Source of the DNA: Heterotrichella gracilis
Taxonomy: Eukaryota > Sar > Xanthophyceae > Tribonematales > Xanthonemataceae
Direction of reading: 5' to 3'
DNA: 64,000 nucleotides
Assembly: GCA_032358255.1 (NCBI GenBank)
Contig: JAULBX010027163.1
Coordinates: 62,001 to 126,000 of the forward strand
Shown here piece by piece: positions 1 through 64,000 of the stretch (its first letter is position 1; each line of letters begins with the position of its first letter). Made by a program: the position numbers and the translations under genes. The notes under the pieces are model-generated. The model saw only the letters and a program-made list of their open reading frames with translations. It was not told the origin of the DNA and did not search any database.

Positions 1-1
1 T

Positions 2-2614
2 GGTTGGGCATTTGCGTCTGATCAGGAGCGCACTGTGGCGCCCATTCTGCAAGGGGCGGTCACGCAGCTATCACGCATAGCGCAGGAGCGAGGGGGGAGT
101 GTGTCTGTGAGCTGTGCGGGGAGGACAGACAGGGGAGTGAGCGCATGGGGCCAGGTGGGGACTTTGGCCTTGCAGAAAACCTAGAATGTTCTTTTTCAAG
201 CATTTTTGAGGAATGTTCCCCCTGTCTTGGTGCTGCGCATGCCATGTGATCAAATGTGTCGCCATATCACGATATATTAACGTCCTCCTTGGGTGGCGTA
301 TGATGCCGGTGTTTAACAACATGAATTTGCAGGTATTTTGCTCATGACATTTTTAAAATTAAGTCTTAAATCTTGACCCCCTCAAGATTTAAGATGGCTA
401 CAGGTGTTAGGGTATTTCATGTAAACTGTCTTGTGACGGCTGTGCGTGGGATTTTTGGAGCACCCCAGCATTTTGTGCACCTGTTCCTGGTGCCAATGAC
501 GCACAGTCCTGGCTGGTGTTGGCTTACATGGGCTCTGCTGTCCTCCCCTCCAGATCATTTCCTTCCACACCTGGGATGACATCGCCCCTGAACAGGTGTG
601 CGCCGCCATCAATGCAGCATGCCCTGGGGAGCTGCTGGCGTGGAGGGCTCAACAGGTGCCCCGCTGCTTCCACGCCACCTTCCAGGTGAGAAGCACGCCC
701 GAGCAATTACGGTTACAATCGCGATCACATTCACCAGGTTAATACCCTTTATTACAAGAATGCCACCTTGTAGGTGAGAAGCATGCAACTTCAACTACAT
801 TCACAGGGAAGGCTTCCAGCCGGGCACTGAATAATGGTACACCTTGCGCATACATGCAACACCAAATCCTCACACATTGTCTGCCCGGGAGCATGGGCAT
901 GCGTGGCACATGCTGATACTCCCCCCAAAAAACACATGCTAAACCTGCCTGCTGTGCTGTGTCTGTGGTTTTGGAGTTGGGCTAACCATGAACCAGAAAC
1001 CCTGATGCACATGCCACCTGGAAGCAGTAGATGTATGTGTTAGGGCCTACCAAAACTGTACACGCTAAACCCTAAAGCATGTGCGCAAACCCACAGGCCA
1101 CCTGGCGGCGGTATGTGTACGTGTTCCCCTTGCGCGGGGGGGAGGGGGGGGCTCAGCACTGTGGCCATGGAGGCATCGACAGGGAGATGCGGCTGGATGC
1201 ACAGGGCAGGGCAGGGCGGGAGGGGAAGAAGGGCCTGGAGGACGGGGTGGATGGGGTGGATGGCGATCCTGACCACGCGCACAGGTGCGTGCGAGATGAT
1301 CACACATGATCAAAGGTGATCACATATGATCCTGACCACGCGCACAGGTACGTGCCAGATGATCACACATGATCAAAGGTGATCACATCTGATCACATAT
1401 GATCCTGACCACGCGCACAGGTATGCGTGAGATCATCACAACAGGTGCTGGGCTGTGGTTGCGCTATGGTGAACATATATGGACTCAGGAGGCCTACATC
1501 TGCGCCTCTCTTGCCACCATGCACCCCATGACATCCTCTTCCCATGCATGCCATGTCATGTAGGGGGAAATGGTCAAGGAAGGTGGAAGATGTGGGGGGG
1601 AAGGGGGCAGCACAGGCCACAAGCGCTTCCAACTGATGCATGTTGATTTGACATATGAGGTCAAATGCTACATCCATGGGCGCTAAAGCCTGCATCATTG
1701 CGCACTACCATGGCCACAGCAACGGGGTTGTCAACCCTCAGCAAATTCGGCATCCCATGGCCTGTGTACCCTAGCAAGGTTACCCAAGGGTTTTGCCTCC
1801 CCTGGTGCAGCCTGCTGCAGGCCTTGGAAGGCAAGGCCATTGACTTCTACGCTTTTGCGCGTGACACCCCCCCTGGCAAGGACTGCACCTGCCACATCCA
1901 CCGGGCTCGGGCATGGGAGGCTGTTCTGCCTGGCTCAAGGGACACAGGTGGGTGATGACGCAAGGTGGCTGGTTTATGGTCAAGGGTTGAGTGTTGGTCG
2001 CAAGGAGTTCAAGATAGAGCTCGCACTGAACCAAAATCCGGGTATGGGACAGCACAGATAGGCAACCCTTCCGCCAACTTCGCACATGCCACTCTGTAGG
2101 GACAAGATGACTACCATGAAAGTCAGTGCCATCTGAAGTCAGTGCTATCAAACAAGCATTTCTTGTTCCATCAGGCGACCATGTGCGCATGCTGTGCGTG
2201 GAGGTGGCCACCCACCGCTTCCTGCACAAGAGTGGAACAAGTTCCGTCCTCTCCGCAAACCCCACAACCACTGCTCCTCAGGGAAAGATTCTCACTCTGA
2301 AAACTTGCTCTTTTGATATTAAAAAAGACTTGATTTTTCCTGCAGGCGACCCTGTGCGCGTGCTGTGCGTGGAGGTGGCTGCCAACCGCTTCCTGCGCAA
2401 GATGGTGCGGGTGCTGGTGGCCACGGTGCTGCGCGAGAGCACTGCCTCGGGAGCTATGCACCCCGGGTCGAGCGATGCGCTGCTGCTGCTGGCTGCCGCG
2501 CGCTGCAGGCGGGGCACCGCGCCCTATGGTCCTGCCCAGGGGCTGTGCTTTGTGGAGGCTGGGTACTTGGATGACCCTCCGCCCACTCCCTGGTGTGGGG
2601 TGGGTGAACCCTAA
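2..2614 (+). CDS. tRNA pseudouridine synthase, TruA/PUS family (5' partial)
   Basis: Isomerises uridine to pseudouridine in tRNA; TruA-type enzymes act on the anticodon arm. Exons read: <2-154, 554-685, 1097-1284, 1811-1947, 2346-2614, with matching phases. Exon 1 carries the catalytic motif GRTDRGVSAWGQV, whose Asp is the family nucleophile. Exon 2 has FHATFQ and exon 3 WRRYVYVFPL, as in the TruA sugar-contact strands. Exon 4 holds ALEGKAIDFYAFAR, the 'L-G-x-HDF' region with the usual His replaced. Exon 5 holds ANRFLRKMVRVLVATVL and a C-terminal TAPxGL-like stretch (GTAPYGPAQGL). The start lies left of the window. The TAA stop sits inside a CCCTAAA telomere-like motif. Exon 3 has a Gly/Asp-rich insertion of about 45 residues. 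Three of its introns contain diverged copies of exon edges (listed separately). PUS1/PUS3/TruA subclass cannot be fixed without the N-terminus. Confidence 0.85.
761..786 (+). repeat. Junction echo of truA exon 2 donor
   Basis: This intron stretch repeats the end of exon 2 plus its 5' splice site (674-697): GCCACCTT, three changed bases, then AGGTGAGAAGCAyGC. It lies about 90 bases downstream of the original and keeps a usable GT. Confidence 0.75.
1265..1430 (+). repeat. Triple tandem repeat of truA exon 3 donor region
   Basis: Three units start at 1265, 1328 and 1401. Each begins GATCCTGACCACGCGCACAG followed by a GT donor (GTGCGT, GTACGT, GTATGC). The first copy is the coding exon end; the other two are intronic. 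The spacer is rich in GATCACA and TGATCA words. Confidence 0.85.
2175..2230 (+). repeat. Echo of truA exon 5 start (diverged duplicate exon edge)
   Basis: A 56-base copy of the start of the last exon (2346-2401), preceded by its own AG acceptor. It keeps the reading frame and encodes GDHVRMLCVEVATHRFLHK, against GDPVRVLCVEVAANRFLRK in the real exon. It lacks a continuation matching the family, so I read it as a dead or alternative exon. Confidence 0.85.
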
Positions 2615-3898
2615 ACCTCAAGGTTAGAACACACCCTGGCGGGGGTGTTGAAAGAGGGTACCAGAATACCAGGCGATTGGGTTTGGAGTGCAGGGAAAGT
2701 AGATTATCGATGGGCAGGGGGGGACCTGCATGCCCTCTGGGGATGGGAATGCACCCCCTTCGGAGTTAGCTATTTGCATTGTGCTTACGGGCTTCTAGTT
2801 ATGTATTTATTTTACTGCTTTTTCATTTCTTAGTTAGCCCTCGCTTTGATTGGATTTAGTTTTGTGAACATCTTCTCTTGAACGGCAGAATAAATGGAAC
2901 GGCGTCGCAGGGAGGCATGCAACCCTGCTGCATCCTGGTGTAGCATGCTAGCCGTGGTGTGGCATCTGGCCAGTTTACTGAATGAGCACCGGTGTTTGGA
3001 ATTTCAGGAATCACGAGTCAGCGTCATTGCTTCTGTAATGCAACAGAAGCATCGACGCTGCCCAGCCTGGGTGGGGCACATGTGGGGGCATGCCGTGCAA
3101 CAGTGCATGCCCTTCCAACCGTTTCCTATTGGCCTGTACATACAGAAACAACTTAACAGTGCGTGCTTTTAGAAGATGGCGCTAAGAAAGTGTATGAGTC
3201 AGGCACCGTGATACAACTCAAAGTGGAATGTGCCAAGTTGGACGCAGCCCTGTTCTAAGCGCAACAGCTGACTGGATGCTGCCAACCCACACCTTGTACA
3301 CCTCCCGCAAGTTCACAAACCCGCAAGTGTCTTGATATCAGCTTTTTTGTGGAGCTTTGGAGAGGTTACTGAGCCGACCCTGCTCGTAACCCTTTATGCC
3401 ATCCTTTTCGCGCGCATGTATTGCGCCGCCGGCCGCTGACCGCACGGTGGGCAGGCCGGACGGGTGCTGGGAATGATCTTGGGGTTCTTGTGATTCTACC
3501 GATGGACGTAATTATGACCCAACATAAGCCCCTGTAATAGACGTGCAATATATCCCAAATGTAGGGGGGCCATCTGCAATCTTTACTGAATTATAAAACA
3601 TCCCCTAAGAATGTCGAAACATCTCTTCAATGTGATCCACGTGGCTGGATGACCAAACGCACGTTTCGCGCGGGTAACGCTGACAGGTGTCGGTAGGAAT
3701 TGGACAGTTCGCGAGCTTGACAAGCAGTCCTTGCCTCTCATAGCGCGTTGCCCACCACCACTAGACGCTATTATCACGCGCATTGGCTTCAAGTTTACAG
3801 CTTTTGTTGGTGTACAGCACCTGCAAGTACGTGGGTCTAGTTTTTGAACACCCGCACAAACCGTACTGGCAGCATGCATGTGTAGACGGAACAGCAGC
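2615..3898. other. Intergenic region, no gene seen
   Basis: About 1.3 kb between the truA stop and the ABCG start. It should hold the truA 3' UTR and the ABCG promoter. No reading frame resembles a known protein, and there is no tRNA-like fold or clear repeat. Confidence 0.5.
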
Positions 3899-6800
3899 AT
3901 GACGAAGACCCAGCACGGGGTGGCGCTGCCACTCCTTGCCTGTTTGCTATCCTTCGCCATATGCACTCAAGCTTGCCTACTTCCCTTCGACATCGTCGAG
4001 ACCGAGTCCCTGTTTGACGTCTCGGGCGTGGCTCCCATCGCTGGCAACTTCACCTTGTCCAACCCTGACGTCCCAGTGGGCCTCTCGGGCAGGGTGTTCC
4101 TTTCCCTCTTCGGCTCTTGCCCAACCACCGTGGATGACATCTTGGCGGCGGCTTCTCAGGGAGTGATAACCGTGCCTGAGGGTGCAAGCCCGCTGGCCTT
4201 TTACCCATCGCAAATCCTGCTCACAGTGCCCAACTTGGCCGATGTCTCGCTCCACTATCTGTCCCTCAACCTGTCGAGCGGGGACTTCAACGAGGTGCCC
4301 AACGGAGATATATCTGCGGTGTATGCGACGGAGTTTTTGACGGGCTACGCCACCACCACCTCGCAGATCAAGGTGCCCAGGGCGGACTTGGCAGGACTCA
4401 ACGCAAGCTTCCCAGCTGGCACGGAGTTCACAGGCAACGTACGTATATGCATATACACTAACTGTATATGCTGTTATCCTATCCTCCCACCACCTTGTCA
4501 CTGGGCAGTACGAGCGTGTTGTGCGTTGCTTTTTGGGCACTGTTTGGCATGTTGGCTCACGGCTGAGTGCCAGCTGTACTAAGGCACTTGTAGCGCACCC
4601 GATATACGGCGTTGTGCTTGCAAGCGCCCACTTTGTGACGAGGCCTATGCTCCGGTCTCCAAGGCTATGCACACAGAGAGCCCGTTTGGCATGCATCTGC
4701 ATATGCATGCCACATGGGTGCTAGCCCTCCCCTCCATACCAATGCATGCACACCTCCCCTGCCCCAGAGCACACACGCCTTCCCTCCCCACCACCACCAG
4801 CACCTCTACCGCATCGCAACTGCCTGCCCCCACCCACTCCACCCCACCCCCCCCCTTCCCCCCTCACCACCCACCACCACCTCCACCCCTGGCCGCTGCC
4901 CCCATGGGTTTGCTAATACCTTCTGGCTGCCACGCAGGGCACAAACGTGAGGCTCCAAATCTCTGGTGTCAAGTTCACCCTGACCTCCACAGTGGACCTA
5001 GGCCCAGTGCTTGGCCAGCAGACGACCACATACACTTTCAACGGGGTCATAAATGCAGAGGTGAGGCTGCAACCCCAAAACCCTTCGATATTGTCTTGCA
5101 GTGGCTAGGCTGCAACACCATACATGCGATGCTGCCCAAGTGTCGCCACCGCCAGCTTATGTCAGTTGGTGCCTGTGCACATGTTTACACCCACCACATA
5201 GCAACCAGCATGCCGCTGCATATATAGTAGGCCCTGGCCACTGCATATGTACTGATCCATGTGGGTGCGTGGCGCAGACGACGTTGGGGTGCACCCAGGA
5301 CTGCGGTATCCACGGCAAGTGTGTGGAGGCAAGCAGCGGGGGCCTGCAGTGCGAGTGCGAATGCGGGTGGAGCGGTGCGTGCGAACCCTAAGCCCTAGGC
5401 ACCACACCCTGCCCGCCCTAAACCCTCCCCTGCTCTCAGCTCCCTGCGTGCAACTCCTAAACCATACCTGTTTGTGCATGCAGGCGCCGGGTGCACACTA
5501 CCCTCCTCGCCTTGATTGGCTCTTCAGCTCGCTGCTCCCTTCTGAGTGCGTGCCAACCCTAAACCCTAAACATGTGTATTCGCAGGCGCTGGGTGCTCGG
5601 AGTCTGCTGGCTTCTGCCCCAGGTTCCCCGAGCTGCCCGGGACCAACACCACAGTGTCTGGCTCTGGCAACTGCCCAGGTGAGGCACCAAACCCTAGGCC
5701 TAAACCCTAAGGCTAATGCACCACACTGCCTGGCTCTAACAGCTGCCGAGGCACACCATCTCATACAATGGTCAACAGTAGCAGCTGCCCTAACTCTGGC
5801 ATCACAGCGCATGTCAAGGGCTGAAATCAAAACAACCCCACCCCACCGCATCCTCCACCCCCTTCCCCGTCTCCAATCCACAGGCTCAGGATGCGGCCCC
5901 ACCGAGCGCTTCAACTCAGTGGCCAACAAGTGCGAGTGCAACGACGACTGGCAGGGCGCATTCTGCGACGTGTGCGTCACTGACGCCGGCTGCTCGGCCC
6001 TGTACAACAGCGCGGGCGCCACCTGCAACCGCGACTTTGCCTACACCGCCAACACCACCTACAAGTCCTACGACTGCGATGTGGCGGGATCGGTGATTGG
6101 GTCCATCCTGGCCCCCAACTCCTTCCGCCTGTTCTGCAATACTACATCCAGGACCTCAGGTGGGGATCTGGGGTGGGGTGGGGGGTACATGTTTAGGGTT
6201 TAGGGTTCAGGGTCTCGGCCTGTTCTGCAATATTGCCTCCAGAGCGACAGGTAAGCACCAGCGGTGGGGTGGGAGGGTAAATACCCTGATCTTAGGGCGT
6301 AGTAGTTCCTGGTAGGAAGCCATGGCTGTATTGGTCAAAGTGGGCATTTTTGCTGTTTATGATTCAAGGAGCCACATGCATACGGCCACCCTAGCTGGGG
6401 ATCTACCATGTGGGCTGTCAAACTATGCACCCCCTTCTCCTCAACAGCCCGGTCAACCCTTCACTCTACAACCCCCCTTGCCCCACAGGCTTTGACCCCA
6501 ACAGCGTGGGCAACGCCGGCAGCAGCGCAGCGGCCAACATCACCGGCGGCGCCGAGGCCTCCTCAGGACCCTCTGGACCCTTCTGCGGGGTTGATCTGGC
6601 CCTAGTGTCCAACCCTAGCCAGCCCGTGAGCTGCATCACCACCAACTGCGAGTTCTACGCGGATGACCCCACCCATGTGCGATGCGCAAAGACCAACTGC
6701 ACCTGCCCCAAGGGCTGCCCAGGTGAGCCCAAGCCCTAAACCCTAAACCCTAAAACCTACTTAGCAACTGCAGCCTTACATTAACCCACCATAGCCCAAA

Positions 6801-9800
6801 ACCTCAAAGGCCTGCCCACCCTGCAATTTTGGCCGCCATCAGCTTGCACCTCCTCAACAGTAAATCTTAGAACCCCGTTTGTGCATTCAAAACCCTAAAC
6901 CCTATGCCGCACATCCAAAACCCTAACCGCCTGTGCCCGCCCTGCAGCCGCCGCCTCCGCCATCCTGGGTGTGCTGAACGGGGACAACCCTGTGGAGCTG
7001 ACCTGCGACCCCGCCACCGGCAAGTGCGACCTCAAGCTGAACGTGATCGAGGTGCAGGCGCAGTGCACGGCAGCGGATTGCGTGGTGCCGGAGCTGTCGG
7101 GCAACGGCGGCCTGCCCACAAGTGAGTGTGGGAGCATGGTTTGGGGTAGGGAAGGTTTTGGCGTGGTGCCAAAGCATGTATTGGGCATGCATTGGGCACG
7201 TGCTCGCGCAAGGTGGGGATGGGAAAGGAGATGTGTGTGAGGGAGGAAGATCTGTGTGCTTGGCAGCACCCATTTGGCTGATGCCGGTGCCATAGTGGGA
7301 ATTCTGAACCCAAACCCTAAACTCTAAACCCATCATCTAGGCGGCACCAACCTCGATAGCGCGATACCACCAGCGACGTCATAACGAAAACCCTCAACCC
7401 AAATTTGAACCTTAAACCCTAAACCCTAAACTCCACTCCCCATTTCCCAGGCGGCACCAACCGCGCCGGCGTGACCACCACCAGCGACGTCATTGTCTCC
7501 TTCCTGCCCGCCATAGTGCTGGCCGCCATTTACCTGGCTGTGGGGGCCTACATGCTCACGCACCACAGCATCTGGACGCGCTCCTCCGCCCCCTCGGCCG
7601 CCTCCCGCTCGCACGTGGATGACAAGGGGGCGAACATTATCGAGGAGCTCAAGTGGGAGCAGCTGGAGTGCTCGGTGCCTGTGGCCAGGTATAGCCTTTT
7701 TCAGTGCTTTTCATCCTTTTTCTTTGTGATTCTTCCTGTTGCTTTCCTTTTTTTCCATTGTGTCCTCCTCCTCTCGTTCTTTTGCATGTTGGGCAGCAGA
7801 CCTTGGATGCCTCCCTGGGATTCGGAACAGCTATGTCCTTTTTCCCGTTTGGGGCGGGCGTTTATTTATTGATTTCTGATCATTTCGCTGTTGCAGGTAC
7901 GGCTGGGCCACCAAGGCGTTTGGGAAGTTCAGCGAGCACCCACTGGGGCCACTGGCAGCCATCACCACCCCTCGCGCATCCAAACCTGGTGCAAGGTGAG
8001 CACAGTAGTCAGTCATAGAGTTACATGCATACCCGTAGTACAGCCAGATTAGCAGGCACTCTTGCACTTCAACCACATGTATACGCGTCCCCTTGCCTAC
8101 TCCTTAAATCCCCCACTTCTGCCAACCCTTTGACACTCCTTCCTTGCCATCCTCCCCCAGACCCCCCACCTCATCAACAACCCCCCACCCCCCCCACCCC
8201 CCACCCCCATCACCACACACCACCACCACACCCACAGGGACAACGTCGAGCTGTCCACCCTTAACACCCACACCACCAATGGCGACACCAACCCCACCAC
8301 CACCACCACCCAAGGGCCCGAGATGGATGTGGAGGACAGCGCAAATGTGGAGGAGCCAGTGGATACCCCCCTGGATGTCCTCCCCGCTGACGTTCGACTG
8401 GCGCACACCCAGGCTGGCACTAAGGTGCTGCTGTATGGCGTGAGCGGTGTGGCGCGCAAGGGGGACCTTATCGGCGTGGTCGGCCCATCAGGTAGGGGGG
8501 GAAAGAATGTGGTGGGGGTGGTGGGAGGTAGAGGCGGGCGGGGTGGTGGGTGGATGTGGCTGTGTAATCAGATAATGGGCGGAAGGGGGGGGTTGCCCCC
8601 GCATGGGAGACTTGCCAAAATGCAGCGTAGCTTTCAAGTCACGGGGCACACAAGGCATGCCGATGACGGCTGGGAATGCATGCCACCACAATCTGCGGCA
8701 TTGCTCATGGCTTCAGTCCATGTGGCTACCAACCCCAGTCACACACCTCACCACCACCACCCACGAACACCGCAGGCTGCGGCAAGACCACCCTCCTCTC
8801 CATCCTGGCTGGCGGCACTGGTGACCTGTCCAAGCAGTCCCGCGTCAAGGGGGATGTGACAGTCGACGGCCAGAGGCGCCGCGGGTGGTTCCGCCGCGCA
8901 GTTGCTTTCGTGCCCCAGTTTGACAACCTGCTTCCTACCCTGACCGTGGAGGAGTGCCTGCGCTACTCTGCGTTGCTGCGCCTGCCCAACGAAACTCCTC
9001 CGGAGGACATCCAGGTGGGTAGCGATTTTGGGGAGGTGGAGGTGCATGGGCAGGGTGGGGCTGAGGGGTGCGCTTGCATGCCACCTGGAAGTTGCGTGTA
9101 AGTGTAACTGGTGTAACTGGATTGATAGACCAGTAGTTCATGCACGGCACAATGGTTTTCGCATGGAATTGGGTGGTGGTCACGAGTGCAGTTGGCATTG
9201 AGAGGGGGTGATCAGGACTGGATTGTGATCACAGCTGCACCAATGGACAGGCATCGCCACTGCACAGAAGGATTCTCAATGCATCCCCACCCCCTATCCC
9301 TGACCCCTGACCCCGATCCCCACAGGCCCGCGTGGACAGCGTGCTCGGCGAGCTGGGGTTGCGCCACGTGGCGCAGTCCCAGGTTGGCGGCTCGGGCGGC
9401 ATCCGGGGCGTGTCGGGCGGCGAGCGGCGCCGCGTGACCATCGGCATGGAGCTGGTGATCAACCCTGCCCTGATCATTTTGGATGAGCCCACCTCGGGGC
9501 TGGACTCCAACACCGCCCTGGCGCTCATGTACACACTCAAGCAGGTAGGGTTCAATGGTGATGGGGTCTGCAGGGTGGTGTGGACAGTGAATGCCACGCT
9601 TGTTTTAGTTACAACCTGATGTGACGCGCAATATGCACTTTACCAAAAGTAAGTCGAGTGCCTGGCTGTTTGCTATTCAATTTCATTATAATCCAAGCGA
9701 CTCCCCTCCTTCTCCATCATATACACCTCCCACGCAACAGCTATTGGGAACAAGGAGCTGATCCCGTGCCTGATCCTGTGCCAACGTCAGCAAACCCCTC

Positions 9801-12800
9801 CCCACGCAGGTTGCCAGCGCGGGCCGCATTGTCATGCTTTCTTTCCACCAGCCCTCCCCCGCCATGTTCAACCTGCTGGACACAACATTCCTCATGGCCA
9901 AGGGCAGGTGCCTGTACTCGGGGCCACCAGGGGCAGCAGACGAATACTTTGCACGCCAGGTAGGTTTTGTTCATGGGTTTACTAGTGCTTTTTTTGAACA
10001 TAGTGGGCAGGTAGGCAGCAACCTTCCCTCACCTTCCTTGACCAAGCGCCTGCCCAGGAGCAGTTCTGCGCACCAATCTGTTCATGCTTTTTTTTTATCG
10101 AGGTACTGGCATTGAACCATCGGCACAGCCACCACCTGCAATGCAAGTTAGCCTGTGGCTATGTTTTAAAGAACTCTAGGTCAAAATGGAAACATGTCCA
10201 GGTTCACTTATCCGTTTATTCTGTGTGCCAGGGCCTGCCAGTGCCCCACAACACCTCTCTGGCTGAGCACATGCTGGACTGCGCAAGCGATGCGGGCGCC
10301 ATTCGCAAGCTGCTGGCCGCTGCTGAGCTGGTGGATGGGGGTGATATGGTGCAGGTGAGGTGAACGGGGTTGGGGAGGTAGGGGGCCTTCATGGGGATTG
10401 GAACGCGCTGGGCTGAATTGTTCTTAAAAAGGGTGTAGTCCCTTTGGGGTATCAGCCCGGGGGTGGGGCTTGAGTGGGTGGGTGGGTGGGTAAGCGGCAG
10501 GGATACCATTTGTTACCACCGGCTAGTTGTGGTGGCAAGGGGGCCATCTGGTGATGTCTGGTAGGGAGGGAATCGAGGCTGTGGGGGCATGCAGCAGTTG
10601 CCACATGTGAATGTATCACGCTTGCATGGAAAATATCAGTGTGTGGTGATTTGCCCATATTTTCTAGTGATATTGCCAAGTGAACATGTTCACACTGCGT
10701 GAGTCCCTTCTATCCACTTCCCTGCACCCACATACCAACCCTCCTCACAGGGCGACTCACCCGGCGCTGACTCTCCGTCATCCGACGCCGCCCCCGAGCC
10801 CTCGCCCTTCGCCACCCCCGCCCGGGACGCCCCAGGGGCCGGCGGGGACCCAGCCACAGATGGCGGGTCCCAGTCTGGCTCGGGCGCAGGCCCCAGCGGC
10901 AGCAACAGCGACAGTGAGCCGTCGCTCAAGCCCTACAGGTCTATGGAGCGCGGGGCGTCAATGCGCACCGCGTCCATGCAGTCCGCGCATTCGGACATGA
11001 ACCAGGTATGGCTTCATTGCTGCTGTACTGCAGCAAGCGACGCTCCTTTGCTCATGCCCCGCCACCGGTTCACCGGTGCAAACTGATTGTTAATGTGCCA
11101 CACTACCAGCCATCTGAAATGACCCTAGCCCTTGTCAAGCTGCCCTCGCCGTATCTCCCCCCGTCCTGCCTCCCTGCCCCCCCACCACCCCACCACTCCT
11201 CCCACTGGCCCACAGCTTGCCTCCCCGACCATCCCCCAGGCCTCAGTCTTTGGCAGGCTGCCCTCACCCCATCCCTCCCCTCTCTCCCTGACTCCCCACA
11301 ACCTCATCTTACCACTCCCCTTCCGCTTTCTCCCCCACAGGCCGACCCAGCCGCCCTCTTCATCGATCCCGTCAAGCCCTCCCAGGGCAACAACCAGGGG
11401 GCGCCGGTGCAGGGCACCATCGCCATGGGCATCCCAGTGCACCCTGTCCCCCCCATGATGTTGGCGGTGCCACCCACCTCGCCCCTGGAGGAGATGCGGG
11501 CTGCGGATGCTGCGGCTGCGGCTGCGGCGGCTGCGGGCATTGAGCAGCTGGACTCCGATGAGGAATTCAGCTTGGACGATCCTGAGCAGGTAGGTGGTTG
11601 GAGGTTTGGATCGTATTAGATAAGGTGGGATTATAGGTTATATGACGACTTCAGCTTGGATGAGCCTGAGCAGGTAGAGAATTACAGGTTTAGATCGTAT
11701 TAGATAGGTGGTATTATGGTTTTTTGATGAGCCTGAAAATGTGAGGAGTCCTTGCGCGTTGGCACCACAACGTTGTGGCTGACGTTTTCGAGTATTTCAT
11801 GATGAAAAGGTTAACTGCAACTACAATTTCAGTTCACAGGTACATCAACAACGACAAGGCTTCTAAGCCAATTAATAGAATAATAATATAATATTCTATT
11901 TAGCACGGACAGAAATTAGAAACTGGTAACCACTGTACTTATTTCCCTCGTGCCCCCTCCCCGCAGAACGTGCGCGACAGCCGCGCCCGCCGCCGCGTGC
12001 TGCGCCACGCGCGCTGGCACCGCGAGTTTGTTGTCCTGTTCTGGCGCACCTTCATCGACATCATGCGCAACCCCTCGCTGCTCATCATGCACTGGGCCAT
12101 GGGCATCATCATGGGCGTGGTGTGCGGGGCCATCTTCTACCAGGTGGCGGATGATGTGGGCGGCGCGCAAAACAGGGCAGGTGAGGACAAAGGTTCTTAT
12201 TGAAACCTCAAAAATAGAACTATTTTCAAATCTATGACATCAGCTTGTCGCAAAGGGCAAAAAACATTTGAATTGATGAACTGACACCCTTCCCCCCTTT
12301 TCTCCCCCCCCCCCCAGGTGGCCTTTTCTTCTCCCTTTGCTTCTTCGCCTTTGCCTCCCTGTCCACCGTTGACCTGCTCATGAATGAGCGCCAGCTGGTC
12401 ATGCGCGAGGTGCAGTCAAGCTACTACAGGCCAATCACATACCTCATCGCAAAAGGTACGGAGCGAAATGCAGGTTACACTATTTTGTGGGCTTGATAAA
12501 CTAGAAAAATCTTTATTATAGTGATGGCAGCGATTACATCTGTACCTGTTCATAAAGTCTTGTAATGTCAATAACATTCTTGTAAAATTCCCTGACGAAT
12601 GAATGATCACTTGCACGCGTTTAAAAAATACATCCAAACTTTTATCACAACAAAAATAGCTATCCCCTTTTTCTTATGTATGCCTCCCCCCTTGCAGCCT
12701 CCCTGGACGCCATCCTGCTGCGCGTCATCCCCGCCATCCTCTTCGCCATCCCCTTCTACCCCATGATGGGCCTGCAGGCCAAGGCGGTGCGCATCGCCTT

Positions 12801-13644
12801 CTACTTCGGCATGCTGTCCCTCTTCTCAACCACAGTGGGCGCCCTCTCCATGGCAGTCACCGTAGGGTCAACCACCGCGGGGAAGGCCAACCTGCTCATG
12901 AACCTCATCCTGCTCATTGCGCTGCTGTTTGGCGGGTTTTTGGTCAGCATCGCGAGCATCCCCGCCGCGCTGCGCTGGCTGCACTATTTGTCCATGTTCA
13001 GCTACGCGTTTGAGGCGCTGCTGACCAACGAGATCAACGGGCTGACGCTCAACTTTGCGGTGCGTGCGGCGGCGGGCTATACCCTTGGGTACTCAAAAGG
13101 GGGAAACATGATGTAATCATCAAGTGCATTAAATTGTACTAGAGATTGGCAAGCAAATCAAATGTACTTTTGCAGTGCATGCAGTGCTCTGCAGGGCTAG
13201 TGCCAATGTAATGACCTGCATTGCGCCGCGTGTTTTGTGCATGCAGGCACCTGAGTACATGCACGTGATGGAACTTCCGCACATGGCGGCCATCGGCCCC
13301 TGCCAGCTGCGCCCCCCACTTACCCCCCACCCCCCCATTCGCAGCTCGCCGGCGGCAAGAGCGCCATCACCATCACGGGCGACCTGTTCCTGGAGACCCT
13401 AGGCATAAACCCTGACAACGTGACCCGCGACGTGTGGGCGCTGCTGGGCCTCTACCTCGCCTTTTTGGCCCTGGCAGCGGTCCTGCTGTACCTCAAGGCG
13501 CCGCCCGCGCCCAAGAACGTGGGCATCGAGTCGCGCGGCATAATGCGGCGCACCATCAATCGGGTGGCCAACGCGGTGAGCCGGAGGCCCACGGGGGCAG
13601 CCCGGCAGCAGGGCTCGGATACCCAGGAGGCGAGGCAGGCGTGA
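3899..13644 (+). CDS. ABCG half transporter with secreted Cys-rich/EGF-like N-terminus (plant ABCG24/28-like)
   Basis: Predicted membrane ABC exporter of about 1,460 residues. Exons: 3899-4438, 4938-5060, 5278-5374, 5586-5678, 5884-6159, 6489-6722, 6948-7121, 7451-7688, 7897-7995, 8238-8491, 8776-9014, 9326-9544, 9810-9959, 10232-10354, 10751-11005, 11341-11589, 11967-12180, 12318-12455, 12698-13059, 13345-13644. Order: signal peptide (an in-frame ATG at 3878 is an alternative start); a large lumenal domain with Cys-rich EGF-like blocks (CTQDCGIHGKC, CECNDDWQGAFC); one membrane helix in exon 8; the ATPase with Walker A GPSGCGKTT split by an intron, Q-loop FVPQFDN, signature VSGGERRR, Walker B LIILDEPTSGLDS and H-loop SFHQPS; a low-complexity Ser/Gly/Ala linker; and the ABC2 membrane domain. 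Layout matches plant ABCG24/ABCG28. The substrate cannot be told from sequence. Confidence 0.9.
5478..5500 (+). repeat. Echo of ABCG exon 4 acceptor
   Basis: TGCAGGCGCCGGGTGC repeats the real acceptor and exon start at 5582-5600 (GCAGGCGCTGGGTGC). CCCTAAACCCTAAA at about 5560-5575 lies between the two. Confidence 0.6.
6191..6252 (+). repeat. Telomere-like tract plus echo of ABCG exon 5 donor
   Basis: GTTTAGGGTTTAGGGTT at 6191 is followed at 6218-6252 by a diverged copy of the exon 5 end and donor (6129-6163). Both read CCTGTTCTGCAATA, then a Ser/Thr-Arg coding stretch, then CAGGT. The copy ends in a good GTAAGC donor. Confidence 0.85.
6734..6754 (+). repeat. Interstitial telomere-like repeat, three CCCTAAA units
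   Basis: Three perfect tandem CCCTAAA units start 11 bases after the exon 6 donor of the ABCG gene. Confidence 0.9.
7337..7386 (+). repeat. Echo of ABCG exon 8 acceptor
   Basis: AGGCGGCACCAACC, then a short variable stretch, then ACCAGCGACGTCAT repeats the real acceptor and exon start at 7449-7493. CCCTAAA-like motifs lie on both sides (7310-7330 and 7412-7432). Confidence 0.85.
11650..11746 (+). repeat. Echo of ABCG exon 16 donor, two copies
   Basis: A 70-base tandem copy of 11566-11638: TTCAGCTTGGA, GCCTGAGCAGGTAG, then TTAGATCGTATTAGATA-like sequence. A third partial copy, GATGAGCCTGA, starts at 11726. Confidence 0.85.
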
Positions 13645-15140
13645 GGGGGAGCCTGGACCAGGCGCGCTTCGCCTTTGGCTGCGGTGCTTTTCTGTATTCG
13701 AAGGCACCACGCGCGCTGTAGAGCATTGGTTGCGAAACGGGGCAGTGCGCCACCATATGTTGGGGAGGGGCACCGGCTTGGCGGTGGGCAGGGGGGCCCA
13801 GGATGGGCGCAAGCCTTGAGGGGCAGCCATGCGGCAAAAGTTTTGCATGTGCACCGTAGGTTGGTAGTTAGAATGCCAGTTTTTAGTGATCACTTGTTAT
13901 TGTTAATTGGGTTTTGTGCAAGGGAAGTCTTTTTGTGTTGACTGGGAGGGTGCAGACTGGGGTTTTCAAGTGAAGTTATGTGGCGATTTGCTACGAAGCA
14001 GAGAGCCTGCTTGCACCACTATTATGGTGCATGCTTAGGGTACCTTCATCCAATAACATATGTTCTTTCTTTACTGCTGTGGTCAGATGTACCGATGCAG
14101 GGCGGTGTCTATATGCTGCACCCTAGTTCTTTATATGTTTCTACTGCACTCTTGTGCTGTCGCGTCGAGACTCTACACCTTTTTCTTGTTTCAGTTAGGC
14201 ATAGGCATATGGTGCGTTTGTTGGGGTACAGTGGAACTATGTGCCCTTCTCTGGTTTTGACTTAGGGTTTAGGGTTTACACAGTGCTGGTTCATTAGGGT
14301 TCACTATGAGCCTCGTTGCAATTTCATCGTGGTAGGCATTAAGCAGGGAAGGGTGACAGGGAGTGCGCAACACGCCTTGCGTTCCCTTGCTGCCATCGTG
14401 ATTTGCCTGCTCACAGTGTTTTGTATCAGCGTCGTATGAGTTTGTTCAGCAGCATCGCTACTGCTCAACACGCTATTTAGTTCCAAGAATGGTCCAATAT
14501 GAATCCATGCCTGTCTTTGTGTGTAAAATGAGAGTTTTTTTTTGGGGAATTTGGTGGGCTTAATATTGCCCAACCAGTGCTTATAAGCAGATTTCAAGCG
14601 CACCATCGGAGGCCATATGTGGTTGCAATACACCATAGGAGTCCGCGGCCTGTCGAGGCTTGCACTTTCAGTGCACTGCATAGCCAATGCATTGCAGGTG
14701 TTGATGCGTTCACACCAACGCAATGCCCACAAAGGATGTGCGTTGCAATTGGGTTCCGATTGGCTTGCACTGCCAGTGGCAATCTTCACACTCACAAAGG
14801 CTGCAAAGGTTGTCTTGCTACCCTAGGGTTAGGTTCGTTTCCCGCCAAAAACCGCACTGTCTGCTCAATGGATTATTTGCTCCCAAACGCATGATCAGTG
14901 AGAGCTCGTTTGACTACTTAAAGTGAGCATAAACTGGCTGGATGTTCGCAACATTTTTTTTATCACAAACTGGGCCACTGAAGACCGTGCACAGCGTTGA
15001 CGTTGCGGGGCAGCTGTCGTATTGGCATGAGTCAAGCCATTCAAACTTTGAACGAGAGGTTTTAGTCACGTTGGTACGATCTGCTACTGTAACTTGGGAA
15101 GTAGCCACAGATATAGGCCCAAAAGCTTCGACAGTACACA
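13645..15140. other. Intergenic region, no gene supported
   Basis: It holds the ABCG 3' UTR and the promoter of the thiamin fusion gene. Two and a half TTTAGGG units lie at 14262-14278. A 163-codon open frame on the minus strand (14304-14795) resembles nothing known to me and lacks typical codon bias, so I left it out. Confidence 0.5.
14262..14278 (+). repeat. Interstitial TTTAGGG tract
   Basis: TTAGGGTTTAGGGTTTA in the 3' flank of the ABCG gene. It shows that these tracts are not strictly limited to introns. Confidence 0.85.
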
Positions 15141-18100
15141 ATGCAGACCCTGCCAACAGAAAGGACGCTGAGCCTCTCCACCACGAGGGAGGCTGCTGTG
15201 AAGCAGGGGCCGAAAAAAGTGCAGCCAGATGGGTTGCCTAGCGGTGCAGGGCTGACGGGAAGGCTGTGGAAACAGTCTGAGGCGGAGATCGTTCAGTCGC
15301 TCTTCAACCCATTCGTCATTGCATTGGGGAAGGGCGATCTGCCCAGGTATTGCGCATGCACGTCAAGTGGGTCTATTGGGCAGCACCATGCAAGTTAGTA
15401 ACATGCAACTTGATATCACTGTGGTAGCGTCAGCCTGCTGCTGCAGGTGTTCATAAGTGTTCCATGCCATTGGCAGTGTTGGAGTGCCTGGAGTACTGCG
15501 CTAGTGTTTGTACTAGGTGCCCTGTAGCTTGCCCAGCCACCATGCCAACCACATGTCCTCTTTTAGTTCCACCCCAGCAAAGCCAACACAGACAGGTCTG
15601 CATCCAACCCCTGGAACTGGTTTGATTTGCAGGTCCGCATTCCAGCAATACATCATGCAAGACTACCACTTCCTGCTTTTGTTCATAAAAGCCTACGCCC
15701 TAGTCCTCGCAAAGGTGGCGGACAACCCACGCCATTTTGTGGCGTTGGAGAAGATGCTGCAAGGGACCCATGAGGAGATACAGCTGCAGAAGAAGTATGC
15801 ACAGGTGAACAGCGCATCCTGTCCCGCTCACTGACCACCCCTTGGTTGTCAAAGCCTCGGGAGGGGGCACATGGGAGTTGCCTATGCAACTGCGAGGTAG
15901 CATACGGGCAAAGGCACCTTGCTGCCTGACTTGTGCTTCTGCAATTGCGGTGGATATGAGTGTTACTTAATGGTCAAAGGAACACTAAAGTCTTAACCGC
16001 GCATTCCGGTGCACAGGAGTGGGGCATCAGCCCTGAGGACTTTGCACCACCCTCCAAGGCCACCAAGGCCTACTGTGACTTCCTGCTGCGTGTGGCAGAG
16101 GGCCCAGAGGTATGTCAGGCCCTTGCCCGCATATATCCCTTGCGGGAAAGCAATCCAGGTGTTCAATGTTGCAAACACGTGAGGCACGCTACATATGGCA
16201 CACCACCATCCTCGCCACGGCAGGCACGCTGTGTGACTGTAGATTGTGTCCATCTGTGCACTGTGATTAGACCCTGGGAATGGAGGTCCAACATACTGGT
16301 AATTCGTTACAACCCCCTGAATATCCCGTGGCTGCAGCCCGCCGTGTTCACCTTGGTAGCCATGGCACCCTGCATGCGGCTCTATGGGTTCCTGGCCTGC
16401 CAGCTTGCAAATAGCTACCCCAACGCCCAGCACGAGTATGCAAAGTGGATCCAGTCCTACTCCACATGGGAGTACCTGCAGCTTCCGCCAGTGCTAGAGG
16501 ACCTTGTGGATGAGCTGGGCCCGGCTGTGCCTTACGGTAAGCCACTGCTAGACAATATATGCGTGAACTGCCCCAGCCTGACTAGGCACAAACAAAATGT
16601 GCCAAAAGGTAGATATGCGAAAAGTGGTGCGGAAATAATAGTGGGGAAACTGAACTCAAAAGCTGCAAAGAAACTGTTTCAAAGGTTCTGCCATCTTGCC
16701 GCACCCTAGGTGTGACGGCCGCCGGGGTACGTCCCTTTCTATCACCAAACGCTATAATAAACACTTGCTCCTTCAATTAAACCGTCACCCTCCAAGTCAT
16801 GTGTAAAGTTACTGAGTCTGAGATAGCGGGAGGCCACACTAGCTTGCATCAGCTGTCTCAGCACTCATCCTCATGCAGTAATAGGTTGGGCACCCCTCTG
16901 CTGACCACGAACCGCCGCTCTGTCTCGGGGCATATCAAAGCCCCCTCCTCCAAATGCACCTCAAGCAGTGCGTGGTGGAACTTGTTCAGAAACTCCTCAT
17001 CCTCCAGCATCTCTTTGGTTGCCTCTGCTGGAAGGTCGGTCACCCCCATGGAATTTGCACCTGCCACCAAGGCCGGCCAGTCTATTCTGTCGAAGATGTT
17101 GTGCAGGAACTCGGGGCTGAGGTCCATCTCTTTCACCTCCACCTTTTCCGCCTCGATCTTGAACGGGTAGCCGTTCTTCACGCCTTTTATGTGGCACGCC
17201 AGCATGTTGTGCGTGAGTAGCTTCATGGCTGCTCGTCAGATGTGCACAGTAGTTGCGGGGACTTGTTGGTACTGGGTGTTGCGTTGATTCAACGAACTAG
17301 CGCTGGCGATTTTAGTGTTATCACGTTGTGTGCTATGATCGTGCGCAAACCCACAGCCTTTGTATGATTGTGCATGCATGCATGCATGCATATAGGCAGC
17401 CAACAGAGTCTGCGCGTAGGCTACTCAGGGGCACAAGGAACGTAGTGGGATCAATGTAGGAGGCGAAGCGGGCGATTTGGGTGCTTGAAAGCACTGCTTG
17501 CTGGCATTATACGCTGACTCCTCCTAGTCTGCGGCGGCAGTACTGGACACAAACGGGCAGGGCGGACCGGCCAGGCCGGCCCTGGACACCGCACCAACAG
17601 TGCCCAACACAGTGCTTAGAAGAGTCTCTGGTGAAGTATTCAACGGGATAGTATGGTACACCAGTAATAGTACACCACCACCAAGAGCAAAGGGCAATTG
17701 CTTGCGCACTACTTTACTTTTGCCATCACCTTGCCATCACACATGCCGAGCACTAGCAACTCACCCGCGGCTGCCCACCTGGCCACCGTTTGCAAGGCCC
17801 CTATATGCTAGCGTGATACTATGCATTCGCAAGGCTCGATGCTGTCGTCCTCCCGCCTCTCGTATTGGCCCTTGGCCAGGCATGCAATGATGCATGCGTT
17901 TGGCCCACGAGCAGGCGTTTGGTCTCCTAGCCAGTGCCAGCGGTGGGCCGCAGCTGGGCGGATAGACAGGCGTACACCGGGTTCCAGTCCCACCTCATCC
18001 AGCACAGGTGTTAATCCATGCACAGATGTTATTCTTGATGGTGTAATCATGGCAGTTTTTACTCAAACGCATGCTCATTCCCTACCCATCTGGGTAGAGC

Positions 18101-21100
18101 CTGTCAACATGATGTGCTCCCTTGCCCAACCTCGCACACCTTGCACTTGCTGGACCCTGACTGGTGAAGCCTACACCTTCAACCCCGCCTTGTGTGAGGA
18201 TAGGAATAAGAACGATAATTAGTACCCGCTGCGGCTCGAAGTTCTGCCTTGTGTGGACTTAGGTCTCCTGTGTACACGCCACTGCTTGGTGCTTTGACTA
18301 GGTGGTTGCTTTCTCAAGTAACTCGTCGGTGGTGTGTCGTGCAGGCACCCTGCGCCAGCTGTACCGCACCGCCATGCAGCTGGAGGCAGACTTCTTCAGC
18401 GCTCAGCCCTTCGAGCCCCCTGCCCGCCCTGTGGTGGGGCTGCTGGTGGTGGACTTTGACGAGACATGCACCACAGACGACACCACAGGTGCGTGGGAAC
18501 TATGACTGCTAAAGCAGAGTCAAGAAGTACCACTCGATGTCAATGTCAGTCAGGGAACCCGTCTCGGAGATGGAAAACTACCAAAATTCAACCAAATTAA
18601 AACCAATACCAAACTACCCATCATTGCCTGTGACGGCAGGCATCGTAAGCATAGCCGCGTACTGTCGCAGGGAGGGTGATCGGTGCAGCTGTCGCTGCCG
18701 AAGAAGCGTCCAGGGGTGCATCAGAGGAGCCAGCAGGGGAGGGCGACGCTGGCCCCAGTGGGCGCCAAGACAAGCAGGACACCGCCAGGTGGCTGGTGGA
18801 CAACTTCTATGCACAGCGGACCTACATGCTCAGTGAGATCCTCCCAGAGGTGTGTGCACCAATGGAACCCTAAAACCCTCACCGTGCTGCAGGGTGGGTG
18901 GATGCACCTCGGCTGTCCTGGTCTGTATGCAGGAGTGCGATATGGCCCATGTGTCCGACAACATTTTTAAACTAAATTGCAGGGCTTGCGCTGCAGGTCC
19001 AATCTGCCCTCCAACAGTGTTTGAGTCTTGCCATGCACACAAGTTGGCATGCGCCCATCTCTTGCCACCGCCTACCCGTCACATGCTCCCATGGCAGTTT
19101 CTTGCTCACCGCATGCTTTTGCATCGGGTGTCATATGCAGGCAACCACACTAGTTGGGTTTTGTGGTGTGTTTTGTGACATTCCCAGCACGTGCACGCCC
19201 TTCACCACACTCTGCTTGCTTCATGGAGTAAATCATTATCAATATCTAATCTGCACATTGCCCCTCTGCTGTAGGGCCTCGCCTGCAAGCCTTCCTATGA
19301 CATCCAGTGGCTGTCTGAGTTTGTTGACAAGATGAGCAGCTTTGACCGCGAGATGAACCAGGTGGTGGTGGACACGGGGGTGCTGGCAGGGATACCAGCT
19401 GGCGCACTAAAACTGACAGGTAACTGGCCCGGTTCTCTTATATGTTCCACCTTAAAGTAGTCTTTTGTCGACAAAAGCAGATCGCCACGTGCGCGTGCTG
19501 CTTATTGGTCCGCACCTTGAATGGTTCCTGACATGTCCTGTCTAATTCTGAAGAATAAAACGAATTATCCTTGTTGTTCAAAAAGTGTTACCTCAAGGTG
19601 CTTAACAGTGAAATGAATCAAAATACCCCATATGCAGGCAACACCATAGGCCTCCAGCCAGGCTGCCTGTCGGTGCTGCGCCGCGCGCTGAAGCAGGGCG
19701 CAGACACCCACGTCCTGTCTGTGAACTGGTCATCGGAGATGGTAGGCGCTGCACTTGAGGCCGGTGTGCCCACGCGGGTGGGGCAGCCAGGGGGGGAGGG
19801 CGAGGAGGAGGCCAGTGGGGTTGGTGGGGGTGCGGTCACCATTCACGCCAATGAGCTGGAGTATGTTGGGGGCCAGAGCACCGGGGAGATTGTGCGGTGG
19901 GTGCGCTGGGTTGCGGAGGGGCTATGGGCTGGCTTGTTGAGCAAAATGGTACTGCTTCATGGCGTGGATATGCTGTCATGCACCATGTCCAATGTACCAG
20001 AGCGACATGGAAGTGCCTAGCTGTGCCAACCCGGCGTGCTTCCATGGACTGGGATGGCAGAAACTATACAACGTAGCAACAGGGATCTTCTGCGATCACA
20101 TTAAACTGTTCCAGATGCTGAGCCTGATTCAATTCCACATGCATCCAGGTCCATCGAGTGTGGCGCAGACAAGGGCATGGTGTTTGACCAGCTGCTGCTG
20201 GACGCCGCGGCTGAGCGGGGCTCGGATGGGGGCTTGTCGGTGTACATCGGGGATTCCATTTCCGACCTGCCTCCCCTGCTGTCTGCTGATGTGGGGATTG
20301 TGATGGGGTCCAGCGAGCTGCTGAGGAGGGCAGCGGAGGTGGGAGGGGTGGTGCTCAAGCCACTGTGTGCGGCAGCAGGTGAGGGTGGTGGACGGGAGGG
20401 CGAGCGGCGGTGGCTGGATGTTTTGTGGTGCATAAAGGGGGATTACCAGGTGCAAATAGTTGCAGCAAGGCAGCCAGATAGGCAGTGCATCCCCAACTGT
20501 ACTGGTGGCGCATGGCGAGGTGTAGGCTTTCACTTGGTCTAGGAGCTGGCTAATTGATGTTTTTGATATTCACGTGCAATTGACTTGACTGCTGGCTATG
20601 TTCCTGTTCCAGGGGGAGCAGGTTATGTGCAGGAGGCTGGGGTGCTGTACGAGGCCTCCTCCTGGCTTGAGGTGGAGGCGTTCTTGTTTGGGCCACAGCT
20701 CGCACAGCCACCCACCAACGGCAAGTCGCACGCTGCACCCAAGGTGAGGATCAGTTGATTCCACTGACAGGAATGGCTTCCTAGCGCGGCACCGAAGGGG
20801 GTTATTAAAGGCCAAGCAGCAGGAGACAAGCAGCCTGCACCCGTTGCTTTACCCTGTTACAGTCGACAATCAGCAATGTATTATTTAGAACCCTTGGCCC
20901 CTTCAGATGCCTTGTGTGCTCATATCCCACCCTGCCACGAGTACCCTACACACAACCCTAGCTAAAACCCTTGCCCCCTGCAGGTGCCCCGTGTTCTTGT
21001 ATTTCCACCCTGTCAACATTACCTTACCCATAACCCTACCCAAAATCCTGCCAAGATTATTCTAGCCAAACCCTACCTAAATCCCTAACTCAAAACCCTT

Positions 21101-24100
21101 GCCCCCTGCAGGTGCCCCGCGTGCTCACCGTCGCCGGCTCGGACTCTGGCGGCGGCGCAGGCATCCAGGCCGACCTCAAGACCTGCCTGGCGCTGGGCGT
21201 GTTTGGCATGAGCGCAGTCACAGCCCTCACTGTGCAGAACACGCACGGGGTGCAGGCGGTGGAGGCCACGCCTGTGGGTTTCATCCGGCGCCAGATGGAC
21301 GCGGTGCTGGGAGACATTGGGGCGGATGTGGTGAAGACGGGCATGCTGCCCACTGCAGATGTGCGGAAGGGGAGAAAAAGCTGAATAGGTTTAAAAGATT
21401 AAAAACAACCATTTCGAAATATAAAGCTTCAATCTTTAGCTTTATTAACAGCAATGCTTTAAAAATGAAACATACCTTGGAGTTTTCTGCTTCCAAATGT
21501 TTTAGGAAGAAAATGACCACTGCTATGAGCGCAGTAGTCGAGTGACCCTTGCGGTGTCGACCTGGCTGTGTATGCCATGTGGCCGCACGTGCATGCGGAG
21601 TGCATCCATATGCACCATGTGCCTGACCTGCTTTCTGTGTGTGCCACCTGGCAGGCAGTGGAGGCGGTTGCTGAGGCCATCCGATCACATGGCCCTGCCC
21701 AAGTGGTGGTGGACCCAGTGCTGGTGGCCACCAGTGGGGATGCCCTAGCCGAGGGTTCAGTGGTGCAGGCGCTCAAGGACAAGCTCTTCCCATTGGCCAC
21801 CATCATCACGCCCAACATCCCCGAAGCCAGCACGCTGTTGGGTGGGTGGACAATAACCCTTACAAAACCCTTATCAAAAGCCGTTTGCTGCGCCTTTGTT
21901 ATCCTACACGTTACCGTATCACTGCAAATTTGCAGATGGCTTGTGTGGGCTCATGCAAAACTCGATAAGTTCAAAATGCTCAGGCGCATTGGGCATGGAT
22001 GGCCATTGCTTGCACCACTTCCTGCTGAATTGCACCCCCGCATGCCGCAGGGGGAAAGGTCATAACTGACATCGAGGGGATGAAACAGGCAGCCATTGCG
22101 CTCTTTGAATTTGGTCCCAAATACGTGCTGGTGAAGGGGGGCCACCTCATCCCGCCAGCACATTCCAGTGGGGACGTGCCCGTGGCCAATGGGAATGCTC
22201 CCGCAGTGCCTGCCCAGCTGGCAGTGGATGTGCTGTATGATGGCAGCGAGTGTGTGCTGCTGCAGGCGGATGTGGTCAGGTACTTGGAGCCAAAGGGCAT
22301 ATGCATGATACTGTTGCTGGTGGGATCCTCACCTGCCACTGCCATGCTGCAGCAGCCCGTGTGCCTTCTCTCACACCCACTGCAACCCACCATCTTCCCC
22401 CCCTCCCCGCCCGCAACCCTGCATCGTGCGTTCACACACAAAGCACCGCCATCGCGCACGGCACGATGTGCTACCCCACCCCTCTCGCACCCCTCACTCC
22501 CCCCTCCTCCCCACCCACAGCACCGCCAACACCCACGGCACCGGCTGCACCCTAGCATCAGCCATCGCTGCAGAGCTAGCCAAGGGGGCAACCATGGCTG
22601 TGGCAGTGAGCGAAGCCAAGCGGTACCTGACCGAGACCCTGGGCCACAGCGCACAGCTGCAGCTGGGCACCGGCAGGCAGCGGCCCATAAACCACGGGTA
22701 AGGGTTTTGGCGAATGGGCAATCTGGACTGGGGTGGTATATCTGGCACGCATGTGGACTGCTGTGCCTTTGCCAACAGCTGCTCGCCATGCATCTCATGT
22801 ACTAAGGCATTAACTGTCATTATTTGAAGTGGCGCAAGATCTGCAAGAATGCAAAACTTGCTGACAGCAGTACAGTGTACTCCTGGAAGTAACTGTCACT
22901 ACCAACCAACTGTGTGACACATGGCGCTTGCACCATGCAGTTACATCTTGGCTCCAGACTTTAACCCACAGGTAAAAATCCGTTGCACAGGTGGCAGACA
23001 GCTGATTGGGCAGCAGGGGTGGCCAGCTGGAACACACATCATTTATTAGTTTGTTGATTTTCTCTTTGCACAGGTGGCAGACAGCTGATTGGGCGGCAGG
23101 GGTTGCCAGCCCATCCCCACCCGCATTCGACCTGTCCCTGTACCTGGTGAGCGACGCGGGGTGCAACGCGCGGTGGGGGCGCAGCAACGCGCAGGCGGCG
23201 GAGGCAGCAATCGCAGGGGGGGCTACCATAGTGCAGCTGCGGGAGAAGGACATTGATGGGGTTGACTTTGTGGCAGAGGTGCGGTTGCCATTGCTGGTGG
23301 TAGCGCCACGCGCTTGGTCATGTGCCTGGTATGGTTGTTCAAGTGGTCGGCACAGCAAGGGTGAGGGAGCGAGACCTTGGTACTGGAGTGGTTGGAATAG
23401 GGCAGGTGATGGGTGGAATTTTGACACCAAATCTTGCCTGCGCAGGAAACTGATTTTGTCATGCGTGCTGGACATTTCTAACGGAATAGTTTACTTTTTA
23501 ATACATCTATTACTAAAATCAGGAGAAATGTACTGTCAGCCCCACACATCCTCCCTCCAAGATACCCTCCTGAAACCCTGCAGGCTGAGGCTGTCCTGCG
23601 GGTGACGCGTGCCCATGGCGTGCCTCTCATCATCAACGACAGGGTGGATGTGGCGCTGGCGGTGGGGGCGGACGGGGTGCACGTGGGGCAGAGCGACATA
23701 CCCACAGCCGCCGTGCGCCGCCTGATTGGCCCCGGCAAGATCCTGGGTGTGTCGTGCAAGACCCCGGAGCAGGCCCTCAAGGCGCAGGCGGAGGGGGCAG
23801 ACTATGTGGGGTCGGGCGCAGGTGAGGCCTGGGGGGCAATGGCGGGGTGCGGGTGCTTAGATTGTGGTGGCTGCAGGGCGGTGGCACCAATGGCAGGCAA
23901 AGTGGCAATGGGTCATCCACCCGTGTGGAGGGTGAGTAGCGTGGATGTGGTATGCAGCCTGTTTATACACCTAATCAGGTCTAAGTCGCTGCATTTGATG
24001 CCGAGCATTGCGCACACGACATGCCGCTTAGCCTGGAACAGGGCATCGCCATCTGTTGTTCCCTCCCCTTCCATCCCCCTAGCACGCCCCGCCTGCCTCC

Positions 24101-24384
24101 AACCGCTGCCTCCTCACCCCCCTACCCCATCCCCCGCAGTGTACCCCACCTCCACCAAAGACAGCAAAGAGATCGGGGTGGAGGGCGTGCGCCAGGTGTG
24201 TGCATCAGTGCACATACCAGTGGTGGCCATCGGGGGCATTACAGCGGGCAATGCGGCGCCCACCATCCATGCTGGGTGCGCGGGCGTGGCTGTGGTGACT
24301 GCTATCGTGAACCAGGAGGACCCGAGGGGGGCTGCTGCAGCCATCAGGGCTGTGGTGGATCGGGCGCTGCTGGCGGAACACTAA
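15141..24384 (+). CDS. Four-domain thiamin protein: TenA - HAD phosphatase - ThiD - ThiE (TH2-TH1 fusion)
   Basis: Predicted 1,095-residue enzyme. Exons: 15141-15346, 15633-15804, 16017-16109, 16338-16536, 18345-18488, 18671-18849, 19275-19419, 19638-19896, 20149-20378, 20613-20743, 21112-21360, 21655-21841, 22051-22279, 22521-22697, 23074-23278, 23584-23821, 24140-24384; lengths total 3,288. TenA part (aminopyrimidine salvage) keeps the Cys in [10 protein letters not shown]. The HAD part has VVDFDETCT and GDSISD, as in Arabidopsis TH2, the TMP phosphatase. ThiD (HMP and HMP-P kinase) has [15 protein letters not shown] and THGTGCT. ThiE (TMP synthase) has [23 protein letters not shown] and IGGITAGN. 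ThiD starts at an exon whose first codon follows in phase with no ATG, so fusion is favoured over two genes. One chain would salvage and phosphorylate HMP, couple it to the thiazole and dephosphorylate TMP. A plastid or mitochondrial location is possible; the first 40 residues are Ser/Thr/Lys-rich. TGTAA follows the stop by about 40 bases. Confidence 0.9.
16858..17226 (-). CDS. TRM112: TRM112-like methyltransferase activator, nested in an intron
   Basis: Intronless 122-residue protein. TRM112 is the small zinc-finger-type partner that stabilises several tRNA, rRNA and release-factor methyltransferases (Trm9, Trm11, Bud23, Mtq2 in yeast). The start [16 protein letters not shown] and the end [20 protein letters not shown] are the most conserved parts of the family, and the length is normal. 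As in animal and plant homologues, the N-terminal zinc cysteines of yeast are missing. The whole gene lies antisense inside intron 4 (16537-18344) of the thiamin fusion gene, so the two transcripts overlap. Its promoter must lie within that intron, to the right of 17226. Confidence 0.93.
   Translation of the reverse strand: MKLLTHNMLACHIKGVKNGYPFKIEAEKVEVKEMDLSPEFLHNIFDRIDWPALVAGANSMGVTDLPAEATKEMLEDEEFLNKFHHALLEVHLEEGALICPETERRFVVSRGVPNLLLHEDEC
17227..18344. other. Remainder of the large intron (TRM112 promoter side)
   Basis: No further gene is seen. A perfect (GCAT)n run, about five units, lies at 17373-17393. The stretch probably contains the TRM112 promoter on the minus strand. Confidence 0.4.
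20888..21000 (+). repeat. Two echoes of the ThiD first-exon acceptor
   Basis: The real site at 21094-21130 (AAAACCCTTGCCCCCTGCAG then GTGCCCCGyGT) is repeated almost exactly at 20963-20998 and more loosely at 20888-20922. CCCTAxxTAAAACCC-type tracts separate the three copies. Confidence 0.85.
22984..23028 (+). repeat. Echo of the exon 15 acceptor of the thiamin gene
   Basis: TGCACAGGTGGCAGACAGCT and the next 25 bases repeat 23067-23111 with few changes. Unlike most echoes it has no telomere-like spacer, and its near identity suggests a recent copy. Confidence 0.9.
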
Positions 24385-25642
24385 ATGGGTGTAGGTGTGG
24401 GGGGGGGGTGCAAGGAGTTTTTGTAAGGGGTTTGCATTAAGTAGAGGTGGAAGACAGGGGGTTGAGGTTGGGAGCGGTCCTTTCATGGCTCAGTTTAGAG
24501 AGAGATGCTCATTTCAACTTTCAAACCTCTTTAAGAGAGGTGGATGTCAGAGTCTATTACACTGATTTCACGCGTAGAAGTCAGCATTCGACATAGGTTG
24601 CACTCCACTTCCAGAGGGGCAGCTTCAGTTATTTATCATACCAGAGTGAAGGTAGTATTTGTAGGCAAGGCTGCATTGCAAATGTTCAAATTGAATTGCT
24701 TAGGTTAGACAATTTTACTCAATCAATGCGATTTACCCTTACCAGACACGAGAGTGGGCTTCAGTTGAGTAACACTCAATACACATGACTGTTGCATTAT
24801 CTCAGTTACTCGCCTTGTAGAACAACCCCTCATCCAGCAGCCCTTTGAGGCTCTTGACAATCATATTGTAATACGTTAAACGCTGACATTTGTCCTCGTA
24901 CTGAGTCTCAATCACTGACACAATGATAATCACTGGTGCTGCAGCAGCATATCACCCCCGGACGCATCTATGCTATAGGCGATTTGGAGCACCCTTGCAA
25001 AACCACAATGATTGTTACATTGCCACTTTGGTAGTGATTGTGCTACTCTCAAGATGCAAGAGGTGTTCATAAATGATCATAATAATGATGATCACAACAC
25101 ATTTCATTATAATGCCCTGGTCCCAAGATTCTTTGAGCAACGTTGACCTAAATGTAGTGACAGTGTGCGATACACATAAGCCTGCAACTATGACACTAAC
25201 AACAATTTTTGCATTTCAATAGAGTTGTTCACAGCAAGCCTTTGAGACATGCCATTATTTTTTCTTGAAATTCAACTCATCCATGTTTGGCAACAAGTAG
25301 TACAGTGACCGTCAGTGACTAGTGCCCAGGGTTCAGAGACAATATTGGCTAAACCTTACACTATGGACCAGGTGTGGTACTGACAAGGACTGGCAATGTA
25401 CCTTACTACCAAGAGATGGCAAAAACTGCCGGTTGAGGCAAAACCTTTCCCCCGTGCAAAGTTGAACCACACTCTGCAGAACTGCAAATTCCAACTGCTT
25501 GGCTAGCCTATGCCATATTATGACCTCTTTCCACTCCCATCCCAGCTCAGCAAACCAAGTAAAACGCTCTTCCATAGTTCCCCCGCCACAACCACTCCTA
25601 CCATAAACCCAGCAACTGCATGATTGTCTGAATCAGCGCCTC
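24385..25642. other. Convergent intergenic region, no gene seen
   Basis: It lies between the stops of the thiamin gene (+) and the oxidoreductase gene (-), so it should hold two 3' UTRs. The sequence is AT-richer than the genes. No coding or RNA gene was recognised. Confidence 0.5.
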
Positions 25643-28600
25643 TCACACATCCACTTCCTTCAGGTCGCTGGTTGCGGGCCCCATCACGCACACCCCGTTG
25701 GGTGTGAACTGGCTGCCGTGGCAGGGGCAGTCAAAGAGCCCATCAGCAGGGTTCCACTCCACGCAGCAGCCCAGGTGTGGGCACACTGCACTGTGGCTAT
25801 GCAGGGACCCCTTGTCATCGCGGTACAGGGCCAGCTTCTCAAGGCCAACCTGCACCACTTTACCCTCACCTGCAAAGCAAAAACAAAGGAAACGTTGGAT
25901 TAAGCACTAGGCACGCCATTGACGTTTGTTTTGGTATCTTTGCTTTCTGTAAACACTAGGCATGCGTGAATGAACGTGTACAGTTCCGCACTGTACAGTG
26001 GCTGAGCCGCACAGGCTGAGCATGCAGTGCATATGCAGTGACACTGTGTAGATGTAAGCACACACTCCATGAAACACTGCACATTGCCGGGCTGGTTGCC
26101 ATATGGCAGAAACCCCACAAATTGAAACCCTAAACGGCTGACACCTTCAACCTGTGCCAAGGTAATCCGCTATTGATGTTCAACAGCAAGACGCGCAACC
26201 CATGCAACTAACAATGCAGCACTTTGGGCCTGGCCCACAGACCCACAGGCAGGCATGTTCTGTCATTTTGATGCACATCCTTTGCTGCACACATCATTAG
26301 GTTCTGGTGGTGATGGTCATGATAATAATGGTGATAGACTATTGGTTTGTCATTGTACACGAATATGTTTGGCACAGCCCAGGCTGGGCGACGTGCTTCT
26401 AAGCAATTCAATTTGACAAAACGCAGAATGTGAATATCCAGTGGAGGTTGTGTTGTAATGGCTTTTGACGTTGGAGGGGGACCGCCCAGATCTACTCAAG
26501 GCGTGCCATTGTGTTTTGGGCTGGTTCGCTCCCCCTCAACACCAATCAAGACAGTGCCATGCAAGCCTTTGAGTCAATGCACCCCAGCACCACCGCTGCT
26601 TGGATGAACCTTCGTTTTCATTGCATTGTAGCAAGAATAAAAGGTTATAAAACCAAACCAATGCCTTCCAGCATTCCTCCAACTGGGCAGCACCCTCTTA
26701 CCTACCTTCAGCCCTAAACCCTAAGTCCTAAACAAATTCTGCTCACCTGGCCTCATGCTGGAGTCCATGACATTGTGGCTATTCTCCAGCTGCGACAGCA
26801 CCCTCTTGCATACCCTAAGCCCTACATCCTAAACCCTAAACAGCTTCTGCTCACCTGGCCTCATGCTGTCTATCACTTTGTGGCTACTATCCAGCTGCGG
26901 CAGCACCCTCTTGCCATAACCCTTGGCAATCTCCTTGACCTCGTGCAGCAGGGAGGAGGCTGTGGTTGTGGAGGCGGGGGGCAGGCGGGAGGGGGAGTAC
27001 ACATCGGCCCAGCGGTGGGGGGTGCCCAGGATGAGGGAGCTGATCACTATGCCCGCAATGGTGCCACCTAAATGGGAGGGGGAAGTTAGGGTCGTAATCG
27101 GAAGTTCCTTGCATATCAAAGGTGGAAGTGGGGAGGTTACAGAACAGGGTTACGCATACAGTACCAGAATGCTGGCAGCTGGCGCTCGAGGCTGTAACTC
27201 CTTACGGAGGCTAAGACGCCTCAGCTTTCACATGTACATGGGATACCACAAGATTCACGAAGCAAAAGGTGAAGAAGCTAAGAACAGCCAGTCATGTTTG
27301 GCTCCCTGTTGTGCAAAAGGTGACGCCTCACGGCTACCACAGGTGACCATGTTTGCTGTAGGCGCATTTGGATGTAGTTACTCTCCATTGCACAGGCCAA
27401 TCTAGTACCTGTATGCTTGGACGTGCATTGTGGCAATGGGGCACCGCCCATGGGTGGTTCCATCCCCTACAAAACCAACTGAAACATACATGTTTTGCTG
27501 CCAATCACCATCATACATATTCCAAATTTCCCACCTGTCATCCCCTGGCCGCTGTCCCCAGTCGCGATATAGATCCCTGCCTGCAGGTCAAGGGGATCAG
27601 CCCCATAGAGCCCCAGGAGGTCCACGGGCTCATACACCTGCCCTGTCCACTCATACACCCTCTCCTTTGCCTGGGGCCAGCGTGCACGGGTCCACGCCTC
27701 CAGGCGGGTGAAGGGGTGGTACTGGGGGGAGTCCGGGGGGAGACCTGGAGGAAAGTATAATTAAAATGTACCCACCATGATAATAGTTCTCTTCAACAAC
27801 CATAAAGACATCCAGGCAGATGATGGGGTGCTGCTGGGGGGAGTCGGGGGAGGGACCTCTTAATCAACAATGGACGTTCAAGCAGGAAATTTGACAGAAA
27901 GAGGATGTCCAAGTCCCTTGAAAGAAGTCCCCTGAGGTAGCGGCGGAGAAACTAAAAAACTGCCTCTACACAGTACTGCAGAAGCACCATGATTGTTTCC
28001 ACACCCCTGTCTTAGAAAAATTATTTCAGGGGACTTGAACATACAATTCTCCAACTAAACGCACTCAGCCGCCTTCCCGCACCTTTACCCTCCCCGCACA
28101 CTGCACCCACCTGCCTCGTGGTCCTCCCCTCCCACAATGAGTGTGTCATGCTCCTCATCCAGGGGCTGGGTGCGCACGTAGTGGTAGGGCTCAGCTGTGT
28201 CCCACCACTCAGCTTTGGGGATGGAATCCTTGGCCACCTGTAGGGAGACAGGAGAACATTTATCAAGGATCCATCAGTTGAGCGGTAAGCTCAGGAATAT
28301 TTGATTCAGAAACTGTGTTCAAGGGTAAAAGTTCGGGTTGCGCTGAAGTTAGCCTACTAGGAAACAGGCGCGGTGGTCGCTGCCAACCTGTCGACCAATC
28401 AGTGCTGCAAGGCAGCACTTCCATGAAATTGTCAACATAATAACACAGATCTCTCAGACTACTTGTTGAAAGTCTTCCCTACATTATTGCCTTCTTGAGA
28501 GCTCCACACATGCTACTGGTACGTTCATGCCAATTTTGCTGTGCTCAGCAACCTGCTTGAATGCACAAGACCAACCAACCGCCCAACCATGCATCTCATG

Positions 28601-31600
28601 TGATTCACTGCATTTATCCAATAAAATCCTCATTCAATACTATTACACCCACCTTGAGCCCCACCACATACGACCTCCACGCAGACTGCCGCGAGTGCAA
28701 CGCCAGGTTGCGGTTGATGGGCGAGTTTGTGGCCATCACCAGGGAGCGGCCGCGGGCAACAGGCCTGCATGGCAAACAGGAAATAACCCTTGTCAGAAAA
28801 CCTAAACCCTAAAGTCCTGCGAAGATATTCATTTATTTACTTATCAGAGACCCTTAACCCTAAAGTTCTCAACCCTAAACCCTAAACGTCTGTTCTGGAA
28901 CAATCACAGACAGGCCTGCATGGCATGAGGACCACCTTGTAAGAACAAAATCAGAGAGCAAGTTTCTGAGAATCAGAACCATCACTGACAGGTAGAAACA
29001 AGGGTATGCAGGGAGTAGGCTGGGCGATGAATGACATTAATGGGCCATCAATGAGACTCAGAACAAGGTATTGCCCAGTCTGTACCACCCTCGCCAAATG
29101 CCGTCATGGTATCAGCCCCAGTGCTCCCTCACCAAATCTTAGCCTCGACTACTAGAGAGCACGGGAACTCCCCGGCATCATATGGTCAGGGTAGTACAGG
29201 CCGGACACCATTTTTACCTTTACAATGTCAAAGCATATTGAGCTATTAGTGTACAAAGATCCTACTTCACCGCTTTGTGAACTACTTATATCTCATAGGC
29301 ACTAATCGTTGACGACTGCAGGTTTACGACTTGTCGCAATGCTGTTGGAAGACCACCAGCTCCAGCAAAGCCACACGAGCCAATTGATGTTTGTCAGAAG
29401 CACAGTACAGGTCTGAGCTGTCCAAGTGGAGGACACATGGAAACTACACAGACCTATCTGAACTGCTGCCAAACATCAAAGGCCCGGGTTACCCTGGTGG
29501 AGCTCCGGGCCTTCCAACGCCAACGTAACCCTCGTTTCTGACCAACAAGCAAGGAACAATTGCCATAGTGGGCCAATTCTAAGCAGGGTTCGGGCTAGTA
29601 GGGGTGGCACATTACATTTGTCAAATGTAATGTGACAATGAGGTTGTCAACAGTCCCAGGTGACTCCACTACCCATTCACTGCAGAGCTATACACTGAAA
29701 GGACTCAAAGATAGCAAAGCTGGCAACTCCAGGAATTACCCCGGGGCTCCGACAATGTCCATGCAACGTGAGGAACCCTACGCGACCCTACTTTAGGATT
29801 TGCATAGTGACCTGTTTGCACATGGCAGTAACTCTCATATGGTTCCGTATCACAGGTCATGAAAACAAGTCCCTCTATGAGCCACAAAGGTCAGCACATT
29901 ACCCATGCTTGGTGTTCGCCGTGGTGCCATGGGTCTTGGACACCCTGGTGTCCTCGAATATCTTGCCCCCCCTGCGCACAATCGCATCCGCAAGCCCATC
30001 CAAATACTTGAGGGGTTGGAATTCACCGTTTCCAGGGTACTTGATCGCCGCTCGAATTCCCCCATGTTGGGTCTCCCCACCCAGATCCACCATCTCCACA
30101 TTGGTGAGGCCCAGGCGCCGGCTGGCTTCCAGCTCCTCCTGGAGGGTCTTTATGACATCGCTGCTGTTCTCGTGAGGGAACAGGTAGCCATCCACCCTGG
30201 GGAAACGCAACAAAACTTCAGATAATCATTCTCAACTCTGATGGAAAGAGGCTGAGCTAATGTTGGTCACATCTAACGCAATTTGCCCCCCCAGGGTTGC
30301 TCAAATGGCCAACATGCCAGTGATTCATCGTAAGCAGCATGTGGGTATAATGCACGATAATTTCCTTCCCCGTTGCAATATGTATTACACTAACTTTATC
30401 TGCATGAAGCATTGCTGTGCTCTGGTGCAACTTTGCCCAAATACTTGAGCTTTGTCAAGGCGACATACTGGTTTAAGCAGGAAAAATGTGAACTCCACGT
30501 ACTTCTTTCCTGAGCCCGTACAGCGCAATGCCAAAGCACACATATTTGTGCAACGTTGCACCAGAAGCATATAAGCCTGAAGACTGTAGCAGACAGGTTG
30601 CACTGGCCCAGGCAGGGAAAAGAGTGCTATGATTAGCGCTTTCACCTTGAAGTAGCTACCAAGGCTGTCAACAGGGCATCCCCCGTGTGCAGGCAACTGT
30701 CCCAAAGGGTTTAGAGTTGCAGTTACAGAGCTATTTATGCAAGGGTTTTTAATGTTAACCCGTGAGCTCCTTACTGGGGCTATTTAGCTAATAGCCTTAG
30801 CTAAATAAGGCTTAGCCTATTTAAAACCCTTGCATAAATAGCCTACACCCTGGGTGAAGGCGGCTGTAACGCCCTAAAATCCCAATGGATGTTGCATGAC
30901 ACATGCATGACAGCAGAGTAAACCCAGACAGAACCCCACAACAGCGGATCCAGTCCCGGTGCAACTTACAAAGGCATGTATAGGGTTTAGGGTTTTCTGC
31001 AATCCGCCCCAAACAGGGTCCCACACCTTGCAAAATCGCAGTCGATCCCCTCCTCCTGCACCACCTTCTCCACCCAATCGATGGACTCCTTGTGGCTCTC
31101 TGCCACCAGCTTGGCCTTGTCAGTGCCCCACATCTCCTCCTGCTGGGAGTAGTAGTCATCATTCCACAGCATGATGTGGGCGGTGGTGCGTCCGGTCTGG
31201 CCCGCGCCGATGGCCCTCCCCTCCAGCACCACCACCGACTTGCCTGCAGGACATCCATACCTGTTTAGCTTGGTCGATTAGCCGCTAGTCTTCTCGCATA
31301 AGCTACAATGTGAATGAGCAATCATGTGGTTGCCGTTTCCTGCTTATTAGAAATTATTATCCCCCATAAGCCCATGATGTGAACTGCAGATTATTGCAGA
31401 GCACATCCCGCGCTTGAAAGGGGTCATAGTGGCTGATGTTGTTTTGGTGACAGTACGATGTGGTGATGTGTTCTGCAACCACAGCAACACGCTCCACTGG
31501 CCAGTTACCTAATGGCCTGTAAAGGGTTGCAGCTGCGTCAGGGAACACATCACCACATCTTACAGTCACAAAACAACAATTCACCGTTTAAATCACTATA

Positions 31601-31947
31601 TTGGCAGTGAAAAATGCCTCAAATGCCCTTCGAAGTGCCTCCAATGTACAATTAGACATTTCTCCAGACAAACGTGAATCCAAAGCTCACATAGAGGTTG
31701 CACCAGAATTGTTACCTTGCTTGATAAGATTGTATGCAACGCTGAGTCCCGCAATGCCCCCACCCACCACCACCACATCCGCCTCCACATCTTCCTCCAT
31801 GCGGGGGAACCTCTGCCTCACATGCTCGTCTTGATCCCACACAGAGTGCGTGAGGCCAGGGAAGGTGGCGGTGTTGTGGGACTTCTTGGGGGTGGCGGTA
31901 GCTCCACACGTAGGTGCGCTGCCCTCTGTGGCCCTTGCTTCTGCCAT
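25643..31947 (-). CDS. FAD-dependent oxidoreductase (DAO family) with C-terminal Rieske domain
   Basis: Predicted 543-residue redox enzyme. Exons in transcript order: 31947-31716, 31243-31027, 30196-29903, 28764-28653, 28237-28111, 27744-27535, 27067-26855, 25869-25643; the total is 1,632 bases. The dinucleotide-binding motif is VVVVGGGIAGLSVAYNL near residue 55. The DAO-like body follows (GAGQTGRTTAHIM, MATNSPINRN, GDSGQGMTGG), with a final Rieske [2Fe-2S] site CPHLGC ... CPCHGS (C-x-H and C-x2-H). Architecture matches bacterial YhfW-like proteins. The substrate is unknown. An upstream in-frame ATG at 32037 would lengthen the N-terminus. No clear transit peptide is seen. Several introns carry exon-edge echoes and telomere-like motifs. 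An origin by transfer from bacteria is possible but would need a tree. Confidence 0.88.
26690..26810 (-). repeat. Echoes of the exon 7 donor of the FAD-Rieske gene
   Basis: The coding exon end (26841-26915 on the plus strand) is copied over about 78 bases at 26732-26810, sharing GCTCACCTGGCCTCATGCTG and CAGCACCCTCTTGC. A short third copy starts near 26694. CCCTAAACCCTAA-type tracts lie between them. Confidence 0.88.
27824..27860 (-). repeat. Echo of the exon 6 acceptor of the FAD-Rieske gene
   Basis: CTGGGGGGAGTC then a G-rich stretch and GACCT repeats 27716-27746, which spans the real exon start and acceptor on the minus strand. Confidence 0.7.
28800..28926 (-). repeat. Telomere-like tract and echo of the exon 4 acceptor
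   Basis: CAGGCCTGCATGGCA at 28911 repeats the exon 4 edge at 28760-28774. CTAAACCCTAAA motifs (28800-28812 and 28869-28887) fill the space between. Confidence 0.7.
29608..29634. repeat. Perfect 13-bp hairpin in an intron
   Basis: CACATTACATTTG, one T, then CAAATGTAATGTG. The arms are perfect with a one-base loop, inside intron 3 of the FAD-Rieske gene. Confidence 0.8.
30730..30842. mobile_element. Small fold-back (MITE-like) element
   Basis: A 113-bp block has perfect 20-bp terminal inverted repeats: GCTATTTATGCAAGGGTTTT at 30730-30749 and its complement at 30823-30842. The inside forms another hairpin from TTAGCTAA-type sequence. It lies in intron 2 of the FAD-Rieske gene. No coding capacity and no clear target-site duplication. 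A non-autonomous DNA transposon is the likely class, but no family can be named. Confidence 0.65.
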
Positions 31948-34592
31948 CCTGTATGGTGGGTGCGCAGGTGGGATGGATGGAACTGGCATGGGAGACAATG
32001 CAGTTTGTTGTATTGCAATACCCGTACATGCATGCATGTATTTACACTAACTGCTTTGTGCCAACAAGTTCATTGCATCTTTTGTCACAACATATGATGG
32101 GTGTGCAGTTTAGGTTGCGGTTGGCAGAGTGGGGATTGCCCATTATGTCGAGATGTACGGATGGCAGACAACCATACAAGTGCATGCATATTTGCACCAA
32201 TTGCTTCCAGCATGCAGGAAGATTGGTGGTGGTTTTAAATTCTACTGTTCTACAGCACAAATCAGAAAAGACAGGAATTAGGGTAACCGTTTAGGTTTGT
32301 CCGCCAGCATGCTCAATGCGCCACTTGCTGTATGATCGTACACATGCATAGGACCTCTTAATGACATTGTCCCAACATACAACACATGCCAGACATCATG
32401 ACACACAAGCACATGTAAACACCTGCCTAGACACTTAAGCCGCTGGGGTCCATGGCCACGCACGTCTGCACAGCCACGCACATCCCGCTGTCCACCCACA
32501 CTTTGCACCCATCTTGCTAATGCAATGTTCATGACTGCTTCACCACACCTAGATCTCTTCATGTGGCTGCGCGCGCCTGTTGGGTTGCTGTCCCTAGCGA
32601 GGGTATTCCTGTGCGCGGTAGCAAGCCTGCCGGACAGCTGAGAGGGCCTCTGATTGTACGAACCCTTAGCAGGGGTCGATGAGAGGCGCGGTACCGATGA
32701 GCTTGTTCGCAGGCAGGATGCTGCTGGCAGCAGCAGTGCTGCAGGTCCTGAGTTTTAAAGGGTACTCAGTGTGTTTCAGCCTAGTATGAGCTCACTTGTG
32801 GCAATGGCGTAACATTGTGTGGGCCCCACTGGGATTGTGGCACTTGGTGAGCCACCACTGCGGGGGTGGCACTGGCATGGTAAACCCAATATGGTGTGGA
32901 GCAGGTATTGCATAAGTTGTTAGATAAGGATATAGGTGTAAATATCGATGCTGTCTAGCAGTGGAGTTGGCTGGAATCTTGTGACAAGTGGCAGTGAGGC
33001 TCACTCTCACTTTGTGAGGCCCCCCGACACCACTACTGGACCACATCACTATCCAGTATTGTGGTTCGGTACCTGGCAGAGTACTGTGCTTGGAGATGCA
33101 CAGCAACGATGACATTGGGAGGGTGGTGGCAGGCCTGGCGAGCAGTCGCAAAGGGTGCATAGAAGGAAGACTTCGACAGCAGTAACGCTTGGGGCGTCCA
33201 CGACCGGGATTGAAAGGCTTACTTAGACAATAGACAAGGAGGATGTCGGGGGTACGACTTGCAGGTCTGAGCCTTAGGCACCAAGTCTAAGACTTACAGC
33301 TAGCTGCAATCGAGTTGCTCACACCTGCGCGAAACTTTCCGTGACGGGGCAGCCTTGTGACTTCTATATCGAGGCACTACAATAGGCTCTTCCGGTTGCT
33401 TCACTTGCTGATTCTGGTCGACAGGCCTCGGGAGCTTTATATAATCTGCTGGTAGCGAATCTGATACATCTGCTGGTAGCGATTCTGAAAGCTAGCGAGC
33501 GAAACCAGTGCATTGCGCAGGTAGACGTGGAAGCCATCGTTGCCTTCGCTGAAAAGGATTTCAACGTCGCAAGAGTCACACATTTGTGGCCTGCAGCCGG
33601 TACCCACCTGCGAGGCAGCCAGAGTGACGGTCCCATGTGTCCCATGTGCTTAATGCCGAATATGAATTACTCTCGAACCTGATCGAATGTAAATTAAATT
33701 GTTTTAAATCAATTATTTATTATTTTCTACACTGCATCAGTTATGACCCATAGCCTTAGGTGCAAGTCCATTCTTCAATGACCCTGGCCCAACCTAGGTA
33801 GGCTGCAGTCCAGAGAAGTAGCAATAAAAGTCGGAAAAAGATAGTAAGGGACGGTCAATCATTATCAGCAATTGGCTTGCAAAGCGATTCGGTGGGGCCC
33901 ACAAGGCCCTGCGGCCACTGGGGCACTGCCAGAGAGCAACCATTGCCTGGGTTTAAGACCACCGGCCGGCTCAAGCAACTGAGCAGAGCTGATTAAAATA
34001 AGTTTTGAGCCACTCACAGATTTTCCATTACAAACCCCTAGCCTTTAACAAGGGCCAGGCCTGTGCTTCACCTTGAGACCACGCTGGGAGTGCTGTCAGC
34101 GCGATGCACTCCAGCTGCCAAACTGCTTGGCACATGCAAGTAATCAAAACATTTGAAGGGAGTAGTAGGGAGCATTGTGCTCCTGGGTGACCCTAGGCAT
34201 GGCTGTGAACCTACCATAACACATGGTATTGTAGATTGGGATGAAAACGAGGGGTCAGGTTGAGCGCAAGCCTACCGCCATTGCAGTACCCCAACTGGAA
34301 AGGGGATCATATGCTTGAAAAACTTATCCAGAATCTGAAGAAACCTATGGTGCACTGCCTAAACAATGTAATCGGCGGAGTATAGATGTGGCAAAAAGGA
34401 TTGAACTTGAGCAAGAAAAGGGCCCGAGGCTCGATCTTCTTCTGTATGCAATAGTGAACCATGCCCTTGACCCAAAGTTTTGGGATTCAACAGGCCAGCA
34501 AATTTTTTTCCTTACTCTGCCATGCGCCCTTTGCCGGGGCTGCGCCTCCATCCCCACCCACCCCAAGCTCTACCTTACCCTACCCCATAACC
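31948..34592. other. Long intergenic region, no gene supported
   Basis: About 2.6 kb between the oxidoreductase start and the end of the cyclophilin gene. Open frames here are short and look random. A 24-base direct repeat, ATCTGCTGGTAGCGA, occurs twice near 33445-33490. An RNA gene or a very small gene cannot be excluded by eye. Confidence 0.4.
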
Positions 34593-36275
34593 CTATGGGA
34601 GCCGCGCTCTCCGCACCTCCTCCAAATCGAGGGCCGCCGAGTGGTACCGCGCCTTCATGTCCTCCAATTGCTCCTCGCACGTGCCTCCCCCCTGGCCACC
34701 CGAGGTGTGGTCGTCAACGCTGAAAAGGTAGGTTGACTTGATGTCGATTCGCGTCTTTGGCATCACAAAGATGCCCTCGGTGTAGGTTTCTACAGTCTCC
34801 AGCTTGTCCAGCACTTCCCAGCCAGAGGTTATCTCCCTGGCAGCAACAATAACAGGAATATAAACAATTAAGAAAAAATGTGGAATGATAATATAAAAAA
34901 ATCGCGCATGTGCATGATGACCACCATGTCACAAACACTCAGTGGCAGGAATTCAACAGGCACAAAAACATTAAATTAGTTGCAAGGACCCACAACCAAA
35001 CCTCTGCAACACAAGGTGTGGCCAAGCCCGCGATGCGCACGCGCCACTCACCCGAACACGGTGTACTGCATGTTGAGGTGGGGCGCAGCCCCCAGCAGCA
35101 TCGAGAAGGAGGAGCCATTGTCATTGGGGTCGCTGCTGCGGGCCATGGACAGGATTCCCCTCCCGATGTGCTTCACATTCTCGTGCACCTCAAGGGGGAC
35201 ACGCTTCTCGGCCTGGAGCTGCAGGAGGGGAGGGATTCCAAGGGGGTCAGAACCGATGTAAGGGCTGAGGTTGGCGGTACTCACCGGAGCAGAAACCCGT
35301 GTGGGTGGAGAACAGCCGTGCCAAATTTGCGCCCTCTCAAGGTCGTTGATATGGGTTTGTGTTAAGTAGCGAGGATCACATGCTGCAGAGGGCGCGCAAT
35401 GAGGGAACATTCTGGATGGCAGGGCAAAGACTGCAAGGATCTAAGCTAGGGTATTACAGGGCAGGAATTGAGGGCAGGAATGATGGGCGATGGTGTACCT
35501 TTTGCATTGGCGTCAGCGGTTGCGTGCGGCCGTACATGCACTCGGCGGTTTGCGCCACAAAGCCCTTGTCAACCCTAAAGATGTGGTTGGTGTTGTAGAG
35601 GCCAAGGCGGCCCAGCGCAAGCATGTGCTTCACAGTCTTGGGGGCAACCTGCAAGGCAGGCAGGTGTCAAGCCGTGGACAACGAAGGGCCTTTGTTTGAC
35701 AACCACTTCGCATGGTTTCACCCACTGCCCAAGCCTCTACACATGCCTCAGGTATCGAAACCTTCCCAAAGATGCCATTGTGCACTCCACTGCACACGCT
35801 GTGCTACATGCGCTAAGTGTGCTAAATGTGCTAAATGCCAGCAGTCCACGCCGTGTGCCATACGTGTGCCAGCAGCTCACCACCCCACCCACCAATCCAT
35901 CGCCACCGTGGGCCATGCCGTCCTTCACCACCCCACCCACCACCGCCACCCCACCCCACCCCACCCATTGCCACCACGCCCTCCTCCACCACCACCCCAC
36001 ACCACCACCCACCCACCCACCCACCCACCGCCACCCACCACCACCCACCCTCCTCCACCACCACCTCACCACCGCTACCCCACCAAAGCACCACCGCCAC
36101 CACGCCCCGCGCCCAAGCTCACCTTGTCATAGAAGGCCATCTCGATGTCGCCATACGCCGTTTGGAACACCATGCGGTCCTTGCCAATGTGCTGCGGGTA
36201 CAGGTTGCCCAGTGCATGTGCGCCACATAGGAGGGTGCACAACGCTAGCAGAGTGGCTGCTGCTGAAGGCGCCAT
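34593..36275 (-). CDS. CYP23: Secretory-pathway cyclophilin-type peptidyl-prolyl isomerase, plant CYP23-like
   Basis: Predicted 237-residue prolyl isomerase. Exons in transcript order: 36275-36123, 35648-35499, 35218-35052, 34836-34593; the total is 714 bases. A hydrophobic signal peptide covers residues 1-20. The cyclophilin fold follows: FQTAYGDIEMAFY, VAPKTVKHML, YNTNHIFRVDKGFVAQ, a shortened central loop, then SSFSMLLGAAPHLNMQYTVFG. As in plant CYP23 the catalytic-loop Arg is present (HIFRV), but the usual FARAG and Trp are replaced, so weak isomerase activity or a chaperone role is likely. The acidic C-terminal tail EEQLEDMKARYH also resembles CYP23. An upstream in-frame GTG at 36302 is not a credible start. 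Confidence 0.9.
35880..36115. repeat. Long CCACC/CACCC low-complexity tract
   Basis: About 235 bases, almost only C and A with a few T (CCACCCACCCACC words), adjoining the exon 1 donor of the cyclophilin gene. In the pre-mRNA it is G-rich (GGTGG, GGGTGG) and could form G-quadruplexes. Confidence 0.85.
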
Positions 36276-37421
36276 GGAGGGCGTCTCTGGGGGACGGAGC
36301 ACAGGGTGTTAGTACTAGGCGATATGCTTTGTTGGGGACAAGCACTGTGGCCATGTGCACGGGGTTGAGCCCTTTTGCACCTGCAGCAAGACTTGTTACT
36401 CAGCTTAGGTCTCGACCATGGCAACAGGGTGACTACTGGAACCTCTGATGGAAAGGGGGTTCTACCAGTTTAGGGGCGACGCTGATGCCCACATCCATCC
36501 TCATCCGCATGAGGGTTACGGGGTTACAGGTGGGGGCTGGCATTGGGCAGCTGGTTGTTTTGAACAGGGGTGCCAACATGTTGGCTACTATGGGTGCGTG
36601 CACACCACCTGAGGGCCGCCAGGACTGTGCCTGTTAGTAGAGTGTACAACCAGCCTAAATTATTTGCACACGAATTAGCACGTAGGTTATACACTGCAGG
36701 ATTATGCACTGCGTACTGCTGTCACACACAGAAGACACGCCTCCAGGACCCTTTACTATCGTTTTCACGCCCTAGCAGTAAGGCTAGCTAGAATCAACAT
36801 GCATGCATATACTGTACACAAGTACTCACAAGTGCGCAGCCAAGGCTCCTCCAGTGCTGTTCAGATTACGGCAGTTGTAGCAACTGCCTCCAAACTCCTC
36901 TGCGCCGTGTGTGAACTTCCAACAACAGCACTTTGTCACTGCTTGTTGCACATAGGTGAGCAGGCTGTTGATTCTATTTGCTGCCACTAGATAAGGCCGA
37001 GGTATGTGGGCTGCTGGGCTATCACTGCTAGTACAACCTCAACCTTGAAATAACAGTAGGAAATGCCCAGCAACAGAAGTACTTCAGCAGCAGCAGTACT
37101 ATTGATCAATTGAGGCAGGCCTGTCCCCGTCCTTTGCGCCTAACACACCCATTGCCAGCTTTACCCAGAATGTGCAACGGATAAAGCTGGCAAAGTGCCA
37201 ACTTGTGACGTCTTTGACAGCAGATTGATAACACGTTCTGACTCTCCCCAGCTTGCCCATCGTCTCCTTTGACAACCCAGTGACGCACCGCATCTCTTCT
37301 GCATTTCCACGCCAGCTCTGTCACTAGATGTGAGGCTCTGAAGGCTCCAGTTCGGTTCTCGCAACTCAAAAGGGGCTTTGTGGGCTGAAGCTGTGGAAAC
37401 GTATATGAGTGGTGGTTCGAA
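36276..37421. promoter_or_regulatory. Divergent promoter region, cyclophilin / SNX1
   Basis: About 1.1 kb between two divergent start codons, so both promoters and 5' UTRs must be here. No gene or clear motif was identified. Confidence 0.4.
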
Positions 37422-40400
37422 ATGAGCAGCAACCCGTTCATGTCCGAGGTGAATATCTTGCCATCTGATGTTGCGAGTTCCGTGATATTGGCCAATCACC
37501 GGTACCAACTAAACTGAACCTTGTTGTGTCGCAGGAGGTCCCGTTTGGCGACTCGAACCCTTTCAACAATGGCAACCCCCTGTCCATCCCCAACGAGCCT
37601 CCCCCACCCTACGAGAGCGTCATCATGAGCCACAATGGGGTGGGTGCCAGCCTGGGTGTCGAGAGGTGCTATGTTCACAATTGATATGCTACCCGTTTGA
37701 CGCGCACAGCTACTGACGGCAGCTGTTCGAACGCAGGAATATCCAGCCGTGGGTGCCTCCGCTAGAGTGGTACGTGAGTTACTGGTCAATTTCATGGGGC
37801 TATGTGACTATATGCATGCATATGAACAGTGCAGCACATGGACAACTAGCATGTGCGAGTGGTTTCGTATTGATGAGCACCACCCAGCATTTCCCTTGAG
37901 TTTAGTGGTACAATCCAAAAAATGCATCTTTCCCCGTGTTTTCCAGGCTCCAGCTGAGAAGAATGACTTCCACATCACCGTCACCGACCCAGTCAAGCAA
38001 GGAGATGGTGTGGGGGTGCGTTGCTGCCAATTTGAAACTCTTTATACATTAAAGCAATGTTCTAGGCAGGCTGTTGCCCTGTGTGTCCCACCTAGGGAGG
38101 AACCTTCGGGACCCTACAGAACATACCCACACCACCACTCTGTGACCTGCAACCGTGCCCCCACTTATCCCCCTTGCACAACCCTCCAGCTTTTACAATC
38201 TCACCATCCCACACATCCCACACACCACCCTCCACAACCACTACTCCCGCCCTTGTCCAGGCGTACATCTCATACAAGCTCACCACCCACACCACGCTGG
38301 AGCAGTACCGCAACAAGCACCTGGAGGTCATTCGCAGGTTCAGGGACTTTTCGTGGCTGCACCAACGGCTCACGGAGCAGAACAGGGGTAAGGCGCTGCT
38401 TGGGTTTAGGGTTTGGGGTTCAGTGAACAGGCACTGTTTAGGGTCTAGGGTTCTGGGACTTCTCGTGGCATTGCGCACTGTACTCACCAAGGGTAACTTT
38501 AGCTGGATGGAACTGAAACGCAAATAACTACACATCCTACAGGGATCATCATTCCAGCGATGCCGGAGAAAAGCGTTGTCCAAAAGTACCAGATGACCGC
38601 GGAGTTCATTGAGACTAGGCGACAAGCGCTCAGCCTGTTCGTCAACCGAGTGGTGCGCAGCTGTTTCGGGTTTAGGATCTAGGTGGCAAGCGCTCAGTTT
38701 TTTCATCAACCGAGTGGTCCATTGACCTTGCATGCACCTGACCTGCCATTTGGCACAGTACAGCTGCACTCACAGTCGCATATGCGCGCCTGGATGGGAT
38801 GCATCTACAAATACTTGCGCCACGCCATGCTCTGCTCCCATTCGCAGCTCGCTGCTTACTGCTACCCCCAGCGGTGGGCACTGCAGCCACATTGTAGTCA
38901 ACTGGCATTTCATTGTAGTCAACTGCCATTACATTGTAGTCAACTGGCATTTCATTGTAGTCATCTGGCATTACATTGTAGTCAACTGCCATGCCAAGCG
39001 CATCACTGTGACCTCATCTGACCATGCGCTTCTGCTGTTCAGGCGTCCCATCCCGTGCTCCAGCTCAGCCCTGACCTGCAGTTCTTCCTGGAGTCGTCAG
39101 AGCACGACTGGAACTTCAGGATGGCGCAGGTAGGGTATGGTCTAGGGTTTAAACCTAAACTTGTCAGAGCGCGTCTGGGACTTCAGGATGATGCAGGTAG
39201 TGCACACACACACATGCGTATGCCATGCACAGGTCATGCAGCGGACGTTCACATGGCCATGCACAAGGCTGTTCAACAGACTTGCACCGCACCACGCCCT
39301 TTTTGTTCAAGAAGTGCAGCTTTGACATGGTGCAGCACTGGAAGCAATGCCAGGCATCACCATGACCATGCATCTCACCATGCATCATCTTGAATGCATC
39401 AGGTCACAGCCACGGCAGCAAATAAGGCATCACCTGACCTCACTTGCATCCTTTCAAGAAGTCAAGTATGAAGATCCATAATGCTCCACCACGTCAATTG
39501 ATGCAGCAGAGAGCAATGCAAGTCCTCACCTTGACCAACCTGACCTCACCCTGCAGGTCCAGGTAGAGGTGAAGGCCAACCAGAGCAAGTTTGCCAACGC
39601 CATGCAGCGGCTCAAGGACTGGCAGCACAATACAACGAACGCACTCACAGGTATGGCGGGACGTGGTTTGGTGCTCTGCACAATTTGCCAGCTTGGTCAA
39701 TCGGGTGCAAACTCTCTTGTGCAAGGATGATGGGGCCGATTTTGGGAGCCATGCCCACATGCACTCCCGTATTATATTTCTAAACAATGCGCACACGTTA
39801 CCCCCACCTGGTCACAACCCATCACTCCCACTTGATCTTAGCCCACCATCAAAGCAGACCTGCACCCCCCACCCACCCATGTGTCAATGGCCAGGGTGCT
39901 GCGACGACGAGGAGCAGGACCCCGACTACTGGATCACACCTAATCACACCTGATCAAACCTGATCACACATGATTGTTACATGTCATTGCCATTCCTCTC
40001 AGGGCGCAGCGACGATGAGGAGGACCCTGTCTACCTGATTACACCTAACCCCTCCCTGATTACCATTTAAATTACCATGTTTCCTTGGTCCCCAGGTCGC
40101 AGCGACGATGAGGAGGAGGACCCCGACTACCTGCGCGTGCGTGAGTACGTGACCCAGCTGGAGGGCCACCTGGCGGAGGCGCACAAGCAGGCGGCCAAGC
40201 TCATCAAGCGCCAGGCGGAGCTGGGCGCAAGCGTGGCGGAGTTTGGCGCAGCCATGGCGCAGCTGGGCAAGTTTGAGGAGAGTGCGCTAGCAGACAGCTT
40301 CATCGCGCTGGGTAGGTGGCGAGGGTTGGGTGGGTGGGTGGGCGGGTAGGTGTGATGCATTCTGATACAAAGCTTGCAGCATTAACAATGTGAAAGCATG

Positions 40401-41503
40401 GGCTAAAGGGAGTTTCAATCTGGAAGGGATGATTCCATTTTCAACAACGATTTGATTTTGAGTTTTTTGTGTTTTATTCGTTCTCAGCTAGTGTATGCGT
40501 AATGCCCTGCCATCCCCCAGGTGAGAAGTCCGACTGCCTGGCCAAGTTCTACGAGGAGGGCGCCATCGTGCTGGGTGCACAGTTTGAGGCCCCGCTGAAG
40601 GACTTTGTGCGCATGGTCAAGGCAGTGAAGGCAGTCATGGCAGACCGATCGGCTGCGCTGTCGGCACTGCAGATGGTACGTGGGTGTAAGGGTTTACCGT
40701 TGGGGTGAGGGCGCATTTTCTGAACCGCACCTGCTGTATCCAGTTCCTCACCTTGCATTGCCTTTGGCCTTACTGCCAGGCAGCTGCAGCTAGTGGCTGG
40801 ATCTACCCTGTGGCCGCATACATGCCTTTTGGGGTTCATGTAATCAATTGAGTCCTCTGTGGGCGTTTGTGTAGGCGCGGGCAGATGTTGACGCGCGGCG
40901 CACCAAGGTTGCCAAGCTGCGCGGCACCCCGGGGATCAAGGAGGAGAAGGTGGCAGAGGCGGAGCGGGACCTGAACGTGGCGCAGCACCACTCAGAGGCA
41001 GCCAAGAACACATACGAGGTAAACCATAAACCCTACATTACTCGGACGCAATCAAGAAGGAATACCAGGTGCAACCCTAAATCTCACACTACTCCGAGAC
41101 AGCTAAGGATGTATGAGGTGAAGCCCTACATTCCTAAACCGATCTGTAGCAGCTAATGCTCTTCTCTTCTCTTTCAATACTGGCATCATATTTCGTATGT
41201 GTTCTTGGCTCCTTTCTTTTAGGATTATTATAACTTAAAAAAATAAATAAACTTTTCTTGCATGGGTTCTTTTACCCTCCTGCCCACCATGTAATGTCTT
41301 CTAACCATCCCATGCTCATCACATGCTTTGTGCGCGTGCAGTTGATTGTGCAGCGCATGTCTGAGGAGCTGCACCGCTTCCAACGAGAGAGGGCGGTGGA
41401 GATGGCGGGCGTGCTGCGGGCGTTTGCAGAGGCGCAGGCGCGGCTGGCGTCTGACACGGGCAGCGTGTGGCAGGCGCTGGTGCCGCAGATGAATGGCCAC
41501 TGA
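37422..41503 (+). CDS. SNX1: Sorting nexin 1-like protein (PX-BAR, retromer)
   Basis: Predicted 442-residue endosomal protein that binds PI3P and bends membranes as part of retromer. Exons: 37422-37448, 37535-37639, 37737-37769, 37947-38015, 38261-38387, 38543-38652, 39043-39129, 39557-39650, 40096-40311, 40521-40675, 40875-41018, 41342-41503; the total is 1,329 bases. The start MSSNPF and PPPPYESV form a short tail. The PX domain shows VIRRFRDFSWLHQRL, the lipid-contact loop IIIPAMPEKS and FIETRRQALSLFVNRV. From about residue 235 a long helical BAR (Vps5) domain follows, ending in WQALVPQMNGH. The gene is the richest in exon-edge echoes: five of its introns carry them. Confidence 0.93.
38395..38470 (+). 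repeat. Telomere-like tracts and echo of SNX1 exon 5 interior
   Basis: GGGTTTAGGGTTTGGGGTT and TTTAGGGTCTAGGG are followed at 38450-38470 by GTTCTGGGACTTCTCGTGGC, a copy of coding sequence at 38338-38357. This copy comes from inside the exon, 30 bases before the donor. Confidence 0.8.
38666..38720 (+). repeat. Echo of SNX1 exon 6 donor
   Basis: After CGGGTTTAGGATCTAGG, the stretch 38681-38720 repeats the exon end and donor at 38617-38657: GCAAGCGCTCAG, a T-run, then TCAACCGAGTGGT. Confidence 0.88.
38890..38994 (+). repeat. 21-bp minisatellite, five copies
   Basis: Tandem units CATTGTAGTCAACTGGCATTT/A with one or two changes each, inside intron 6 of SNX1. Confidence 0.92.
39138..39203 (+). 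repeat. Echo of SNX1 exon 7 donor
   Basis: TCTAGGGTTTAAACCTAAAC is followed by a copy (39161-39203) of the exon end at 39092-39133: TGTCAGAGC, CTGGGACTTCAGGATG, then GCAGGTAG. Confidence 0.88.
39893..40045 (+). repeat. Two echoes of SNX1 exon 9 acceptor
   Basis: The real exon start (40091-40135, encoding RSDDEEEDPDYL) is preceded by copies at 39893-39935 and 40000-40040. Each has AGG(G/T) and GCGACGACGAGGA-like sequence. Their 3' parts drift into GATCACACC words. Confidence 0.88.
41020..41133 (+). repeat. Echo of SNX1 exon 11 donor
   Basis: The end of exon 11 (40985-41033) is copied at about 41090-41133: CTCCGAGACAGCTAAG, TATGAGGTGAA, then CCCTACATT. CCCTAAA motifs lie between (41029 and 41075). 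Confidence 0.75.
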
Positions 41504-41919
41504 AGGGGGGATATTTTACTCCGCGGGGGGGGTGCATTGGATGTCAGGGCAGGTAAATGACCATTGATCAGAAAAGACTTGCTTGTGCGGTGGCCGATGC
41601 AAATGCGCATATGTGGGGAAATATGGTGGGAGATGGGGCGGGGAGTCAATGCTGGACGTATGATAAAGGGGATTGCATGGGAAGCCGTGTCACACCACAG
41701 TCGCTGCGGCAGCTGTTGCGGCAGGCAATTCTGTGGCATTTGTATCATTTAGCTGGGTCTGACTGTGATTCTTAGATAAATTATGCACTGTAGTTTCTTG
41801 TGACTGCATCGTGCAGCCATCTTGATTTTGTTGCTTTGTTTGCTGTAGTGAACCAAAAACATGCCAAGCCATTGGGGTACTGGACAATTGCTCGTGTTCC
41901 TGCACTTGCAACCTGCATA

Positions 41920-41957
41920 AAAATTCTCTTCTAGACTTAAAGTCTAGAAGAGAATTT
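41920..41957. repeat. 38-bp perfect palindrome
   Basis: AAAATTCTCTTCTAGACTT is followed directly by its exact complement: 19-bp arms with no loop, centred on CTTAAG. Confidence 0.92.
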
Positions 41958-41958
41958 T

Positions 41959-41991
41959 ACTCAGCTAGACCAAAGTTTGGTCTAGTTGAGT
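41959..41991. repeat. Second hairpin, 16-bp arms
   Basis: ACTCAGCTAGACCAAA, one G, then TTTGGTCTAGTTGAGT, with one G/T mismatch. It starts two bases after the first palindrome and shares the CTAGA core. Confidence 0.88.
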
Positions 41992-42618
41992 ATTCTACTG
42001 GGTTGAATGCTGGTGTGTGCATCATCTGATCCAGACACTGCATGCCGTGCAGCAACTGACAGTGTAATGAAAGATAATTTTTCGTGTTAATTGAGTTTGC
42101 TGCATCAGGCATATGCGGGCAGTCCAGAATGGACCATGCCATTATGGATCCACTGATGCAGTACATGTACTCCGCAAAAATGGGCCTTGAAATTCATTGA
42201 CAAGGAGAGTCTCACATCAAGCAGTGTGACATAAAAACACACACAGTGGGTCCAAAACCATGAATGCTTCAATCGCCTCCATCCAGGAGGACCGCAATTT
42301 CATTGGTAAAATGGAAAAGTTGCCAACTGCTATCCTGTGTAAGTCCAGGCTGCTTTCGGTACTGACTGTCACACTCTGCTGAGTCACCGTCAACTATGCT
42401 GCCACACTGCGAATGAGTGCAAGCCGCGTACAGGATTGCGATCTGCCAAAATTTATTTAGAGCGCCCCCCCCATTGCCATCAACATGCATGGACAATAGC
42501 TATTGCTAGCATGGTGTGATGATGCTGACCCAGCGCTGAGTTGAAACCACTCATGACCACTGACAACACGCTGTACTCCTTGTCAGCATGCTGCTTGACC
42601 ACTGATCCATGGCCCATC

Positions 42619-43679
42619 TCATTTCTTCTTTTTCTTGTTGCTTTTCCCGGCAGCTTTGCTGCTGCTTTGCGCTGAGCTGGACGCCCCCGAGGGCGCTGCT
42701 GCCGCTGCTGCTTGTAGTTGCTGCTGCTTGGCTGCTGCCGCCTGAGCCTTCTTTGACCGACCCGGGTGCTTGGGCACAAGCTCCGCTACCCGTGTCATCA
42801 GTGCCCGTCCTGTAGCAAGTGCACGACTCAATATCAATTCACCCGGATATTGTAGCTTGTCGCTGCTTATTTGGTTAACTCAAACACAATAGTCTAGGCG
42901 TAGGCTCGGCTTTAATGGGGTATATATCAGTGCACACGGAGGGAATGTGGAGGGCTGGATAGGTTCCAACACTCAGCGCCAGGCGCAATAGGTACAGTAC
43001 AATCTGCACGCCTTATATGCATGGCACATTCACCAAAAGCAGGAGACCTTACGTGTAGGTATTTCTGGGTTGACTGGGGTGCCATCCTCATTTTTCAGTT
43101 GCACCCGCAACCTGCCTACCAACCAGAAATCCCGAGAGTACGCCTTGTTCTGCAGACATTATGTTTGTGAGAATAAGTATATTGAAGCACTGCCAGAAAG
43201 GGTGGAAGTTGCAAGCAGTCGCAAAACCAACGGTTGCAACTGAACACCACGCTTACCTCAATCTCAGCTGGAAGCTTCAAGTGTTTACAGCAGTCGAGGA
43301 TCTCTGTTGGTGTTGGGTTTTCGCATGCTGCGGGAACAGGCCAAACCACTTGGACTAGCGAAATGCCACCAGTGATATGCCACCAGTCACACTAAACTGC
43401 TACTTTAAGACAGAAGGCGACAAACTGGAGCGACCAGATAAGACCGCATTGATGAGCAGTACATGGCCATATGCATGCATTGTTGGCAACATACCTATTG
43501 CCACGGGCAATTTGCGCCCTTCAGAAATTTTTTTCTTTGAATTCAAGTACGATGGGTAGATTATGACTCTCTGCATGGGCCACACAACAGGTTGAGGGCT
43601 TGGTTGAGATGTCACTCTCATGCACCCAAATAGCGGCATGCCAGGTGCGGAGCCATACCGTGTCGTGTTCGAAGCTCAT
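42619..43679 (-). CDS. SRP19: Signal recognition particle 19 kDa protein
   Basis: Predicted 151-residue protein that binds SRP RNA helices 6 and 8 and prepares the site for SRP54. Exons in transcript order: 43679-43659, 43570-43495, 43327-43257, 43149-43053, 42809-42619; the total is 456 bases. The first exon encodes only MSFEHDT. Then come IIYPSYLNSKKKISEGRKLP, CENPTPTEILDCC, GRLRVQLKNEDGTP and an Ala/Gln-rich tail ending in a Lys run, all standard for SRP19. It is convergent with SNX1 and divergent from the VTT gene. Confidence 0.93.
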
Positions 43680-44419
43680 GCTTTCAGAATAGCTGTTTAA
43701 TTCGATGCAGTGTTGCCCATCAGCAATTATGCGGCTGGTGCGCGTTTCATATGTGCTCAAGGGGTGCTTGCTCAGGGAGTCAATGCCCTGGATGCTTGGC
43801 CACTGCTGCACGAGCTTGTAAGCTCGAAAGAAGAAGCCCAATTGAATGAAACCTTGTTCAGACCAGTGTTCAACGAGTTCAGGCCTATACTGTAGCTATA
43901 GCTCGCAGTTTTGGTACTAGTAAGCGAGAATACCCAAATATATATAGTATAATAGGTCACTTCCTGCTCCCCATGCACACATCAAGTTGGCCTAGGTACT
44001 TCATTTAAAGAATTCCGTCCTGTCAACCAGACCTATCCATTCACTCAATGAGTCACTGCCTGCTTCAGCCCTCAAAGTTGTTGCTGCAAATTCCTAGTAC
44101 CATCTCTTGAGTTGCTAGTTGGCAAGTACCATCTCCGTCCTGTTTCCCAATTACAACAGAACTTTTTCAAGGCAGGAGAGCTTGCCATTTGAAGGTATGT
44201 GCTTCTGTATTTTTCTGATTTGCGGCAAATGGAGCCGGCTGTGTCTACCAGCTCAACTCACGCTCACAGGACATACACATGCATGCATATGGCATGCATG
44301 CGTATGGCGCCTTTGGTTCGCACGTTGGCCACCTGCACGAATGACTTCCACCCTCATAAATAACTGCTTCATGACTATACAAGCCTACTTATGCACAGCT
44401 GACGTGCTGTGCAGGCCCG
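43680..44419. promoter_or_regulatory. Divergent promoter region, SRP19 / VTT gene
   Basis: It contains both promoters, and probably a 5' non-coding exon of the VTT gene ending at a GTATGT donor near 44194, since the next exon begins 6 bases before the proposed ATG. Confidence 0.4.
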
Positions 44420-45661
44420 ATGTCATTGAGTTGTGCCTGCCTGTCCACACAGAGGAGCTTCACACCTCAGAGGACCAGCAAACACGCAGGTACGCACAAG
44501 AATTAACCTTGGACATGCCAGTTGGTCTAACAAGAAGTTTACTCGCACACCCACACTTGGCAACATACCTTTGGCCACAAGTAGGTGTTTAGTTCGGGTG
44601 ACAGTAGGGTTGGGTGGCTGGAAAGGTTAGAACAGACGGGGGTCAGTGCGTTGACGTGACCACCGCACGGTGCAGGGCGGTCCAGCCACGCAGTCAGGCA
44701 GCCCTGCACAAGCATCAACAGCTGCTGTACCTCCCAGCCCCTCCCGCACCCCACCCTGGATCGCCACCACACCTGGGGAGGGTCAGCAGTACACCAGGCA
44801 CGCAGAGGACCCATCCGCACCTCCAGCAGCAACAAAGACAGCGAAACAGACACCAGCGGCCAGGCAACAGCACCTGCCATACCCACCACCGCCCTCGTGC
44901 TCACAGCCATTGCAGCAACAGCCTCAGTGGCAGCGATTACCCTCTCCAGCAGCGGGATGAGCATCGCAGACTTCCTCCAGTCTGTTTTGGACACCATCGC
45001 CAATGCAGGACCAGCTGCACCCTTGCTGTTCATCGTGGTCTATGCCCTGGCGACAGTCCTGCTGTTCCCAGCTTCGGTATTGACTATTGGCGCGGGCTAT
45101 ATCTTCGGACCGGTCCTGGGCACCGCTGTTGTGTCCGTGGCGGCAACCACAGGATGCGCCCTTGCCTTCTTGGTTGCACGCTACCTAGCGCGCCCCTGGG
45201 TGGAGTCCAAGCTCCAAGACTACCCCCGCTTTGCCGCGATCGACAAAGGCATCTCCAAGGAGGGGGCGCGCATCGTCCTCCTGCTCCGCCTCTCGCCCCT
45301 CTTCCCATTCAGCCTGCTGAACTACATGCTGGGACTCACAACCATCAGCTTTGGGCCCTATGTGGCGGCTTCCTGGGCGGGCATGCTGCCGGGGACCATC
45401 GCCTACGTGTACCTCGGAGGAGTGGGTAGGGCAGCTACCGAGGCAGCAGGCAGCGGGTGGGACTGGCCCAAGATCGCGCTGTATGTGGTGGGCGCCATTG
45501 CCACCCTGTGGGTCACGCGCATCATATCACAGGCAGCGGGCAAGGCGCTGGAGGAGGCGGAGGCGGGCAGCGAGTACAGCCCGCTGGGGGAGGGGGAGGG
45601 GGCGGCGCGGGGGGGCAATGGGGAGCGGAGTAGCAGCAGGGATGGGGAGGACAGGCCGTAG
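44420..45661 (+). CDS. VTT/SNARE-associated (DedA, TVP38/TMEM64) membrane protein, probably plastid-targeted
   Basis: Predicted 351-residue membrane protein. VTT-domain proteins act as lipid scramblases or transporters in other systems. Exons 44420-44489 and 44676-45661 join in phase to whole codons. Residues 1 to about 110 are rich in Ser, Thr, Arg and Cys with few acids (MSLSCACLSTQRSF, QRTSKHAGRSSHAV), as in algal chloroplast transit peptides. The VTT domain follows with several hydrophobic helices: VLLFPASVLTIGAGYIFG, GTAVVSVAATTGCALAF, the motif LLLRLSPLFPFSLLNYMLGL, and a last helix before an acidic tail. The upstream boundary is uncertain; an alternative short form would begin at MSIADF (44957). 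Cyanobacterial and thylakoid homologues are known; the exact role here is unknown. Confidence 0.82.
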
Positions 45662-46238
45662 GCATGGGGTTGGTTGGTGTATTCCTCTTCCCACTCCATG
45701 ATGGACCAGCAGGGTGCTGATGATGTGGCAGGTGGCCTTTAGTTGATAACGGTTTATTTACAGAGCCTCATTTTTGGAACATTAGCAAGTTGGTGATGTG
45801 CAACTTAGTAGTATGTGTTTTAGGGGGCAGTTTTATGCCAAGAAATGTTTACAATGCGAATCTGATGGAATTTTGTGAGTGTGATAAAAGCCGCACAGTC
45901 GGGTTGATATTATAAATGACTTCCTTTACAGTTGTGTGCAATCCTACCACAGTGCATGGGCATTTGGACCTGCCAACTGCATTGTGGATGTGCTGTAAGC
46001 AAAGAAACCTCGATCACTCAGCTGTACTCATTCATTACTCCTGCTTTGCTGCCGCGCCTTTTTCCCTCAATTGTCCCTGTCCCTTGCAAACCCCTCCCAT
46101 GCTGTAGGCAGGCGATGCCATGTACCCAGTCCGATGACCCGGCCAGTCCACCATCACCCACCCAGCGCCACACCACCCACTTCCTCCTCAGACGCTGAGC
46201 TGTACCCACATGGCAGCTATCACCTGTCAGGGATCAAG
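45662..46238. other. Intergenic region / possible 5' exon of the Nudix gene
   Basis: No clear gene. An AG acceptor at 46190-46191 after a pyrimidine/CA-rich stretch suggests that a 5' UTR intron of the Nudix gene ends here. Confidence 0.4.
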
Positions 46239-47847
46239 ATGGCTGACACTCTGGCAAGGCTGGGCACAGTGCGCCGCGAGGCATTGGCTGAGTCGCAATT
46301 TGTGCGCCCGCTGAGTGTCTACTACGAACTGGATGGTGGGGAAAGATACGGAATCAAAATGAATCACGAGTGGTGCTGTGCATTAGTTGGCTACATGCCC
46401 TCCACCAGTACATACGTAATACCATGCATTGAGCGGTATCATGCAGTTCTGGCATGGTACTTTCATTACACCTGGTGAAAATGCCTCAATGGACAGTTTT
46501 AACACGTGTTAAGGGGTGGTAATTGACGCCTTTCCCTATTCATTGCTGTTGGATCCACTGCAGGCGCTGAGCTGCGGTGGGACATGATCCTCTCGCAGCC
46601 CAGTGTGGGCACCTTGCTGCACCACACAGAGCTGGGGGCGGTGGTGGTGGTGCGCCAGTTCAGGCCCGCGGTGAGTGTGCTTGGGACAGGGATCAGGCTT
46701 GCAATGGCTGGCAACATATGTGTTGGGTATCGAAGATTGTACACAAGCAGAAATGTATGCATGGATCTGCTCAGTCATTACAGTAAACGTGCATGTTCCG
46801 ATAGCGCTTGATACCCATTTTACTACACGCCACCATCTGGTTTGACTGCAGCAGTAGATGTTGCTGATGTGATCTGTTCATCGCAACTGTCTACAGACTG
46901 CAGCCATCATCCAAAATAGTATTCGGTGGCACTGCCCCCCTTACTGGCCAATTTGCTTCACACCAGCAAACCCTAAGGATGTACACCCCTGTGCAGGTGT
47001 ATGTGTCTCTGTTGCGCCAATCTGAGCAGCTGAGTACCCCCGCTCCCTCCCTAGCAGCTGGCTTCACATACGAGCTGTGTGCAGGGCTGATAGACAAGAG
47101 CAAGTCTCCGCAGCAGATTGCACAGGAAGAGGTATGGATGGTGTGGGCTGGTACTAGCATGTGTGTGACTCGTTGATATTCTGGGCAACTTCCCAAGAAT
47201 ATGTGTGTGGTTGACACCGACATGCATGGACGTGCAATATGATCGAGGGAGTATCATAAAGCTCAAGTTGCTAATTAGCACAGATTGGTCCAGTCAATGA
47301 TGTTGCAATGAGAGCTTGGACCACTAAATGCCCTGATTCCCACCCAGCATGATACTAGCTTTGTTTCTTCTTCCAGATCCTGGAGGAGTGTGGGTACGAT
47401 GTCCCCCTTGATGCGGTGGTGGAGCTGACCACTTTCCATGGAGCAGTGGGCACTAGCGGGGCCCGGCAAACGGTGTTTGTGGCAAAGGTGGATGAGAGCC
47501 ATAGAGTGGGACAAGGCGGCGGCTTAGGGTAAGCAAATTGCCAATGCTTGGGCATCATGCATACCTTATCAAGTTAAAATTTTGATTGAACTTTTGGGGG
47601 GATTTTGGTGTGGGGAGCTCATCTAACATCAGTGTGATACTTGTATGAACATCGTGGCTCCTGTTGGGTTCATGTGCTGACAAGTGGTGTGCAAAATCGC
47701 AGGGATGCTGGGGAGTCTATTGAAGTGTTGGCAGTGCCCCTGGAACAAGCCCAGCAGTTTGTGTTGGACAGCGAGGTGCCCAAAAGCGGTGCTCTATTGT
47801 TCGGTATCATGTGGTTGCTTCACAGCCTCGCTGCAAGCAAGCGGTAG
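46239..47847 (+). CDS. Nudix hydrolase, NUDT14-like UDP-sugar pyrophosphatase
   Basis: Predicted 211-residue enzyme that splits UDP-glucose (or ADP-ribose) into UMP and sugar phosphate. Exons: 46239-46335, 46564-46670, 46997-47131, 47377-47528, 47703-47847; the total is 636 bases. Motifs match animal NUDT14: FVRPLSVYYELDG, VVVVRQFRPAVY, the Nudix region YELCAGLID ... EEILEECGYD, the FHGAVGTSGARQTVF loop, VGQGGGLGDAGESIEVLAVPL, and the end GIMWLLHSLA. The Nudix box is degenerate in the same way as NUDT14 (REx replaced by EEI, with the EE pair kept). An in-frame ATG at 46134 would give a longer form, but an acceptor lies between. Confidence 0.88.
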
Positions 47848-48736
47848 TGTGGCTTGTAATAACGTTGCATGAGATCAGCCCCTATATGGGTAACAGCAAC
47901 GTTGTCACCCGATACCCTTAGCATGCACTGCAGTAGGGCACCAGCCTCAACACCAGCTGTCACCATACACCACACTGACTCCCCTATCCAGCAAGCCCCC
48001 AGCCACATGCCACGGCCTCTTCCATCCTACCTGTTCAACTTAGCCCATCTCGTTTAACATTCCTCCCCATAGTTTCACCCACCCCCCACCACTGCATCGC
48101 TGTCATTATCCAAAACTGGGTTGCTCGTTGGTTTACCTGAATGGATGTCCGTCAGGTGGTTTCGGTATTCGCCTGGTACATTGCCTCCATAGATGCAGCT
48201 GTGGATGCAGTGTGCAGTCCTCCCTTGCGCTTCATATAATGGTGACTTCGTTGTCACATGCATGCATGCAACAGGGACACGCTCTAAGCTTCACGGTAAA
48301 GCGCCTGTGAGGCACTGCCGTGCACTGGCGAGCAAGATTAAGGACAGCCGTCAGGCGTCTGGGACGTCAGTAGCTGTTCAGTGCGTTCTACCTGTTTGGG
48401 TCCTCCAATGCACTCTTCAGCCTACCTGTTGATACAGCAGTACTTTGTTTACCGTTCTTGCCCGCTTTTGGAAACGGTGGATCCCTTTTGGCACCAGAAA
48501 TCATTCCACTTGGAAGGTGCCCTGTGTAATCAACCAGTGCTGAGCATTTGACGCGTAAGCCTGCAACAAAGCACGCAAAGCATGCTGTGCCTTGACCCAC
48601 AACAGATTGCCCCATCGCTGGGCTTGACAAGCCGCTTACACCCAGCTAAAGTGTAGTTGATGCGAAACGTGTACACCAGGTTTTATTCGCTGGCTGTCCG
48701 CTCGCCCTTGCTACCCAATCGGCCGATTGTCTAGAC
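47848..48736. other. Intergenic region, no gene seen
   Basis: It should contain the Nudix 3' UTR and the SBNO promoter. Short open frames only, with no family similarity recognised. Confidence 0.45.
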
Positions 48737-51700
48737 ATGATGTCTGCAGAGGTAAAACCGAGCTCGCTTTCTATGTAGCTTACCCACTAAAGTGGCAGTG
48801 TTTAACTCTGTGTGTTTGCAGACCCTTCGAAACGAGGCTTCGTTGTACCCGGAATACCGGTACGGTTGCTTCCCAACTTCAGTTGCTTGCCAATTCACAG
48901 AGAGTTCGGTTGGACTGGTAGACAAATGTGCACAAAACCTGTGTTGCAGGGTTGCTGGTCCCTTAGAAGAATACAACCACCCAACAACGCTTGTCCAGTC
49001 CAGGAATCTGGACAGCGTGGGATCACCCAGCCTCACGTATGAACTCGACCCTACTGTCCAGGTTGGTCAAAATACACACATGCCAGCCAGCTGTTGTGCC
49101 CTTTCAGCCCCGGCATTTCTAGTGCCAGGATACATACTGCTTGCATGTGGGGTCAGGGGTTTGTAGGCATCCAGCCTTCCCTGGGTGGTGCAGGAATGCC
49201 TGATCGAGCGCCAGTTGTCAGGCGCACAGGCAGATGCAGTGGTGACTTTCTTCCATAGGGTTCACAGCACACCCCTCCCGGGAGGTAAGAATTGCAGTTG
49301 CGTCCACATAGTATGTCAGAAGACTACCCTCAGGAACAGGTTATGTTAACCATACTTGGTGGATATGGCAGCAAGTTTCTGCACCTGGGATGCAATTACC
49401 TCAATCTTCACATTCCTGCACAATTGACAATAACAGTGGACCATGGGCGCCATTGCAGCAATACCAAGCATCATACTGACATGCAGGATTCACACCTGGG
49501 TTCCTGCTGGGGGACGGCACTGGAGTGGGGAAGGGGCGAACGATTGCAGCAGTTATCAAGGAGTGCTTTGCAAAAGGCGGGAAACGGGCATTATGGCTCT
49601 CCGCTGGGTCGACCGGGCTTCTTCAGCAGGATGCAGCTAAAGAGCTGGAAGCAGTAAATGCAATGATGCAACTGTTCCCCAAGGTGTGGAACCTGTGCCT
49701 AGCCATGAAATGATCAGGGCCTTTCCTTTCCTACTGGCATGCGTGTATGATATTCAGTTCAGCCTGACAGGTGTCTGGGGACGTCTGCACACTGTGTCGT
49801 GTCATCTTGTATTGTATTCCCCTGGCAGACATTGATAAATAGCTGCTAATTAGCCACTGGGTGCACAGGGGCCGCGGAAGATACCCCGAGAAAATGAGGA
49901 TGGTGTGCTCTTCTGCACTTACTCCAATTTGAGGGGTAACCTGCCTGCCATCAAAACATGGCTGTCTGGGGACCACACTGGACCCCTCCTCATTCTTGAC
50001 GAATGCCACAAGATAAAGAATGTGGAGGTCATTGGGCCAGGTATGGCAGCACTGCGCAATGATATGCTCTGACATGGGTTAATGCATGGTCCCTACCTGG
50101 GGATTGGGAAGCCCCTTGGTGGTGTGGTCAGTGGTCACCTGACTCATGAAAAACCTCAGGCGGTAGTGACCAATTTCTTGTACAGGAACAGCCACAGCCA
50201 ATGGAGGTCCATGCAGTCTCTGGTGATCAGTCTGGTTAATTTCCATCCTCAATCATCAACGGCATTGCTTGATACAACGCTGGTCATCGAACATTGCATC
50301 CATCCCTACTCAGACCCACATGCAATGCACAGCATCATCATTGCAGGCAAGTCGCCATCGGCCACAGCCATTGAGGCCAACCAATTGGTTGAGGAGCTGC
50401 CAAGTGCCAAAGTGATGTACTGCAGTGCCACGGCTGCAACCGAGCCAATCAATCTGGCCTACATGCCTCGCCTGGGCATTACAGAAGGCATCGCACAGCG
50501 CTTGTCAAAGTGAGCGAGTTTGCTGTTGTATTGCTAGGGCATGGACATAATTTTTTTGCAGTTATATTGCTATAACGAAAGGCTTACTGGTTAGAAGTGC
50601 TTTCCAGCAATGAAGCTATATTTGCAGTCTGCTGAACATGCCTTGCGCCAGAGATAGCACATGGATTGCGCCAGCGGGAAGCTGCGCCACTCGTTGTGTT
50701 TTATTATGCTGCAATTGCATTGCATTAATGCCAACCACATTTATAAATATACATGCGTATATCCATGGATGACAGTACATTACTTGGATGAAGCACCTTA
50801 TTACTACCTAGCCAGATCGTTAATTTGCATCTCGTGCCTGTCTGCTGTGCTGCCTGCCTGTCTGATTTGTTGTGTGCATGGTTACGCTGAACCTTGCTGT
50901 TGAATGTTAACAGGTTGGGGCCAGCTGCCAGCGATCTGCTGACAATTGGGTTGAAGTCTGTGGGAGCGTACATGAGCAGGAGCCTGTGCTTTGCCGGGGT
51001 GGAGTTTTCCTGGAGGAATGTGACGATGCCTGATACGTTGAGGTAGGCGCTGTGTCGGGTTGAGCATCTGCTTCCTTATAATGTTGCTGGTATTGCAATG
51101 TCAGGCTAGGAGTGCCTGGCGACAGGCACCAGCTGATCTGTCCTAGCAGATTGTCATGGTGCAATGGCCATGAACGATTATAACAGGCATGCCTGTCGCA
51201 GGGTCATATATGATGGCTGTGCAGATGTCTGGCAATTGTTGTGGAACCTGGTTCAAGTAGTTAATGGCAGCAAGCATTCGACGGGGGCATCACTGGATGT
51301 TGCCTACTGGCGAGAACACCAGCGATGCTTTCAAGAACTGCTCCTCGCAGCCAAGGTGTGCATCATTTCACTTAGATTGCTGTAAACATTATATCGTTGG
51401 TAGGAGGGTGGCTCCGCCATATAATGGCCCATGCAGCCGGGCTTGCAAACATATATTGCAATGGCCTGATAACAAGGCATTTGTACCTATTTGTTGCAGG
51501 TAAAAGCTTGTACAAAGCTGGCAACCCAAAAGCTTGTTGCTGGGTACTCTGTGGTTATTGGCATGCAGTCAACAGGCGAGGCCAGTATGGAAGAAAGGCA
51601 CCAACCTTCTGCTGTGAGGAGGAGCATTATGCTCTTCATTGCCAACTTTGTCAAGCACTGCAACAACCTGGATCAGTGGCGATTGAAGAAGCTAGCTTAC

Positions 51701-54700
51701 ATGGTGCGCGCTTCGTGCTGTTTAAAAAGCAATTCCAAATTCGCTTGCGCATCTCTCTTTCCGCATGGTTATTATCATTCTCAGCAACTGGAGCATGAGG
51801 CTTAACTGTATTGCACAATTTAATGAAAGCTTAGCACATGCAGGTTTGTGACCTTGGCAGCACAGGCACAAAAGTCCCCACAATCTTAAAGGTCAAGTGC
51901 CCAAGGGCTGGTGGGAATCCCTGGGTGATGCACATTGTGTGCATGTTACAGGTGCACAATTGGGACAAGCTCATTGCCAAAGCCGACCTGGAGGGGGCAA
52001 TCGACATCATTCCCGATCCAACCCGGGTGGAGACCTTTGTGGCATCCATGTGGCAGCAGTCACAGACGAAGGTAAATTGTACCATTCACCCGTAGATACT
52101 GTAGATGTGTCTCAATGTTATTAGGATGGGCGACGTTCAACAGCAATGAATGCCATCCATGGTGTCAGGGCATGGATATGAACCTTGTGTATTTCTGACG
52201 CTGATGCAAAATTTTAAGGCTTTTCATTTCCCAATTGGCTCTGCGTTAGGCTGCATGTTGACTGCAGGTGACGCAGGAACTGCAGGATGTGGGGAATGCA
52301 GTTCATGATTTGGATGAGGAGATGGATAGGTTGAAAGTTGAGATGGAAGAGCTGAATGAGCAGGTACACCTACAGACGTCAAGCCTTGGAACTGTACACA
52401 CTGATCACCAATACCTATCTGCGCAAACAGGGTATATGCTTAATTTACAATGCATCATACAACATCATATGCATCATACGAATTGACATGCCTGTAGTTA
52501 GCCATGTGCAATACAATTGCTCTCTTAGTTTTGTGCAGAAAGAAGGCCAGCGTGAAGGTATCATGCTGGAAGATAAGCGGTGCCGCGCCCTTCTTGCTAT
52601 GCATAATCTGAAAATGAGCGACATTGAACACAAAATGCAGCTGCTAGAACTTGAGGAGAAGAGGAAGGATGCAGCCAGACAAGCTCTTCAGTCATCCAAT
52701 GGTTGGTCAACCAGTATACGTGACATAGCAGTGCATCATGGCAGTGCATTATGCAACAAAGTCTGCACGTAATCAGCAAGGAAAAGGGCCTCATAGTCTG
52801 GAATAGGTGATGTCAATCACACTGACCAATCCGGCATGCATGCAGGTTATGATAAACACACAACTTAAACAAAAAATGGTTTGAAAATATCTTTGTCCTT
52901 CTACAGTGTGTCACAACCATTGCTGAAACACGGTTGATATGTTCTGGTAGCCACTGACAAACGCCTCACTTCCTGCAGATGATTCCACGAGCAGCGGCTG
53001 GCTCGTGGAGCAAATCAGGTTGCATTGAAACAAATAGTGGATGATATTGACTTCCCCGACAACCCACTGGACTGCTTGGTCCACAACTTTAGGGGCAAGA
53101 AAGCTGTTGCACAGTTGACGGGGAGGACACTGACACCCAATCTTGAATCTCGCAACCCTGAGGTGATCCACTGGTGCCTCAGTTTGTGCGTTTAGCCTGC
53201 AACCTTTCTGTCGTTGTTGACGGACACTCTATGCACTGCAGAAAGACAACTTGCAAGAAAAAGATGCTTTTATGAATGCAGACAAGAGGATTGCCATTCT
53301 GTCTGATGCTGCGTCAACCGGGGTGTCCTTACATGCCGATACAAGGCAAGGTCACATTGGCTTCTTACTCTAATGAATGGTGCATATTGACCTGTACATG
53401 AGGCATTCGTGGCAAATGTCACTGTGCTGTTATCAAAACATGCTACACTCTGCTTTCAGATTGATTATAAGCTGCTGCACAGCATTTGAGCAGCAGCCAA
53501 AATTGGCTGTATGAAGCTGCACATTACGGGCACATGTTGGATACCCTACTGAGTCCCAACTGCTGCTGCTGTTCAAAGAATTGTGTCATGTTTCATTGCC
53601 TTCAGGCGGAGGAACCAGCAGCGTCGTTGCCACGTCACTATCCAGCTGCCATGGTCGCCAGGTGAAACCTTATATCATCTTAATATGCGTTGTTGAAGTT
53701 ATTGTCTAGATATTTCTGTCAACCATCACAACTGTATAGCGTGGGCAACTATCCTTGTCCACAAACGCGGCTGTATTCCGATATCGGATGATGGCCGTGT
53801 GTTACATATGCGGCAGCTGTATATTGGTATAGCTTGGATCCATACTCAAGGATAGGACCTAATCCCCTCTTACCTTTTTTTCTCTGTTTTCTCCGGTCAG
53901 ATCAAGTGGTTCAGCAAGCTGGCCGCACGCACCGGTCCAACCAGGCCAGTGCTCCGCAGTACATCCAGCTGGTGCTGGACTGCCCTGGTGAGGCGCGGCT
54001 TGCTTCTTCTGCTGCCAGGCGCATGCAGCAGATGGGTGCACTGTTGATGGGGGACAGGAATGCTGTGGGTGCTGCTACTGCGCTGCAGGTGGGGCAATTT
54101 CTGCTGCATCTCACCCGGTTCTTATCAAGAATAATTTTAACAGAGTATATCTGGGGGGGGGAGTGTACAATTATTATGTAAAATCTGATGTGCGCAGTAG
54201 CCGCATAAATGTTGGGTCAGGTATACCGTGTCTTCAGACAAGTGTAGCTCAGATCCCCTCGACCTATAAATGGTATTATTGTATTACAGCATACCGGCAC
54301 TGAGGCTAGATCAGCAATCAGCTTGCACCACCCATTCCTGTCCTGACATTGCTTGTACCACTTTTGATTAAATGGCATGTGATGGGACCAACCTGATTTG
54401 TATCTTGCAACATTGGGGCTTCAACCATGTGGCATCTCTGACTATCCATGGCATCCAGCTGAGCATGTTAAGGCTGGGCTTGCAGCTTGGTCACTTGTAT
54501 AATTGCTTTTGCAGGAATATGATGTGGATGACGAGGATGGAGCAGATGCTGTGGCCCATGTCCTGGCAAACTTTGCCGCAGAAGAAGAGAAATGTACCAT
54601 TCAGGTGGGTACGAGAGTCTGTTTTATCGAGTCAAAAGTTTGCAAATAAAGCTTACTTCTTGTTTTTTGATTGCGTTGCGTGTAGAATAAATAGGAAGTC

Positions 54701-56972
54701 AATTTTCCATATTGACAGTCTGTGCATGGTGCTCCACAATTTTGCGTGTTGACCATGTTATCAGTGAAGCACCACCCAGCATGCAATCACAGAAACAATG
54801 CCGTTGTAGGATTTGGGTGATGATCAGCATGGCCTCCTTCATAAGTTGATGGCATTAGGGCTGATAAAGCGTGGTGAGAAGGATGGCAGGTGTGTGCAGG
54901 TTTTCATTGCGACCCAGTTGTGATTGACTCACTCATTTTACAAATGTGCGAGCAAAGCACTGCAATGTTTACAAATAAATAAAAATTCAGTACAAAATGA
55001 ATTGCATTCATTCTTCTTTTGATTGAAGGGCACCACAATGAAATTTCATGGCATGGTATTACAATACCCAGTCTTCACCCAATAAAGTGTAAGCATTGCA
55101 ATGTGGATGCATTTCTTGTGCCAATTTGTGACTGTGTGCATGCGGTATCATGCAGATGCATCCCTCTGGACAAATGTACAGTGAAGACATTTTTGAACCG
55201 AGTCTTAGGCTTGCGAGTGGAGGACCAGGAATTCGTGTACAAAGCCTTCTCTGCCAGGCGCAGAGCATTTCAGACAAAGGTGCGAGGTCTTGTACATGCC
55301 TTGTGCTGCAATCACTGTGCACCACCTGGATTTTATCTGGTATTTGAGATTCATCACCAGCACTTAATATTGGCTCCTCCTGTTGTGCACAAGCAGGCCA
55401 TTGACAGTGGCCCCCCTGCGAGCCATGCGATGACCAGAGCGGAGCAAGAAATCTTGTTCGAAGACACCTTCACCGGTGACAAGGTGCTGGCCCTGAGGCT
55501 GCAGCACGGGTCAGGTCCCGCAGCTGATGGGCAGGATCTGTATCTGGTGCAGCTTGTTGGGCGCTTCCTGATGGTCTTGGACGCCCTTCTGGAGCTGATT
55601 GAGCGGTGCCCAAAGGAGTGCAGGGTGGTGCATGTGAGGCTGGAGGATGGGGGATCCGTGATGGGCCTGCCTGTGCCAGACAGCCACGTGCAGTGGCTGA
55701 GGGACAGGTGTCAACAGCTTCAGGAGCAGCCAGGTGACAAAGGTATGCGTGGGCAACGGCAATCCCACAACACAAATGCCAACACCATTTGCAAATGGGA
55801 TCACATTCCCAGTGATACCATCACAGTGACTGCAATTGATCAGTTCAGGCAGCGTTTACAATGCATGTGCTGGGTCCGACGTGCTTACTTGTTTCAATGG
55901 TTGGTTCCCAAGAGCTCATACTGAGCAATTCATGCATGGTTCAAGGAAGATGTGTTTCTGTCACAGGGTTTCACTTCCCCTACCCTGCAAAGCACCCGGC
56001 TCCTGTTGAGGTGTCCACACCTGCACATACTCCCCACCACCGCCAGCAGCCCCCACCGGACCACCATGCACGCGCAGCACCTGCAGGTATGTGGTTGATC
56101 TCACAGACTCGCCATGTGGCACCCCTGCAAGGAGCGATGCACATCTGCAACCCAGCCCTGGATCTGTCAGCGTGGTGGATCTGTGCAGTGACGAGGAACT
56201 TGGGCTGAGCCCCTGCGCATCACCCGACAACAGTGTGTGCAATGACCAAGTGATCGAGGTGTGCAACAGCATGGAGTCTACTTTCACGTCTGCGCAAGCA
56301 AGCGCCAAGCTATTAGTGGATGCCCTGGCTGCTGCTGGACGTCACGATGTGCGCATTGCGCCAGATGCAGCTTGTGCTCTGTATGGTAGCCAGCACTATA
56401 GCCAGGCGCAGGCCTCCAGCCGCAGCGTGGAGAATCAGCACCACGTGGACGAGTGGCTTGGCGGGGAGGGTGAGGAGCTGGAGTCACCACACCACATTCA
56501 GAGGAGGATAGGTGCACTGGGCGAGCTGTTCATCAGTGAGCTGCGGTACCTGGTTCCCGGCTTGGCGGAGTGCATGGAGTGGAGCTCAAAGTACTGCCCA
56601 TTACAGCGCACCCTAGTCATCTCAGAAGCACCTGCAGTGGATCCGCCATATGACTTTGTCCTCAAGGACAGGGATGGGAGGTTCACTGGACGGCCAGGGA
56701 CCACAGTGTATCTGGATGTCAAGTCCACGCCAGCTGGGACAGGCAGCTGCGCCTTTTGGATGTCCGAGCGTCAGATGCTATGGTCCAATGCAGCACATGC
56801 TGAAGGGATCCTGTACCTGATGTTGAGGGTGGCAAATGTTTTGAGGGAGCCATACATCAGCCACGTTGGATGGCACCCAGCCTGGCTGCTCACTAGGACG
56901 GGTGACCTTGTGGAGCAGGAGCCTGCAGATGCACCTGCCGAGAGCTGGTGCCTGCAGTTCAGGCGCCAGTAG
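48737..56972 (+). CDS. Strawberry-notch (SBNO) helicase fused to SUMO-interacting motifs and a DUF3883/NO VEIN C-terminal domain
   Basis: Predicted nuclear superfamily 2 helicase of about 1,270 residues. Exons read: 48737-48751, 48822-48859, 48950-49061, 49194-49284, 49487-49683, 49869-50040, 50347-50509, 50914-51042, 51202-51355, 51500-51703, 51952-52071, 52268-52363, 52539-52701, about 52992-53162, 53242-53345, 53606-53661, 53901-54088, 54515-54604, 54810-54889, 55156-55279, 55397-55742, 56047-56972. Helicase signs: [12 protein letters not shown] (Walker A), LLILDECHK (DECH), [45 protein letters not shown], and the SBNO tail FLNRVLGL. A coiled coil sits at 52268-52701. Two SIM-like motifs follow (VVDLTDSP and VVDLCSDEE). 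The C-terminus has GALGEL, YDF and VYLDVKST, a PD-(D/E)xK-like set. The exon 13/14 junction is unresolved; the intron after 53345 uses a GC donor. Confidence 0.85.
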
Positions 56973-57830
56973 CATTGCAGTGTGGGCTGAATATGGCAAT
57001 TAGGTTAGTTTTGGTAATGCAGTGCAGCCATGCAGCGTGACCAGGGCCATGCATTAATTTGGCAGGGCATGATGCATCTCCTGCGGGCGTTTGCTTTCTT
57101 CTAAGAATTTCTTCCGCTCACTTGATTAACTGGACCACAAATCATCTTGTCATTTGCATAGCTTGCTGGCAACCGTGCGGCAATTATTATAACCGTGGGC
57201 CTTGGAGCGAGGAGCGCTTGCCAGACTGCCTACAAAGCAGGGTGCGGCACATTTTATGGCTCCCAGAGTGCGAGATTCTTCCCTTGATTCTTTTACAATA
57301 ACTCTTGATCCCTTGATTATTTTAATTTATTTGTTACTACTATAGTACCGTAGTCACTTTGCAATATATTATAAAGACTTTTAGTGGATGGCTCTGCCGT
57401 ACTATGGTGCGAGCCTAACCCTTGCGCATGTGCTCAATTAATAATTATGTACATGACGTCATTACTTAACTCACACTAAGAGACACTTTCTAGGAAGGGT
57501 GCTTTCAGAAATCTGTAAGTTATGTGACCACATGACAAATGATAAGGTATACTACGTAGTGTTGTAGCGGATTCTACTGCTGAAAGTAAATAGGCAAAAC
57601 CACAGGGCCGGCATGTCACCAATCACAGGGAAGATGGTGAAGCACATTGTGTGAACCCGATGCCACAATACTGTATGGTACGTCACGTCATGTGACATGT
57701 GAGCAAGCAGTTGTCCTGCAAAACTACTGTGCAGGTGCGAGAGATCATTTCACCCATAAACAAGGGGCCCCACCAGTGACTGCACACGTGTGTCAAACTC
57801 GAGCTGCACCGAGCGTCAAGCTAGTACAGG
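56973..57830. other. Tail-to-tail intergenic region between two DUF3883 genes
   Basis: About 860 bases, AT-rich (57290-57480 especially), with no gene seen. It holds both 3' UTRs. Confidence 0.5.
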
Positions 57831-59721
57831 TCACACTGCCACAGTGACGCGGCACTTTCCCTTGCCACTACAGACAGGGCCAATGGCCATCTCCCCATCC
57901 ATCCACAGGCCAACTGGGTCCCTCAGCATGGCAAATGACACCTTCCCCGGGCCCATATTGTACACCCGAATCATAACGTACATCATCGCTTGCTCAGGTG
58001 GTCCCTTCCCAGCTCTTTGAGATACAGCATCATGGTGTGTCTTGCATGCAAGCTCCCACTCATTCTGCGTCAGGTAGAAGGGCTGGAAGTCACCTGTGTC
58101 CGTGGTGGACTTGACCTCAATGTACACGCCCGTGCCCGGGGCACCTGACAGCTTGCCAGGGACATCTGTGTACAGGAAATCGTAGGCGGGCTCGACATCT
58201 GGTGGATTGTGCCCAGCGCCAAGCAGGGTGCGGTTGCTGGATTGCCAGTGGCGCTCATCAAAGTCAGGGAGGAGGCGTCGCAGGAGGTGGTACACATGCA
58301 GCTCTCCCAGTGCCCCTGTCTGCTGGTTGCGCATCTCCAATGCTGCAGCCATGATAAATTCCTGTCATATATAGGAATTACATTAATGTATCAATTACAT
58401 TAATTTAAGAAAAAGGTAGATACTGCATGCCACATCTCCAGTGCGAGGGTGCCCTTTGGAGTGAAAGAGAGCGGGCCTGATTGGTCATTCATTACGTGTC
58501 CCTACCATTCGCTGCAGCCCCACCCGCACATGATGATACGCTGACGTCCGCATCTGCATTACCTCCTGGGACTGTTGAGAGATTGCTGTCGTCATCCACG
58601 CAGGTCAGTAGAGTGGTTTCAGGCTGGGCTGCGGCACATGTCTCCAGCCAGCTGTGTGTGCAAGGACGTATTGGGCGCTCAATGTCCTCCCAGTCAATGC
58701 CAGCACCATGCACCCTCCTGTGCAGAATCAACCCATAGCTGCGGTAGGCCATCGTTGCCCGGCGGCATTAGGACCCATTTTGTACCCTGCAATGCGTACA
58801 CCGCCCCTGGTGCCTGCAAAGCAGCCAACAGGTGAGTACTGTATGCTTCATGAATCATCACCGGCGCTTGCTTATAACCAGGGCCATTTGAACACAGACC
58901 CAGCATGGGCCAGCTCACTGTTGCAAACCTGTGCCTACTCAGCTGACTGCAAGGACACAGTAGCAAATTCAAGGTGGCAACACCTCGCAACTGAATGGTG
59001 CAAATTGGTTGTGCGCAGAAGCAAAACCAGTCAAGTAGTGCAGCAACCGCAGCTTTTGTGTAGGGTTTCACCTGGGAGCCAGGTGCTGATTTTGATCTTG
59101 TGGCGTTGCTGGTTTGCCTGCAGCAGTGGGATCCACTATTGACAACTGCCAACCACTGGTGCATTCGATAGCAATTGGAGTCAGTGCAGCAGCAGTGCAG
59201 CAGTGACCAACCCTTACCTGCTCCCGGCCTTGGCTAGCACCGCCTTGACCCTCGGGTGTTTGAGGAACAGCTCCCTTGCTGCATTCTCGTCCTTGCCACT
59301 TGCGAGGCAGTGGACCTCCAGTAGCTTTGCCAGGGCCTTGAACCGGGTTTGCAACACCTCTCGGGATGTGCAGCGCTTGGACTCTTCGTCTAGGAACGCA
59401 CTCAAGCTGTCTACTCCAGCCTCCACTGTTGCAAGTGCACCTTGCAGACTTATGTCCTGTACCCTCAGATAGCCCAGGTAGCTCCTTATGGGACCGAGCC
59501 ACGTGCTCCTGGTGCTTTCAGCACACTTCAGCCAGCAGGCCAAGGCCCTTTCTTGCTGCTGGGTCCTGGGCCCAGGGTGCAAGTTGCATTGTCAGCACCA
59601 GGCCTGCCGAACAATGTCAACTAAGTAGAACCAGTGCAAACAGCGGCCAAAACAACAAGCCGCACCGGTTAGCCGCATTATCATCGCACAGCTCAAGCAG
59701 GAAGGAGGGCAAGCGCTCCAT
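57831..59721 (-). CDS. DUF3883 / NO VEIN C-terminal domain protein with helical N-terminus
   Basis: Predicted protein of roughly 400 residues. Exons in transcript order: 59721-59666 (start MERLPSFLLELCDD), 59565-59218, 59117-59072, one or two exons between 58813 and 58506 that I could not fix, and 58342-57831. Residues 20-135 look all-helical (SYLGYLRVQDISL, SLSAFLDEESKRC) and resemble nothing I know. The last exon is a DUF3883 domain: QTGALGELHVYHLL, PAYDFLY, GTGVYIEVKST, then a Gln/Asn-Glu-Trp helix and a beta-rich end. The Asp and ExK spacing fits a PD-(D/E)xK nuclease fold. It is clearly a paralogue of the C-terminus of the neighbouring SBNO protein (shared GALGEL, YDF, G-x-PGTxVY, VKST). 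An ATG at 58752, just after an in-frame stop, offers a shorter two-exon alternative. Confidence 0.72.
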
Positions 59722-60674
59722 GACAGTGGACCCTCGACAACACAGGACCGATGCTCTAGTACAACTTGGTCAACAATTACTGGGTATTGTATCCTACCAA
59801 CTGCGTACTACAGACTGGATATCTTATGTATTAGTTCGACAGCGACTGGATAAGGCCGTCTGATAACCAGTCGTCCTTAGTGGGCACATTGTATCGTGCA
59901 TCGGAGCATATGCATGCATGCGTTGACTGTCTGCGTCGATATCTCCTTCCCGGACTGTACTCTATCGTTAGAACCTCGTCACAGTAAACTGCTCGTGAAG
60001 TCTAAAACTTTTACTACAAGTATATATGGCAGCCAGCAGAATTATTGGCGATGCATTGCTGGCAGCGGTACCCAGACAGCGTGCTTTGCATGCTGCGCAT
60101 ACTTGGTGCACAAACCCTGCTGGGGCACACTAAACTGCACACCACAGTTACTTGCAAGCAAGCAAGCAGCCTGTATGTGACGCTGTATTTTCGTGCCAAC
60201 GCAAATTGAAGCCAGTAACGTAGTTGAAAAGTAGACCACAAGAATGGTAAAAGTGTCAGACAAGCCTTGGACTGGGGTGAAGGCACGCTAATCTGGCACG
60301 CTAATCTTGCTCAAAAGCTGGAATGCAGACACTTACATACTTACAAGAATGGTAACCCTCTGCAACCTAGTCTGCAACCTACTGACTGGTTGCGAAGTTT
60401 GGCCACCACAACTTTGGGAGGACACTATACCGCGATCAGCGGTTTCTTATATGCGAGCGCAGCAAACACACAAAAAAACAGGAATACAATTTCGTACAAA
60501 ATTTAACATCTCAACAGGAACGTTCAGCAAATTGCAACAAAACTGACCAAATTCCAACAACTGATTCCCAACCAGACCAACTGCGGACCTACATGGGCAA
60601 AAACACCAATTCTAACATGACTGCACAACCAATCCGTCCGGCTAAACTGCACCAACCAAAAACCCCTGTGCCTG
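59722..60674. other. Intergenic region, no gene seen
   Basis: It lies between the DUF3883 gene start and the end of the polymerase gene, both on the minus strand. It should hold the DUF3883 promoter and the polymerase 3' UTR. Nothing else was recognised. Confidence 0.45.
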
Positions 60675-63600
60675 TTACCAGTCCAACCTGTCCAACTGGC
60701 TCTGCAGGTTCACCCCCTGCATCTGCGCCTCCAGCCGGCTGTACAGCACCGGGCACTCGCCGTTGCAGCACCACACAGACCCCGAGATGCCCCCGCTGTG
60801 GCACCGCCCACAGGTCACCTGCGCGCTATCCAGCCTCCTCTCAGCCACGTTCAGCGCTTCCAAGTACTCCATGTACACCCTCTCCCACACCCCTGGTTGG
60901 CTGCTGCACGACTCACAGAGGCCTGGCGCCAGGCCTGCGGTGGGCGGCAGTGGTCGTCTGTCCCCCATGCAGTTTGCAGTCTGCTTGAAAAACTGCCGCA
61001 TGCCCGACTGCCGGCCCCCGGCGCTCTTGCGGCGGTCCCCAGCTGCGCCATTGGCGGGGGCGTAGGAAGGGAGCATGGGGTCTTGGCGCACAGTGGTGTG
61101 GGGCCCGTTCAGCAACGCCTGGATAACATACAGCATGGTGTCAAGTGGTGTGTGGGGGGGGAGCTGGGATTTGGGCTTATATTATTTTAATATTGAAACC
61201 CACTACCATCAACATAATTAGTACACATACATATGACCACTGGGTGTCATGCCTCACCGCGCAAATTTTTGAGCATTGCTCCACACCCTGCACGCTTCAC
61301 CCCCCCTTTCTCCCTCAACTGCACAAACACCTATCAGCGGGCATTCCCCCACCCCGTACCTGCAGCTCTCGGGCATTCAGGCACGTCTGGAACATCTCGC
61401 TCAGCGGCCGCTTCAGCTTATTCTGCCAGTACAGCTCCAGGTTGGGGCCTCCCCGCCCGCCTCGAGCCGCGGCCACAGGCTCCTCTGCTGCGTCATCCTG
61501 CAGCGCATGCCCCGCCAGCAGCACGTACTGCAGGCGCTCGCCCAGCACGAAGGAGCGGCCAGGGTCCCGCTGCTGCAAGCGCACCGCCAGGGCCACGTGG
61601 GGGCCGCGCACCTCCTCCTCGGCCGCACCTGGAGGGCGAATAGGGTTTAGGGTTTGTGCTGTGGGATGGTTGTTGGAGACGGAACGCGAGGTCTGTGGGG
61701 TCTGCGCACCTCCTCCTTTCCCCCACCTTGAGTATTGTTTTTTGTAATCGATTTATTATTATAAATGCTTTTTATTTTCAGCATCGAATTTTACGTATTT
61801 AATGGTGGGTGGTATTCCAAGTAGGGCATATTACGTGAGATATCTCGAGGATTGTTGGGTGTGGCTTTTGTATTTAAAGCTGTAATCAGGGGGAATGTAA
61901 TGTCATTATTAGTGAACAAGTGAACAGTCGCATATTTGACGGCAACACCAATTCTAGAACTCTCCCTTGCCTGCCGCACCTGTTGCTGCGTTCTCCAGCT
62001 GCTGCCCTGTGATGCGCCACAGGCCCCCCGTCATGATGAGCTCCCACAGCGACACGTGGCCGCTCAACAGGCGCCGCACCTCCCCTTCGACAAACGCTAC
62101 AGCCCCCCTGGAGGCACACCACACCACAGCATGACAATCTTGAGACATGTCTCAGTGCCACATGCCTGATGTGGCACCAGAGTCAAGGTCATAACGCAGC
62201 AGAAAAGGCAGATTCAAGTAATCTAGTGCATGTGCATAAGTGCGCACAATCTCCTTCCACTATATGAGAGCATTAAATAGAAACCAGCAACAGCTACTCA
62301 TGGTAGACAATTAGCACCCCTTGATATGAAGCAAACATCCCACTCACTTGACATCCTCCTGCATGATGATGCGTATGAGCGCCCCGTGGAGGGTGCGCCG
62401 CACGATTGGTGCCGTCTGTCGCCACATGCTCTTCAGGCCCTTCACCATCAGCTCGCCCTTTCCTCCCGCAATGTCTGACTCACGCTCAAAGGTGCGGCCG
62501 GCATACCTGGTGAAGCAGAAAAGCTCTTGTAAAGAGCAGCATGTCGAAAAACATACAAGCTCACAAAGGAAGATCAGAGACACAATACGTTCAGTATCAG
62601 TATCCATGGTTGCACCCAGTCTTGATCAATTCGCCATGCTACCACAGCATTTGCCGCCGGCAGTCAGCGCCTTTGCCATAGTCACAAAAGGCCACTGTCC
62701 CTTGCCCTACCCAAGGGTAATAAGATAATAATAGGTCCTAGTACTATCCTTTCACCCTTGCCCCACCTGTTGACATGCAGCAACATAAAGGGGCAGGAAA
62801 TCTTCTCAAACTTGAGCTCCATTGGGGGCGGGAACGCCTGTGACACCAGCCTGGATGCCAGCTGACCAACCTCCAAGGCCTCCAGGGGGGTGGCATCAGG
62901 GAGGTGAAGGAATAGGGAGTCGGTCTTGGGGGAGAGGGGGGCAAGGTCTGGTGAGTTATGACATGATTTACGGTAGAAGTGCAAGGGTCGGGAAGATGAT
63001 GAGACTGTGAGCGAATTGATATTTCCCTTTTGGAATTTTATAGTTGAAGATCCTGTTTTTCTTTGCGACATTTGTGAAAACCCAATTTGTGTATCACCAT
63101 CCACACCACAGCACGTCATCACCTCCCACCTGCGCGTAAACCACCCTCCCCCTCTCCCCTTTAGGCCCCAGCTGGCCCCCTTTGGCCAGATCCTCGATGA
63201 CCTCGATTGCCCGCCTGCAGCTCTCTGCCCCCAGCGCCAGGCAGGAGTCTGCCAGGGGGACGCACTGAAGCATGGATGCGCCTGCCCCAGTGAAGCCATA
63301 CAGCGCATTGGCAGTCACCTTCAGAGCCTGCACAAGGGGAGAATTATATGGTGCTGAAAAGGGTGGGGCAAATCTTCTAAGGCAGAGAAAAGTAACCTAT
63401 GTAAATTGTTGCTGGAGTTAAGTTGCGCCGTATACCCCATTGTGATTGGTGTGGATTCCAGGCCACGTGTACCTAGCTTGGGGGCAGCCGGTTCCCATGC
63501 ACCGCGCAGGTCAACTCAGCACAAAAGTCAGCCACACGCACCTTTTGCCTGGAATCCAGGATTGCTCGTGCAGCAGGATTGGTTGCCGTTTTGAGTGCCG

Positions 63601-64000
63601 CTCGGGTTGCTGCGCGTGCAGTCATGAGAGCCGATAGGATGGCGGGTAGCACCCCTTGGCGCAGCTCAGGCTTCACAAACGCTGCTTGCACTGAGGAGCC
63701 AAACCAAGGAAGGGTAAAGGGACCATTTGGAATGTATTTCACCCACTTTTTGAGCCACAATGTGTATTGAATGATGGTGCATTGCACAGGTGGGAGCGAG
63801 ACATGTGCATGTCGGCAGGGCAGTGCGGCAAGGACTACCAGGGGTTGACATCCACAAACAGATACCGTGTTTTGATCAAGGCAGTATAAGTTTTAACACA
63901 TTTGTTTCTTCTTGAAAAAATTTGAAACTAATCCAAACAATGGTATGGCAAAGCCGGAGTTACAATCCTTATTAAAATTATGTAAAAATAAACAATTAGG
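60675..64000 (-). CDS. B-family DNA polymerase catalytic subunit, REV3 (Pol zeta)-like, C-terminal part
   Basis: Translesion polymerase, partial: the start lies beyond the right edge. Exons in transcript order: 63690-63542, 63327-63130, 62924-62767, 62506-62348, 62107-61980, 61628-61360, 61118-60675, all in phase; one or more upstream exons between 63691 and 64000 were not resolved. Palm motif B is ALKVTANALYGFTGA. Motif C reads VVYAQTDSLF where the family has YGDTDS. The thumb follows (LKFEKI, LLSGHVSLWELI). The C-terminal domain has two Cys clusters, CESC and CGRC...CCNGEC, for zinc and the iron-sulfur cluster that binds accessory subunits. LADS after motif B, LLSGHVSL and the spacing of the last cluster favour REV3 over Pol delta, but FVKPELRQG is delta-like. 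Confidence 0.8.
61641..61727 (-). repeat. Telomere-like tract and echo of a polymerase exon acceptor
   Basis: TAGGGTTTAGGGTTT at 61641-61655 is followed at 61702-61727 by CTGCGCACCTCCTCCT and an ACC edge, copying the coding exon start and acceptor at 61606-61630. Confidence 0.75.

Follow-up and report, generated by a model that had tools for sequence, protein, structure and literature searches.

In mammals, telomere repeats flanked by a direct duplication of the target have been described at staggered breaks (PMC7215372, PMC2246262). According to these reports, target duplication accompanies 6 of 130 insertions in rodents, 4 of 25 in primates and 3 of 66 in horse, and the sites themselves look random, with an intronic share at the level of chance (PMC2246262, PMC7215372). 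The locus described here differs from this pattern, as its telomere runs adjoin splice sites and a duplication is present in 12 of 16 telomere-bearing introns. A second related system is provided by the small tandem duplications that form at breaks with 3' overhangs, which require CST and Pol alpha-primase, the machinery of telomere fill-in (PMC8355091). Small tandem duplications, staggered breaks and the telomere fill-in machinery are the elements in which that system and the present locus would be alike. However, that work concerns Cas9 nickase breaks in mammalian cells, and telomere filler is not among the features described in the sections of the report drawn on here.

From the side of intron evolution, the AGGT gain model of Rogers and Hellsten, in the outline given by a later source (PMC4974935), shares with the present locus the local duplication of exon DNA holding AG/GT. 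The model predicts that the end of an intron resembles the end of the upstream exon and that its start resembles the start of the downstream exon, but this cross-edge similarity is at chance here. In the potato RdRp gene, as presented in the same source, a tandem unit likewise crosses an intron/exon boundary and carries the splice signals along; there, a cryptic donor created a new intron, whereas the copies described below remain inside one existing intron (PMC4974935).

The whole analysis covers one window, that is, the complete 64-kb stretch of DNA presented above, with a GC content of 53.4%. Ten genes comprising 95 introns were modelled by hand from the DNA sequence alone. Our own gene finder over-called small exons, and its output served only as a guide, the exon limits being then placed by hand. 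Genes H (~44399-45661) and K (~57806-59568) were excluded because their exon structure is unsettled. In the SBNO-like model the second half, and in the polymerase model the first two exons, gave no clean frame, and the introns there are less certain; none of the copies listed below falls in these parts. Intron ends are GT-AG in 94 of the 95 hand-set introns and GC-AG in the remaining one, and GC content is 49.8% in introns and 61.6% in exons. The corresponding figures published for Coccomyxa subellipsoidea are 53, 49 and 59% (PMC3446292), and composition would allow a trebouxiophyte green alga as a guess at the source, though as nothing firmer. Pfam domains back a TruA-like gene, an ABC transporter, a TenA/ThiD/ThiE chain, an FAD oxidoreductase with a Rieske domain, a PX-BAR/Vps5 sorting nexin, a DNA polymerase B, Trm112, an AAA_34 (strawberry-notch-like) protein and a cyclophilin. 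No tRNA genes were found in the window, a 537-aa piece of gene B had no relative among viral contigs, and the 442-aa protein of gene F had none among prokaryote genome contigs.

Exon edges in this window recur inside their own introns. In the anchored alignment these copies, here termed echoes, extend to the exact exon boundary and sit inside the intron. A preliminary description had counted about eighteen cases, a number borne out and exceeded by the 24 echoes aligned in 20 of the 95 introns, to which three candidates are added. The echoes and the telomere-type repeats beside them are as follows.

762..786, plus strand: donor-side echo of the TruA-like exon ending at 685, 32.8 bits to 674-698.
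1013..1041, plus strand: acceptor-side echo of the exon starting at 1097, 31.0 bits, 23/29.
1062..1078, plus strand: telomere-type repeat between the 1013..1041 echo and the acceptor, 18 nt from the acceptor.
1328..1440, plus strand: tandem pair of donor-side echoes from the exon ending at 1284, with exon parts running to 1347 and 1420; 132 and 50.9 bits, exon parts 20/20, GATCACAC-type spacer.
2175..2231, plus strand: acceptor-side echo of the exon starting at 2346, z 17.2, 54/61.
5097..5120, plus strand: candidate donor-side echo of the exon ending at 5060, score 76, offset 43.
5484..5536, plus strand: weak acceptor-side echo of the exon starting at 5586, 35/59 in the anchored alignment, absent from self-BLAST, edge test and ungapped scan.
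5554..5572, plus strand: telomere-type repeat between the 5484..5536 echo and the acceptor, 13 nt from the acceptor.
5698..5711, plus strand: telomere-type repeat abutting the donor echo 5719..5751, gap 0.
5719..5751, plus strand: donor-side echo of the exon ending at 5678, z 6.6.
6190..6213, plus strand: telomere-type repeat abutting the donor echo 6215..6251, gap 2.
6215..6251, plus strand: donor-side echo of the exon ending at 6159, z 7.4.
7341..7383, plus strand: acceptor-side echo of the exon starting at 7451, z 11.6.
7388..7433, plus strand: telomere-type repeat between the 7341..7383 echo and the acceptor.
11642..11730, plus strand: donor-side tandem copy of 11558-11648 (exon part to 11673 plus intron part), 81.5 bits, intron part z 7.6.
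20886..20997, plus strand: two acceptor-side echoes of the exon starting at 21112, 59.9, 35.6 and 62.6 bits; spacers degenerate telomere-like, p 0.027 and 0.031.
21566..21598, plus strand: candidate acceptor-side echo of the exon starting at 21655, score 66.
22444..22480, plus strand: acceptor-side echo of the exon starting at 22521, p 0.0033, z 3.5.
22983..23027, plus strand: youngest-looking acceptor-side echo (96%), exon starting at 23074, 73.4 bits; remainder of the 83-nt offset unmatched, intron part z 1.5.
26747..26809, minus strand: donor-side echo of the exon with donor edge 26855, z 25.9.
26812..26842, minus strand: telomere-type repeat at the join of the 26747..26809 echo, overlapping the echo start by 4 nt.
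27809..27856, minus strand: acceptor-side echo of exon edge 27744, z 8.9.
28797..28888, minus strand: telomere-type repeats between acceptor edge 28764 and its echo.
28910..28925, minus strand: short acceptor-side echo of edge 28764, 16/16 nt, 30.1 bits.
38171..38209, plus strand: candidate acceptor-side echo of the exon starting at 38261, z 4.1, score 74.
38400..38452, plus strand: telomere-type repeats at the join of the donor echo 38449..38501.
38449..38501, plus strand: donor-side echo of the exon ending at 38387, 30.1 bits, 36/55.
38663..38678, plus strand: telomere-type repeat abutting the donor echo 38679..38716, gap 0.
38679..38716, plus strand: donor-side echo of the exon ending at 38652, z 10.4.
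39139..39151, plus strand: telomere-type repeat abutting the donor echo 39154..39196, gap 2.
39154..39196, plus strand: donor-side echo of the exon ending at 39129, z 10.2.
39892..40040, plus strand: two acceptor-side echoes of the exon starting at 40096, exon parts starting at 39895 and 40003, 50.9 bits, z 12.7.
41020..41037, plus strand: telomere-type repeat abutting the donor echo 41036..41069.
41036..41069, plus strand: diverged donor-side echo of the exon ending at 41018, p 0.0066, score 67.
61640..61656, minus strand: telomere-type repeat between acceptor edge 61628 and its echo, 11 nt from the acceptor.
61669..61726, minus strand: acceptor-side echo of edge 61628, z 7.9.

The reality of the echoes was evaluated by self-BLAST of the window, with telomere-like motifs masked and a cut-off of at least 30 bits. 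Direct pairs numbered 28 at offsets below 250 bp, none at 250-1000 bp and 11 at all longer offsets. When sorted by hand, the 28 short-offset pairs comprised 22 between an exon edge and its own intron, three between two echoes of one edge and three purely intronic ones, two of which represent one 21-bp array; none was intergenic. Inverted matches of at least 30 bits were found 21 times at 0-100 bp, largely as hairpins and palindromes, and once at 100-250 bp. An ungapped scan gave 50 segments at offsets of 25-255, and 14, 2, 4 and 2 segments in equal-width windows at 400-630, 700-930, 1000-1230 and 1500-1730. Alignment of introns with their flanking exons, the check named with the original observation, was run within the window: 60-nt exon edges reached z>5 against their own intron at 6/95 donors and 6/95 acceptors, in comparison with 0/76 and 0/78 for the far edges of the same exons, and with 1/95 (donor) and 0/95 (acceptor) for reverse-complemented introns. 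The p floor (0.0033) was reached by 7/95 donor and 8/95 acceptor edges, and because the reverse-complement donor control is unclean at this level (5/95), z was taken as the safer measure.

Masked self-BLAST recovered 17 of the 19 positions at which copies had been placed earlier, 41090 and 5478 being absent. In place of the former, a diverged copy lies at 41036-41069 (p 0.0066; ungapped score 67), and the latter is weak, with the gapped anchored alignment (35/59) as its sole support. The match at 28911 is perfect over 16 nt, with an exon portion of only 6 nt. The pairs 1008/1092, 5647/5719, 22435/22512 and 38337/38449 are new, as are the candidate pairs 5054/5097, 21566/21635 and 38171/38250. 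Echoes are confined to six genes, with 23 of 63 introns there and 0 of 32 in the four other genes (hypergeometric 1.4e-5, introns treated as independent); the share of echoes was not significantly related to GC3 (rho 0.49, p 0.15).

As had been noted, the copies usually include the AG or GT; a by-eye reading found the splice dinucleotide kept in 21 of 24 echoes. Within 12 nt on either side of 23 echo sites, compared without gaps, 235 of 299 positions are identical on the exon side and 129 of 230 on the intron side, a difference expected under boundary duplication if a single exon copy is under constraint while the two intron copies drift. The match also extends to the intron part of the unit in A3 (z 14.3), D7 (9.1), B16 (7.6), B3 (6.2), C10 (6.1) and A4 (4.3), and does not do so in C14 (z 1.5, with an exon part 95% identical), D5 (-1.0) and F5 (-1.2). 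Exon edge, splice dinucleotide and intron are thus copied in order, as in a boundary-spanning tandem duplication, with the intron side clear in part of the cases, which supports the proposal of repeated local duplication across exon/intron boundaries. In B3 and D7 the intron-part match is partly due to telomere repeat in both copies.

The exon parts of the copies differ by 0-41%, and indels are present. In the 21 of 24 echoes that could be used, differences fall at codon positions 1, 2 and 3 in 38/243, 29/250 and 48/252 cases (p 0.10). In the absence of a significant codon-position bias, the echoes behave as near-neutral DNA, unlike coding exons, and a coding role for them was rejected on the same grounds. 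Echo introns have a median length of 366 nt, against 239 nt for the others (p 6e-4), a contrast to be read with the caveat that longer introns offer more room to detect echoes.

About half of the echoes are joined by telomere repeats, a feature that the preliminary description overlooked. The window holds 133 in-register 9-mers of TTTAGGG/CCCTAAA, in comparison with 0-11 for 15 shuffled heptamers, and these non-terminal repeats are distributed as 120 in introns, 12 in intergenic DNA and 1 in exons. TTTAGGG is given as the ancestral green-algal telomere type (PMC8226300); the host's own repeat may differ. Telomere 9-mers occur in 12 of 20 echo introns and in 4 of 75 others (Fisher p 3e-7), the repeats having been noticed before the list of 20 echo introns, drawn from the masked search and the earlier sites, was fixed. 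All 12 telomere-bearing echo introns have a telomere run in the stretch that separates the working splice site from the echo, and hence between direct copies of the target, as in interstitial insertions; this arrangement is absent from the 8 of 20 echo introns without 9-mers. In the donor cases the run lies within 4 nt of the echo start in 7 of 7, which has a probability of about 4e-4 under random spacer placement. The 27 intronic runs have a median distance to the nearest splice site of 19 nt, the mean of random medians being 76 nt, and 0 of 20000 random medians were as close.

When the 27 spacers were scored with a tolerant telomere measure, 13 reached p<=0.03 and 14 ranked the telomere type first among 20 heptamer classes, so that about half of the echoes are without telomere filler, and the echoes fall into two kinds, those that have it and those that lack it. 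The telomere run is found only between the copies, with none after the second, in B4, B5, F5, F6, F7, L5, D3 and A2, and runs also occur beyond the echo in B3, B7, F11 and D7. In 10 of 14 cases the run is oriented as it would be if the end carrying the working site had been lengthened, a preference that is not significant (p 0.18). The arrays are degenerate, with 340 of 427 matched columns against 414 of 565 for the echoes; the apparent paradox of fresh telomere repeats beside decayed echoes disappeared once the arrays were extended. Among the literature searched by title and abstract start, no prior report of telomere repeats at splice junctions was recognised. Of all these results, the telomere join at splice edges is of the greatest interest, and its basis is one 64-kb window.

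The suggestion that intron gain might have been caught in the act is not supported. Similarity between intron end and upstream exon end exceeded the 99% level in 1 of 95 introns, as did that between intron start and downstream exon start (1/95), with 1.0 expected in each case, and the geometry of gain by AGGT exon duplication was therefore rejected. Insertion of whole introns was rejected likewise, since 0 of 95 introns exceeded the 99% level in the comparison of upstream-exon end with downstream-exon start, where a target duplication flanking the whole intron would appear. Terminal repeats within introns passed the 99% level in 5 of 95 cases and none stands up: three are introns of 69-79 nt with overlapping test windows, and two carry a telomere repeat at both ends. 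Each echo repeats the exon edge on its own side of the intron and so enlarges an intron that already exists. The process is growth of existing introns by local duplication; of the earlier alternatives, growth or gain, the observations favour growth, with which the greater length of echo introns agrees.

Staggered-break repair at splice junctions with telomeric filler is the best explanation for these observations, held with confidence and doubt in equal measure. DNA ends would form near exon/intron junctions, and their repair would duplicate 20-80 nt or more of junction DNA. The break would be staggered, with single-stranded 3' ends that may be extended by telomerase and then filled in, as by CST-directed Pol alpha-primase at mammalian breaks with 3' overhangs. 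Both ends would hold junction DNA, and if telomerase extended one of them before both were filled and joined, the product would read copy, telomere repeat, copy. Selection would keep the outermost splice site, since its use leaves the protein unchanged, and the inner copy would turn into intron and decay. Each event would add about 50-200 nt to an existing intron, sometimes with several events at one edge. From the duplications and their position, both directly observed, we infer the break, its staggering and the roles of telomerase and CST.

What counts for break repair is that the duplication is local, specific to the adjacent edge and ends at the exon boundary, and the data suggest DNA breaks at splice junctions that were patched with chromosome-end sequence. 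The 96% echo at 22983, which has no matching intron part, would be explained by break repair with filler and not by plain tandem duplication. Against telomerase filler, A3, F8, A4, B16, C13, C14, D5 and others need no telomerase, and the runs beyond the echo in B3, B7, F11 and D7 fit plain tandem duplication of a unit in which the repeat was present beforehand. Plain tandem duplication across the boundaries, by slippage, template switching or unequal exchange, with pre-existing telomere arrays acting as fragile or slippage-prone sites that were copied along, is a serious though less likely contender. It would account for the six cases with matched intron parts as whole-unit copies, and interstitial telomere repeats are known to be unstable (PMC6410037). 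It does not readily account for the confinement of the repeat between the copies in most telomere-bearing cases, nor for C14, D5 and F5, where the exon part was copied without intron-part homology. An assembly artefact from collapsed or chained haplotypes is of negligible probability, given the systematic telomere-repeat join and an exon-part divergence that, for most copies, is far above allelic difference.

The position of the duplications might also reflect ascertainment alone, if duplications fell everywhere and those at edges stayed visible through the conserved exon copy. Exon copies do decay more slowly, which biases detection towards edges, the ungapped scan contains two short intergenic and 3-5 intronic segments, and the true age distribution could not be calibrated. 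However, a detectability simulation with uniform ages and a fixed exon copy placed 49-57% of detectable duplications at edges, in comparison with 23 of 26 observed loci, or 23 of 28 when low-complexity arrays raise the purely intronic loci from 3 to 5 (P 3e-5 to 5e-3). Telomere runs, which are detected without any exon copy, crowd beside splice sites as well, and ascertainment alone is unlikely. As the model is simple, the evidence that duplications favour exon edges is good but not conclusive. Selection for splice elements or decoys, with echoes or telomere runs kept to tune splicing through a CCCTAAAC branch site or donor G-runs, is highly improbable. It draws on the retained dinucleotides, on CCCTAAA 11-18 nt upstream of four acceptors, and on GGGTT and AGGGT near donors in 9/69 and 7/69 other introns against 0/65 and 0/65 intron middles. 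Yet the site-anchored alignment itself favours kept dinucleotides, the telomere arrays are degenerate overall, the echoes contain frameshifts and non-synonymous changes, and CTAAAC is rare near other acceptors (1/69).

A bolder form of the break-repair explanation, rather doubtful at present, is that in this lineage DNA ends arise preferentially at the exon/intron junctions of some genes and are handled as telomere ends, being lengthened and joined by telomerase and the fill-in machinery, so that introns would grow outward from their splice sites in successive layers of repeat and echo. If so, breakage would be concentrated at splice junctions, and over the long term telomerase would be building introns. 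Should the pattern extend genome-wide, it would provide a dated and readable record of intron lengthening, with the working exon as reference copy, and would link the lengthening process with break repair and telomerase. Two questions would then become testable, namely whether splice junctions are hotspots of breakage and whether ordinary breaks in algae are acted on by telomere enzymes. For annotation, intronic exon-like copies with intact AG/GT may pass for alternative exons or splice sites.

Introner-like sequence common to many introns was not found within the window, where six far pairs of at least 32 bits were recorded. Three of these six pairs represent one GATCACAC minisatellite. The same minisatellite is common to the spacers of two echo loci without telomere filler.

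Echoes, the diverged copies of an exon edge and its splice site that lie inside the adjoining intron, were unevenly spread among the genes. Among the hand-modelled introns, none of the 32 in four genes carried one, in comparison with 23 of the 63 in the remaining genes. The four echo-free genes and the repeats identified by self-BLAST were the following:

42617-56972 and 34617-36275, echo-free genes: SRP19-like and NUDIX-like (both by eye), strawberry-notch-like, and cyclophilin
38889-38992, five-copy 21-bp tandem array, sorting-nexin intron
30421-30565, 30730-30842 and 31437-31578, long imperfect MITE-like hairpins, introns of the Rieske-oxidoreductase gene
41920-41992 and 29605-29637, near-perfect hairpins, two side by side, placed 3' of the sorting-nexin gene and within an intron

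The 21-bp array is purely intronic and does not represent an exon echo. A minisatellite of the GATCACACNT type was common to the spacers (DNA between splice site and echo, or between echoes) at 1299-1403 and 39932-39974. These two echo loci belong to separate genes, and self-BLAST scored the similarity at 41-43 bits.

By Pfam, 25649-31948 (-) is a single gene combining an FAD-dependent oxidoreductase (DAO) and a Rieske domain. At 15141-24384 (+), TenA, a middle part and ThiD-ThiE apparently form a single gene (Pfam), provided that the 1808-nt intron 16537-18344 is real. The middle part looks HAD-like in our own reading of the sequence, and the Pfam search returned no match for it. Nested antisense within this intron is a further gene:

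16876-17228 (-), Trm112-like gene (PF03966, Pfam)
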